Below the pieces are notes generated by a model. It did no database searches. It was not told the DNA's origin and was given only the letters and a program-made list of their open reading frames with translations. From the NCBI GenBank assembly GCA_037043455.1, contig JAWPHD010005571.1, positions 96,607-160,606 on the forward strand: a DNA stretch of 64,000 nucleotides, written 5' to 3'. This stretch comes from Cyrtodaria siliqua. Taxonomy: Eukaryota > Mollusca > Bivalvia > Adapedonta > Hiatellidae. The position numbers and the translations under genes are program-made. Positions 1 to 64,000 of the stretch are shown here, one piece after another. Numbering within the stretch: the first letter of the stretch is position 1; each line of letters opens with the position of its first letter.

Positions 1-976
1 CTAACAGAGAGAGTGGAGGATAGACTAGACGGGTTTGATACAGGTATAGCAATATAATCACCAATGTGCCTCGCCATTAGTATTTGCTGTATTGCCTTTA
101 CACTTAACAGTTTGTGGGAACATTTATATTATGAACTACTTTTTTTATTAAATGTTCCTACGGAAACAAGTTCGTGTTAAGATTTGGCTAACAGTTAAAT
201 CCACACTGAATTTCCATAGAGATTGCTAGGATATTCTAGAAAAACTAAGTGGACGTCGTGGGTTTTAAACAAATCAAGATCGCAATGTGTACTTTTAACG
301 TACCATCATTATTTTACATGTCTGACTCTCACAACAGAAATAAATTATAGCTTTAAAGCTTTCTGTTTTAACCAGGTTGGATTGAACAAGGTGTATGAAA
401 TGTACAATTGATATTTACATCGCTTTATAATTATTAGTTAATGTTTTGAGAATAAAAATAGAAGGATTATGATTTACGTGACCTTGTCATAGGTTTCTGC
501 TTACACAATTACAAGGCTATGATGTTCCTAGCAATCCCTAAGGAAACAACATTGTGAAATCAACTATTTGTCCAAATATTAAGCTACCGCTTAAATGTAA
601 TTGCATGTATGGGAAACTCGACAGCTTTTGCAATCGAAATGTTCTAATATTAAAACAAACTGTTTTCGTTGATAAAACAGCATAACTTTTGTGGGAGGTT
701 AAGCATCGCATACATGGACAATTTAGCTTAATGTTTGGATTACCATTTATTCCTTCATGCAATGGAAGGCGTTCTTATTAAGAGTGAACCTATTTAATGT
801 ACGTCTTCCGTCGAGTACAATAATTGCAGATAACTCAACGCAGGTATTGTTGTATCCGTTGTGCGTATTAACATGTAATAACAAATATACATGCGAATTT
901 CAAAAATGGGGTTAATTTATTGGCTTCAAGCATTAGTAATAACGTGGCATTATGAATATTATTTTTTTACTTTTAG
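1..976. other. left-edge intronic or upstream sequence, no gene seen
   Basis: AT-rich DNA with only short open frames (the longest about 75 codons) that have no recognisable motifs. Because the first supported exon at 977 has a phase-1 3' splice site, at least one coding exon must lie further upstream. This stretch is therefore more likely intron than promoter. No TATA box, initiator or first exon could be supported. Confidence 0.5.
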
Positions 977-1045
977 GTCAGTCGCAACTGATGGAAAAAG
1001 TTAATATGATTATATCACACCTTATTCCAGGAATAACTATGCCAG
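977..1045 (+). CDS. host gene, small phase 1-1 exon (upstream of TRADD-N-like exons)
   Basis: Seen: a pyrimidine-rich tract ending TTTTAG, 69 open bases, then GTAAAT. Two other frames contain stops. The open frame leaves 2 nt at the start and 1 nt at the end, so both flanking introns are phase 1, the same as the next two exons. The peptide reads SQLMEKVNMIISHLIPGITM, probably a helix. Phase agreement with exons 1384-1797 and 2090-2431 is the main support, since the exon is short and has no named domain. It could be skipped or included without changing frame. The following 338-nt intron contains another open patch near 1248-1330 with no phase-compatible donor. Confidence 0.55.
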
Positions 1046-1383
1046 GTAAATGTTTGCACTATGATCGCTTATAACTGTATAATTTGAATCGTACCGTAGT
1101 ACCCCACTAAACAACCAAACACTATAATGTTAAGTTAAATGTAAAGCATCAAAAGAAAGCATTTGGAGTCTACTATTGTTTGTATATATAATAACGTAAT
1201 ACTTATTACACAAAAAATAAACATAAACGAGTAATATTTAATTAAAGGAGCAGAAGCAATTTATAAAGAAAATGTGACTGTTAAAAGCTTTAATGTTGAA
1301 GACCATCCCGAGTGGTCTGCAGTCACCATTTATTAGTCAATATTATAAACTTTATATTAATAGATTTCTTTCATTTGTTTTAG

Positions 1384-1797
1384 AAACCGACGTTAAACTC
1401 AATGTCAAAAACTGCAATCCAGAAGACGAGAAATTAATTTCGGAAAAATTGGTAAAATTGTTGAACACGAAGTTATCTCAGAACTTTCAAGAGGAGCATG
1501 GCATTTCAGATAAAACTCTCGATGCAATAAAGAAACGCGCGATAGAAGCTTTGTCTGATCTTCTACATGATGATGGTAAAGAAGTAGTAAAAATCACGCA
1601 AAGCTGCGTCATCATACGACTCAAATGTCCTTCCTTCCAGAGCTTGAGAGATTTGTGGACAAAATGTGTACGAGGAGAGATAACGAAGCTTTTTGAACCA
1701 GTACAAAATGCCATTAGAGAAATCGATGGATTCAATAGCGTTTGTATTGAGGCCATTCTGACAGAATCAGAATTCTGGAGATGTATGGAAACTCTAG
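1384..1797 (+). CDS. host gene exon with first TRADD-N-like domain
   Basis: A 414-nt exon bounded by TTTGTTTTAG and G|GTAAGT, phase 1 at both ends. The open frame begins earlier, at 1293, but the part before 1384 reads as intron. The first ~60 residues are a charged helical stretch. The second half has the pattern V-I-I-R-L-K-C-P-S-F-x-S-L-x-D-L-W, followed by CVRGEITKLFEPVQNAI and a C-terminal strand EAILTESEFWRCMETL. Known: TRADD-like N-terminal domains of invertebrate immune and cell-death adaptors show a beta strand ending in C, then SLxxLW, a helix with SGxLN, and a final T-x-I-x-E-E strand. The match is to this layout, so the domain name is inference. Adaptor or receptor signalling in the cytosol would be the expected role. 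The same layout recurs in 2090-2431, implying duplication of a symmetric exon. Confidence 0.75.
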
Positions 1798-2089
1798 GTA
1801 AGTGTATATTCCCACAGTGTTGTTTTTTAAAAATATTATTATTAATAAACCTGGTGTATATTTTATTCATTAAACTGTTGTTGTTGATTTTTCCACTGGA
1901 AAAACAAACAACAGATCAATTCAAATGAAAGACAGTTTGTCTAAAATTATTTACAAATTAATTAAGACGGGAAGTAGATCAAATAATTCCTTGTCGAGTT
2001 GACGGACACAGAAATTAAGAACACATCGTATTCATATTCAGTGATGATTGTTTGTGTTTAATGATATGTAATGCTTGTTTTATTTAAAG

Positions 2090-2431
2090 TATCGACTCTT
2101 ACGAAATGTGCAGAACAGGACTATATTGAACATGAACACGAACGCTCAACGATAACAGCGATAGACACCCCAATCAGCGCCGTATTATTGGACAGTTCTT
2201 CAACAGGGGAATGTGCGAATGGTTCGAATGATAAGAGCGGCACATGTGTCCGAATGCGTATTAAACCTCAATCCTTCGACCAACTTATGCATATATGGCA
2301 CACGTGTAAATCGGGAAGATTAAACCGTCACCTTATGAGAGTTTCAGAAGCATTTCAAGACGAGTTTGATTTACACGACCTTAGCATTAAAGCTACAATT
2401 GACGAAGAAAATATGCTAGAATATTTAACAG
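2090..2431 (+). CDS. host gene exon with second TRADD-N-like domain
   Basis: A 342-nt exon, TATTTAAAG| to ACAG|GTAATG, again phase 1-1. The N-terminal ~45 residues are acidic and Ser/Thr-rich. The domain follows: GTCVRMRIKPQSFDQLMHIW, then HTCKSGRLNRHLMRVSEAF, then LHDLSIKATIDEENMLEYL. The SGRLN and KATIDEEN pieces are closer to the TRADD-N-like consensus than those in the previous exon. Two tandem copies with identical intron phase suggest exon duplication followed by strong divergence. The following intron (2432-4671) contains a repeat that reappears near the right end of the window. Assignment to the TRADD-N family is from remembered family pattern and needs a profile search. Confidence 0.78.
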
Positions 2432-2494
2432 GTAATGATGATGAGTTTCTTTTATGCAAGTAAAGTGCGTTAATTACTTTTAATATATTGAAAA

Positions 2495-3060
2495 AAATAA
2501 GTTTAGTAAGTCTTTATGTACAATTAGCTTAAAGAAATTAAATGCTATTTTATAATGTGAAGTATTATAAAACATTTGCATGACATAGGTGATCTTGTCT
2601 TTCACTAATTAGCTGTGATCCAATGTAAGTATCAGAGTTATCTCCCATTTAGTTAAAACAGCATATTTCATATTTAAAAATACTAATAATTTATGATAAA
2701 GAACATGGTTACACGTCTCTAAAGAACAGTTCTGGGTTTCAAGTTATAAAAACCGCAAAATCAATGGATACTAACCTTGTCATTATAATGCAATAACGAA
2801 ACAAAGTTTAAACAAAAATGAAATTACCTCCCTTTACATTGAAATAAAAACGAAATTATATCTGTAAAGCAGGTAGATTAAAACATTTTTCCCCCCCCGC
2901 AGATATCGTTTCAAACGCAATGCCCTGCATATATCTGCTAATTATGTTAACTATAGTGTTAATGACCTCTGCCACGCATAGCCTAGAATATGCGCAAATG
3001 AATTTGCCCTGCAATTTACTTGCTAAACTTATTTTATCAGTATACATGGTATACGTAATA
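2495..3060. repeat. intronic repeat, copy 1 (copy 2 at 62440-63010)
   Basis: About 560 bp starting just after the second TRADD-N-like exon aligns almost throughout with 62440-63010 in the same orientation. Shared anchors include ATTTTATAATGTGAA, ACATTTGCATG, GAAATTACCTCCCTTTACAT and GATATCGTTTCAAAC. No terminal inverted repeats or coding capacity were seen. It may be a dispersed repeat, or the relic of a tandem duplication of the gene's 5' part. The second copy has no recognisable TRADD-N-like exon next to it. Confidence 0.7.
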
Positions 3061-3394
3061 AAACATGATACAATATGTATTGCACTCTAAAACAAAATGT
3101 GTGTGTATTGTCAAATTGTTTGCCAATTGCTGCATGTTTGTTTCGTCAAAAATACTTTTAATCTGATAGGGGATTTGGATAAAACGAGCAAGTAGAATAA
3201 AAGATAAACGCTTGTTATACTTTTTGTCGGGAAAATATTGATTCAAGAATATATTTTGAATACTCCGATAGAAACATTAGTATAAACATAGTTACTTGTC
3301 TTCTAAAAATAAATAATATAAAACATATCCTGGTGTTTTAAACCCATTCTCACACATAAACGTTAACTTGTCTTAATGGAACATCCTTTCAAAG

Positions 3395-3515
3395 TCCATA
3401 CTGGGACCATACGCCGCTGGCCATGGAATGGTGTGAAAATACCTCATTGAAGGTTCCTTGTTCGCCGTCATATCCATACCATCTTCGGGATGGCTCAAAT
3501 TTCTGTACTATTGAA
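3395..3515. repeat. dispersed repeat fragment (second copy about 58050-58170)
   Basis: Contains ACTGGGACCATACGCCGCTGG and, downstream, CCATCTTCGGGATGG and TTCTGTACTATTGA. A diverged copy in the same order is at 58050-58170, where it forms part of an insertion in a LINE. Non-coding, of unknown family. Confidence 0.6.
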
Positions 3516-3649
3516 TATTAAATATAGCGATTATAAATTTTCTCTTTTCATGCTCTTATTTATTATTGGATTTTATTATCATTTCAAAAATATTTTTCCC
3601 TTATGGGATCGCGGTTTTCCAACGTCGTTCGTCGTCTTTCGTTAACCAT

Positions 3650-4345
3650 TGCCTCGTTAAGACGATAGCGACTTCCTTTGTCCTCCGATCTTTACCAATC
3701 GTGGACAGATTGTCGATATTAATATAAGCTCGGACACGTTTGAAAACACGCTAGAGTAATGGCCATTGATTAAGTTAAATATGTTACAGTTTGCCTTGTT
3801 AAGACTGTTAATAGTAATTATAAAGCTTGGACAAGTTTTAAAACCAGTTTATTCCGACGATAAATAACAGCAGAGTAATGGCCCTTTACATTTAAAAATG
3901 CAATATTTCGTTATGTTAACGCTCTAGTACAGTCATTTTTCATTTGATCATGTCCAGACTCAGATTGCTGATCATTATTAAAGCTTGTACAACTTTAAAA
4001 ACCAGCTCAATCTGATTAGTGACACCGGAGTTATGGCCCCAGATTTATTGAAAATAACTTTATTTTGATTTGTTAAATCTCCATTTTTCATCTGATCTTT
4101 TCAAACTTCTTTAAGAGTTTAATATCAATAACAGATAAGATAATTTTGAAAAACAGTCATATCTGACTCAACCTTATCAAACCCCAACCCCTCCCCACCC
4201 CCAACCCTCCAACACCCATTTTTTCTGTTTTATTTTATGAAGTAATCTCACAAACTAGCAAGTCTAACTAGAAACAGCAGAGGTATGGCCCGTGAAATCA
4301 ATGCTAAACTTTGATTTGTTGACACACTTGTTAACATATCTGTTC
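3650..4345. repeat. diverged tandem repeat, period roughly 140 bp
   Basis: A motif of the form AAGCTTGGACAAGTTT, AAACCAGCTCAATCTGAT, AACAGCAGAGTTATGGCCC recurs about four or five times with heavy divergence (for example near 3735, 3825, 3980, 4110 and 4270). The last copies are separated by a C-rich stretch near 4180-4210. It looks like the non-coding tandem repeats common in molluscan genomes, sometimes carried in transposon tails. No gene is seen in it. Confidence 0.55.
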
Positions 4346-4671
4346 TAAACGCAGCATAGATTCTTTACACCATGCATGCGTAAATGTGTACCTGACGACA
4401 GATGTTGCATTCGACAATTTTAAGCGGAATTATGAGGCTTACTCACCATGAAAATACAGAATAATATTTCAGTGTTTGTTTTCGTTTATGTTGATGTCAT
4501 GTATTCATGATTGTTGGTCCTTCAGTTACTGGCCTTACTTTTATCATTTTAGCCAGTAGATCAATACAGACCCTCTTGTGCGTATACAGGCCCTCTTAGA
4601 CATATTGTTTGCAAGGCCATGCTGTATGTGTTTCTGTATAATTTAGTTTAACTAACAATGCACATTTTCAG

Positions 4672-4835
4672 ATTTTGGAAGTGCAGAAATGAAGGAAATC
4701 TATGGAGAAGGTACAAGAGATACATTATCGACTGGCCAAAGTCAGGAAAACGACAGTATACCTGTCGAACATCACACTGAAAAGGATGTTATAGCCTCAT
4801 TTTCCACTGCTATATTTCCACAACAAGAAGAACAG
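4672..4835 (+). CDS. host gene exon linking TRADD-N-like part to module array (phase 1-0)
   Basis: A 164-nt exon from CACATTTTCAG| to GAACAG|GTAAAT. With the 2 nt left by the phase-1 donor at 2431 it reads open, containing MKEIYGEGTRDTLSTGQSQ and ENDSIPVEHHTEKDVIASF, and it ends FPQQEEQ. The exon is acidic and Ser/Thr-rich, probably a disordered linker with no named domain. It is the only exon here that enters in phase 1 and leaves in phase 0, and so it sets the frame for the whole downstream array of phase-0 modules. That fit, rather than homology, is the evidence. Confidence 0.7.
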
Positions 4836-6433
4836 GTAAATTATTAAAGTGCCCATTTTTCTTTCGATGATATCTTCAGCAGGTTGACATGGGTTGAGGT
4901 GAAGACAATTGTAGTAAGATCGATATTACCATGTTGATCATTGAATCAACTTTGCGTCCTTATACAATGGTGCATTATTTCATATTATAACTTTTAGCAT
5001 TGTTCAAATCATATATAAACTCTTTCTCTTAAACTGAGACATTAAAACCCATGTTTTAACGATGACAGAAACCCATTAGTCCTTAGTGGGATACATGTTT
5101 ATTATGGGCATTATTTGACGAGTGATCAACAGAATCGCGGGCATGTTTTGTTTCGATGAATACGAGTATTAACTACCTTCTACTTCTGTTATAGTAAATA
5201 GTTTCTAGTAAGGATTCTCTAAATACTCGACTTCATCATACTGAGAGCATGCAGAGAAATGAAACTGTTATTGCTTGGAATGTTTACCATGACACCTACA
5301 ATTTCCGTTACTTATATTATGCCCTACCAAATATTATCCTTAAAAATAAAAAATCCCAAGTGGACTGTAGGATATTTACTAGTTAGAGACACTTCAGTGG
5401 AATTACATGATACCTCTATAACAAATGTGTATACTTTGCTAATTGCCATTTCGTCTAAGATCCTATTAAAACAACACATATATAATATAATGTAATGTAA
5501 TGTATCAGAAGCCATTTACTAAACGTATCGCGTAACTAAGGTGAAATCTACTTATATTGCTAATAAGGGGCACATTAGTCCATTCTCGAACTTCACTAAT
5601 TTAATTGTCAAAACAGTGGGTATACAAGTCGAACAGGAAAGTAGCTATCACATAATACAGTCAACCAACAACATGCATTAAAACAAAACAACACTTACAA
5701 TGTAATTAAGAAGCAATGCATTTGACATCACCATCACAAACGGGTTGACAATAGGGCTACCGCCATGGAAACGTTTATTTTTATTTTTGTGGTTTCACAT
5801 ATTTTGCTTCTATTTATTTCTATGTAAATGCGTGTTTTGATTGACTGGGTTCTCTGAATGCTACATTTTCTGTTCTACTTTTAACTTACTAATGAAATTA
5901 CAATTAAATTGAAATTAAAACAAAAAACTATATTTTAGGAATTTTTGTAACCTGTGACTCATAAACCATAGAAGATGGCTGGGTGTTTATATGTATGTCA
6001 ACATCACCTATGTCTTTGTGTAGTTATGCTTGTTACCAATATGTGTACATTGCAATAATGCTAGTGTCAGTATATTAATAAATATTTGCTACTAAGACGA
6101 ATGCATGTAAGGTAACTTATTTGAGCGGAGATCTAAGATCAATCACAACTGAAACAAAGCATACATTTAAATGATGCTAATGTCATTGCGAGGCATCTTA
6201 AACGTATTAAGGATACCAAAACGTGAAGACAGTTCTAGTTATGGCCAAATCCTGATAACCCTGAGACACTTGAGGCCAATTAACTGTTGTTTCGATGAAC
6301 CGTTTCAGATTCAAGTATTTCATAATATCTTTCGCTAAAAGATAATAGACTACATTATTCGTCAAAAACATGCAATACAATTGCATATATGCCACTAAAC
6401 TTTAAAATTAAAATAAGATCCATTGCCTTTCAG
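4836..6433. other. intron before the first A module
   Basis: About 1.6 kb, AT-rich. Besides the dispersed repeat at 5625-5765, the last ~500 bp resemble the sequence upstream of other A modules (a stretch about ATAACTGTTG..., then ACTACATTATTCG and ACATTGCCTTTCAG-like ends). Short open frames at 5259-5495 and 6207-6395 have no support. Confidence 0.55.
5625..5765. repeat. dispersed repeat family 'GGGTTGACAATAGGGCTACC', truncated copy
   Basis: Contains GTCGAACAGGAAA, ACAGTCAACCAAC and GGGTTGACAATAGGGCTACC, the ordered landmarks of a family with longer copies at 33405-33710, 37869-38165, 50170-50465 and 60245-60515. This copy stops after the GGGCTACCGCC landmark. Confidence 0.7.
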
Positions 6434-6478
6434 ATGTTAGAAGATGAAGTTAAGAAAGATGTCGAACCTCCTTCAACA
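6434..6478 (+). CDS. module A1 microexon (45 nt, phase 0-0)
   Basis: CCTTTCAG|ATG...ACA|GTAAGT encodes MLEDEVKKDVEPPST. This is the first of eight A-type modules. The exon keeps phase 0 on both sides, so inclusion or skipping never shifts the frame. It is acidic, with a Pro-Pro-Ser end, and is probably disordered linker. The donor is ACA rather than the ACC found in the other copies. No B module lies between it and A2. Confidence 0.72.
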
Positions 6479-8225
6479 GTAAGTTCTTTATGGTCATATT
6501 ATGTACTTGGTAACATAGAGCCGAGTTGTTTATAAAGAAACTGGACACATACAGAGAATACATACATCATTAAACATAATACACGAACATTACTATTTTC
6601 TTTTCAGTTTTCACATTTTACTCGGGAGTATTTTGTGTAATATATAATTAATGTACACATACATGCACTTAAAATAACTATTAAGTGTGCAGTCCTGCAC
6701 TATGTTCAAATGTAAGCCATTCGGAAAAATGAATGAATAAATAGGTCATATTGTGCGCAAAAACTGATGAAAGGTGAAGAAATGAAGTAGTAATTAGAAA
6801 TTTATGTAAATTTATAAAATAAAACTATTTACAAAAGGGATGATATGGTATTAATACAAACTATATATGTAAATCAACAAATGCCCGTCAACGGGTATAT
6901 AAACAAGTAAATATATATAAGAAAATATTATAATGATTTATATAGTTCGATTTCTTTCAGGAAATCTAAAACAAGAATAAAATCTATAGTATCAAATACC
7001 TCTTTCATAGTATTAACATTGTAGTACCTTTGACGCATAGGATAAAAGTCTACACATTACAGTGTGAAGATAGTTTCACCTACCAATCACATGTTTAAAC
7101 TTACTCTGGCCCTTTTCTGGTCTATATTTAATTTAGTTGATTTGAAACAACGGTCTATGTGTAGCATCATGCCATTTAGAAAAAATCGTCATGAATATAA
7201 TTTAAAACATATTATTGTATTGAAATAATGGTAGAAACTGTGCGAGCTACTCTTTGCATTACCATAGGCAAGATTAGTTTAATATGTGTGTGTTCCGTTT
7301 TCCTTCGGTGACTAACATTCATCAATTACATTATTCTTATGAATACAAAAAATTCAGTAAATGTTTTGATAAATTCACACACGCTTTGAAGGTTCGATTC
7401 AATAAATTATTATTAGGTGGAGCGCTGTAGTCTAGTGGTAGAACGTTGGACCCATGATCGAAAAGTCATGGGTTCGATTCCCGTCATTGCCATATGCGTT
7501 GCGTCCCTGAGTAAGACACTTTATCTGCATTTGCTTAGTACTGGTTCTACCCAGGAAGACATCGAGAGTGATTCAAATTAGTTTATAGAGCTTTCGTTAC
7601 AATCGATGTAAAATGAATGTTTAAACTAATAAATTATTTGAGTATGACAACGATCAGAAATTGACGAGAGCGTCACAGAATTTTGAAATGCAGTATCGAT
7701 ACATGTATGTATGGAAGAGTAAGAAATAAAACTGAAACAAAAAGTATACTGCAAGATACTTTTATAACATGTGACTCATAAGCCGTAGGAGAGAGTTGAG
7801 TGTTTAATGTCACCACCATTTCGATAAGTTGTAGTTATACTTGTTAAAACTATGTGTGCATGTATATGAAATATAATGTGCCAGCACATTAATAACGATT
7901 CACAACTGATACATCTAAGAAGGGAACTTATTCGCGCGGAGATCTACACTCACGACTAAAAGCATCGTTTTGAATAACGCTTATATTATTTTGAGACACC
8001 GTAAGATTTTGAGCAGTGTTTTAAGGTACCGAAACTAGAGAGACGTTTGCAGTTATGACCAAACGCGATACACCGTTGTCTCTGTGGATGCTACTTCATA
8101 ATATGTTTCTATCAGCAGTAATATACTACTCTATTCGCTAAAATGTTACGGTACAATAGTGTACGTCTCTTATCTTTTTAAACGTAATTTTTTGATAAAT
8201 TCTAAATAAGACTGATTTCTTTCAG
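6479..8225. other. intron A1-A2, fusion of post-A and post-B intron sequence
   Basis: The left part (to about 7180) matches introns that follow A modules elsewhere. The part from about 7185 (AAAAAATCGTCATGAAT onward, then TTATTCTTATGAATAC) matches introns that follow B modules. A B exon with its flanks therefore seems to have been deleted here, leaving two A modules next to each other. A SINE sits at 7412-7627. Confidence 0.6.
7412..7627 (+). mobile_element. tRNA-derived SINE with 11-bp target-site duplication
   Basis: The head (about 7418-7492) resembles a tRNA gene: an A-box-like TAGTCTAGTGGTAGAAC and a perfect B-box core GGGTTCGATTCCC. A tail containing CCCTGAGTAAGACACTTTAT follows, a landmark of invertebrate SINE bodies. 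AATAAATTATT occurs immediately before (7401-7411) and after (7628-7638), and paralogous introns lack the element, so the insertion boundaries are well defined. Target duplication of this length fits LINE-driven retroposition. Confidence 0.8.
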
Positions 8226-8267
8226 ATGTTAGAAGACAAAGTTAAAGATATCGAGACTCCGCCAACC
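8226..8267 (+). CDS. module A2 microexon (42 nt variant, phase 0-0)
   Basis: TTTCTTTCAG|ATG...ACC|GTAAGT encodes MLEDKVKDIETPPT. It is one codon shorter than the usual A module: one of the two lysine codons after Val has been lost, and the frame is kept. Splice sites are intact. Confidence 0.7.
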
Positions 8268-9566
8268 GTAAGTTCTTTACAGTCTTTATTAAGTAAACTA
8301 CATAACACCTGCTTGTTAACATACAGCCCACTAGTTATTGATAAAGAACTCAGACACAAACATTATTAAACAGAAAACAGAAAACAAAACTTTCTTTACA
8401 GCTTCACATTTTACGCAGGAGTATTTTGTGTAAACTTATCTATCAATGATATAGATAAATTTAGTATACGCATACCTAAAATAATTATAAAGTATAAGGT
8501 CCTGCACTTTGTTTACATTTAAAGCCATTAGAAGAAACGTCTGTGAGTGTGAACATAGTTTCCCCTACAAATCATATGTTTGAACTAATTATGTCCCCTT
8601 TCTTGTAAAGTTCATTTGTTGTAATACGATTCAACAATTGTAACATTAGTTTTAAACAATGGTCGCTATGGGTAACATCATGCTATTTAAACTTCAAAAC
8701 GTCTTGGTCCATATATTTGTTATTTCTTTTTCATATTTAGACCTGTGTTTTGTCAAAGTTAACTATAAATATTTCATAAAAACGCTTGTATATTCAGATC
8801 AAATTATTTCCATATGTACTGTTTTACGTCACAATTCATGTCATATATCTTCTACATGGTATAGCAAATACTTTCGATTATAGCTTTAATGTTTAATCTG
8901 TTGTTTAATATACTTATAATTTAACCTATATCATTAAATATAAGAAAAGAAACAAAACAGAAGAAAATGAGAATATTCAATCAGTTAGATTAAATGTATT
9001 TTATTTAATATTTAACTCATTATATTCTAAACGAGACGTCATTTAATTGCTCGTTTTGTTTTAATGTTCATAAAGGTTACGTTTATTATTTTCAAGACAT
9101 GCATGTCAGTTCAAGCAATATTGCTTTCTTTCTAACCTTGCACAATGTACAGTATATGAAATGTTGTAAGCGAGTTGGCTTATTTAAACACCTAGATGAG
9201 CGTAGCCCATCGAGGTGTTTAAATAACCAACCAGCTGAGACAGACTCTATCTGTTTTATAGCATGGTGTATTTAGTAACATCGTGACGTCATAGTGACCG
9301 TACTCTAAATTCCAATATCTGGTGGTTGTAGCACGGTATAGCCACACCCCTTCAGTTACCCTAAATTGAACGATTTAATGCTCTGCATTCATCAAAGGAA
9401 ATGTCACCGACCATGCTACAAAATAATGTTATTGGGTATCATTGCAAAATGCGCCTCAAATCTGTGTTTGCTAACTTGTCTAGTATATCCTCGTGTAAGT
9501 GTTGTCAAAACGTAGACTCCTGTTTGTCGGAAAACATCCTATTTAATACAGTTATTCCTCTGTCAG
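8268..9566. other. intron A2-B1
   Basis: Full-length example of the A-to-B intron, aligning with 10967-11964 joined to 23642-23881, and with 24707-27146 in parts. The 74-codon frame at 8659-8883 is not supported: the equivalent positions in the other copies are closed. It contains a hairpin at 9180-9226. Confidence 0.55.
9180..9226. repeat. hairpin, 19-bp arms with one mismatch
   Basis: The left arm 9180-9198 (TTATTTAAACACCTAGATG) is complementary to 9208-9226 around a 9-nt loop. Flanking AGTTGG and CCAACC extend the pairing weakly. It is absent from the paralogous intron copies, so it may be a small foldback element. Confidence 0.6.
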
Positions 9567-9629
9567 ATGGACACAGCCATTGGACAACTGGGAGATGAGA
9601 GAAAGGATGATGAGGCCGTCGGTGGCACG
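9567..9629 (+). CDS. module B1 microexon (63 nt, phase 0-0)
   Basis: CTCTGTCAG|ATG...ACG|GTACGT. The 21-residue peptide starts MDTAIGQLGDE and ends KDDEAVGGT. It is strongly acidic with a Gly-Gly-Thr end. This is the first of six B modules, whose donors are nearly always ACG|GTACGT, distinct from the ACC|GTAAGT donors of A modules. Glycine replaces the usual Glu at residue 9. Confidence 0.73.
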
Positions 9630-10921
9630 GTACGTACTTTACAACATACCTAATTGGAGCCTGCTTTCTTTAATACGTATACATGTTGGTAACACCTTTA
9701 AGTACTCCATAAAGCAAACAATATATACAAAATAATGACCCTTTACATAAACCTATATTTCGCACAAGTCATCTATATTTATTATTCCGTATTTCGAAAA
9801 CTTTCTGTATTCTTTTTGGCTGCAGAAATATATTGACAATTTAAAAAAAGCCATGAATAACATTTAAACCATTTCATTTTATTGAAATAATTTTAGAAAC
9901 AATAAGAGCTACCCTCTGCATGGCCAAAGGCCAGATCAGCTTAATATGTGATGGAGTGTTTTCTGTTTTCCGTCGGTGACCATCATTCATCCTTACCTGG
10001 TTCTTATGAATACAACAGCTTAGTAAATGATTTAAGAAATTCAACGCAATTTGATAGTTTGATTGAATAACATCTCGGACGTGATTGACAACGAGCAGAA
10101 ATTACCGCGTTCGTCACGGAATGTTTGCCAGTGTGTATCAATAAAAGTAGATATGAAAGAGTAAGACAAACAGCTAAAACAGAATCTATAACTATATAGG
10201 ATACCTTTGTAACCTGTGGATAATAAGCCATATAAGATGGCTGGGTATTTAATTTCGATAGCATTTTGATTTGTTGTAGTTATACTTGTTAACAATATGT
10301 GTACATGTGTATGAACTATCATGTGCCAGAACTTTTACAACAAATACATCGCTGACGGGAACAAATTCGCGTGGAGATACACCCACGACTGAAACAAAGC
10401 ATCGTTTCAAATGGTGCTTATACACTACTCAACTTTTATAATCGGTCACCCAGGTTTTCTGAAAATAACACGAATACTAAAAACTGGAAATTACCGAAAC
10501 ACATACCAATATTTTATTAAGTTTATCAACAAGGTTTTAGTCCAATCAAGGCAGATTAAGTTTTATAAATCGTTAGCGGTATTTGTTAAACAACGCCAGT
10601 TAAAATTTGAAATGAAAATATGAATTATTAAAGAAATATATAATTCTTTGAAAAGTGACCGATTATAAAAGTTGAGTAGTGTAGTATTTTGAGTCACTGT
10701 AAGGTTTTGAGCAGTGTTTTACGGTTACCAAAATTAGAGAGTCATTTGCAGTTATAACCAAACGTGATACACGTAGTTTCAATGGATGCTTTCTTCATAA
10801 TATGTTACTATAAGCAGTAATGGACTACAGTATTCGCCAAAATTATACAACACAATTGTATATACTAATTTTTGTAAACCTAATTTCTTGTAAATGCTAA
10901 ATAACATTGAATATATTTCAG
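9630..10921. other. intron B1-A3
   Basis: Representative B-to-A intron, aligning with 23945-24664, 29380-29922 and 32119-32760. It is interrupted by the MITE at 10423-10681. Minus-strand open frames of 86 and 93 codons at 10004-10322 are shadows without support. Confidence 0.55.
10423..10681. mobile_element. Tc1/mariner-type MITE with perfect 27-bp terminal inverted repeats
   Basis: CACTACTCAACTTTTATAAT at the left end (10423 onward, 27 bp in all) is exactly complementary to the right end (to 10681). TA dinucleotides flank both ends (10421-10422 and 10682-10683). The paralogous intron near 7972 reads GCTTATATTATTTTGAG without the insert, an empty site. The 259-bp body carries a 70-codon open frame with no transposase motif, so the element is non-autonomous. 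Confidence 0.85.
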
Positions 10922-10966
10922 ATGTTAGAAGATGGCATTAAGCAAAATATCGAGTATCCTTCAACC
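10922..10966 (+). CDS. module A3 microexon (45 nt, phase 0-0)
   Basis: ATATTTCAG|ATG...ACC|GTAAGT encodes MLEDGIKQNIEYPST. It is more diverged than its neighbours (G for D/E at 5, Q for K, N for D, Y for P), but length, frame and both splice sites are kept. It is followed by a 12.9-kb intron holding the gypsy element. Confidence 0.68.
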
Positions 10967-11084
10967 GTAAGTTGTTTACAGTCATTAAATACACTACACA
11001 ACGCTTGCTTGGTTACATAGAGTTTACTAGTTGTTTATACATTCAGAGGAAACATACATTATCAAACATAATACACGAACCTTA

Positions 11085-11315
11085 CTATTTTCTGTACAGA
11101 TTTAACATTTTATTTGGTAATACTTTGTGTCACCATTTGTACTAAAATTACTATAAAGTAGAATTCGAGTACATATACCTAAACTAACTGTAAAGTATAA
11201 GGTCCTACATCTTTCACATTTTACTAGGTAATACTTTGTGTCACCATATCTATCATGTATTTAGATTTGAGAACATATACCTAAACTAACTATAAAGTAT
11301 AGGTCCTGTTCTGTT
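11085..11315. repeat. local tandem duplication, about 125 bp x 2
   Basis: GGTAATACTTTGTGTCACCAT occurs at about 11113 and again near 11228, each followed by ACATATACCTAAACTAACT and a GTATA(A)GGTCCT motif. A private duplication within this intron copy; non-coding. Confidence 0.65.
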
Positions 11316-11964
11316 TTCCATTTAACACCATTCGGACAAACTACTGTGACTGTGAACATGGTTTCACCTACAAATCGTATGTTTAATTGTATTCTATCCC
11401 TTTTTGGTCCCTATCACTTGCTGTAATAAGATTCATCGAATGTAACACTAATCTAAAACAATGGGTAATATCATGATATATAGACTTTACACACTTGTAT
11501 ATATTTCCTTTCTTATTTATATTTAGATATGTGCATTGCAGGATATTGTCAAAGTTTAACTATAAATATTTCATAAAACGCACTTTTCTTTAGATCAAGT
11601 TATTTAAATATGTATTGTTTTACGTCACATTTCGTTTCATATACCTCCTACATGATATAGCAAGATGTCCGACTAGAACTGATAACAAAGCTTAAATATT
11701 GATAAGGGTGATTTAACAACCTATATCTTTATCTTTAAATATAATGAACGGAAGAAAACAGAAACAAGTAGAATATTTAATAAGTAAGTTCAAATGACTT
11801 TCAGTAAATACTGATGTAATAAATATGCATTGGACTCTACACGAAACGTCATTTAGGTGCTCGTTTTGTTTTAACGTTTATACTAGATGCTATGTTTATT
11901 TTGAAGACATGCGGTTCATCTCATACAATTTTCCTTCTGTTTAATGTTGTACAATGTACAGTAT

Positions 11965-12205
11965 TTAAGTGTTTCCTACCTGTCTGTTGCCAGCTCCCAC
12001 CGGGATCTTGTCAGGATATGAGTTTAACCACTATTTATCAGTCCTGTCGTTAGTCAGCGTCTCGTCAGTATAGCTTCCTACTCGCAGAGCGCGCTCACAT
12101 GTCTGCGGGCGGTCACGTGGCGTCATTAGGTGGGAATCAGCTGGTTCCCCACAAGTCCAGGAACCAGACCGCAAGGTCATATAAACCCCCATCGACAGTC
12201 ACTAC
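11965..12205 (-). repeat. LTR, low-coordinate (3') copy
   Basis: 241 bp matching 23390-23641 over its whole length with few substitutions. The main difference is a ~10-bp GGCGTCATTT repeat unit present twice in the other copy and once here. The close match implies recent insertion relative to the module duplications. Confidence 0.85.
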
Positions 12206-12220
12206 CCTCCCCCTTCTTTA
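12206..12220 (-). other. polypurine tract
   Basis: On the minus strand AAAGAAGGGGGAGGG directly abuts the LTR start, the expected plus-strand primer for an LTR element of this orientation. Confidence 0.75.
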
Positions 12221-14380
12221 TAATAATGGTCCTTCTGCCTGGGGGGGACCCCTCACCGCACTCCTGAACCCAGAGTGTCACTGGTGAGCGCTAACTTCCC
12301 TTTTCGGGCGTTTAGCCCCAACTGTCATGGGCCTCCCCTGGACTTGGATACTACCACATACTGTAAACATTCCACCAAAGCTATGATCCAGGGGGAGCCT
12401 CCCCCAACATTGCCCATAAGTGACCACTTGCCCCGCGCGGCCGCTGAGGCGCCATTACTAATAAAAATAACATCCCTATATAAAATAATAACATACCGTC
12501 AATGATTCCCCTCTACAGATGACCCTGGTGACCAAACTTTAAGATTAATCCTAATAGCCCCTGTTGACCATACCTTAATCCCTACCCGCACTATTTCCCA
12601 TGAACCCTATGACCAAACCGTAACTGGTTTATGAGCTTTATTTGATAATGGTCCCTAACATTATATATTAACACCGGGTTACCATCCTTAACCTTACAAA
12701 TTAATCTAACACTTCTTGTTTAGTATGAAGGTAGAGAGGCAACGCCTTTAACCATGCCTCCCCTTATTCACTATTCGGGGTGCGGAATCGCCCTACTGGG
12801 TAGCAACTCTATAACAACCCCCCACCCCCCCCCCCCTAACCGTCAGGAATCTTACTCCTTGCCCCGAACACCCACCTGCAGGATCACAGCCAGCAGATTC
12901 CCAGGTGGGGAGCCATGGGCATCCCCTACACCCGTCTCGGAGTCACAAGCCTCTACCAGCCTACCAAGGGGAACGGGAACAGGCGCCCGGATCCCCGGAT
13001 GTCCCAGTGGTCTTTCCCTGCTTTTCCCTTCCGCCCTTGAGGACGGTGCCGGGACTTCGGACGGTTCCCGTCCACCGGCACCCGACCTCCAATCAAGTTC
13101 ATCCAGACACCTCAGCCTCCGGTCATACTCATCCGGCCTCCTCAGCCTCCGATCCTCACTCTGCTTGTGTAAGCACTGATTGCCCCGCTCCGAACCCGCA
13201 ACACCAACCCCGTTAGATGCCCGGCCAGAGAGTAGCTTCGCTCTACCCGACGCGGCAGGCTACCTTCATTGGCCGAAGTACTCCCGGATGTCCTCCGCTG
13301 CCTCCTTCCTCGTTTCCTTGGGCGAGCCCTCGGCCTCCTAACCCCTTCGCCTTTTCCGGTCCTGTCCTTTAGGCGGGCTAGACCCTGCGTCCCCTCCCTC
13401 AACTAGGGACGACTCGCTAGTTGAACGACTCGTCAGCAGACTTACTCTCCGACGTCCCGCTAGTCACCGGATGCCGGGCCACCCCCGCACCGGCCTCATC
13501 CACGGATAGCTGGGCCAGGTCCCCTAAACCAGCTATCTCAGGGATGATGGTGTCAGGGTCCAAAGCCAACAGTGCGGCCTCATCCCCTTCCTCTCCTGAC
13601 GACAAATACCCTTCCATTAACAGTTCCGCGACTTGAAGTTGATCCGCCTTCGTGCCACGGTCAACAGCCTCCTGCTCATGGTCCCTTGGACAAGGCAGTA
13701 CCTGCCCTTGATTCCCTGGACAAGACGAGCAGTGGGTAGGTGGCTGTCTCCACTTCCCTCTTGCACAGTCTAGCATCCTGGTGACGCCTGGACGGAGCAC
13801 CCGCTCCCAAAATCCCAGGCCGTCACTTCAGGACAGGCCACCCCACCTCTTGGTGACTGGCTCCCTCCCGGATCCCAGGGTACCCACGGTTCGTCCCCGT
13901 TTGCCCATCGGTCGTGCTCATCCCAGGGCCTCCAAGGGTCTTCCTCATCTGCCCCTGTATCCGGCCCGTAAAGCATATACCCTGTATCCGGTTCACCCCA
14001 TTTGCCTCAAACTTCTACCTCCGGTTCTACTACCAACCCTCTAGGACCGCTCGACCTTTCCAGTTTGACTATCACTTGGCGGTTACAGCTGCTTTGTTCA
14101 AAAGCCTCGCTCCCCTGCACCTCTTGCGGATCCCGCGGAGTGATCAATTCCGCATCCCAGGAACCCTTTCGCTGACATCCCGTCGCCGCACAGTAGTTGA
14201 CATTCCCACCTTGGTGGTCGCCCGCGACCCCTTGGTGCACCCCCGCAACTCCCTGCGCTCCAGACGCCGCCTACAAAACCGCTTCATCCACATCTCGGAT
14301 GAAACACCCCCAGTTCCTATCCGCCCTGGCGCAGTACTCACAACCCCCACATGGCAGTTCCCCTAGCTCAACTCCGGCAT
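12221..14380 (-). pseudogene. degraded pol remainder of the gypsy element
   Basis: GC-rich, with only broken minus-strand frames. Fragments such as LPCGGCEYCARADRNWGCF (14271-14453 frame) and VNYCAATGC (14007-14240 frame) resemble the Cys-containing linker regions of molluscan gypsy pol proteins from memory. No RT (YxDD), RNase H or integrase (HHCC, DDE) motif was found. The stretch near 13417-13800 is acidic (SSGEEGDEAALLALDPD). Deletion of most of pol is the simplest reading. Plus-strand frames here (12754-13216, 13914-14366) are shadows of the GC-rich composition. Confidence 0.5.
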
Positions 14381-15568
14381 TTAAACGCGTTGCAATATCC
14401 CGGTACCATTGGTATCCAAGACACTGGATCCGCAGTCCCGCGTTTCTTGCCACACACTGCCCCTGGGGTTCACTAACCTCAACAACCAGTCAAACTCGTC
14501 TGGTCCATTCTGACCACATACGGTCGTCCTAGAAGGTAGTACCGATACTGCCAGGTCAATGGCCCCATGGCCAGTACTCAGTCCGAGGACTGGACCGTCA
14601 ATTATCAATGTACCCTCACCCACATTAATATTGGTTGCTCCCAGGTGAAATAACGTATCGCAGCCCAGTAACATATCTTCCGCGATAGGAGCTACATACA
14701 CAGTCTCCTTATACAGCTTCTCGCCCATCTTTAAAGTTACCGGACCTATTAGAAACCCGTGCATTGACAACTCCTGACCTGGTGTCAGGAGTTTAACATC
14801 CTTAATAAATTTGGGAGGTACCTCCATAGACCAATAAAGCCTATCTGCCATAATGGTAACCTCCGCCCCTGTGTCCACCAACGCATCCACTTTATGTCCG
14901 TCTACCTGGACCTCAACAATTGACTGGGATGTAGAACCCAACTGGCACACCTTAACCGTCTCCCCTCCATCCGTACCCTGGCCTTCTACTTCCGGCCCTT
15001 CTGGACTACTGGTCCCCTGAGTCCCCGTCTGGAAATCACTTGCCACGGATGGACATGCGATCAACCCCAGATCCCCCGGATCTACCCTGCCCATATGTTC
15101 AGGTATTTCTACTCCCTCGTTCTCCGCCCTCTCGGAAAAACTTATTTTACCCTGATTTGGTGATGACACAACCCCTAGCGCCAGCCCCGTCCCTGGCTGC
15201 ACGCTGCTTACTACCACTAACTGGCTCCCCGTCTGAGCCCCTTGACCCTCTACTAAGGGGTCAACCAACACAATTTCTTCCCGGCGGATCTGCACCTGCC
15301 GGACCCCCACTAAACCATTTAATTCAGGCATTCCCGGCAATTCTGTGGACTGGCGAGCACTCTTTTGACTCTCTTCCTGGTCACAATTTAAGGGCTTTGC
15401 CCCTGATGACACTGCCTCTTTACTGGTCAATGTCTCCCTTGTCTGTCCTATTCGTCTCCGGATCGAGGTTCGTCCCACGCCCTCGACCCTGTCCCGTTTC
15501 TCAACATGCCCCCTGTGTGGACACTCCTGCCTGAAATGCCCAGCCTTCCCACACCCAAAACATGCCAA
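14381..15568 (-). CDS. gypsy zinc knuckle and aspartic protease frame
   Basis: A 395-codon frame. Residues 3-16 are a CCHC zinc knuckle (CFGCGKAGHFRQEC), which binds nucleic acid in gag nucleocapsids. After a ~200-residue variable linker the retropepsin fold begins: VDALVDTGAEVTIM with the catalytic DTGA at about 232-235, and the second hallmark MLLGCDTLFHLGA around 299-311. Known: the protease acts as a homodimer to cut Gag and Pol. The frame stops soon after the protease. It is offset from the gag frame upstream, so a frameshift or mutation separates them. The start given is simply the first ATG after the break. Confidence 0.82.
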   Translation of the reverse strand: MACFGCGKAGHFRQECPHRGHVEKRDRVEGVGRTSIRRRIGQTRETLTSKEAVSSGAKPLNCDQEESQKSARQSTELPGMPELNGLVGVRQVQIRREEIVLVDPLVEGQGAQTGSQLVVVSSVQPGTGLALGVVSSPNQGKISFSERAENEGVEIPEHMGRVDPGDLGLIACPSVASDFQTGTQGTSSPEGPEVEGQGTDGGETVKVCQLGSTSQSIVEVQVDGHKVDALVDTGAEVTIMADRLYWSMEVPPKFIKDVKLLTPGQELSMHGFLIGPVTLKMGEKLYKETVYVAPIAEDMLLGCDTLFHLGATNINVGEGTLIIDGPVLGLSTGHGAIDLAVSVLPSRTTVCGQNGPDEFDWLLRLVNPRGSVWQETRDCGSSVLDTNGTGILQRV

Positions 15569-15713
15569 TCTCGGTGATTGCCTCTGATATTGGGGTGGGC
15601 TTTCAGGTTGCCACTGGGTTGAGGTCCATTGTCCCTTGTCTGCCTGCTGGCCCCCACTAAGAACTTCATCGACAAAGTTTCGAACTTTTGTTCTAATTTA
15701 ACGAGAACGTCAT

Positions 15714-16835
15714 CTACCCTACTGGCCTCCCGGGGTTTGTGCTCCTGGACCGCCCAAACAACCACAGGTCATCCATATCATACTCCAGCTCCCGCTTGAG
15801 TTCTTGACGGACCTTCCCATACACAGCCTGAGTCATGTGTTGGTGCCATCTCACCCTGTCTATAGCGGTTTCAATGCGGTCCGGCTGCTCGAGCCCGACC
15901 CTATGGCAAGCTTCACGGTCTGCCAGTCCCTGACAGATCCGTACCACCGCCTGTTGGGTCGAGTAAGTAATTGGCAGACCCACAAATGCTTTATTCGCCA
16001 ATGTTAACACCCTGTCAGCCCAGTCTTCCAATGACTCATCTGGGTCCTGCACAGCCTGCTGTAATCTGGCTTGTGCAGTAGCCGGAAGTTCTTTGGAACC
16101 GAACCTGCTTTCTAGCTGTGCTAGCACTTGCCTGTTCGACATAGATCTGCCGACATTCCGTTCCCTAATAAGAGCACAATACTCTGCAGCCTTTCCTGTC
16201 AAAGACCAACACAGACAATCTAGGCACTGGGCTTCGGACCACCCCTTCATGCTAGCATAACTGGTGAAACGCTGTTTGAACACCAGCCATTGTGTCTTTC
16301 CATCATACATGAGGGCCTTGGGTAGGGACTTGATGGGGTCCCATTCCCTAGATCCGCCATGTTTATAAACAGACGACATTCCCCGCTTGTATACCAGGTG
16401 CTTCCGGTCAACCCCAGACAAACTATCGTCCGTGCTCGAGTCGCTTCGCGATGGGGAGCGACGCTTCTTCCCAATTCGTGATGGTGAACGTCCCGTCCTA
16501 CCACCCCGCGATGGAAAGCGTGCTGCTCTACCACTCTTCTTACCCCTAGCTTTCTCATCTTCGGAGTTTTCATCGTCACCGTCCTCACTTGATGATGGGG
16601 AGGACGGGGGAGAGGCATACCGCAAGTGTCTCGCCTTTTTAGAGGCCTTTGGGACCGCTCCTGCACTTTTTTGTGGACATGCTTTTAGTGATGCCCCTGT
16701 TGCTACTACCGGACTGGACTCGACCGTTGCCACAACACTCTCCACATTGGCAGCTGATTGGGCCGGGTGTCCCGCTTCTACCTTCAAACCCACAAGGTCG
16801 CCCATCATTTTAAGCATATATTTTATTTGCTCCAA
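15714..16835 (-). CDS. gypsy gag (capsid) frame
   Basis: A 373-codon frame. It has a basic/Ser-rich N-terminal region (RGGRTGRSPSRIGKKRR), then a capsid-like core containing ALMYDGKTQWLVFKQRFTSY, LCWSLTGKAAEYCALI and DPDESLEDWADRVLTLANKA, the hallmark layout of Ty3/gypsy Gag. It assembles the virus-like particle in the cytoplasm. Reading continues upstream of the ATG toward 16960 in another frame (KPSMFGATGQIG), with a one-base slip in a C run near 16850. The 3' end breaks before the zinc knuckle frame. Lesions on both sides suggest it is no longer functional. Confidence 0.82.
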   Translation of the reverse strand: MEQIKYMLKMMGDLVGLKVEAGHPAQSAANVESVVATVESSPVVATGASLKACPQKSAGAVPKASKKARHLRYASPPSSPSSSEDGDDENSEDEKARGKKSGRAARFPSRGGRTGRSPSRIGKKRRSPSRSDSSTDDSLSGVDRKHLVYKRGMSSVYKHGGSREWDPIKSLPKALMYDGKTQWLVFKQRFTSYASMKGWSEAQCLDCLCWSLTGKAAEYCALIRERNVGRSMSNRQVLAQLESRFGSKELPATAQARLQQAVQDPDESLEDWADRVLTLANKAFVGLPITYSTQQAVVRICQGLADREACHRVGLEQPDRIETAIDRVRWHQHMTQAVYGKVRQELKRELEYDMDDLWLFGRSRSTNPGRPVG

Positions 16836-17684
16836 ATCCGTGAGACTGGGGGGTCCCTATTTGCCCCGTAGCCCCAAACATTGAAGGCTTAATATCCTCA
16901 TCCCCGGCTTCAAAAACGGAATATCTGAGGGAGGGCCATGTCCAACTTTCGGTACCTAATCAAAAATCAAGGGACATAATTCAATTAAGGGCAAATGATT
17001 GTATCGTTAAAGTTACGCTCCTTATTTGTTATCCTGTGTTGATAATCTTTAAGTGCCGGTCTATAAAACGCAGCGATGCGTGACATGTATATAGCCAGTT
17101 AATTAATAAATCGATATTGATCGAGTTTTATTGCCCTGCCTCGGGGGTATTTTAAATTAGAGGAATTATTCTAGTTTAAGTTTTGCTGAACTAATAACAT
17201 AATCATTTAAATGTAAGATGCTTGCTAATTAAGCCACTCTTAAATTGTAAATATTGTTATATAAATTGAATTAAGTAAAATAGGTAAAATTAAACATGAT
17301 ACGCGATCTGCATATATTTTCATGTGTAAACAACATTGCGGTTTAATGACTTTTTTATTTTTGCAATATAAAAATGATAATAAGTGACTTTTCTTGTAAG
17401 TTTAAGAGTTTGACGATGTTAAAACCAAAAACACAACATAAGTTCAGTATTTATTTATTTATTTTCGAATCAATACATCCTTCAAATTGCTATAAATACA
17501 TTAAAATGATATCTTATTCAAAACACTAAATAAATACATATCAATCATACATTTATTGCTAAACATTGAGTGTTATATGTCTATTGAGAATAAGAGGTAT
17601 CGTCTTTGTTTAATTGTATGACCATACATACATAATTCATACTAATAAATGAACGAATGTTACACTACCTACAACATTTCACAC

Positions 17685-17690
17685 TTTATT
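17685..17690 (-). promoter_or_regulatory. putative polyadenylation signal of chromodomain gene
   Basis: AATAAA on the minus strand about 20 nt after the TGA at 17711-17713. It implies a very short 3' UTR, but the position fits. Confidence 0.5.
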
Positions 17691-17710
17691 CCTATCCATG
17701 AACATTGTCA

Positions 17711-18871
17711 TCACTTAGTGGATATGTGCTGCTTAAGCATTTCTATTAATTTTTCCTTTTTTCTAACTTTTGTTTTAACTCCTAATTCGCTCAATTTTTG
17801 TTTAAGTTCTTGTCCGGTAAGAGGTTCAAAATTATCACTTTCCTCCCGAAAATAAGTGTCAATTTCTCTGCTCTCGCGTTCAATTTTTTGTCGTTTCATT
17901 TCGCGTTTATGAGATATTTCGCTTGTCCAGTAATGTTCATTATGTTTTGTATACGCTCGTTTCTTTCGCGTTACGTCGTTGCTGATGCCAATCTCAATTC
18001 TTTTCCGAACAAGAAGCGTGTCAACTGTTGGGTCTTGTTTGTTTGATTTGGTTTGGTGGATCTTTTTAACAATGTCATTAGCTTTTTCTACCCCTTGACC
18101 TGAGTACATGGATAGGCTACCATATCGACTCACAAAAAAGGGTACGTGGAACAAAACGTGAAGATACGGCGTTATGTTTTTTGGCTGATAGCCTTCCCGT
18201 TTAAGATGACCTATTTCTAGAAAGTCTACCATGAATAATTTGATTTGAGCATGGACTTCTTTTTCATCAAATTCCCTTCTGGTCTTGTCGGTGATGAGCT
18301 CATAGATTGTTTTGAATTTTTTCCACAGAGAGACGACGTGCGTAATTGTATCATTATGTAGACAAAACAATAGTTTATCTGGAAGCAGACAAAGAATCTT
18401 TTTCTTGTCATTTCCAGTCAGTGACGTCCATTCTAATTCACCGGATTTTGTGATCCATGTCTTGAACGTCACACCACACGATTGTATTGCCTTAATAAGA
18501 ATTTGTAAATTATCTGTCGCTTGCCCAGTCAATTTACCGTATTCGTCTTTTGATTTAGCATCATTTATAATATTCCTTAACAGCACGTCAGTCACTCTAT
18601 CAAAGTCTTCTAAATTAAACAGAACACATTTTTCACTTCCAAATACATAACGGTACACGTCTAAGTCTACATAAACGGCACATTTTGGATTTGTGGATTT
18701 TAGTCTGGTCTGTATGGCTCTCTCAAAAGAAGTAGCGAATTCAGATAGTCTGGTGTCGCAGATATGGGGTTCTATGAAACTCGATATAACAGAAGTCGGT
18801 AGATTTCTCTCTGGTTCCCATGTGCAGTCATATGTTCGGTAATCTTGCCATTTTACCAAGTATTCATGTCC
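17711..18871 (-). CDS. chromodomain-SAP protein, exon 2
   Basis: The exon starts after TTTATTTTAG on the minus strand and reads GHEYLVKWQDYRTYDCTWEP, the second half of a chromodomain including the aromatic and WEP residues. Joined in phase 0 to exon 1 it gives a 441-aa protein. Residues ~90-400 are unrecognised; conspicuous stretches are ILCLLPDKLLFCLHNDTIT (about 214-232), TPYLHVLFHVPFF (about 289-301) and SGQGVEKAND (about 312-321), which I recall loosely from uncharacterised, possibly transposon-related proteins of cnidarians and molluscs. A basic region follows, then a SAP motif at about 406-436 (LTGQELKQKLSELGVKTKV), a DNA-binding fold. A nuclear, chromatin- and DNA-associated role is inferred. 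The 386 codons have no internal stop, so the gene appears intact. The stop is TGA at 17711-17713. Confidence 0.82.
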   Translation of the reverse strand, partial: GHEYLVKWQDYRTYDCTWEPERNLPTSVISSFIEPHICDTRLSEFATSFERAIQTRLKSTNPKCAVYVDLDVYRYVFGSEKCVLFNLEDFDRVTDVLLRNIINDAKSKDEYGKLTGQATDNLQILIKAIQSCGVTFKTWITKSGELEWTSLTGNDKKKILCLLPDKLLFCLHNDTITHVVSLWKKFKTIYELITDKTRREFDEKEVHAQIKLFMVDFLEIGHLKREGYQPKNITPYLHVLFHVPFFVSRYGSLSMYSGQGVEKANDIVKKIHQTKSNKQDPTVDTLLVRKRIEIGISNDVTRKKRAYTKHNEHYWTSEISHKREMKRQKIERESREIDTYFREESDNFEPLTGQELKQKLSELGVKTKVRKKEKLIEMLKQHISTK

Positions 18872-21288
18872 CTAAAATAAAAGAAATGGCGAAATAAATC
18901 ATTTGTTCGAGTAATGTAAAAGATAATGGGGATTATCAAAAATGTAGCCCTATTTTATTTTGAGTATTAAAAGTACATGAATATTGTTTTGTATAATATT
19001 GTGTGTACTGAAGTTATTCAGTAACAAAACTGTCCCTTTCTGCAAAGCAATTAAGTTATTAACTATCAGAAACATATAAACACAGAGATAAGGTACTCGG
19101 GATTTTCTATCGAGATCACGATATAGCCAAAAAATCGATTTTCTTGCGTAATATCATCTTGATAATGATCCGTGTATTGATAGAAAATCTAAGCGAAGTC
19201 TTATATGTCCCACAAATCGAGCAATTTCTCCTTTTGTCACCATGTTTTCAACTCTATTCAATTATAGTACTTTAATGTTTACCCTTTCCCTCATATACAC
19301 GCTTTCCGACGCCTCTCCAGTAGACATATTTTTGAAAACGGTCCTTGAACATAAATCTATTTGTAAAAATATTGTGGCAAAAATTTTCATAACGAGTAAT
19401 TTATCCTTTTGCCATGTTAAATATCCTACATAAAACTTATATCTTCCATAACCGATATCAGCATTACTGACTTCAGATTAAATTGTTCTAATGTTTGTGG
19501 ATTTAAATGATCTTTTTCTTATTTCTTCATGTGAAACGAAATATTGCGGCTTCTCTTTGCATCAAACATCCGTCTTGTTTCATTATTGTAACGGTTTGGA
19601 AAATTGCAAATAAAGATAAAGTTACAAACTGCAGATATAGTAAATGTATATCTTCACTTATTGAAAGCGGTAGATAAAGGACATCTCAAGGTAGTACTGA
19701 ATTATATCATAGTAATTATGATTAGCACAATCAATAGTTGTGACAAACAGATGGCTTAATAAAATTAAACTTATTGTTATTATTTAAAGAAATTATCACT
19801 TTAAGGCAATTATCACCTTAGTTCGTTTATTACCTGTGCCTTAATACCAATCAGTGGGGTTTTGGTCTTCTCTACATTTTCAATCAGAACAATTTTGTAT
19901 ACGCTTTGTTTTATTATGGTTTTGGGTCTAGATCAAACACGTACAGAAGGGAAATGATTTATGTTTTATAAGGGTATCGAATAACCTGATCAGAGCCCTC
20001 TGTTCTGCATACACAAGCAATATGGATTCAGATCAGAGTGCTCATTTACCACATATATATTCTACGCAATCAGTATAGACTCGGATCAGAGGGCTCATCT
20101 ATCACATATATATTATTATTAACCATAACATTTGTGAAACAGACTTCTATATAAGTGCATAATGTTCGTAACAGTAAGTTAAAAGAATATTAAATCTGTT
20201 AACGAAGACCCCGGACCGACTATTTTAAATAATACATCTGCGTATTTAGTAATTCCGGTCTACTCTCATTCTCATTCTCCTCTTACCCTATTTTAGCGAA
20301 GTTCAAATCATAGCAGTTTACCCCCCGAAACAACTGATTTTTTTCTTTTTCTTTTTAAATGAACATGAAATTATGAATTTATTTGTTTGTACTACAAGAT
20401 GCCCATATATGTATACGTAAATAAAACCCTTTCCCACATACAGCAAATATTCAATTATTATTCTTTCATTTACAAAGATTTAAGCTACGTTGGGACACAA
20501 ACTCCAAAAGATTTCACCATAAAACAAGAAGAATGCGTGCATTTCATAAATTTGCTTCTGAATAAAATAACATAAAAACGTAAATCTTAGAAATAAAACC
20601 TATGACTGAAAAAATATTATTTTTAAAAAAGTATACACTGTTTTAAAGATATAAGTCACAGATTCTATATGCATGATATTAGATTGATACCATATAGTAT
20701 TATTTATATTATATATGGATCTGGGATTTATATATTTAAAATTAACGCGCTCTAATATTGCCTACATAATATGTACAACATATTAAATGAATCATCATAT
20801 AGGAAGCAATTGGCTTTTTATTAATTAAAGTAATCTATATCTAATAGGAATTAAACAAAACATAGAACAAAATCCGAACCGCCAAATATATATGTCAATC
20901 TCGATTAGAAAATAATACAGAAAGAACACGCAGACAGACGCAATAACCTTATCACAAAACATATATATTTTTACCTTTCATTAAAGACAATAAACGTTTA
21001 ATGAAATATTAAACCACTTTAAATTTACAGTTCATTTATAATTGAATACACACATATCAATGAATAATTTACAATAGGCCAAATAGTTTTGATGAAGTGT
21101 AATCGGCATAAAAATTGGAAACCCTGAAATACATGTTAAAGTACCATAGCCTCTCGATACTGGAAATTAAATAAATAAATTCAAGTTATTTCTCTTCGAT
21201 ATCTAGGTTCATACAGTAACACAGCCGATTGTACCAAATCAATTTGAAAGCAAAGAAGAAATATTCTAATAAATAAGTGTATACTTAC
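18872..21288 (-). other. intron of the chromodomain-SAP gene
   Basis: 2.4 kb, minus-strand GTAAGT at 21288 to TTTTAG at 18872. Both sites match consensus and join in phase 0 in the middle of the chromodomain. It is AT-rich and contains a short direct repeat near 20029-20135. Open frames at 19242-19433 and 20387-20575 have no support. Confidence 0.75.
20029..20135. repeat. short tandem duplication, about 52 bp x 2
   Basis: CAGATCAGAGTGCTCAT and CGGATCAGAGGGCTCAT, each followed by (T/C)ACCACATATATATT-like sequence, lie about 52 bp apart; a third partial copy (GATCAGAGCCCTCTG) precedes them near 19990. Non-coding. Confidence 0.55.
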
Positions 21289-21453
21289 ATCCTGATTTGT
21301 GTCTTTTCTTTTCCAGATTAATCTCTCTACGTAGAACGTTTCTTCTAACACTGGCTTTTTAATAATTGAATATGTTTTGCGTAATGATAACGATTCACCT
21401 TCACTTAATAATTTATAATCAATCCTGCATCGGTCTCTTAAAGAAGAAGCCAT
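21289..21453 (-). CDS. chromodomain-SAP protein, exon 1
   Basis: The first ATG in frame (21453) follows an open TTG-initiated extension of five codons, so 55 codons are counted from MASSLRDRCRIDYKL. The exon ends KDTNQD|GTAAGT. Residues ~40-55 (FYVERLIWKRKDTNQ) are the opening strand of a chromodomain (pattern YxVErIxxkR), completed by exon 2. Known chromodomains read methyl-lysine on histones or tether retroelement integrases. The residues before it are not recognised. No promoter motif could be identified in the 1.1 kb upstream. Confidence 0.8.
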
Positions 21454-22535
21454 GATGTTTAATTCCAATTAACAAATGATCCAGATCCAGATATAGGCTA
21501 CTGTCACGTGAGGAAGGTGTTAATTGGCATGTTGAACATACAGTGTCACAAACAGGTACTAAGTGTCAACAACATGTACCACACATTTGTTTATATAGCA
21601 ATACGTTTATTCTGCATCGTTGTCTAAAACAACACCTGTAAAATGCTAATTAACAAATAAGACACTAGACATAGTCACCCGACAAAGGTGGTAATTAAAC
21701 ACAGTTTCAAAAACAAGTACTAAGTGTCAAAAACAGGTTAGGTTTGTTTTCATAACGATAACAATACAATTACTTCGCTTTAATAAATACTTGAATTAAC
21801 AACAACAAACACGTTTATTTGTTTGTAATCCAAATTAATAAAAACTGTTGCAAAACATAAATACCTTTTATGTTTTAATTTATCGAGTAATAAAAAAAAG
21901 TTTCATACTATGATCTAATACATTTTTTTTAATTTCGTAGATGTTTATGTAATTTTAAAATTAAAATTATAGTGCAAAAATAAAACCATCAAAACTATGA
22001 AAACACAATGATTTCTAAATAATAACCTATTTTTATAAGCCTATTGGTTTATGACGCTAGAGTGTTATGACCCCAATAAACTAAACCGTAGGAATCGATA
22101 AGTTCTTATAACATCAATACATATCAATTTTCACGCAAAAAAATGCTTTAAAAATGTTATGGTACTGTTAAAAAAAGTTAAAAAGGACCAAAATATGTTA
22201 AATATATTTCATAAAAGAATATGTATTTAGAAAGATGAGACATTTTTCTGTTTTAATCCACTTGTTAAGAAAGCAAATTTTGTTTAGAAATGTGTTTATT
22301 TAGGTAATTAAAAACATATTTCATTGATTTTTTACGTTTTTTATATAGAACATATAAGGAATACAGGTGACTTACTTTAACTGCAAAAAGGACTAAAATG
22401 TTTTTATTTGTAAATTATGAAAAATACATCATAAAATCGGGGAGGGTTTAAGCTTCAATACTTTGTTTGTTAATAAAGGATGTTGCCATTATTATTTGAG
22501 ATATTAATTATAAAGTGAATTGGCCCTTCTTTGTT

Positions 22536-22919
22536 CTATATAAAACATATATCGGCTTTTCTAGAGTGGCTGAAACTGAAAGTTGGGTATGTCTGGGGTT
22601 GATTGCACATTGGGGGCATCTGCACGTGGTGACAACCGCCACTGGGACGGGCTCTCCATGTGTGTCCACCTTGGGAGCCACCTATCCCTGTGTTCCCAAA
22701 TGCACCCACTACATCCTCCCCCCTCTCTATTTTCTGGTGATCGACCCCACCCAGAAAGTCTGTTCCTACTGCTGGGGGCATGCATGGCTTTGGTGTGAAA
22801 TCTAACATGTGCTGTACCCCCAGCCACAAATTATCCGTGAGTGTCTCCCACATTCCCAGGGTGAGGTTGCCATGTGCCCTCCGTACTGCCACAATGGCAG
22901 ATGCCAACTTTGAACCCAT
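22536..22919 (-). pseudogene. gypsy leader / gag N-terminal-like frame
   Basis: A 127-codon minus-strand frame in GC-rich element sequence between the primer site and the AT-rich insert. It begins MGSKLASAIVAVRRAHGNLT and is rich in Gly/Cys/Pro. Its position fits the 5' leader or N-terminal Gag of the element, cut off from the capsid by the insert. No motif confirms this; it could be non-coding leader. Confidence 0.35.
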
Positions 22920-23374
22920 CCCTGGAATGTGCAGCAGATCCCCGCGGATGCATAATTGACCAAGATCCGCGCCTGAACGCCGTCAGGTCTGCAGTCCATA
23001 ATTTTACCAATTTAAATTAATCAAAGTAAATAACACTAACTGTAAACATAAATAAATCACCAGCCAAGGAACACTGCCACAAGATCAACAACGGAATCCT
23101 TCCCTGAATCAATGTTTACATCGGAACATTCCGCGCATGCGCAATGTCGCTTTGGCACCCCACTGAAAAATAGCTTATGTAACCCTCCCGGGAAAAAATA
23201 CGAACACCACAGGCAGAAACACTCAGTTTAAATGTAGGTGCGACCGAATGCCGCCAAAGACTGTCGTCCCGGCGAGATTTTCAATCTCACGCATCCCACC
23301 CACCTGTGGTGCGTGGTGCGCCGCCGGGAAGACGAATTCCCACTCGAATTATCCTCCCAGGCGCAGATTCAGAT

Positions 23375-23388
23375 CACTTCTGACACCA
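23375..23388 (-). other. primer binding site, tRNA-Leu
   Basis: On the minus strand TGGTGTCAGAAGTG begins one base inside the LTR. It matches the complement of the 3' end of animal tRNA-Leu including CCA, and weaker similarity continues into the T-arm complement. This fixes the orientation of the element. Confidence 0.85.
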
Positions 23389-23389
23389 G

Positions 23390-23641
23390 TAAAGTGTTTC
23401 CTACCTGTCTGTTGCCAGCTCCCACCGGGATCTTGTCAGGATATGAGTTAAACCACTATGTATCAGTCCTGTCGTTAGTCAGCGTCTCGTCAGTATAGCT
23501 TCATACTCGCAGAGCGCGCTCACATGTCTGCGGGCGGTCACGTGGCGTCATTTGGCGTCATTTGGCGGGAATCAGCTGGTTCCCCACAAGTCCAGAAACC
23601 AGACCGCGAGGTCATATAGACCCCCCATCGACAGTCACTAC
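23390..23641 (-). repeat. LTR, high-coordinate (5') copy
   Basis: 252 bp, nearly identical to 11965-12205 apart from an extra ~10-bp GGCGTCATTT unit and scattered substitutions. It is followed by the AGTAT duplication and then by intron sequence that continues the left flank. Confidence 0.85.
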
Positions 23642-23881
23642 AGTATGTATGAACTTTTATAAACTATTGAACAAATAACATATGTTTAACCCAAGTTAAT
23701 TTCTGGATAAACTAGATGGATACACATGCCTAGTCCATCCAAGTTTTAAAATAATATTGCAAAATGAGACTCAAAGCTGCGTTTGTTGACTTTTCTCGTA
23801 TTAGCTACTATAAGTGCTGTTAAAACGAAGACCGTTGTTTGTCAAAGTATATCATACATATTGCAATTATTCCTCTGGCAG

Positions 23882-23944
23882 ACTGACACAGATATTGGAC
23901 AACTGGAAGATGAGAGCAACGATACTGAGGGCGCCGGTGGCACG
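23882..23944 (+). CDS. module B2 microexon (63 nt, phase 0-0)
   Basis: CCTCTGGCAG|ACT...ACG|GTACGT. The peptide begins TDTDIGQLEDES and ends TEGAGGT. Unlike most modules the first codon is ACT, not ATG. It shares the GGC-GCC (GAGG) ending with B6 at 53673, so these two are a sub-lineage. The open frame extends past the donor but ends soon after. Confidence 0.72.
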
Positions 23945-24664
23945 GTACGTACTTTACAACATAATTATTGGGATCTTGCTTTCTATGATAAGTCTACATT
24001 TTGGTAACATCTTGAAGTACACGTACAACTGAATGACTATTTATATAAAACGATTTATCTCATAAGTGATCTATATTTATAACTCCGCACTTTGAAAATA
24101 TCCTACATTCTGATTGGCTGCATATATAAATCTGTATTATTGTTTATTCCGTCACAAATCTAGACATGACCGATATACTAAGCATAAATTGATTCACAGC
24201 TTAGAATTAGACTGAGAATTAAAAAAGATCGCCATGAACAATGAAATAAAACATCTCATTGTATTGAAATAATGGTAGAAACAGGACGAGCTACCCTTTG
24301 CACGGCCAAATGCCAGGTTAGCGTATGTGATGACGCGTCTTCCGTTTTTCGTCGGTCACCAACGTTCATCCGTTACCTGATTATTATGAATATAAAAACT
24401 TAATTAAATGATTTAAGAACTTCACACACATTTTGATTTGATAGTTTGATTCAATAACGAGCTGAAATTAGTGCGCGCGTCATAAAATATTTGCCTTTGA
24501 GTATGGATGAAAAGAGTAAGAAATAAAGTTGAAACAATCAGTATAGTATAGGATAATTGTGTAACCTGTGGCTTATAAGCCATTGGAGTTTGCTGGGTGT
24601 TTAATGTCATTTCGATTTGTTTTATTTTCTTGTTAAATTCTAAATAAGACTGATTGTCTTTCAA
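23945..24664. other. intron B2-A4*
   Basis: A 720-bp copy of the B-to-A intron, shorter than others through deletions. No separate feature is seen. Confidence 0.55.
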
Positions 24665-24706
24665 ATGTTAGAAGACGACTATACATGTATCGAGCCTCCG
24701 CCAATC
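24665..24706 (+). pseudogene. module A4*, A-type microexon with destroyed 3' splice site
   Basis: The expected TCTTTCAG|ATG reads TCTTTCAAATG here, so the AG is lost. The coding part is still open, 42 nt, MLEDDYTCIEPPPI, and the donor is GTAAGC. The centre (YTC in place of VKKD) is strongly altered. It is probably skipped in mature RNA. Because modules are symmetric, skipping leaves the frame intact, which would relax selection on it. Confidence 0.72.
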
Positions 24707-25890
24707 GTAAGCTCTTTACAGTCATTAAGGAAACTGCATAACTACTCATTGTTAATAAAGAAATCGGACATATAGAGAGAATACGTACATTATTAAACAT
24801 GAACCATTCTTTTATTTACAGCTTTCACATTTTACTCATGAATCATTTGTGTAACTATATCTATCCTGTATATAGATACAATTACATACATACCTAAAAT
24901 AACTATAAAATAAAAGGTCTTCACTATGTTCAAATATAAAGCCATTATGAGAAACGTCATAGTTTCACCTACAAATCAAATGTCGGAACTTATTACGTCC
25001 CTTTTCATGTCACTATCATGTGTTTTAATACAATTCATCGAAATTCACTGTAACAATAATTTTAAACAATGGTCTATAGGCTACATCATGATAACCTGAT
25101 TTCACAACGTCTTAGTACGATATTTTCTATTTGTTATTGATAGTTCGATCTGTTTATTGCAGATATGTTCAAAGTTTAACTATAAACAGCAGTTCATAAA
25201 AACGCATGTATATTCAGATCCAATTATTGTCATATGTAATGTTTTTAGGTCACCATTCTTTTTATATAATGTACCTCCAACACAGTATAGAAAGACTTTC
25301 GATTAAAACTGATAACCTAGCTTTATACTTTGAGTTATTGTATTATATAATTAAATGTACAACATAGATCGTTAAATCTAAGGAAAGTAAGGAAAGAGAA
25401 ATAAACTGAGAAATCAATACTTAATCAATTAGTTCAAATGTTTTTGTTTTATTTAATATTGAAGTAACACATATGCATTATACTATACATGTCACGTCAT
25501 TTATTTTCGTTGTATTTCTAGTTATACTTGTAAACAATATATGTACATGTGTATGAAATATCATGTGCCATCACATGCATAACGATTTACAACTAATACA
25601 TCTAAGAAGAGAACGTATTCGCCCGGAGATCTACGCTCACGACTGAAACAAAGCATCGTTTTAAATGATTATTTATATTGAGCAGTGTTTAACGCTTACC
25701 GAAATTAGAGAGACAGTTGCAAGAGTGACCAAAAGCGATATACCGTGTTTTCGATAGTTTCTAGCTTCATTATATGTTTCTATAAGCAGTAATAGACTAC
25801 ATTATTCTCCGAAATTTTATATACGTCACGAATCTTTTTAAACATAATGTATTGATTAACGCTAAATAACATTGATTGAATGTCTTTCAG
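24707..25890. other. intron A4*-A5
   Basis: Joins post-A intron sequence to a post-B type end with no B module between, as in 6479-8225. No independent element is recognised. Confidence 0.5.
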
Positions 25891-25935
25891 ATGTTAGAAG
25901 ATGACGTTAAGAAAGATATCGAGCTTCTGTCAACC
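25891..25935 (+). CDS. module A5 microexon (45 nt, phase 0-0)
   Basis: TGTCTTTCAG|ATG...ACC|GTAAGT encodes MLEDDVKKDIELLST. Pro-Pro is replaced by Leu-Leu. The 97-codon open frame starting here runs past the donor and is not real coding beyond 25935. Confidence 0.72.
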
Positions 25936-26394
25936 GTAAGTTCTTTACAGTCATTATGTACACTACATAACACATGCTTAGTTACACAGAGCTTACTAAT
26001 TGTTATAAAGAAACCTGACACATACAGAGAATACGTACATTATCAAACATACTACACGAACATTACTACTTTTGTTTTACAACTTTCACTTTTTACTCGG
26101 GGGATCGTTTGCGTAACAAAATATATCATGTGTATAGATACAAATAGTGTGTACACAAATCTGAAGTAACTATAACGTATAAGAACCTACAATGTGTTTA
26201 AATTTAAATCCATTCTGAAAACAACGTCTGTGAGTGTGAACATAGTTTCACCTATAATTCAAATGTTTGTATTTATTCTGTTCCTAGTCTTTCACTGTCA
26301 GTTATTGCAATTAGATTCATCGGTTGTAACGTTAAGTTTAAACAATGGTCTATGGGTAACATCATGATGTTTAGACTTCACAACGTCTTAGTCT

Positions 26395-26604
26395 TATAAA
26401 ATACATACAAATCCATGTTAGATAAAGAAATAACTTATTTCTAGCGGGTTTATATTGTACCAGATCAATACATGGAGACCATCGATACCAAGGGCGGTTA
26501 CGATGTATTTCAAGTCCAAAACACAAGATTCTGGTCTCGCACAATATAAACCCGTTTGTAAAAATCTATTTGTTTATCTGACATGGATGTGTATGTATTT
26601 TATA
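26395..26604. mobile_element. foldback MITE with ~64-bp imperfect terminal inverted repeats
   Basis: TATAAAATACATACAAATCC at the left end is mirrored by GGATGTGTATGTATTTTATA at the right end. About 64 bp pair with roughly 80% identity, up to GGGTTTATATTGT on each side. The 80-bp centre has no coding capacity. Paralogous introns lack it. A further ~280 bp of unfamiliar DNA follows, before intron homology resumes near 26880, so it may be part of a larger insertion. Confidence 0.8.
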
Positions 26605-27146
26605 CACACCTTTTCGAGAGATTGAACATAATACAAACAAATTCTGACAACTTACGTTTATTTCCATCTCTCAGCACCAAATAAATAAAATATACAGTTT
26701 TATTTTTTTTTAACATTTTCAATTTGTTGCTTTAACAACTTAAACGTAATCGTTGTTTTCCGACGTTTAACATCGTTTAACATGACGCCCTAACGATTGA
26801 AGGACGCGACGTCAGAGGTATTGATACCATTTTTAAAAACTCCTAAATAACCAATCAGCATTGAGTATTTTAATAAACCATGTTAGATTTGTTTTTCTTT
26901 TTCATATTTCACTTCATATACCTCCTACAAGGTATAGCATAAATAGTATGAAATTGGAAATTTAGAAATCGCCGAACAAAATAAATATAACAATATTGCA
27001 GTCACACAGGGTAGTGGTTAGTGGGTATCATTTCAAAATGAGCCTCAAACCTGTAGTTCAAGTATATTGTATTGTAATTTTTGTTGCATGTACCACGAAG
27101 TCTGCTGTTTTGCCTAAACTATCAGATTTAATTATTTCTCCGGCAG

Positions 27147-27209
27147 ATGGACACAGACATTAGACAAATGGAATATGAGAGAAAGGATGATGAGGGAGTC
27201 GGTGACGAG
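27147..27209 (+). CDS. module B3 microexon (63 nt, phase 0-0, altered donor)
   Basis: CTCCGGCAG|ATG...GAG|GTAGTA. The peptide begins MDTDIRQMEYER and ends EGVGDE. The usual GGCACG|GTACGT has become GACGAG|GTAGTA, changing the last residues and weakening the donor, so splicing efficiency is uncertain. Confidence 0.62.
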
Positions 27210-28686
27210 GTAGTACTTTACAACACACTTTGCTTTCTGTAATGCGTCTACATTTTAGTAACAGCCTTAATTATTCCCAAAAAGAAAACAAAGGATGCAA
27301 ATTGAATATTGAATAATAACTCTTGATATAAATTGACATATATCTCGTAAGTCATCAATATTGCAGTGGATATAACAAAACCGAGTTTCAAAATGTAAGT
27401 CACTGGTCAAGGTCATGCAATGTCTGTGTCCTGTCTATGATTCTTGAACTGTTGGTCACGAGGTTTTGAGACAGTACTTAATGTATTTATGTTTGTCCAG
27501 TCTACAAACATACCAATGCTCTTCGAAGCTAGTATGGGGAAAATGTGAAACAACACCGACATGAATTGAATACGGGCATTTAATTAATGCCATAACATAA
27601 CTCTCATATGTGTAGAACAAAGCATATATAAAATGCCATATAAACAGTTCAGAAAATACATTTGACCTAGCAATTCACAACGGCCAGACAATATACAATG
27701 AGACTTATCTATATTACCTTACTATCGGTTAACGATCGGGATATCTCCGTGAAAGAAAATACATTATCGCTAATATTAACTGTTAACATAAAAATATCTA
27801 ACTGTGACGTTGAGTTATAACGTCAATAATGTGTTGAGGATGTCGACGCCAGGACCGAAAAAGTTCAGAAACGCGAAGCATTTCAGCTAAGATGAACTGA
27901 TTTAGAATGTCTGTGTCGTGAATGATTTTCTTGTACAGCAGAAAAAGTATCTATGTCAATCACTTAATGACGAAAATGGGAGGGAAAATCCGTCATAAGC
28001 ACGGTTACATCTATAAATGTTAAGTTACCTACTCAACCGGAGACTTTTACTCAGAAACATAAAAACAAACATCATAATATACCAATGCAGAATTGCTAAA
28101 AAGAAACTAACTCAATAAAGTCTAACAGAACATCCACGTGGAGCACATCATACCCATGAAGCAGACGCCGACTTAATATTAAAAAGACACCAAATTATAG
28201 CAACAGGTGGCCCTGAATACAACATTTACATATGCACATCATGCACTTTATTGTTTAACAATGTCTTTGTAACACCGTTTCACAATCGATTATGGAGACA
28301 GACTAACTTGGTATGTGTTCATGACCTGTTAATTCTAATACAAGTCTTCTCGCCTGGGTCTTCCTGAATTATTACAGTTGAGTTAAATTGTATCGCTGTA
28401 AAGCATACTCTAAATGTACTTGTCCGAGATTCTGTTGTTATCGGCTGGTATAATCAACAATAATACTTAATCCTATCTGAATTTCTTCGTGTATGACATA
28501 CAATTTAATGTTTACAACACGGGATCGTTTACACTGATTTTCGTCCTTTAGATTGTTAGTTTTATTTTATTTTAAGGCGATCTTGTGCATATAGAACACA
28601 TTGTTAAAAGCAGATATATAATTCGACAAAATTATACAATGCAATTAATATACTTAAAAAACTTAATACAATGTTATGTCTTTCAG
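27210..28686. other. intron B3-A6, mostly unique sequence
   Basis: The first ~80 bp match other post-B introns. From about 27290 to 28600 the sequence has no counterpart elsewhere in the window and no coding potential; homology returns only ~100 bp before A6. It is probably an old insertion or replacement of unknown type. Confidence 0.5.
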
Positions 28687-28731
28687 ATGTTGGGAGATGA
28701 AGTTAAGAAATATATCAAACCTCTGTCAACC
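28687..28731 (+). CDS. module A6 microexon (45 nt, phase 0-0)
   Basis: TGTCTTTCAG|ATG...ACC|GTAAGT encodes MLGDEVKKYIKPLST. It has less acidic character (G for E at 3, Y for D at 9, K for E at 11) but intact frame and splice sites. Confidence 0.7.
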
Positions 28732-29922
28732 GTAAGTTATTTATAGTCATAAGTACACTACATAACACAGTATTTATTGGTAGCATAGAGACTACTAATT
28801 GTTATAAAGAAACCGGACGCATACGGGGCACACATACATTATCCAACATAATACACGAACTTTATTATTTTCTTTACAACTTTCACCTTTTACTCATGAA
28901 TACTTTGTGTAACAATATATATGATATATATAGATACAATTAGTGTACACATACCTAAAACAACTATAAGGTATATGGCCTGCACCATATTTCTAATGTA
29001 AAGTCATTCGTAAAAAACGTCTGTGAGGGCGAACATAGTTTCACCTTCAAATCGTATGTTTAAACGTATTATGTCAATTTTCTTGTCACTATTAGTTGCC
29101 GAAGTAAGATTCATCGGTTGAAACATTATTGGTCCGTGGGAAACATCTTGATACTTAGACTTTCGATAGACTGGCGACGTTCAATAATGCTACAAAATGT
29201 TTTCAAGCTTACCCCGTTCATAAAGTGCAGAGACTACCTTGTCAACTTAATTGTTTTAAATGCAACGATCTGATTGGATGATTTGAATTGAAATATGACA
29301 TTGAATAGAATATGGCCGATATAGTAAGCAAGATTCTATTCACAGCTTAGAACTAGAATTAAAAAATCGCCATGAAGATAATTTAAAAGACATTATTGTA
29401 TTAAAATAATGGTAAAAACTGTACAAAACAGGCCAGATTAGCTGATGTGATGCCGCGTTTTCCGTTTTCCGTCGGTTCCCAATGTTCATCCGTCACCTGA
29501 TTCGTATGAATACAAAAACTTAAATAAATGATGTAAGAACCTCACACGCAATTTGATTTGATAATTTGATTCAACATTGGCGCGTTCGTCACAAAATGTT
29601 TGCCATTCAGTATCGATGAAAGTAGGTATAAAATAGTAAGAAAAGTTGAAACAAACACAATGACTATAGTATAGGATACTTGTATAACCTGCGGCTCACA
29701 CGCATTTTGATTTGATGTATATATACTTGCACATGAATAACGAATACATCTATGAATAGAAATTATTCGGGCGGAGATTTACACTCGCGACTGAAACAAA
29801 TATGTTTCTATAAGCTGTAATAGACTACATTATTAGGCAAAATTACGCCATTGTATCAAGGTCACTAATCTTCTTAAACCTATTTTATCGTTAAATACTA
29901 AATAAAATTGGATGCTTTTCAG
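28732..29922. other. intron A6-A7
   Basis: Post-A intron sequence to about 29160, then post-B type sequence from about 29330. A third instance of adjacent A modules with the B module lost. Nothing else is seen. Confidence 0.5.
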
Positions 29923-29967
29923 ATGTTAGAAGATGACGTTAAGAAAGAAGTTGAGCCTCCTTCAACC
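29923..29967 (+). CDS. module A7 microexon (45 nt, phase 0-0)
   Basis: GATGCTTTTCAG|ATG...ACC|GTAAGT encodes MLEDDVKKEVEPPST, close to the consensus. The 95-codon frame running past the donor is incidental. Confidence 0.73.
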
Positions 29968-30169
29968 GTAAGTTATTTACAGTCATTAAGTATACTACAT
30001 AACACGTTCTTGGTTTCATATAGATTACTAATTGATATAAAAAACAGGACACATACAGAGATAACGTGCATTATTAAACATACGAGTAATACACACATCT
30101 TACTAATTCTTTTTTTACAGCTTTCATTTTTTTTGCCGCTTTTATTACTACGCAATATTTTGTATAACC

Positions 30170-30890
30170 ATATCTATTGTTACCTGTATATCTAAACGTT
30201 TACATGTATTGTTGCATATGCCTCAGAGTGTACATGCATTGTTGCATTTTTATTACTGATATGGCCTTGAAGAAAGTTAAAAATAGTATAGATGTAAACA
30301 TGTTTACAATGTATATGCACATTATTTATGCAAATTCATTGATGATAATTTGGACTGTTTTCATTGGACTATTTGATGCAAATTCGTTTATGATGAAATT
30401 TAGACTATTTTTATCGGGGAAAGCCTTCAGGAACTGTCTGTGACGCTATATACGTAGGCTAGCTCTGGGCTCCCTGCAGTTGGGTTGAGTAGAGATCAAT
30501 TTCAGTATTCTTCAATAAAGTTAATTTAGATTTCGATGCTTTTAGAAAATATGATTGTAAGAGGATCTAATACATATTGTGCTCATTCATAATAACAGTG
30601 AAATTGGATATTTGGACTAAGTCTGAAAAATTGGAAATTAATTTAGAAATAAAGGGACCCTTAATGCTTTGGATTAAACAGACACTTACCGTTTTGGATT
30701 AAAGAGACACTTGTTAATCTGAATTAAAGGAACGTTGGATAATTTTATTTGGATTTAATGCAAAGATTGGATATTAATTGAAAAAACTGGATTTGTTATT
30801 CCGTAAGTGAATATTTTATGTAAATAAATTTGTTAATTATATTTTTGTGTGGCTAGTTTTGCTTCCTTTCTTGTTACATTTTTCTCATAA
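30170..30890. repeat. AT-rich repeat insertion, related to about 50860-51405
   Basis: Interrupts the post-A intron homology after 30165, which resumes at about 30890 (ACTATCATGTATTAGATAG). Its right part (GATTAAAGAGACACTTG, CCGTAAGTGAATATTTT, TTGCTTCCTTTCTTGTTACAT) matches 51190-51405. The small frame 30177-30443 is not supported. Family unknown. Confidence 0.5.
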
Positions 30891-32055
30891 CACTATCATG
30901 TATTAGATAGAATTTGAGTACTTATACATAAAATAACTATAAGGTATAAGATCCTGCTCTGTTTTCCAATTAAAACATTCGGACTAACTGCTGTGAGTGT
31001 GTGAACATAGTTTCACCTACAAATGGCATGTTTGAACGTATTCTGTCCCTTTTCCTGTCACTGTCAGTTGTTGTAATAGATTCATTGACTGTAACATTAA
31101 TTTAAAACAATGGTCTATGGGTAATTTCATGATATTTAGACTTATATATTCTTTTTATTTATTTCCTTTCTTATTGATGTTTCGATCTGTCCATTGCAGG
31201 ATATTGTCCAAGTTTAACTATAAACATTTCATAAGACGCACTTACCTTTAGATCAAGTCATTTACATGTTATTGTTTTACGTCATATTTCGTTTCATATA
31301 CCTCCTACAAGGTATAGCAAGATGTCCCACTAGAACTAATAACAAAGCTTATATACTGACAAGGGTGATTTAACAACTTATATCTTTAAATATAATGAAA
31401 GACTATAAAGTATAAGAACCTGCACTGTGTTCAAGTTTAAAGCCTTTCTGAAAAAATGTCTGTGAGTGTGAACATAGCTTCATTTAAAAATTAATGTTTG
31501 AACTCATTCTGTTCCATTTCTTTCACTATCAGTTGTTTTAAGTAGATTCATCGGCGGTAACGTTAACTTTAAACAATGGTCTATGGGTAACATCTTGATG
31601 TTTAGATTTCACAACGTCTTAGTAAGTCATATATGTGTTTTCCTTTTTGATAGTTCACCACTTCATAACCTCCTACTAGGTATAATAAACATAGTATGAA
31701 ATTGGAAATTTCGAAATCGTCGACCGAAGACAATAAATATAAATATATTACATTCTCTATGTTCTCTGTTTGATTGTTCATTAACGGTAGTGAAAAATAC
31801 TGGCTACCGTTCACTCCTCTAGCCCCGTGTTGAGCAGAACTCACTATTTAAAATGTCAATAGTACAAACATATTATTACACTTAGTCTGTGTTTATATCA
31901 CGTGTACATGTGTATTTTAGGGTAATATATGTACACTGACGCTATCGCACAGGGTAGTGAACCTCAAATCTGTATATTGTATTGAAATTGTTGTTAAAAC
32001 GTAGACTGCTGCTTGTCATAAACTATCATAGTTAATACAGTTATTTCTCTGTCAG

Positions 32056-32118
32056 ATGGACACACACACTGGACAAATGGAAGATAAGAGAAAGGATGAT
32101 GAGACCGTCGGTGGCACG
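32056..32118 (+). CDS. module B4 microexon (63 nt, phase 0-0)
   Basis: CTCTGTCAG|ATG...ACG|GTACGT. The peptide begins MDTHTGQMEDKR and ends DETVGGT. His-Thr replaces the usual acidic/Ile pair. It opens the duplicated block whose second copy starts at B5 (40145). Confidence 0.72.
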
Positions 32119-32755
32119 GTACGTACGTTATAACATTCTTCTATATGTTAGTAACCCTTTCAGTACCCCATACAAAGTGTACCAAATAATGAATCTTTAT
32201 ATAAATAATATATCTCAAAAGCCATCTATGTATAGGATAAAGGCTATATGGTGATGATTTCTGTTCATTGGCTCTATCCGACTTAGTGTTTACCATAGGG
32301 TTTATCGGTATTCGCTATATAGGTCACACATTTAACCGTGAAGATTGCTTTTTGTAAAATCGTCATGAATAAATGGTGCAAGTATTTGAAAATCTGAGGC
32401 AACTGATTGGGATTAGGGTTAACACTAAATTTATTATTCCGCATTTTGAAAACGTCTTGCATTCTCACTGGCTGCATATACAAATCTGTAGTATGATTTA
32501 TTCCGTCGCAAATTTAGACATTGCGTATTTATTAATCATGAATTTATTCACAGCTCAGAATTAAGCTGACAATTTAAAACAAAAATCGCCATGAACATAA
32601 TTAAAACATCTTATTATATAGGCATACTGTTAGAGACTGTACGAGCTGCCCTCTGCATGGCCACAGGCCAGATAACCTTATGTGATGGCGCGTTTTTCGT
32701 TGGTGCCCAACGTTCATCCGTTCCATGATTCGTATGAATACACAAACTTAAACAT

Positions 32756-33385
32756 ATTTTGCGTCCGCATGTTGATGCTCCATCTGACTATCAAAGGCAT
32801 TTATTGAAAATCATTTATTTAAACAAAGGCATCGATTTCATTATTTTAGCTAGTGCTTTTAGTGACAGGCGGGTGACCGACAAAATTCCTAAATATTTCA
32901 AAAATATTGAGACTCCTATTATATGTTACAAGTATAATATATCAACAAGAGATCTTATTTTCAATTAGAATAGGATAGTTTCTGATCTTGAAATCTATAT
33001 TTCTAATCCCACTGTTTTAGAATTTTAAATTTTGTATATTTGGTCATGTTGTCACTTGCAATCTTGATATTATTCAGAATAAAAGGATCAAGCAACTGAT
33101 TGCCAATGTCCTAAGTATCGCCTTCCATCGGATATTGGTTTGAATGCCTGTCGTAATGAATTCCTTAAAATAGTTTTGTACTAAGTGATGTAAACGCGAA
33201 AGCGCTGATAAAAATGCACTTACTGCCTAGATGAAAACAATGTTTGAAATTATCGAACTACGGATACAGTTTTATGTGTCTAATTCCTCTCTGGGAATCA
33301 AGACTCTTCATATTAAATGTGTACTAGTTCCTGCAGACAAAGCCTCTAACAATATCAGTATTGTCTGACGACTGCACTATATCAG
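32756..33385 (+). pseudogene. Penelope-like/retroelement RT remnant, 5' part
   Basis: Frames with stops. The first (32759-32968) contains DYQRHLLKIIYLNKGIDFI and TPIICYKYNISTRDLIFN, patterns I recall from the N-terminal part of a reverse transcriptase family abundant in bivalves, probably Penelope-like. Downstream, PKYRLPSDIG and LVPADKASNNI-like pieces in other frames continue the same protein. The element is interrupted at about 33386 by a dispersed repeat and continues after 33940. Confidence 0.55.
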
Positions 33386-33930
33386 TACTTTGAATAAGGA
33401 TAAAAATATCGGACAGGGAAAGCAGCATTCAAGGACGACAGTCAACCACAAAACACAAAACCAAACACGCAAACAGACAAACGAAAAGGCAAAAGTAATA
33501 AAAAATGCAAACGACATCACAAACACAAAAGGGTTGACAATAGGGCTACCGCCTTGGAACGGTCAGTGGCAAAGTAGGCCACTGGGGGTTTAAACCGGTT
33601 CTAGGGTGCACCAAACCTCACACTTACCCTACTGTCATCCCATTAAAACAGGACAGTGTAAATAAAGAAATCCCCGCCATGATCTAAACTCTTACCAACA
33701 AGGCAGCATCAATAGGCAATATAAGTAAAACACAAATATGCTCGTGTAAATATAATACAAAAAAACAATAGCCTAGAAAGCCACAATGAAGGTACTCAAT
33801 GACTTGGCAGAAGCCAGAGCAGTAAGAGAATACACCATTAAGGGCACGACAAGAAAGAACATGGACAAACATCAAACGCCACCTTCCCGATGGGCTTTAG
33901 GTAGGCGTCATCATAGGGTCCACAGCCTGT
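33386..33930. repeat. dispersed repeat ('GGGTTGACAATAGGGCTACC' family) inserted in the RT remnant
   Basis: Landmarks in order: ACAGTCAACCACAAAAC, GGGTTGACAATAGGGCTACC, GGTTTAAACCGGTTCTAGGG, CTACTGTCATCCC, ACAGTGTAAATAAAG. It matches 37869-38165, 50170-50465 and 60245-60515. The part after ~33710 (to the RT homology at ~33940) is not in the other copies. The RT remnant reads on at both sides, so this is a nested insertion. The small open frames inside are not genes. Confidence 0.65.
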
Positions 33931-33939
33931 CCGGTCATC

Positions 33940-36060
33940 GTACAATTAAAGAGGAAAGCATAGATGCAGAGTTATCGAGCACTTCTGCTTATATAACCAC
34001 ACCATTGCTGGAAAAGGATATCGTTTCCCTTTTAGAGACTATGAAGGTTTCTGTACATATTAAGCAGAATAACCTCACCACTATGTACTGGATTCCAAAA
34101 CTTCACAAAAATCCGCACAAAGCACGTGTAGTATCGATTGTTTTTGATCTTGTAACATTACTAATGTGTCAAAATGTTGACCTCCTGCCTTTCCGCCTTT
34201 AAAGAAAATGTTGTAAAATATTGCGATAAGGTGTTTGAAAATTCAAAAATCAATCTGTGTTGGCCTATTCAAAACTCCGGATAAGTTTTTGATTAGTTAC
34301 GGTGTTAGCATTTCCATCCTTTACTATAAGCACCTACGACTTTTCCACTATATACACGACTCTACCACATAACCTGATCAAAGGCAAATTGATTCAGCTT
34401 ATACAAAAGACATTTCTAGGGATGGGACGACATTTCAAGGCTTTCTTTACAAACGGCCTTAATGATAAGTAAAGCATGTGGACGCCGATGTTTGTAGAAC
34501 GTTAGCTTTTAGATAACATCTTTATTAGATACGGTAAAAACGTTTACCGCCAGGTTGTTGCTATTCCTATGGGTACTAACTGTGCGCCACTTGTCGCAGA
34601 TTAGATTTTATACTGCTATGAAAGAGATTTCATATTGAGTTTGTCACCTGCAGGCCGGAAAGACATTATTGATGCGTTTAATAATACATGTGTCTAGATG
34701 ACATACTCAATATTGATAATCCGTTCTTTTCTCATATTGTCACTCATATTTATCCACCAGAGCTCACGTTGAATGAAGCTAACAGTTCGGATTCCATAGC
34801 AGATTCCTCGATCTTCATCTCTCGATGATTACATACATTAAAATCTATGATAAGAGAGATGACTTTAAATTTGACTTCGTTAACTATCCACCTTTAGATG
34901 GGGACGTACCTCGTTCTTCATCATATGTGGTTTATATCTCTCAGCTAATTCGTTTCGCTAGGGCATGTAACGATGTTGATGATTTCAATTATCGCAATCA
35001 AGTTAGTACAAGTAAACTTCTTCAACGAGGTTTTCGTTATCATAACTGCGTAGATCTTACTCAAAGTTCTATCGCAGCAACGAAAACCTGCTGGAAAAAT
35101 ACAACATCAACCTAAAAACATTTCTGAGACTGGGAATATCACTACCGTTATTCTATGGAGATGCGATTTATAAACTTCGGAAATTAAAAGGATTTCCTGA
35201 CCACTTTATACAATTAATCAGAAAATTCGTCAGAAAAGGATATGAACATTTAATATTACAGCGCACTTCATGTTTGGTGATCAAACCCTCTACAGTCAGT
35301 CATTCCGCTTCACTTTTCTCTTGTGCGATGACCGGACAACCTCGTGGGACTCCATGATTACACCTTCTGACCTTCTGAAACCCTGAAAGGGGAGGTTGGA
35401 GCATGAACCTTCGTCCCTCGGGTGTATTGGTCGTACCCTAGATTGGATTTTTCTTGAGTTGCAACTGCTGTTGTTGTTCAGTACATCATTAAAATGACGT
35501 ATACGTGTATCAGTTCCTAATTCCTCTGGATGTGGACTTTATTGTTAGAGATTTCCTTTTGATGGGATTTACTTTTATTTACACTGTCTTGTCATTTTGA
35601 GCACTGAAGACAGGATAATAGCGAGGTTGGTTAAACTTAGGAATCGATATAAGCTAACCAGTGGGCCATATTACCTACTGACCGTTCCAAATCGGTAACC
35701 CTGTCTTTGACACTCTTTTTGTCCGGTTTATGAAGTACGAAAAGCCGTACATTTTGAGTTTAGTTATAACGTTTGGAATCTAAAGGAAAAATGTTATTTT
35801 ATTTATAAGTTCGATGTCCCTAGATGTCAAGCAGGGGTGATGTTGAAGTTTCACACTGGGCCATACCATAGAAAATAGGGGAGATAACTCGTTTCCCGCT
35901 TGCATGTAAATACTATACTGCGTCCATATTGACAAAATATCTCACGTTTTGTTTTTGTGTTTTTTTGCCATTGATTCTCCCCGTAATTTGGCATGTTATG
36001 GGTCGGAGAGGACAACCCACCGCACGCCTTACAAAAAAACACATCTATAATAGTATACAA
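33940..36060 (+). pseudogene. Penelope-like/retroelement RT remnant, copy 1 (3' part)
   Basis: Open pieces in shifting frames, including SAYITTPLLEKDIVSLLETM and TTMYWIPKLHKNPHKARVV (33786-34202 frame), IPMGTNCAPLVAD (near 34566-34604) and FDFVNYPPLDGDVPRSS (34825-35115 frame). TMYWIPKLHK, the GTNCAPL motif and the downstream VYISQLIRFAR box identify a reverse transcriptase, with Penelope-like the most likely class. Many stops and frameshifts show that it is dead. The segment from 35380 onward is untranslated 3' sequence. It is duplicated at 44750-46640. Confidence 0.7.
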
Positions 36061-36306
36061 TACATTAAAGTGATATTCATAGTATAAATCTATTATTTGT
36101 ATTCAGTATAAGAATTCTGTATAAATGGTTGTCTTTTAAAGATTTACCTTGTTCGTGTTGTGTTTTATCTCTGTTTGTTCAATAAAAAAGTAACTGTTTA
36201 GAAGAATACTGTTTTTAGGGGAAAAGATAAAGAAAAACATAATTATAATAAAAAAGAAGATTTTCTTTTGTGTTGTTTATGTTCTGCCCATATGGTCACA
36301 TTTCAC

Positions 36307-36348
36307 ATCTCACTCATTATTAACAATATAGTTAATAATGAGTGAGAT
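36307..36348. repeat. perfect 18-bp inverted repeat, 6-nt loop
   Basis: ATCTCACTCATTATTAAC (36307-36324), loop AATATA, then the exact complement (36331-36348). No poly-T follows it and it has no coding context. It may be the core of a small foldback element. Confidence 0.75.
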
Positions 36349-36479
36349 ATATAATATAGAAATATCCGACAGTTATGTCAGTTCCTTGGCCAGAATATTA
36401 CAGAAAAAAAGTTTTTATATTTTTATTTTTTTACAAATGGTTCAAAATAAAATTGTTGGATATGAATGAGTGATATTTC

Positions 36480-38165
36480 CTAGATGAGGCGGATCCTTTG
36501 TCAAAAGTAAGCCATCCTTTGTAAAATAGGTGTGGATAATACAATTTTCAAGTTTTGCTCGATATTCGAAATGTGTGTGCGTGCGTGCGTGCATGTGTGT
36601 GTGAGAGAGAGAGAGATAAAGAGAGGTGGCGGATAGTATTTGAGGTTGAAGGGTTGGTGGTGGCTCTTGATTAGTGTTATTTTCAGGTGTATCCTGGTCA
36701 AAAGTAGCTTTTCTTTGGTAAAAGAGGGGGAAGTGGAGAAAAAGTACTTTCAGAGAGCAGAGAGGTATAGGATAAAAAAAAGTATGAAAAGGTAAGGTAA
36801 ATAATATTTTTTCTTAGGGATGTGAGGAAACTTGTAAAGTGTGTTCGTTTAAAACGGGGTTGTGTATTCTCATTAGAACTGGCTTTCCTTTGGGGGTAAA
36901 ATAACAGCCAGGAAAGGGCGGTGTGAAGGAAACGATTTTTGGACGGGTGACGGGTTGAAGGGCTGATAAAAATGGCAAAAAGAGCTGGGGTACAGAAGGA
37001 AAACAACTTCTGGTTGAGCTACATTTTTCCAGGGGGATGTTTAATTCCTTAGATAAAAAGGGTGAGGCGGTTAATTAAAATCCGGAGACTGTGGTGTTAG
37101 TGGTGGTGTGTGTGTTTGAAGGCGTAGGGTAATTAATTTCGGAAGTGATTCCCTTGATTGAAGGAGTGGTATGCGTTTGTGTGCGATTTACTTTATCTTT
37201 CAAGTTTGGAATCGGGCGGTTTTGTAAATATGAGTTAAGAACCTATTTCCCTACGCCTAATGATCATTTAAAAGGCATTGAAAGCTTGCATATTTACTGC
37301 TAACATGCTACATGACCGATTAGCTCAGGAAACTATATAATTTATAAATTGAGGCCAGAGTAAAGTTTTCCTTATAAAATGCATTGGTACATTGAACACT
37401 ATCTAGAGTATAACAATATATTATACTTAAAACTTTACTTTTATGAAGTAGAAAAAAAGCAAATTAACAAGTAATATGTACTAAATACAAAACTTTGTTG
37501 AGAATTCATTGTTTTTAGAATAAAAACACACCAACACACAACTAATCAAACATCTGCTTTTGTGTTTTATAATGTTGGTTTCATACAAAAGCTGTATTTG
37601 GGAGGGCCTCAACAACTGAAACAAAATTGAATATCACAATTTGCTCATGCAATTGTATGTCTAACAGTTATTTACAGTTACGTTAACAATTTTTCTTCTC
37701 CCCCAAATACAATAGGCTGGAAATAGGTCCTTAAAAGTCATTCCTTAGTGAGGCTTAGGGATATAATCTGGAAAAGAATCATTGCGATGTGGTGGTCTGA
37801 ATTATTAATTGTGTGACCAAGATCAAACTGTGTTTGTATTTTGGCACCAGTAAACTCTAGACAAGTAGATATAAAGTCGAACGGGAAATGTAGCATTCAA
37901 GGACAACAGTCAACCAAACACACGCATAGACACAAACAACAATAAAAAATGAACTAAAAGGCAAGAAGTGACATCTCAGACTTAAACGGGTTGGCAATAG
38001 GGCTACCGCCTTAAAACGGTATGTGGCAAAAAATGGCGCTGGGGTTTAAACCAGGTTCTAGGGTGTACCAAACATCACCGTATTATCATCCCAATAAAAT
38101 GGGACAGTGTAAACAAAGATAACCCCGCCAGCTAATATTCCCTAACAAACAAGGCAGCAACGTTA
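36480..38165. repeat. segmental duplication copy 1 (copy 2 at 48840-50465)
   Basis: About 1.6 kb matching 48840-50465 in order with small indels. It includes a (GT/GC)n-(GA)n patch (36570-36620), diverged units with core GTCAAAAGTAGC...TTTGGTAAAA, a region around ATGCTACATGACCGATTAGCTC, and at its right end the dispersed repeat 37869-38165. Both copies follow an RT remnant and both end at AACAAGGCAGCAACGTTA. No gene is seen; the minus-strand frame 36698-37006 is an artefact of purine-rich repeats. Confidence 0.75.
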
Positions 38166-38714
38166 CTTTTGGACACTACATAACACGTTCTTGGTTTCAT
38201 ATAGATTACTAATTGATATAAAAAAACAGGACACATACAGAGAATACGTGCATTATTAATTAGAAATTCACACGCAATTTGATTTGATAATTTGATTCAA
38301 CAACATGTCGGAGGGGCTTGACAACGATCAGAAATTGGCGCGTACGTTACAAAATGTTTGCCATTAAGTATCAATGAAAGTAGGTTTAAAATAGTAACAA
38401 AAGTTGAAACAAACACAATGACTATAGTATAGGATACTTGTATAACCTGCGGATCATAAGCCATACGAGGTGGCTCGGTGTTTAATGTCAACATCATTTT
38501 GATTTGATGTAGTTATACTTGCACATGAATAACGAATACATCTATGAAGAGAATTTATTCGCGCGGAGATATGCACTCGCGGCGAAAACAAATATATTTC
38601 TATAAGCTGTTATAGACTAAAAATTTCGGCAAAATTACGCCATTGTATCAAGATCACTAATCTGGTTAAACCTATTTCATTGTTAAATACTGAATAAAAT
38701 TGGATGCCTTTCAG
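38166..38714. other. recombinant intron before A8
   Basis: It begins with sequence normally found just after an A module (ACTACATAACACGTTCTTGG), jumps at about 38268 to sequence normally found far downstream after a B module, and runs into A8. This looks like the junction of the block duplication. Confidence 0.55.
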
Positions 38715-38759
38715 ATGTTAGAAGATGACGCTAAGAAAGATGTCGAGCCTCTGTCAACC
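38715..38759 (+). CDS. module A8 microexon (45 nt, phase 0-0)
   Basis: GATGCCTTTCAG|ATG...ACC|GTAAGT encodes MLEDDAKKDVEPLST. It has close intron homology with A7, consistent with A7-B4 and A8-B5 being copies of one block. Confidence 0.73.
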
Positions 38760-40144
38760 GTAAGTTATTTACAGTCGTTAAGTATATAAGTACACTACAT
38801 AACACTTTCTTGGTTACATAGAGATTACTAATTGGTATAATCAGGACACATACTGAGAATACGTGCATTATCAAACATAATACACACATCTTACTATTTT
38901 CTTTACAGTTTCACATTGTTCTACCTAATATTATGTGTAAGCATATCTATCATGTATTTAGATAGAATTTTAGTACATATAATTATTACATAAAATAACT
39001 ATAAGGTATAAGGTCCGGCTCTGTTTTCCAATTAAAACCATTCGAACATAGTTTCACCTACAAATTGCATGTTTGAATGTATTATATCCCTTTACCAGTC
39101 ACTATCAGTTGCTGTAATAAGATTCATCGATTGTAACATTAATTTAAAACAATGGTGTATAGCTAATATCACGATATTTAGACTTTACATACTTTTGATA
39201 TATTTCTTCTTTCTTATCTATGTTTTTCGATCTGAGCATTGCAGGATACTGTCCAACATTTCATAAAACGCACTTACCTTCAGATCAAGTCATTTACATG
39301 TTATTGTTTTACGTCACATTTCGTTGCATACACTTCCTACAAGGTATAGCAAGATGACCGACTAGAACTGATAACAAGGCTTAAATACTGATAAGGGTGA
39401 TTTAACAACCTATATCTTTAAATGTAATGAAATATTATAAAGTATAAGAACCTGCACTGTGTTCAAGTTTAAAGCCTTTCTGAAAAAAAACTTCTGTGCG
39501 TGTGAACATAGCTTCATCTACAAACCAAATGTTTGAACTTATTCTGTTCCTTTACTTTCACTATCAGATATTGTTATTAGATGCATCGGCGGTAACGTTA
39601 ATTTTAAACAATGGTCTATGGGTAACATTTTGATGTTTAGACTTCACAACGTGTTAGTCAGTCATATATGTGTTTTCCTTTTTGATAGTTCACCACTTCA
39701 TATTCTTCCTACAAGGTATAACAAAAAATAGTATGAAATTGTAAATTTGAAAATCGGCGACCGAACACAATACATATAAAAATATTACGTTATCTGTTTG
39801 ATGGAGACTGTTCATGAACGGTAGTGAAAAATAATAGCTACAGTTCACGCCCTCTAGCCCCGTATTGAGCAAAATTCACTATTTAAAATGTCAATAGTAC
39901 AAACATATTAGACGATGGGACCCGAAAGGAGGTGACTTGTGCACTTAGTCTGTGTTTATATTTCACGTGTACATGTGTATTTCAGGGTATTACATGTACA
40001 CTGACGCTACTGCACAGGGTAGTGGTTAGTGAGTATCATTTCAAAATGAGCCTCAAATCTGTATATTTTATTGAAATTGTTGTTAAAACGTAGATTGCTG
40101 CTTGTCATAAACTATCATAGTTAATACAATTATTCCTCTGTCAG
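38760..40144. other. intron A8-B5
   Basis: Clean copy of the A-to-B intron, aligning with 29968-32055 but without the 30170-30890 insertion. It gives an empty site for that insertion. No gene is seen. Confidence 0.6.
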
Positions 40145-40207
40145 ATGGACACAGAAATTGGACAACTGGAAGATGAGAGAAAGGATGATGAGGCCGTCGG
40201 TGGCACG
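40145..40207 (+). CDS. module B5 microexon (63 nt, phase 0-0)
   Basis: CCTCTGTCAG|ATG...ACG|GTACGT. The peptide begins MDTEIGQLEDER and ends DEAVGGT, the most consensus-like B module. It is followed by a 13.5-kb intron containing the DIRS element and the second RT block. Confidence 0.75.
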
Positions 40208-40495
40208 GTACGTACTTTATAACATACTTCTATATTTTGGTAACACCTTTCAGTACCCCATACAAAGTGTACAAAGTAATGAATCTTTATATAAATAAGT
40301 TTGGCTATTGCCACTTGTTAAAAATAGCCAGCTTTATTTTCGCGTACGAGTATAGTTGAGCGAGATGCCGACTTGTACTATTGAATCAGTTAACAACTGC
40401 GCATGCGCGATAAAGTTTAATTCCTCTTCCGTCTCTTCTGCGAAAAAGAAAGTTCGAAGTAAATTATCATCCGAGTAATCTTAACGATTTTAAGC

Positions 40496-41557
40496 ATGTC
40501 CGGTCGTGGAAAACCTAGGGTTGATGCTAGATCAAAAAAGCGAACGACCAGAAGCCAATCTGTGGGGACGATGGCCCCATCGGCAACGAAGAAGGCAAAG
40601 AAATCGGAGACGCCGGCGCCGGCTCCGGAGAATATTGAAAACGTTCGTCTACATGCGGACGAGGAAGAGATTGAGATCGACCCAACCAGCAAGGGTAATA
40701 TTACACAGCGCCCGTTTATTGATTTCGAACGATTGCTTAATAAATCCGGAATAATTGACGAGCCGAATGATATTGATTTGGGTCAGGCTGATGTTCAGCC
40801 AATCATGAGGTGTGGAGGGGACGATGTCGCGATTCACGTCCCTTTGCAAATTTGGCAAAAAAGTTGGCAAAATCAGTATATCAATATAGCGGTTTTACTT
40901 AAGGGAAATATTGAATTGCTAGAAATGTGCGCGGGTACTGGTGCATTGGTGGTCAATGCAAACGGTGTGTTGGAATCCAAATCAAAACATGTCAACGAAA
41001 AAATTCCAAATATTGAAAAATGGACAGAGGCCTTCTTGATATTCATGTGCATTTACATTAAAAGACATGACAAAGCGGCTGAATTAATTCAGTACATGTC
41101 AGTGATTAAGGAGGCCGCCTATCGTCATTCAGGTTATGCATGGCGTATTTATGACGAACAATTTCGTCTCCGTCAAGCGGTAAGGCCAGCTTCATGGGGT
41201 AGTATAAATTCCGAATTGTGGTTGAGGGTGATGTCCGTAAACACGGGCACACAGGCAGTATTTGGCCAGCATAGGAATGAAAGCAAGGCCAACCCCCAAT
41301 TCAGAAGTATAATGGGCTTATCAGCGCCTTGTTATGATTTTAATAGAGGGAATTGTGTGTATTTTAATTGCAAATACAGCCATGTTTGTGCAGTGTGCCA
41401 TAATACTCAGCACAGTAGATTGAATTGCCCGACGGCGAGCACAGCACCTGCACCATCATACACGAACACAAATCATTACATTCCAAGGGGGTCAAGTGCA
41501 TTTCGGGGGTCCAGAGGTAGATCTAGCCGAGGGGGGCGTCCATATTACAGACACTAA
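40496..41557 (+). CDS. DIRS gag-like protein with CCCH and CCHC fingers
   Basis: 353 codons, no internal stop. A basic N-terminus (MSGRGKPRVDARSKKR, histone-like only by chance) precedes an acidic stretch, a folded middle with PLQIWQKSWQNQYINIAVLL, and two metal-binding clusters: C279-x7-C-x4-C-x3-H296 (CYDFNRGNCVYFNCKYSH) and C298-x2-C-x4-H-x4-C311 (CAVCHNTQHSRLNC). This finger pair followed by a Gly/Arg/Ser-rich tail (RGSRGRSSRGGR) is typical of DIRS first ORFs, which act as nucleic-acid binding Gag. It overlaps the next frame by about 60 nt. It is the best preserved frame in the element. Confidence 0.8.
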   Translation: MSGRGKPRVDARSKKRTTRSQSVGTMAPSATKKAKKSETPAPAPENIENVRLHADEEEIEIDPTSKGNITQRPFIDFERLLNKSGIIDEPNDIDLGQADVQPIMRCGGDDVAIHVPLQIWQKSWQNQYINIAVLLKGNIELLEMCAGTGALVVNANGVLESKSKHVNEKIPNIEKWTEAFLIFMCIYIKRHDKAAELIQYMSVIKEAAYRHSGYAWRIYDEQFRLRQAVRPASWGSINSELWLRVMSVNTGTQAVFGQHRNESKANPQFRSIMGLSAPCYDFNRGNCVYFNCKYSHVCAVCHNTQHSRLNCPTASTAPAPSYTNTNHYIPRGSSAFRGSRGRSSRGGRPYYRH

Positions 41558-41816
41558 TGATAGTACAAGCAATAATGAATTGTACTGCTTAGCAACTACA
41601 CCAATTAATTTAGTGAACATTGAGGCGGAATTATTAAAATATAAACATGAGGATTCAAACATTATTTTAAGTGGTTTTAAAAACGGCTTCCCAATACATT
41701 ATGAAGGTCCACGTGTACCTACAGAGGCAAAAAATCTAGTGTCTGCAAAAATTAATCCTAAAATGGTTAAAGGGAGTACATCAGGCTTTTCAAAGGGGTC
41801 TAGGGGTCCGACTTAA
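41496..41816 (+). CDS. DIRS pol N-terminus, cut by a MITE
   Basis: 106 codons. TPINLVNIEAELLKYKHED and IILSGFKNGFPIHYEGPRV are the region that precedes the RT core in DIRS pol. The real frame ends at about 41766, where a TTAA-flanked MITE interrupts it; the last codons to 41816 are MITE sequence. Pol resumes in the same frame at 42119. Confidence 0.75.
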   Translation: MHFGGPEVDLAEGGVHITDTNDSTSNNELYCLATTPINLVNIEAELLKYKHEDSNIILSGFKNGFPIHYEGPRVPTEAKNLVSAKINPKMVKGSTSGFSKGSRGPT

Positions 41817-42118
41817 AATTGACAAATAATAATATTTTCTATTTTAAAGCGCCTAAACATAATGAATGATGCTAAAAATGACCCCTTAGTTACAAGGAAA
41901 TTAATTCTGTACAGTAATAGGTGCTATCCTAGGTGACGCACCAGGGTTAATTTCAGCATTTTATGCCCGATTCCGTCCTAGCTATATGGTGTATTAAAAG
42001 TTTAAACCTTAAAAAATATGGTTCGAACATCATATTTTGATGGATATAAGTGTTTTATCATGAATTGGAACATTTTTATAATTTAAGATATTTCTAGAAA
42101 AATCCTGATGTACCCCCT
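41771..42118. mobile_element. piggyBac-type MITE (TTAA target site) inside DIRS pol
   Basis: AGGGAGTACATCAGG at the left end is inverted as CCTGATGTACCCCCT at the right end, with TTAA immediately outside both (41767-41770 and 42119-42122). Removing the element and one TTAA leaves the RT frame continuous. The 348-bp body has no transposase. Confidence 0.85.
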
Positions 42119-43506
42119 TTAAAAGTAAAATAGATAAAGAAATATTAGAAGGCCGGGTTGCAGGTCCTTATGACGCCAGACCATTACCTAATTTACGTAT
42201 ATCTCCTATTGGATTAGTTCCTAAGAAAGTACCCGGTGAATTTAGGTTAATACATCACCTATCATATCCGCAGTGTTCGATTAGTTGCAGTACGTTTGAA
42301 AATTTTGCAACTTTTCTAGAATTTTCCATAAAAAACAATGCACCAGGCCGCACATTAATACATTATCTTGACGACTTTCTATTTGGAGGTAAAAAAGATA
42401 CAACAGAGTGTAAGCGTCTTATGGAGCATTTTGATCGATGTATGCAACGTCTTGGGGTACCCATTGTGCAAGATAAAACAGAGGGTCCCAAAACAATAAT
42501 TTGTTTCTTAGGCCTTGAACTAGATTCAGAAGAAATGGTAATACGGATCCCAAAAGAAAAGATTGAAGAAATCATTAAAAAAAATCAAGAAATGTTAAAT
42601 AAAGAAAAGGTCACTTTGAGAATGATGCAGTCGTTAATCGGTGTACTCAATTTTGCATGTAGAGCAATTGTACCGGGAAGACCATTTTGCAGAAGACTAA
42701 TTGATTCAATTTGCGGCCTGACCAAACCGCACCACCACATTAGAATTAACAAAGGCATTCGTCAAGATTTAGCCATGTGGTTGACATTTTTCAAGGATTT
42801 CAATGGATTGTCCGTTTTCCATGACCGATTTTGGGTATCTAATGCTGATGTGCAGTTGTACACAGATAGTGCAGCAGGTACAGGTTTGGGATTTGGTGCA
42901 TTTTTTGCAGGAAAATGGATAAGTGCAGTATGGCCTGAGGATGGGTTTAAGAACGGAACAACTAATGATATCACAGTGCTCGAATTTTTTCCACTATTGG
43001 TGTCATTACACATTTGGGGGGACAGTTTGCGCAATAAAAAGATAATATTCCGATGTGACAATATGTCAGTGGTGCACATAATTAATACGATGTCTTCTAA
43101 ATTAGTAAATGTTATGGTTTTGCTTAGAGCTTTCACAGTGAAATGCTTGGAGCTCAACGTCACCGTAAAATCAAAACATATCAGTGGAAAAAGTAATGTA
43201 TTAACCGATTGCCTTTCTCGATTTCAGTTAGACAAATTTCGTCGCCTTGCACCTTGGGCAGAACAAGAGCCAGAGAATATGCCCAGCCATCTTTGGAATA
43301 TATTCAGTCTGGGGGCCAGAAGGCTCGTAACTGCTAGTATGGCAACCAACACAAATCTAGTCTATAAAAATGCACTACTGTCGGTTGTTAGGTTTCGTAT
43401 TCTGTACAAGTTGTCTGCAGACTGGCCCATCCCAGTAACGCAAATTGCACTGTATATAACATACTGTTTCGAGACCGGTTTGGCAAGGGCAATTCTATAT
43501 TTTTAA
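42119..43506 (+). CDS. DIRS reverse transcriptase / RNase H, with in-frame internal deletion
   Basis: Open throughout from the MITE edge. It starts in the RT fingers (IDKEILEGRVAGPYDARPLP, ISPIGLVPKKVPGEFRLIHH), then LSYP runs directly into QCSISCSTFENFATFLEF. About 80-90 residues of the RT palm expected between these in DIRS proteins are missing, including the first catalytic Asp. The YLDDF box is at 42364-42378. RNase H follows with VQLYTDSAAGTGLGFGAFF, EFFPLLVSLHIWG and FRCDNMSVVHIIN carrying the expected acidic residues. The C-terminus (PIPVTQIALYITYCFETGLA) is the beginning of the recombinase region and then stops. Catalytically dead RT is inferred from the palm gap. Confidence 0.82.
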
Positions 43507-44400
43507 ATTCATTAAAAAACTCAATTATGTCATTCAATAATAAGGCTTGATTGAACCGTTATTCCTTTCCCGTTATAATTGGGGGACAAATTAATGTAAT
43601 TTGCTGTGGCAAAATTCTACCGGCCAAGGGTTTGGAATGTCTCATCGGTAATGCGGTAAATGGATTATCTCCCCCTGGCCATGGCTTCACTGGGTTACAC
43701 TGGTGATCAACCGGCTGTCGAGTGTCCTTATCGCATTGGATCTATTTTAGTCACCGTCGTATGACTGGATTATCTCACCTGACCAACGGCTTTACCAATG
43801 GTGATCATCCTGGCTGTGGAAGGTGTTTCAGTCTATCTAATTCATAAATTTCATCCTAAAAAATTGTGATGACATAATTAGAGATTAGGGTGTTGCCCGG
43901 ATCTATTGTGCATAACCCGTGTACTCTCTAATTTTTGGAGCTTGAAGGATGAAAATTAGTAGCATTTATTATATATGGCAATAGCAAATTATGGCAATGC
44001 AAAATGATAGAAACAGCATATGGCAATAGCATATGATGGCAATGCAAATGATGGCAATAGCATATGATGGCAATACAAATGATGGCAATAGCATATGATG
44101 GCAATGCAAATGATGGCAATAGCATATGATGGCAATACAAATGATGGCAATATCATATGATGGCAATGCAAATGATGGCAATATATACATGTAGCAAATG
44201 TTGGCAGAGAGAGCAAGTGATGAGACATTCCGACCTTTTGGTTGGACATAATTACACAAAGCTGCTGTGGCCAGATTTTCCACAAATTAATATCATGCAT
44301 ATAAAAGAGTGAAAACTGACGGGTGTGTTTTTTATCTTTTATTCACATATATTGGGAGTACGTCGTCAAATAATATATTTATATAAATAATTTTATATAA
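43507..44400. other. 3' part of the DIRS insertion, non-coding
   Basis: No recombinase motif was found. A stretch of diverged repeats (GGATTATCTC..., TGGTGATCAACCGGCTGT and variants near 43660-43810) precedes the 43970-44185 tandem array. The end against intron homology is blurred by a duplicated TTATATAAATAA motif (44378-44403). Confidence 0.5.
43970..44185. repeat. tandem repeat, ~31-bp unit of two 15-16-bp halves
   Basis: Alternating ATGGCAATAGCATATG and ATGGCAATGCAAATG halves, about seven double units, with small changes. All minus-strand frames stay open through it, creating spurious 70-104-codon frames. Confidence 0.8.
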
Positions 44401-44404
44401 ATAA

Positions 44405-44745
44405 TTCATCTCAAAAGCGATCTATTTATAGGATAGAGGCTATATGGTGATGATTTCTCTTCATGGGCTCTATCCGACTTAGAGTTTACCATAGGGTTTA
44501 TCGCTATTCGCTATATAAGTCACACTCTTAACCGTGAAGATTGCTTTTAGTAACAGCGTCATGAATATATGGTGCAAGTATCTGAAAATTCGAGGCAACT
44601 AATTGGTTGAAAAATTAGGCTAAACACTAAATTTATTATTCCGCATTTTGCATTCTCACTGGCTGCATATACAAAACTGTAGTATGATTTATTCCGTCGC
44701 AAATTTAGAAATTATCGATTTATTAAGCATGAATTTATTCACAGC
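44405..44745. repeat. post-B intron segment, second block copy
   Basis: Matches 32205-32560 closely (GGCTATATGGTGATGATTTCT, CTATCCGACTTAG, CCGTGAAGATTGCTTTT, CATTCTCACTGGCTGCATATA). It continues the intron after B5, displaced by the DIRS insertion. Confidence 0.75.
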
Positions 44746-44749
44746 TCAA

Positions 44750-46640
44750 AATGTTCCTTTTAGAGACTATGAAGGTTTCTGTAAATATTAAGCAGAATAA
44801 ACTCACCACTATGTACTGGATTCCAAAACTTCACACAAATCCACACAAAGCAAGTGTAGTATCGCTTGTTTTAGATCTTGTACCACTACTAATGTGTCAA
44901 AATGTTGACCTCCTGCCTTTCCGCGTTTAAAGAACATGTTGTAAAATATTGCAATAGGGTGTTTGAAAATTCAAGAATCAATCTGTTTTGGTCTATCCAA
45001 AACTCCGGATAAGTCCTTGATTAGTTTCGGTGTAAGCATTTCCATGGCTCTACTATAAGCACCTACGCCTTTTCCACTCTATACACGACTCTACCAAATA
45101 ACCTGATCAAAGGCAAATTGATTCAGCTTATACAGAAGACATTTGCTAGGGATGGGACTACCTTTCTTGCTTGTAATAATGTCAAGGCTTTCTTTACAAA
45201 CGGCCTTACTGATAAGTAAAGCATGTGGACGCCGATGTTTGTAGAGCGTTAGCTTTTAGATAACATCTTTATTAGATAAGGTAAAACCGTTTACCGCCAG
45301 GTTGTTGTTATTCCTATGGGTACTAACTGTGCGCCACTTGTCGCAGATTAGTTTTTATACTGTTATGAAAGAGATTTCATGTTGAGTTTGTCACCAGCTA
45401 AGCCAAAAGGACATTATGCGTTTAATAATACATCTTGGTATCTAGATGACATACTCAATATTGATAGTCCGTTCTTTTCTCATATGGTCACTCATATAAA
45501 TCCACAACAGCTCGAGTTGAATAAAGCTATTAGTTCGGATTCAATAGCAGCATTCCTCGATCTTCATTTCGATTCCAAATGATTACATACATATTAAAAT
45601 CTATGATAAGAGAGATGACTTTAAATTTGAAATCGTTAACCATCCACCTTTAGATAGGGACGTACCTCGTGCTACATCATATGGGGTTTACATCTCTCAG
45701 CTAATTTGTTTCGCTAGGGCATGTAACGATATTGAGGATTTCAATTATCGCAATCAAGTTAGTACAAGTAAACTTTTTCAGCGAGGTTTTCGTTATCATA
45801 ACTACGTAGATCTATCGCCGCAACGAAAACCTGCTGAAACATTTCAACACCAACCTAAAAACATTTATAAGACTGGGAATATCACTACCGTTATTCTATG
45901 GAGATGCGATTTATAAACTTCGGAAATTAAAAGGGTATGACGGATTTCCTGACCACTTTAAATCAGGAAATTCGTCAGAAAAGTATATGACCATTTAATA
46001 TTACAGCGCATTTTATGTTTGGTGATTAAACCCTCTACAGCCAGTCATTACGCTTCACTTTTCTCGTGTGCGATGACCGGACAACCTCATGGGACTCCAT
46101 GATAAACCTTCTGAAACCTTGAAAGGGGAGGTTGGAGCATGCACCTTCGTCCCTCGGGTTTTTTGGTCTTAACCTTGATTGACTTTCTCTTGGGCTGCAA
46201 CTGCTGTTGTTGTTCGGTACATCGTTACAATAACATATACGTGTATCAGTTCCTAGATCCTCTGGATGTGGACTTTATTGTTAGAGATTTTCCTTTGATG
46301 GGATGTATTTTTATTTACACTGTCTTGTCACTTTGAGAACTGAAGACAGGATAACAGCGAGGTTGTGTAAACTTAAAATCGATTTAAGCTAATCAGGGGG
46401 CCATATTACCTACTGACCGTTCTAAGTAGTTAACCCTGTCTTCACCACTCTTTCCGTCCGGTCTATGAAGTACAGAAAAGCCGTACATTTTGAGTTTAGT
46501 TCATCTAAGAATCTAAAGAACAAATGTTATTTTATTTATAAGTTCGATGTCCCTAGATGTCAAGCAAGGGTGATGTAGAAGTTACACACTTGGCCATAAC
46601 ATAGTAAACAGGTTGAGCAATAGACACACCATCTTTTAGC
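44750..46640 (+). pseudogene. Penelope-like/retroelement RT remnant, copy 2
   Basis: Matches 34020-36060 of copy 1; the ~1.45 kb preceding that in copy 1 is missing here. Frame pieces include TMYWIPKLHTNPHKAS and NNTSWYLDDILNIDSPFF (45379-45582 frame), with the catalytic YLDD retained, and the same untranslated tail with CGTCCCTCGGGT and TAGAGATTTTCCTTTGATG. Frameshifts and stops throughout. Together with 32756-36060 it shows that the block was duplicated after the element had inserted. Confidence 0.7.
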
Positions 46641-47625
46641 TGCAGGAGACTGACCGTTACGAAGTGACGGTAACAGACCATAAGTGGGGGAAAACCACTA
46701 ATACAGTAGTTGCAATACTGGCACAGGCATATAATTCCATATATACTGAACACATTTCCAAATCGGTCACCGATATATGCATATACATACTTTTGCCTAT
46801 AGTTAAAGATTGTTTCAGATTGTTAAAAAATATTCCGATGACATGTTTTTAGCGATACCACCATATCACAGCTAATATGTCTGCAAAACAATTTTCGAAA
46901 TCCAAAATGTTAACCTGGAATTACCTGAGTTTCGCAAGATATTTGATCCAAATATTTGCAAGTTTCGTTTTGAAATCAATTGAATTTCGTTCATTATCAA
47001 TGGGTTAGTTTGTATGAATTCCTAGTATTATGGATATACCATTATTTATAAAAGTCAGGCTAGTCGATGAAGTATATTCCGGGTTTCATTCATCATCGAT
47101 TATAAAGAACACATGTTATTTATTTGAAAGTTCAATGTCTAGATCTCCTGAAGAGATGATGTAGCAATGACACAATGACCTTACCCTTCAAAAACATTGG
47201 AGACAACTCATAACGCTCCGCATGTAAATGTGGACTATAACGCATTCGTTTTGACAACATACATGTATGTCATGTTTTCCTATAAAGATACTATACTTCA
47301 CTTCGTGTTTTAAATGATGAAATATTGATGTTTCATAAATATGACTACGCATTTGAACAACATATTTCGTAATTATTTATAAATAGTGATAACTGTGCGT
47401 CTTTATTTATATCATTTATATCACAATGATAGAAGTCATGTAGCTACGTACACGGTTACATTTGCATTTTAAAGATGTAAACATATCCAAGAAACTTACA
47501 AATGTGAAAAAATAGCACGAATATGCAAAACGAATATAAAATTATCAATGAAAGTCACACGACTGTCATTGGTAATGCATCCCCTCCAAAAAAAACAAAA
47601 AAAAAAACAAAAAAATACTAACATA

Positions 47626-47955
47626 CCATATCGGTGATTTTAATCAACATATTTGTGTTTTACTGCATACTACTATAACATATTCACACATATGATAGTA
47701 AGCATTCGAATGTGTGATATCCCCATTTCAGTAGCCCGTATTCAGGATGATTGTAACGGTGTTATCACATCTTCAAATATGTGATATCACGTATTGGACA
47801 AATTATTAGCACCTATATTAAAAGGAAATATTGCTTATTCGAATGTTTGATATCACACATTTAAAATAAATATATGACGCATCCTATTGGAATACGTGTG
47901 ATACCACGTATTCATTTTGTATTGTGAGTAAAACACAAAAATCCGAGATATGGCG
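47626..47955. mobile_element. probable MITE with imperfect terminal inverted repeats and internal GTGATATCAC motifs
   Basis: The left end CATATCGGTGATTTT followed by TTTGTGTTTTACT is mirrored by AGTAAAACACAAAAATCCGA and GATATGG on the right. Inside, variants of GTGTGATATCACAC (TGTGTGATATCC, GTGATATCACG, TGATATCACAC, GTGATACCACG) recur about every 60-90 bp, always within ATTCGAATG(T)-like contexts. Confidence 0.55.
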
Positions 47956-48284
47956 TGGGGGATGGGGTAACTACTTGGTAGATGTTTTATAGCTGATTTT
48001 TGTTAGCGGAGTGGTGTCTTCGATAGAAGTAGCCTTCCTTAGGTTGTGTGGAGATATACAGGTAAGGGTTTAAGAAAGGAAGGAAACTACTTACATCAGA
48101 TGGGTGGGGTATTACGGGTATTACGGAGGTAAATCAGGGAGTACTTGATGCTATTTTTCCATGGCAGTCTTTCGTCAAAAGTATCATTCCATAAGTAAAG
48201 CATGGGGATAACACAATATTCAAGGTGGATGGGTCGGTGAATACAGGGATACTGATTTAGGGTTCTTGATAAGTTCTTATATAA

Positions 48285-48545
48285 TTCTGGTGCTGGAGTG
48301 GCCCAGTGGATAGAGCGGTGGACTTGTAAACGGGGGACCCAGGTTCAAGCCTCGTCGGTGTCAATGTGTTCTTGGGCAAGAAACTTTCACGTAGCCTCGT
48401 TCGTCGGATTTGGTCCAGTGTCTATCCTCCTCCGAGCACGTTAAAGTACCATCCGAATTTCCCAGTATTCTTCTCATTTCACTGGGATAGCTTTACATCC
48501 TTCAAGGATTGCATGGTTGACCGCGTTCTGTAAATGCTATATTTC
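48285..48545 (+). mobile_element. tRNA-derived SINE
   Basis: The head has A-box-like TGGCCCAGTGGATAGAGCGG and B-box-like GGTTCAAGCC. The body has TTCTTGGGCAAGAAACTTTC and a tail ending near CTGTAAATGCTATATTTCC. It is of a different tRNA lineage from the element at 7412. No clear target duplication was found. Confidence 0.65.
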
Positions 48546-48839
48546 CTGATTGACATTTATACCTAAACGAAATAATCGTAATAATATGTTGATGAGCCAT
48601 TTAATAACATTCAATGATTTTAAAATGGAGGAAATCTTCGTCAAATGCAGTCTTCTTTTGGTAAAAGAGACACAAGTCTGGTTGAGTGCATCACCGGGAT
48701 ATACTAGATGGTGTGGTTGGAAGGTTCTTGATACACGTTTTATTTAAGAGGATCTTTGTCAAAAGTAGCCAAACCTAGGTAAAAAGGGGAAATGAGTTTT
48801 ATTGCGGTGGGGAGGAGCGGGTGGATGAAATAAAAATGT

Positions 48840-50465
48840 TGGATAGGAATGAGTGATTTTTCCTAGATGAGGCGGATCCTTTGTCAAAAGTAAGCCACCC
48901 TTTGTAAAATAGGAGTGGATAATACAATTTTAAAGTTGTACTCGATATTCGAAATATGTGTGCGTGCGTGTGTGTGTGTGAGAGGGAGAGGTGGCGGAAT
49001 CTCAAGAAAGTATTTGAGGTTTAGGGGTTGGTGTTGACTCTTGATAAGTGATATTTCCAGGTGTATCTTGGTCAAAAGTAGCGTTACTTTGGTAAAAAGA
49101 GGGAAGTGAAGAAAAGAGTACTTCCAGAGAGCAGAGGGGTACTGGATAAACAAAAGGTATGAAAAGGTGAGGTAAATAGTATGTGGTGGCACTTGTAAAG
49201 TGTGTTCTTTTTAAAAGGGGCTCATTATAATTGGCTTTCCTTTGGGGGTAAAATAAAAGCCAGGAAAGAAAGGTGTAAAGGAAATTATTTTTGGCCAGGT
49301 GAAGGGTGGAACGGCTGATAAAAATGCGAAAAGAGATGGGGTACAGAAGGGAAACAACTTTTTGTTGAGCTATTTGTTTCCAGGATGATGTTTAATTCCT
49401 TAGATAAAAAGGGAGAGGCGGTTAATTAAAATCCGGGGACTGTGGTGGTAGTGGTGGTGTGTGTGTTGGAAGGAGTAGGGTAATTGATTTCGGAGGTGAT
49501 TAAGTGGTATGCGTTTGTGCGCGAGTAACTTTATCTTTCAAGTTTGGAATGGGGCGGTTTGTACATTTGGGTTATTTTTCCCAACGCTAAATGATCATTT
49601 AAAAGGCATTGAAAGCTTGCATATTTACTGCTAACATGCTACATGACCGATTAGCTCAGGTATATAAACTTAGGCCCGAGTATAGTTTTTTCTCTATGAA
49701 AAGCATTGGTACATTGAACACGATCTAGGCTATAGCAATATGTAAAACTTAAAACTTTACTTTTATGAAGAAGAACAAAAGCAAATTAACAAATTATATG
49801 TACTAAATACAAAACTTTGTTGAGAATTCATTGTTTTCAGAATAAAAACACAGGCACCAACACACAACTAATGAAATATCTGCTTTTGAGTTTTAATATG
49901 TTGGTTTCATACAGCAGGGCCTCAACAACTGAAACAAAATTGAATATAACCATTTTCTCATGCAATTGTATGTCTAACAGTGATTTAAAATTACCTAAAC
50001 AAATTTTCTCCTTCCCTAAATACAATAGGCTGGATTAGGTCCTTAAAAGTCATTCCTTAGAGCATAATCTGGAACAGAATCATTGCGATGTGGTGGTCTG
50101 AATTATTAATTGTGTCACCAAAATCAAACTGTTTGTATTTTGGCACCAGTAAACTCTAGAAAATTAGATATAAAAGTCGAACGGGAAATGTAGCATTCAA
50201 GGACAACAGTCAAACAAACACACGCATAGAAACAAACAACAATCACAAATGAATAAAAGGCAAGAAATGACATCTCAGACTTGAACGGGTTGGCAATACG
50301 GCTACCGCCTTAAATCGGTGTGGCCAAAAAAAGGCGCTGGTGTTTAAACCAGGTTCTAGGGTGTACCAAACCTCACTCTTACCGTATTGTCATCTCAATA
50401 AAATGTGACAGTGTAAATAAAGATATCCCCGCCAGCTTATTTACCTAACAAACAAGGCAGCAACG
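48840..50465. repeat. segmental duplication copy 2 (copy 1 at 36480-38165)
   Basis: Same landmarks and order as copy 1, ending with the dispersed repeat copy 50170-50465 and AAGGCAGCAACGTTA. No gene is seen; minus-strand frames at 48799-49192 are artefacts of the purine-rich strand. Confidence 0.75.
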
Positions 50466-51405
50466 TTAATTTTTGACAGAATGGAAGTTTCTTGCTGTAT
50501 GTATGCATATATTACGCTCAAAAAGTACTGGTATAGTGTTTACATGCTGAACAAAATGTTTTTCATAAGTAACTAAATTGTAACTAAATTGTACATACGT
50601 ATGAACATTGTATATACATTTTCGTACAATTGCTTTTTGATTGTTTGTGGATAAAATTGAATTGAATTGGGTTTTTAAAGCGCACCAACACGTGAAAGGT
50701 TATATGGCGCTGAACAGGAATGAACATGCCAGGCTCATCCTCCATGTACATGGAGATAAAATATGGAGAATGGCCCTAGAACCTTCTCACCTGCAGAGAA
50801 TATCATATGACTCATCCAAGATTATTGGAAAATTCTAAAGGTTCTATAAAAATTCTAAAGATTTTATGATCTTCTATGAGGAATCATATGACTGTCAAGA
50901 TAATTTAAAAATAACTTGTTTATCTTACTGGAATATTCTGTTCTATGACAGTATAAATATAGCCTTTTGGGGGTTGTTGTATGGTTTCAGTATTCAGTAT
51001 TTCAGCTGCGACACAGCAATAGGTCATATTGTGCGCACAAACTGTAAATTATTGGATGCTATGAATTAAAAATTAAAAAATATTGTGCTGATCTATAATG
51101 AAAGTGATGTTGGACATTTGAAATATTAAGAATAAATAAAACAGAAAAGATTTGAAGTGAAATTCGATTAAAAGGACAATTGACATCTTTGATTAAAGGG
51201 ACACTTGACAATTCAGACAATTCAAATTAGACACTTGCAATTACTTAATTCGTATATCGGATTTTCATGAAATAGTGGATTCATTTTATGTGTTTTCTGT
51301 AAGTGAATATTTTTCATTGTAGTATTCGAATAAACTTCTGATTATATTATAAAAATAGTTGTTGCTGGTTTTACTTCCTTGCTTGTTACATTTTATCCGT
51401 AACAG
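50466..51405. other. sequence replacing the expected A module of the last block
   Basis: After the duplicated block, an A module would be expected as at 38715. Instead there is ~940 bp whose right part matches the 30170-30890 repeat. At 51406 the sequence resumes as a post-A intron (GTTGTTTATAAATAACTCGG), so the A exon itself is missing. Short frames at 50641-50838 and 50866-51069 have no support. Confidence 0.5.
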
Positions 51406-53672
51406 TTGTTTATAAATAACTCGGACACATACTGAGAATACATACATTTTTTAACATAATACGCGGACATTAGTACAGCTTTAACATTTTATTCAGGACT
51501 AGTTTGTGTAACCATATCTAGCATATATACAGATAAAACTAGTGTACACATATCTAAAACAACTACATGGTATACGGATTGAACTATGTTCAAAGTTAAA
51601 GCCTATTCGAAAAAACGTTTGTGAGTGCATAGTTTCATAGTTTCACCTACAAATCGTATGTTTAAACGTATTCCGTCCTTTTTCCTGTCACTATTAGTTG
51701 CTGATATAAGATTCATCGACTAAAACATTTTATTTTAAAGCCATATTCTCCTGTTTACTAGTAACCTACAATATACTACCCTAAATGATATATATTTGAA
51801 CAAGATGAGAACGCTCACACTATCGCCTACTGATGACATAGTACTGTTGTTCACGTAACTACTATCTATGGGTAACATCATGAAATTAGGCTTTAGATAT
51901 ATATTTTATGTTTTATTTATATTTCGATCTCAGATTTGCAGTATAATATCAAAGTTTAACTATAAACATTTCATAAAAACTCATATATATTCTTATAAAA
52001 TGATTTGAATATGTATTGGTATTACCTCCAACTTGAAGACTTTCGATTAGGAAATATAGCATAGCTTTAAACTTGAATGTATTGTATTATATAATTACAA
52101 ACTATATCTGTAACTATAAGGAGGGAAGAAACAGAAATAAAATGAGAATATTTAATAAGTTAGTTCAAATAACTGGCTTATATACAGATCTCCGTATTTC
52201 AGGATATTGCCAAAGTTTAACTAAAACCATTTCATAAAAAACGCACATCAAATTATTTGAATATGAAGTGTTTTACGTCACACTTCGTTGCATATACCAC
52301 TTACAAGACTTTCGATTCGGACTGATAAAACAACTTTAAACTTTGAGTTATTGTATTGTATAATTGCAACCTATATCTTTAAAGATAAGGAAAGGAAGTA
52401 AACAGAAACTAATGAGAATATATAATAAGTTAGTGGAAATGGCTGTTTATTATTTAATGTTGAAGTAACACATAGGCATTATACTCGACATGAAAAGTCA
52501 TTCAGTTGCTCGAAGGCTGCAGATTCTTATATGGGTTTTGTGTTTGTCTATGGTTAGCATACGGTGAATAATGTAGTTGACGATAAGCATGCATTACAAC
52601 TTCAATTCCTGGTGAACTCGTCTAAAAAAACTTGAATGGTATAAACACATATTTTGCAAATGTTCAAAGAATACCGTTTTACTTGCTGAAATGACGTGTT
52701 CGTAGATCAGTCTACTGAAGTGAAGCATGCCGTAATTATATGTATATTCGCAACGAAACGTTCATTAGCCTCTGTAGCGCAGTTGGTTCAGGCGTCGTGT
52801 TAGTGCAGGGAAAGTCAGGGTTCAAACCTGCTGATTTACTTTTTTTTCTTAATTTTCGTCATTATTATAGTTTTTATTATTGCAAATGATAATGTAGCAA
52901 TGAACAGTTCCTTTACATTTTTCACTTTGATAACGCAATCTTATAATACAACATGGTAGCAGTGAACAGTTTATATGTGCTGTAATGCACACGCTAACGC
53001 ATACGTATCCCTTAGATGTGAACAATTGTATTTCTGTTCTGATGTGTACTTCTAGCACGTCGTGTTACAAGAGTGAATTGTAATCAATATGTAAGGCATG
53101 TTAAGGTATTTGAACAGAGAGAAGCGAGCTCACCAACCTCGATTCAAAAGGTTTTGTAGGAAAAACTGATGGTAAAAATCGGGAAGAAGTATCTGGCAAG
53201 AACGAACGGTCGTGGCTTGTTTATGTCTCCCTGACAACATAGTTTTTTCAATATTGTTTTAACACCCGTGACTTGATTTATTATTATGTTAAATGTTTGT
53301 TTCCAGTTCCTACCCAGACATATGTTATTTTTGCTGGGCATCTATTTTACGCTTGCGTAAAACCTTGCGATTTTTCTTTTCAAGGCACGCAGTTTATTTC
53401 AAGCAATTTTCCTTCGTTCTTATATACAGTATGTATGAACATTTGTAAACTATTGAACAAATAACATGTGTAGCACAAGTTAATTTCAGGATATACTATA
53501 TTGATACACGTGTCTAGTCTAGCCAAGTTTTAAAACAATATCAGTGGTTATAATTTCGAAATGAAACTCAAATCTGTGTTTGTTGACTATTCTAATATTA
53601 GCTATTGTAAGTATCGTTAAAACTGATGTTTATCACAATATATCATATATATTACAATTATTCCTCTGGCAG
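51406..53672. other. post-A intron leading to B6, with internal ~280-bp duplication
   Basis: Intron homology with internal tandem duplication: 51900-52170 and 52180-52450 share CAAAGTTTAACTA, CATTTCATAAAAA, GACTTTCGATT and GAGTTATTGTATT in order. It contains a tRNA-like sequence at 52768. The part from 53400 gives the empty-site sequence used to define the gypsy insertion. Confidence 0.55.
52768..52848 (+). tRNA. tRNA-like pseudogene or SINE head
   Basis: Starts GCCTCTGTAGCGCAGTTGG, like the 5' half of an elongator tRNA-Met, and has a B-box GGGTTCAAACC at about 52818-52828, followed by an 8-T run (possible Pol III stop). The anticodon arm cannot be folded and the 3' acceptor side does not pair with the 5' side, so this is not a functional tRNA. 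Confidence 0.5.
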
Positions 53673-53744
53673 ACGGACATAGACATTGAACAACTGGAAC
53701 AACTGGAAGATGAGAGCGACGAAAATGAGGGCGCCGGTGATACG
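53673..53744 (+). CDS. module B6 microexon (72 nt variant, phase 0-0)
   Basis: CCTCTGGCAG|ACG...ACG|GTACGT. The peptide begins TDIDIEQLEQLEDES and ends EGAGDT. It is 24 codons rather than 21 because CAACTGGAA is tandemly duplicated in frame (EQLEQLE). It is related to B2 by its first codon and GAG ending. Last module of the array. Confidence 0.72.
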
Positions 53745-54744
53745 GTACGTACATTAGAACATAATTAGTGGGATCTTGCTTTCTCTAATACGTCCACATT
53801 TTGGTAACACCTTTAAGTAGACCCATAAAGAAAACAAAGTATACAAAATAATGACTATTTATATAAAACGATATATTGTCACAAGTCATATATGTATTAT
53901 TACGCATTTTGAAAGCTTCCTGCATAAACAAATCATCCTTATAATTATGTTTTTTTCCGCCGCAAATATAGACATGGCCGATTTACTAAGCATCAATTTA
54001 TTTACAGCTCAGAATAAGACAATTTAAAAAAAGATATCACGGATATAATTTAAAACACAATATTGTGTTGAAATAATGGTATACACAGTGCGAGCTACCC
54101 GTTGCATGGACAAAGACCATACGATCATATTACCTTATGTAATGACGCGTTTTCCGTTTTCCGCCGGTGATAAACGTTCACATGTTAACTGATTCTTATG
54201 AATACAATCATACTATTATATGATCTTGAGCTATATGTAAACGTACGTTGCATTGATAGTCTCGTCATGAAATGTCTAGCCGCGCCATCTGTTGTCCACG
54301 GGCCACGTGTCCACAAACATTGGCCATGTGATCCATTGCATTTTAGAGTCGTTTGTTTTACTACATGTGCTTCTTACACCTAATTTATGACTAGGTTTTG
54401 AATGCTTGCAGTTTTACTTGTTTAATTCTCCGGTGTATAAGCCTGATTGACAGATTTGAACTATGAAATAAAAAAATGGTCAAATAGGAAGCAGCTGCGG
54501 CGGTCTTTGAGTTATTACTGTTTAGATAAAATACTCGAAAATCAGGACTAAGTGACAACATTGTACGATGCAGATAAAGCACGATTCTGGTGGTTTTGTT
54601 TAAACCAAATCCAGCAAGGAAGCGTCGTTGTTTATTTCGTCAGTCCTAACCTACTTACATGGATAAATAATAATTGTATTTTTCGTCAGTCCGATCATAA
54701 TCTTATGCATAAACAGGACATGTTTCCATCTTGCTTTTTATCAG
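53745..54744. other. intron after B6
   Basis: Post-B intron homology to about 54200 (GATTCTTATGAATACAA), then unique sequence. A 92-codon frame (54552-54830) overlaps the next exon in a different frame and is rejected. Confidence 0.55.
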
Positions 54745-54842
54745 ACTCAGAGCATGTCACAATCAACACCTCTCAATACGGATGCCTCCCCGTCAATACA
54801 GCATCTGCGGACACCGAGGGATGTACTTAATCAACTAGTGAT
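54745..54842 (+). CDS. host gene exon after the array (phase 0-2)
   Basis: TTGCTTTTTATCAG|ACT...GTGAT|GTAAGT, 98 nt. It reads TQSMSQSTPLNTDASPS, then IQHLRTPRDVLNQLV. It is Ser/Thr/Pro-rich and then helical. It is not the frame of the longer overlapping ORF; it was chosen because the acceptor has a good pyrimidine tract, the entry phase (0) matches B6 and the exit phase (2) matches the next exon. Confidence 0.62.
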
Positions 54843-55237
54843 GTAAGTTGTAAAGCATTCGTTGCGATTATAAAATTCATATTGTCTCGTTTGCATCATA
54901 TATCAATGAGTAGAATAAATTGTATATTTTATTTTTAAGTAGTTAGGTAGAATAGGAGTTTTATATGTACTATAGTAATTTGTTTTGGCATCTTGCATAA
55001 CCTCGAGAAGGTAGATCACACAAGTGGTTTAACACAGTAGTGTACACAAGTGCAGAGTGTGGGATGCATTGCGTATAATTTGCGTTTTATACGTGCTTTT
55101 ATATATTATGTTAATGAAAAAAAACATTTTTTTGTTACTTTACTCAGTTTAGTAAAGTGTATCTGTTTCCCATGTACGATATTGCAGCTAAGGTCTTACA
55201 TAGCCAAATGACACAATATTATTATACATATAATCAG

Positions 55238-55319
55238 CGAGACTGGCGGTCAGACGTTAATGGACACAATCATCCAGAGAGTGAAAGACATGGGGAAGAT
55301 ATTTTGTAAACGTTTGCAG
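55238..55319 (+). CDS. host gene exon (phase 2-0)
   Basis: TATAATCAG|C...TTGCAG|GTAAGT, 82 nt. One base completes the Ile codon from the previous exon, then ETGGQTLMDTIIQRV and KDMGKIFCKRLQ. Probably an amphipathic helix. The acceptor has a poor pyrimidine tract. An alternative acceptor at 55176 (TATTGCAG) gives stops in every frame compatible with the donor. Confidence 0.6.
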
Positions 55320-55487
55320 GTAAGTAACAAAATTTAACAGCCCAAAATCTAACAGAAATCATACTTAATATATAAATATAAAATGAAATAAAGACTGTTT
55401 AGCAAGGTAAATCATTAGCAAGGTCACTAGTACACGGATAACCTAATATTACTATTCAGTCTGCATTTAGCTATTAGCCCTTAACCC

Positions 55488-55696
55488 GCTACATTTATAT
55501 ATAATGGACTGTTCTTTCTTTCAATTAAGACCATTCCATCTATGTGATAAAGGGGTGTTTTGGGGGAAATGACTGATCAGCAGCCAGACATTGTAAACCC
55601 TGGTCACCCTGCGAGTTACTCGCATTAACTCGCAGGCTGATCTGGATTTACAATGGACGCAAAAGCAATTATAGTCGTGCTTAGCGGGTTAAAGGG
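55488..55696. mobile_element. MITE with ~15-bp terminal inverted repeats and internal hairpin
   Basis: CCCTTAACCCGCTA at the left end and TAGCGGGTTAAAGGG at the right end. Inside is a hairpin CTGCGAGTTACTCGC / CTCGCAG within ATTGTAAACCC...GGATTTACAAT. 209 bp, non-coding. Confidence 0.65.
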
Positions 55697-56673
55697 AATG
55701 TAGGACTAGGCCCAATAGCTCTTTTATTGAAAGTTCTGAAAAACTTTGAAAAAGGTGAAAGAATTATCAAAATCGGATGATAATCAAAAAATATATGATC
55801 TTTTAAAGGTTATTCTAAAAGGATATGGGAGCCACCATTTTAAGAACTATGTCGTATTAGTTCCATATTACCATATATGGAATATTGATAAATATCATTT
55901 AAAACGAGGAAAATCACTGCAAATGAATGCAAAATATTTCACTGGTCATATAAAGCATTATTGCCATTAAGTATTACATATATTTCATAGAGTTGCTGTC
56001 ATTTTTTCCCTAAAACTCAGTAAGTGTTCATATTTATACATATTCCATGTATGGTCATTTAGAACCGTGATGTCATAGCTCTCAAAATAGCTGCTTCCAT
56101 ATCCGTTTCAACAGAAACTTCAAATGATCATATATTCTTTGTTTGTCATCCGATTTTGATAATTCTTTCACCAATATTTAAGTTTTTCGGAACTCTCAAT
56201 AATAAATATGGTTTGGCTGTATTCCCTTTAAGGTTAACATTTCAAATGAAACATTATTGTGAATAGTTTAATAATATTTCATTGCTTGATTTTATTTACA
56301 TATTAAATACATGTGGAATAAAATTACGATAATAAATAACATTTACAAATGGAATGGACCACGAGTTATCACAACATCAGTTACGGTTCTTTCCTAAAAG
56401 AACAAAATTGTTATATCAATATCTATTTAAACAAAGCAAAGACATAAATTTTTAATAATAGAAATCGACTGGAAAAAAAGAATTAGAAAAATAAAAACAT
56501 AACTACACCACACATTTACCAAAAAAAATAAAATAATATCATTCATCAATAACTACTACACACATGATAAGCCTCTCGTTTACCAAACCTAACCGCCATA
56601 CCACTGAGCCCACCCATACTCCCGTAAAAGCTAAAATAAAACATACGACAGTAGAGGAAAGAAATCAATTCTA

Positions 56674-58900
56674 TTAATTTTGAAAACGTTTTGTCTGTTT
56701 TATGAATTTGTGAACCTCAAAGAAAATGGTTTGATTTTGTTCATCGTTTAAGTTTTCAATGCCGAATAACAGTTTTGGGGTATTTATCGGATGATAAATA
56801 CGCGTATTCGCAAATAATTGTATTCGCTGATTTGTAAAAAGTTCACACCTGAAAAAGAAATGTTCGACATCTTCATATTCATTTCCACAGAGACAAAGAG
56901 GTGTATCCCGTAAATGATTGTTATAAAGATCTGCATTTAAATTACTACATTTGTTTCTAATACGTGCATGAATAACTGCTAGATACCTGTCACCATACAA
57001 GAAGAGCTTAGGTACAAGAGGGGGTTTGAAAAGCGTCTTAAGTTTGCGTTCAAATATTGAAAGTGTTGTGGAGTCGCGAATTGTCGTGTCTAACTCGTTC
57101 CAAAGTTTTAAAAATGATGGTATTATCGATCTAGAAGAAATCTCTGTACGACGTGACACGGTGACGAAGCCATTATTGTTTCGTATGTTATAGGGATTTG
57201 TTTTATTAACTAAAGAAGGAAATAATTATTTAAATATAGTAGTAAGTCGCCATGTTTTTCTTTATGAACCAACATTAATTTTTGGATAGTTCTGCGATTT
57301 GCCGATTTCGTTTAGTAAATTGTCAATAGAAACAGAACTTGTGAGACCGGTAACTACACTCGCTGCATCATATTGTATTCTTTCTAAAGTATCTTTTTCA
57401 TAGCTAGTACAATTGTCCCATACTATTGATGCATATTCTAAAATCGGTCGTAAATACGAAATGTATATTTGGTTGAGAGTTGTTCGTTTTAATTTAAATT
57501 TAATCATTCTCATTGAACATAAGACCTTGTTAGAAGAAGTTACAATATTTTATATATGCTCATGCCAAGATCCATCACGACTGAGTGTAACTCCAAGATG
57601 TTCATGGTGTTCAACAAAATTTAACTGAGTAGCATCAAAATATAAGTTGGGTTGAATGGCATTTGAAAGAGAGAATAGCATGGCTTTATTTTTTGACGGA
57701 TTAAATTTACCAAGTCATTTATTGACCAATCCAGGATTCTCTGCAGGTCATTATTTAAAGTGCTTTGCAAATAACTAGGGTACGACGTGGATATAGCTCA
57801 AACAATATCATCATGATCATCAGCGAATAATCGAGTAGTGCTAAGAAGTGAGTCTGCAATGTCATGAACGTAATTGGTTCCCACTACTCCGGCCGATAAA
57901 GGCTCTGGGTATTGTTTAACCACCCATAGGATATGTCGTCTGCTTTTTAATTTAGTCTTTTGGCTGTTACGTGTGATGCGCAGGCTTCATAACCGCTGCT
58001 CCCAACTAAATTCCATTTTGTTTATTTCGTTCTTCGGGTCATAGAATTTTGTTAGATACTGGGACCATACGCCGCTGGACATGGGGGTGTAATAAGTATA
58101 AAAGTCGCTATGTCCACCGACATATGCATGCCATCTACAGGATGGTTACAATTCTGTACTATTGAGTTTATGAATATTGAGTTCTGCTCAACCCGGGGCT
58201 AGCGGCGTGAGCGGTAGCAAGCATATTTCACTACCGTTCATGAACTCCTGTTCGATCAAATCGAGACTGCAATATTTCGTTTGTATCGTGTTAGGCCGTT
58301 TCCATAGGTCCACTCTAATACTCTTTTAACATCCGAAAAGGACGATCCGACAAAACCTTTCTGACTACGATCTTGTAAATAGCTAGATAGCCGATTGAGT
58401 AAGTTTCTTGATAGTACCATACTTCTGAATTTTAAAAATAAGTCCTCGATGCCAAACCCTTTCAAATACTTTAGAAATATCACAAACTATCATGCAAGTT
58501 AATTTCTTTTCGTCAAAGGCTTTACAAATGTTGTGGTATATATCAATCAATTGGAATACCGTGGAATAACCGGGTTAGAAACCCGACTGTTTTTTCATAA
58601 ATTAAATTATTAGAATGCAAGAAATTATACAAATATTTAAACACTACACGTTCCATCACTTTTCCAACACAACAAATCAAAGAGATAGATTGGTCTATAA
58701 TTCGAGGAAATATCCTTTTCATCATTTTTAAATAAGGGCATAACGTTTGCTAATTTCCAACAACTTGGGTACACATTGTTTTGTTTAGATCGGTTAAATG
58801 AAATACAAAGTGTTTTACATGTCGTCTTATGAGGTTTCTTATAACATACGGTGACTGATCGCATCGGGTCCGCTAGCTTCATTTATAACCAAGTTAGACA
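56674..58900 (-). pseudogene. LINE reverse transcriptase remnant, minus strand
   Basis: In minus-strand order the pieces are: NVYPSCWKLANVMPLFKNDE (58637-58882 frame), SLICCVGKVMERVVFKYLYN (58543-58725), FLKYLKGFGIEDLFLKF and SSYLQDRSQKGFVGSSFSD (58256-58483), then RLFADDHDD with the catalytic FADD box at 57816-57827, YLRPILEYASIVWDNCTSY (57262-57513), and a C-terminal region LCLCGNEYEDVEHFFFRCEL with Cys/His cluster (56674-57159). This is the order of a jockey/CR1-like LINE RT. Frameshifts, an insertion (about 57990-58250) and missing parts make it dead. The 5' end is truncated. Confidence 0.82.
57990..58250. repeat. dispersed repeat inserted in the LINE
   Basis: Breaks the RT homology. It includes the second copy of the 3395-3515 repeat (ACTGGGACCATACGCCGCTGG) and, at 58180-58250, sequence that in inverted form occurs near 31780-31850 and 39810-39895 (GTTCATGAACGGTAGTGAAA, CCCCGTGTTGAGCA). 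A chimera of two repeat fragments. Confidence 0.55.
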
Positions 58901-59126
58901 AAACGTCTGATATATATCTGATACATTATGCTAATATTTATTATTATTACATAGTGAATTACGCGTTCATATCAATCTAAGATAACACAAAAACGTTAAC
59001 ACAATTTCCTAAAAGTATTCCTTTTAAGGCCTTATCCATTGTTATTATACAAAAATAAGAGTTTAAATGAACTTTTGTAACTTCAAACCCTCATTCATTT
59101 TTACATTGAACTTCACTTTTCTTCAG

Positions 59127-59261
59127 GTATCTATTGGCCTGCGTGGGCTTCTTTCCGAGAAAGTATTACAGGCGGGAGAAAATAAGTACTTTGAGACACT
59201 GGAAAGAATATTACAAGGGAAGATGAAAGAGTCCGGCAAGGATTTGAAGGCTAACCGCTAT
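59127..59261 (+). CDS. host gene exon, last visible (phase 0-0)
   Basis: CACTTTTCTTCAG|GTA...TAT|GTAAGT, 135 nt. It reads VSIGLRGLLSEKVLQAGE, then NKYFETLERILQGKMKES and GKDLKANRY. It is helical and basic with no domain recognised, and its phase matches 55319. Since it ends with a good donor and no terminal exon is seen before 64000, the gene continues beyond the window. Confidence 0.7.
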
Positions 59262-61214
59262 GTAAGTAGTTATAACCACCTCAAACACAGTTGAAGATGG
59301 TATACTAGACTAAGTCTGATCGTCTTCTTCTTTCAGCTTATTAACTTGAGAACGCTTTAGTTAATCAAACTAACATTAATTTTTACACACGGTAGTGGTA
59401 ATACAATGAATCAGTTCGATTTTCGGTGTCGTTTGGCTATCAGCTCAGACATTATTCCCTTAACTGATAGACAAAATGTGAACGTTGGGTTTCCGCTCAA
59501 TAACTAAAGCGCTGTAGTGGTTATATCAAAATCAATAGAGCTAATTAGATAAGTAACGTACGAATGTTTTCAGTCAGTTTGGTTATATGTTTTATATACG
59601 GATATATATAACAATAACATTATTTCAAAAGTACATTATACCTTCGTTCGCGATTTCAAAGTGCTTCAGTGATATTAGCGTAATGCTATGTTCCGTCACT
59701 CTCAAACCAACATAATACCAACGAGAAGTCTAAATAGTATATTTCATTGAGGACTCAATATACAGTAGTAAGAATGTAGCTATTTCAAATACAAATACTA
59801 CCGCACCTACAGAAGAGAAATTATAAATTAAACATAGTTATTGCAAATACAAGTACTTCTGAATCTACAGAAAACGTCAGTCGAAACTTATCAACACAAC
59901 TAATTGCTTATCAATAAATAAAACTCCTAGTTAAAGCAGAGCGGAAATTACTGGCAATATACAACCGCATCAGGATACAGAGAGACACCTCAACACCTGT
60001 ATCGGCTCCATGACAGGCACGTAGCGCGTGCTTATCGATAGACATTAATATTTGATATTCTTCAAAAGTAACTTAATTATATCACCTGAGCAGAATCATG
60101 GTATCCCAAGCTGAAAGGCATTGCATAATTTAACATGTTTAAGATGTTGCTGATAAAAACATAATAACTTTACCAAACAATAAGTCATCGCATAGCCAGC
60201 TAAAAGACGAACTTTCAGTACTAAGAATACACACAAACGTAATATAAAAGCAGAAAAGGAAATGAAGCACTCCAGGACCACAGTCAACCTAAAACATGCC
60301 TAGAAACTATAGCAGTAATGGATAGGAGGCAAGGTATGTGACATCACCAAGAAAAGGGGTGGACAGTATGGCTACCGCCCTGGAACGGTCAGTAGCAAAA
60401 CGACCGCTGTTGGTTAAACCAGGTCCTAGGATGCACCTAACCTCACTCTTATCCTAGTGTCATCCCGATAATCGGAACAGTGTAAATAAAGAAATCCCCG
60501 CGAGATTATATCATCTAAGAGAAATAAACACTTCTATACATAACGTGTTTTTAAAAGATCGTGAAACCCGGTAACCCGAAAAATAGTTTCAGAGTCCAAT
60601 ACATGTTTTCAGGGTGTATATGTAACTTGATACATTACGTGGTCCGAGTATTAAATTTCATACCACATCCAACCACTTCTCCAAGAAGCGAAAACTGGGT
60701 TGGCTGGGGTATGAAGTAAAACCTTTATTTCGGCTTACAAAGTTTGCATATTGTAAAATTAAAACATTTACAATGTAATAGGTAATTTTAACAGGTTGTC
60801 GCATTATTTCAGTAAAACATGTCTTTACATGTGTTTTATTGTCGAAATATCCGTTATAAAATCCTTTAATATTAGTTTTACCATCGCGTAATGGAGTTAA
60901 GGCGGGACCACGTAAAGAACAACTTATTTTCATTGCTTCGAAACAGCCTAATGACATTGCAAATACATGTTCCTTAGAATCCAAATAACTTATAATGATA
61001 TTTAATTCATCTACCTGCGCTGGAATGTTGTAGGTTTTCCTAAAGAAAACTGCAACTAGTTCCTATTTGTATTTAATAATTTCATATCTGTAGGCAATAA
61101 CGCCTTATTGGATTCACGTTCGTCATTTGTATTCAGTAATGATGCAGATCATTTGTGTTGTGTAATAACAGTATGGGTAATATGGGGCATAGTCTAAAAC
61201 AATGAGTTGAGTAT
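59262..61214. other. intron after the last visible exon
   Basis: AT-rich, without supported exons. It contains the repeat at 60245-60515. A 108-codon minus-strand frame (60658-60984) has no motif or splice context and is not called. Confidence 0.45.
60245..60515. repeat. dispersed repeat family 'GGGTTGACAATAGGGCTACC', copy 5
   Basis: CCACAGTCAACCTAAAACA, GGACAGTATGGCTACCGCCC, TTAAACCAGGTCCTAGGATG and ACAGTGTAAATAAAG in the family order, moderately diverged from 33405-33710. Confidence 0.7.
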
Positions 61215-61395
61215 TAATATGGAGTTTTGAAGTGGAGTGCTGGAAGTCGCGGGTTTGAGTTTCGCCGGAGTTACTAAGTTTCGTCGGCTTGTTCTTGGGC
61301 ATGACCATTTTCCTGAGCCCCGTTCGTTGACTGGGAACGTAAAACGGGCGGTCCAGTATATCAGGGTTTATCATCACAGTGCGTTAAAGAACCTT
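61215..61395 (+). mobile_element. degraded tRNA-derived SINE
   Basis: A decayed head with B-box-like CGGGTTTGAGTTTCG, then TTGTTCTTGGGCATGACCATTTTCCTGAG and CGTTAAAGAACC, landmarks of a SINE body. The A-box is poorly preserved. Confidence 0.45.
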
Positions 61396-61744
61396 AAAGA
61401 ATGTATTAGTTAGTAAGAGTAGAGCATGCTCCCGAATGCTTTTGTTAACCATAAACACAAATTGTATATTAGTAATATCAGCAGTATTAGACGTGATCTC
61501 GTAATACCAGCAGCAGCCGCCGCAGCAGCAGTAGTAGTAGTAGTAGTTGCAATTGAAATGCATTTTTGTTATTACTACTAAAGATGCAGCTGCGACTGAT
61601 GTTGCTATACCTATATGCCTACTACGTATCACTACCACTTCTAGTACTGGTGATGATGCTACCGTAATATCACTACTTTGTTGCTAGGGCTATTTCTATT
61701 GTGTCTACTGAATCCTTTTACTCCAGTATTACTACCGCTGCTGC

Positions 61745-61757
61745 TTGCCACTACTAT

Positions 61758-61815
<58 letters not shown>

Positions 61816-61834
61816 ACTACTACTACTTCTACCT

Positions 61835-61867
<33 letters not shown>

Positions 61868-61993
61868 TTGCTACTACTAAAACTACAATTACTACTACTA
61901 CTATTACTACAACTACTACTTCTACTATTACTACTACTACTACTACCGCTACTACTACTATTAATACTACTACTACTATTACTACTACTACTG

Positions 61994-62027
<34 letters not shown>

Positions 62028-62033
62028 TATTTG
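61745..62033. repeat. compound trinucleotide microsatellite, (ACT)n and (CTG)n
   Basis: Nearly 290 bp of ACT units with a pure CTG block (about 61790-61815) and single-base variants (ATT, TCT, CCG). It generates long low-complexity frames on both strands that are not genes. A related GCA/GTA patch lies at 61505-61550. Confidence 0.9.
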
Positions 62034-62439
62034 TAATGTAAATTTAAAATATGGAATACAAATGTAGAGAGTTTGCGTGAACATAATTTGATACAATTGT
62101 TACAACACCTTTAAAATATTAAATCAATTTAGATATATATTTTTTTTTAATTTTTTTTTTTTCTGAAACTTCCATAACATATTCATACAGAACATATATA
62201 TATATAAATGTTATTATTATTTACCGATATCATGCAAAATGTATATATTCATTTTTGATAAACATGTAACTCACTACATTCTTATTGTGTAAATATACAT
62301 ATAACAATAATAATATGATGTTACTCTGCAAACAGATTACTGGAGAAGGGAAATGTTAAATCATGTATTCATGCATTTTATGTAAAGATATGCATTTGTA
62401 TATTTTCAATTATGCATATATACTGGAAAAAAAAAAAAT

Positions 62440-63010
62440 TAATAAGTTCAGCAAGCTTTAATGTACTTTTAGCTTAAAGAGATTAAATACTATTTTATAA
62501 TGTGAAATATTATAAAACATTTGCATGCCATAGGGTGATCTTCTCTTTCACTGATTTGTTGTGATCGTAGTTATCTCCCATTTACTTAAAACCGCGTATT
62601 TCATATTTCAAGATGATATATATTAAAGAACATGGTAAAACGTCACTAAATAACAGTTCTAGGTTTCAAGTTAAAAAAAACACACAAACTCTATAGATAC
62701 TAAACCTTGTCATTATATATGTATCAATTTTATTTTTTTTAAAAATAATTGAAATTACCTCCCTTTACATTGAAATAAAGACTAAATTATAATATCTGTG
62801 AAGCAGGTAGATTAAAACGTGTTATTTTTTTTCAACTCAGATATCGTTTCAAACATAATGTCTGCATATATCTGCTCCTTATGTTAATTATATTGTAAAT
62901 GACTGCCACGCATGGCCTAGAGTATGTGCAAATGAATTTGCCAACCAATTTACTTGTTAATCTTTTTTTTTTCTCTCAGCTCATTTATATGGTTCGTATA
63001 ATATAATTCT
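62440..63010. repeat. intronic repeat, copy 2 (copy 1 at 2495-3060)
   Basis: Same orientation and order of landmarks as copy 1, with scattered indels. The sequence upstream of it (62040-62440) contains no TRADD-N-like exon. Confidence 0.7.
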
Positions 63011-63149
63011 GTATACTATCGAATATGCACATTAGGTATTTTATGTATAAATATGCACCAATATCAAATATGCACCATATATGTATTTTATATAGACCTG
63101 CAGCAATATATTATCAAATATGCATTATTGTATATTTCACTTATATACA

Positions 63150-63925
63150 TGTATCAGCTTCATTTCAAGTACTTTTAAATTTGTATATGCTATCCACTTT
63201 TCCACTTTGCATAAAGATATAATATGTTTTTTAAAAATATTTAACAATGGGATTTGTAATTGCATTTTTTGTTGATAAATGAAAAATTTGGCCTGCAGGA
63301 GTATTTTGCTCAAAATGTTATCAAATTTATTATTTCCAAAAGCCTTGTATTACATTTATGCCTGATGTATTCTGCAAGGTATAACCAAAACTGTTTTCCA
63401 AAATAGGTAATGAATGGTTTCAGGTAAAATATTGCAAAAGCTGCAAACATTGTTATCTAGAATATTCATTTTAGTCAATAAATATTTAGTTCCCAAAATT
63501 CTGTGGTTGATTCAATATTGTAACCACAGTAGTTTAGGGTCTTTCGTTATTTTGAATGGTATTGCATATATTGATTCAAATTTATAATTAGGTACAGTTT
63601 TAACTTCATTTTTCCATTTTATTAATGACTTGGGGTAAATGTTTTTGTAATTAACACATCATAAATGAGTCTACATCCTTTACTGTGCTTTTGAATTAGT
63701 GATATGGTAAGAGGGCGTAAAGGGTTTGGGCTATTGCTGGGTAGATGAGCAAAATTTAATTTAGCCAAGTAGTTTCTTATAGCAGTAATAAGACCTTCAT
63801 ATTCTAAGAAATTAGACCTAATATCATACTGATCCGTGAATTCTCTGTAGGTAAAAAGGTTTCCATTCGTGTTTAAAAGGTCGTTAATTAATAAAATACC
63901 TCCTGTATACCATCTTCTAAAATCA
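63150..63925 (-). pseudogene. LINE ORF2 3' fragment (L1/Tx1-like), minus strand
   Basis: In minus-strand order: FRRWYTGGILLINDLLNTNG, YREFTDQYDIRSNFLEYEGL, WKNEVKTVPNYKFESIYAI, a Cys/His cluster CSFCNILPETIHYLFW, and a C-terminal ILLQAKFFIYQQKMQ piece. WYxxGIxxINDLL and CSFC...HLFW are C-terminal landmarks of L1/Tx1-type LINE ORF2. It has at least one internal stop (TGA in QY*INH) and two frameshifts. The terminal 75 bp of the window beyond it show nothing. Confidence 0.75.
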
Positions 63926-64000
63926 ATTTAGATATAGTGAATACAAATATGAACCATTGAATATGCATGTAGAGATTTGGCATACACTAAAGGAATCCAA

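Follow-up and report, generated by a model that had tools for sequence, protein, structure and literature searches.

Fourteen small phase-0 exon modules of two types between TRADD-N-like candidate exons and a predicted helical tail in the bivalve Cyrtodaria siliqua

Arrays of small symmetric exons are a principle already used by the micro-exon genes of schistosomes and by troponin T, according to the excerpts of the literature cited here. In excerpts of PMC4350168, schistosome micro-exon genes have a coding region made up mostly of micro-exons, encode signal peptides and are apparently restricted to platyhelminths; for one of them, MEG-3, one exon duplication is said to be linked to a mobile element. 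TNNT3, the gene of fast skeletal troponin T, has alternatively spliced 5′ exons, the majority of which belong to one phase class (PMC2447309, in part), and exon inclusion alters the acidic content of the variable region (PMC8559874, in part). In Crassostrea, TRADD-N is located where the constant and variable parts meet and has undergone large lineage-specific expansions, while members from Branchiostoma carry a low-complexity linker after TRADD-N (PMC8195603, in part). The portion of that article available to us describes no exon array, and exon, splic and retinoblastoma have no occurrences in its main text.

Here, we analysed a window of 64,000 nucleotides, the whole stretch of C. siliqua DNA considered, which contains eight A modules (42-45 nt) and six B modules (63-72 nt) on the plus strand between positions 6434 and 53744. 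We lean towards a single plus-strand multi-exon gene encoding one or more TRADD-N-like domains, a mostly acidic linker whose units are the array exons, and a helical region. As in the schistosome genes, the exons are very small and symmetric, in 14 of 14 modules; however, the array makes up 233 of the 667 modelled residues of a gene that is incomplete in the window, and it comprises two repeated exon types in a gene whose remaining exons are apparently globular. The likeness to troponin T lies in consecutive small exons of one phase class, but the TNNT3 exons in the excerpts cited are exons 4-8 and a foetal one, close to the N-terminus, whereas here 14 modules of an A-B unit lie between two predicted domains. 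A preliminary description of this DNA knew of no gene with such a design, a claim against which the schistosome micro-exon genes and fast troponin T speak, as far as the cited portions go (PMC4350168, PMC2447309, PMC8559874). No report of this A/B array itself was found in the parts seen of the literature on micro-exon genes, tandem exon duplication, TRADD, troponin T and retinoblastoma.

The modules follow one another in the order A A B A B A4 A B A A B A B B. Profiles were built from the 11 copies with exact donors, leaving out A1, A4 and B3. They recovered eight A sites, with E values of 6.5e-26 to 6.3e-14, and six B sites, with E values of 2.7e-32 to 6.9e-21. Every one of these sites is on the plus strand, the three modules left out are among them, and the next-best matches had E values of 1.1 and 1.0. 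The number, order and lengths given in the preliminary description are thus confirmed, the weakest module having an E value of 6.3e-14. Each of the 14 modules has a length divisible by 3 and is open in phase 0 on both sides, as had been described, which supports the proposal that any subset would splice in frame; length changes among the modules are of 3 and 9 nt. The array totals 247 residues, or, without A4, the 233 originally counted. Among plus-strand candidate exons of 42-72 nt that are open in phase 0, 12 of 16 are array members, with site thresholds taken from the array. The modules had all been called microexons, but the B modules exceed the usual microexon size.

Some details of the splice sites and of the charge had to be amended. 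The CAG acceptor ascribed to all modules is absent from A4. The A donor ACC/GTAAGT is exact in six of eight modules and the B donor ACG/GTACGT in five of six, A1, A4 and B3 being the exceptions (Table 1); these exact strings occur six and five times on the plus strand and nowhere on the minus strand. Instead of 13 modules with usable sites, we count 12, together with one weak donor, in B3 (score 3.5), and the dead acceptor of A4. The donor of A4 scores 5.0 and the other 12 score at least 6.0; A3 is counted as usable despite a poor pyrimidine tract. Thirteen modules are acidic, with net charges of -2 to -11, and A6 has a net charge of +1.

Table 1 Positions of the modules, unit remnants and candidate flanking exons in the window.
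Feature	Positions	Strand	Basis and remarks
Exon e-1	977..1045	+	picked by eye; phase 1 in and out; sites and compatible phase
Exon e1, TRADD-N-like domain	1384..1797	+	picked by eye; phase 1-1; Pfam, AF2, Foldseek
Exon e2, possible second TRADD-N-like domain	2090..2431	+	picked by eye; phase 1-1; acceptor 75th percentile
Exon e3	4672..4835	+	picked by eye; phase 1 in, phase 0 out; acceptor 78th percentile
Module A1	6434..6478	+	profile, phase, splice sites; donor ACA/GTAAGT
Unit 1 remnant after missing B	7174..7405	+	reference unit 1844-2075; B at 1572 absent
Module A2	8226..8267	+	profile, phase, splice sites
Module B1	9567..9629	+	profile, phase, splice sites
Module A3	10922..10966	+	profile, phase, splice sites; acceptor 71.5th percentile
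Module B2	23882..23944	+	profile, phase, splice sites
Unit 4 with A4, direct jump across B region	24623..25667	+	reference 190-1066, then 2279-2418
Module A4	24665..24706	+	profile; acceptor CAA, unspliceable there; donor ATC/GTAAGC
Module A5	25891..25935	+	profile, phase, splice sites
Module B3	27147..27209	+	profile, phase, splice sites; weak donor GAG/GTAGTA
Module A6	28687..28731	+	profile, phase, splice sites
Unit 6 remnant after missing B	29357..29694	+	reference 1843-1905 and 1933-2224
Module A7	29923..29967	+	profile, phase, splice sites
Module B4	32056..32118	+	profile, phase, splice sites
Module A8	38715..38759	+	profile, phase, splice sites
Module B5	40145..40207	+	profile, phase, splice sites
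Unit 9 intron remnant, A missing	51474..52512	+	pieces of reference 402-1058; A at 231 absent
Module B6	53673..53744	+	profile, phase, splice sites; 9 nt longer than other B modules
Exon t1	54745..54842	+	picked by eye; phase 0 in, phase 2 out
Exon t2	55238..55319	+	picked by eye; acceptor 50th percentile only
Exon t3	59127..59261	+	picked by eye; t1-t3 jointly RB_A-like

The modules are embedded in long duplicated intron-exon-intron units, and comparison of these units indicates that an A-B exon pair, in a unit of about 2.7 kb, was duplicated in tandem to produce the array, giving at least nine copies of the pair. Nine unit remnants were placed on the unit map; three of them are without B and one is without A, which accounts for the A-A and B-B neighbours. 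It is uncertain whether B was lost three times independently, because units 1 and 6 resume at nearly equal points of the reference unit (1844 and 1843) and the intron tree groups A1, A4 and A6 together with a support of 0.82. A unit without B may itself have been copied, producing an A-A-B higher-order repeat. Other units also have a break near the same point, at 1828-1843. The two module types are probably diverged copies of one exon, judging from their cross identity in the register set by the donor (column shuffle, P = 0.0002; codon-block shuffle, P = 0.0064). The longest unit-to-unit match has 83.4% identity over 1391 columns, and, with the exception of an LTR pair at 92.4%, no self-match of at least 150 columns exceeds 88.2%. 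Since the units have diverged and the array shows losses and decay, its expansion appears to be old in this haplotype, and this speaks against the copy-number variability that had been proposed; recent variation in copy number is unlikely in this haplotype, although a collapsed assembly is conceivable. The history of the array can still be read from its nine units, four missing modules, one dead module and one weak module.

The placement of the array between TRADD-N-like exons and a helical tail, as originally described, is supported, with domain matches that stay below the curated cutoffs. Exon e1 matches the Pfam family TRADD-like_N (PF20694) with an E value of 0.011 and 15.9 bits, below the cutoff of 23.7, and the significance of the match falls to an E value of 0.075 in a longer model. 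The best AF2 model of e1 has a pLDDT of 74.9, and 1f3v_A (TRADD) comes first, with a modest match, in the Foldseek list and again after VIA re-alignment. Exon e2 is 23% identical to e1 in their alignment; it has no TRADD match in Pfam and its AF2 model (pLDDT 49.6) is too poor for a structure search. The PDB sequence search with e1 gave no TRADD chain among the four matches listed, NCBIfam returned nothing up to E 1 for e1, e2 or the tail, and no Pfam family accounts for the array, the only match having an E value of 0.19. Protein searches yielded no homologue, either for the 667-residue model up to E 1, where the 7992 candidates with the most words in common were scored, or, up to E 10, for the domain exons (863 candidates) and for the array end and tail (59 candidates); no conclusion is drawn from this, because suitable organisms may be poorly represented in the database. 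The flanking phase-0 sites, a donor at 4835 and an acceptor at 54745, match the phase-0 array, and the 5′ end of the gene appears to be outside the window. Among the flanking exons, e2, e3 and t2 have weak acceptors (Table 1).

In the single gene that we favour, the flanking exons would be joined with the array in one mRNA, and the linker would be encoded by the 12 usable and the one weak small phase-0 exons, acting as in-frame units of length and charge. Some exons could be constitutive and others skipped, which would tune the spacing and charge between the two domains, and the array could grow or shrink with the frame unbroken. That all spliceable modules are instead constitutive, forming by tandem exon duplication an invariant repetitive linker of at most 233 residues with no combinatorial use, is a serious possibility. 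The donors of 12 modules score no lower than the 96th percentile of 3706 GT sites, no sequence feature demands skipping, and the weak and dead sites resemble decay and not regulation; on the other hand, the symmetric phase makes skipping harmless, and exons as short as 42-45 nt are prone to skipping. Combinatorial splicing, by which one gene would give many linker lengths and charges, we consider only tentatively: every subset keeps the frame, and schistosome micro-exon genes and troponin T are precedents, but the array introns, which reach 13.5 kb and some of which hold retroelements, could equally be neutral. Mutually exclusive splicing through pairing of introns is a further conceivable mode. 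If spliced, the array would be an extensive and regular example of a linker enlarged by symmetric exon duplication in a possible immunity gene, and it could show whether such arrays are kept for length, charge or isoform variety.

It is rather unlikely that the array is a decaying and mostly unspliced relic, made of former exons in duplicated introns that are skipped in most or all transcripts. The dead A4, the weak B3 and the absence of three B and one A are consistent with this view, but the splice sites argue against it: the AG is kept at 13 of 14 acceptors and the GT at 14 of 14 donors, despite intron divergence of 2.24 (A) and 1.09 (B) substitutions per site on the intron trees, and the AG and GT columns show 1 change where the intron columns predict 7.5 (joint P = 0.0035). 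Exon columns, too, evolved more slowly than those of the introns (A, P = 0.023; B, P = 0.031). The codon tests, in which pN/pS was compared with neutral simulations under three transition ratios, are not clearly off neutral, as a relic would predict. The ratio is 0.57 for seven A modules (P = 0.047-0.24, depending on the assumed transition ratio), 0.63 for all eight (P = 0.078-0.26) and 2.12 for the six B modules, where 94-98% of neutral values are lower. The absence of stops is as expected under neutrality (P = 0.12-0.34 for eight A and 0.26-0.39 for six B, with a product of about 0.03-0.13), and neither pN/pS nor stop freedom gives proof of coding or of peptide constraint on the A and B modules. 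For B, with its ratio of 2.12, the sites are too few for positive selection to be called.

The downstream exons t1-t3 match Pfam RB_A (PF01858) with an E value of 1.8e-4 and 21.9 bits, below the cutoff of 25, over profile positions 18-101 of 196 only, and their local alignment to RB1 has 13 identities in 52 positions. The helical tail may adopt a partial fold like the retinoblastoma pocket A. A PDB sequence search with the tail, up to E 10, found no retinoblastoma chain and only a ribosomal protein, at an E value of 0.29. An upstream TRADD-N-like gene and a separate downstream pocket-A-like gene, with the array part of only one of them, would be in keeping with array introns of 12.9 and 13.5 kb, but this arrangement is improbable, given the common strand and the fit of both flanking phase-0 sites to the array. 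We regard as more doubtful still an immune or cell-death adaptor that joins a TRADD-N-like and a pocket-A-like region by 13 symmetric exons serving as a combinatorial dial of linker length and charge, with many spacer isoforms, in which type-specific donors would let A and B modules be regulated separately. A fusion of TRADD-N and pocket A would, if confirmed, be of separate interest. The upstream exons are presumably unlike the N-terminus of retinoblastoma proteins, and pocket B, were the gene a pocket protein, would be expected past the end of the window. The likeness of t1-t3 is to the first part of RB_A, and the stretch RVKDxGxIF is common to RB1 and the tail.

The predicted gene carries fourteen small exon modules of two types, A (A1 to A8) and B (B1 to B6). 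Exact copies of the type-specific donor strings, ACC/GTAAGT for A and ACG/GTACGT for B, were found six and five times, respectively, on the plus strand of the window, and none of either type on the minus strand. A and B profiles were made from these 11 copies, each extended by 20 nt on its upstream and 15 nt on its downstream side. They matched eight A and six B sites, all with E ≤ 6.3e-14, and recovered A1, A4 and B3 although these were absent from the profile-building set; the best non-module matches had E-values of 1.1 (A) and 1.0 (B). The sites and their translation agree with the coordinates, order, lengths and total of 233 residues in the preliminary description. Phase 0 is open in all fourteen modules, which comprise 14 to 24 residues each. 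If the reading of A4 is started one base later, a stop occurs in frame +1 in seven of eight A and one of six B modules, and in frame +2 in seven of eight A and all six B. The repeats had been called acidic, which is correct for every module (net charge -2 to -11) except A6 (+1).

Splice sites were scored with consensus frequencies and ranked against 3706 GT and 3147 AG sites. Excluding A4 and B3, all donors rank at the 96.6th percentile or higher, and the acceptors, excluding A4, range from the 71.5th (A3) to the 99.3rd. Thirteen modules had been considered usable; twelve are, while B3 counts as weak (donor at the 89.2nd percentile) and the A4 acceptor has no AG. When the thresholds are set from the array itself, 16 candidate exons of 42-72 nt that are open in phase 0 occur on the plus strand. 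Twelve of these belong to the array, and three of the other four lie inside an LTR element in the A3-B2 intron; the minus strand has 12 such candidates. Single sites of such quality are therefore not rare, and the significance of the array rests on repetition.

To compare A with B, the 3'-terminal 42 nt of six A and five B modules were aligned ungapped from the donor backwards, leaving out A2 and A4 (3-nt gap) and B3 (altered donor). The identity is 43.9%, compared with 25.3% after column shuffling (P 0.0002) and 30.3% after codon-block shuffling (P 0.0064), and of the 25 registers compared, register 0 gives the highest value. Little further likeness comes from intron positions +7 to +17 (P 0.044). 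In the peptides, LEDDVKKD of A stands opposite LEDERKDD of B, which is about six residues longer at the start. Judged by sequence, A and B are probably one exon family.

A stretch of 2696 nt that starts 230 nt ahead of A2 and stops about 230 nt ahead of A3, with A at 231 and B at 1572, served as the reference unit; it maps in pieces, in order, along the array. Units 2, 5, 7 and 8 consist of A2 B1, A5 B3, A7 B4 and A8 B5, and unit 3 of A3, the LTR element and B2. Units 1, 4 and 6 have A1, A4 and A6, each followed by a jump in the reference (611 to 1844, 1066 to 2279 and 653 to 1843, respectively), and are without B; unit 9 is without A, its intron being present from reference 402 on, and has B6. 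The same sensitive profile search found no further A or B in the module-less gaps. Simple alternation of A and B, with some modules lost, is thus enough to explain why in places A lies next to A and B next to B. Among the matches between units, the longest is that of the A7-B4 intron to the A8-B5 intron, each with its B module (83.4% over 1391 columns); the A parts of these units are 77.5% identical over 716 columns, and shorter stretches elsewhere reach 85.7%. In the intron trees, A7 groups with A8 (support 1.00), and B4 groups with B5 (0.985). The introns after B4 and B5 have three collinear blocks in common (84-88%), as would be expected if one large duplication copied the unit together with earlier insertions; independent insertion of the same repeats at both places is a possible alternative.

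Constraint was measured on trees of the flanking intron, with expected change taken from random intron columns. The four AG/GT columns show one change in A (4.8 expected, P 0.041) and none in B (2.7 expected, P 0.062; joint P 0.0035). Exon columns changed less than intron columns in A (0.89 vs 1.20, P 0.023) and in B (0.49 vs 0.68, P 0.031). Mean pairwise identity is 0.795 in A exons vs 0.607-0.661 in the upstream intron, and 0.826 vs 0.730-0.765 in B; gaps are rarer in exons than in upstream intron, and downstream intron (0.698-0.813) is nearer to the exon level. Codon third positions are not clearly freer, and pN/pS is 0.57-0.63 in A and 2.12 in B. Under neutral simulation, a stop-free set arises by chance in 12-41% (A) and 26-39% (B) of cases, and in about 3-13% for both full sets. 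Given the conserved AG/GT and the slower exons, the modules look maintained as splice units; the codon tests give no clear sign of constraint on the peptide sequence.

Most likely, the twelve usable exons and the weak one would lengthen a low-complexity linker, each included module contributing its residues and charge. As both ends of every module are in phase 0, the frame would survive if any of them were gained, lost or skipped; this also accounts for the harmless loss of modules and the death of A4. The type-specific donors reflect the shared ancestry of each type and do not by themselves indicate separate regulation of A and B. The design had been thought undescribed. However, schistosomes have genes in which numerous tiny symmetric exons can be alternatively spliced (PMC4350168), and in troponin T the acidic content is adjusted by alternative exons, most of them of one phase class (PMC2447309, PMC8559874). 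TRADD-N expansions with variable attachments are reported from bivalves (PMC8195603); a two-type A-B array in a TRADD-N-type gene was not found described in the literature consulted.

Other features of the introns and flanks are tabulated. Open read-through past the A5 and A7 donors, the next longest among the fourteen modules being 33 codons, may be chance in homologous introns. The resemblance of the tail exons to a pocket domain makes a TRADD-N/pocket-A fusion possible.

Additional features in the window
Feature	Position	Strand	Location	Remarks
Dispersed repeat pair	2491-3035; 62434-62969		e2-e3 intron (between predicted upstream exons); near window end	79% identical
tRNA match (Rfam)	7421-7492		A1-A2 intron	42.1 bits; possibly a tRNA-derived repeat
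LTR retroelement	11967-23641	minus (ORFs)	A3-B2 intron	direct repeats with 92.4% identity (250 columns); gag/PNMA-like and aspartyl protease matches exceed their Pfam cutoffs, zinc-knuckle match falls short
Chromo-domain ORF	17711-18871		LTR element region, A3-B2 intron	
Read-through	25876-26166		through A5 donor	77 open codons
Read-through	29902-30192		through A7 donor	75 open codons
SECIS_1 match (Rfam)	33862-33922	minus	B4-A8 intron	38.4 bits, cutoff 35
Reverse-transcriptase-like ORF, with a 364-aa ORF ahead of it	40463-43506		B5-B6 intron	RVT_1 E 1.6e-6, 28.4 bits, just under the 29.6 cutoff; the 364-aa ORF has no Pfam match
Tandem repeat	43971-44183		B5-B6 intron	31-nt unit, 6.9 copies
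Tail exons	54745-59261			resemble retinoblastoma pocket A domain, sub-cutoff
ACT trinucleotide tract	61750-62029		3' of last predicted exon	long, imperfect
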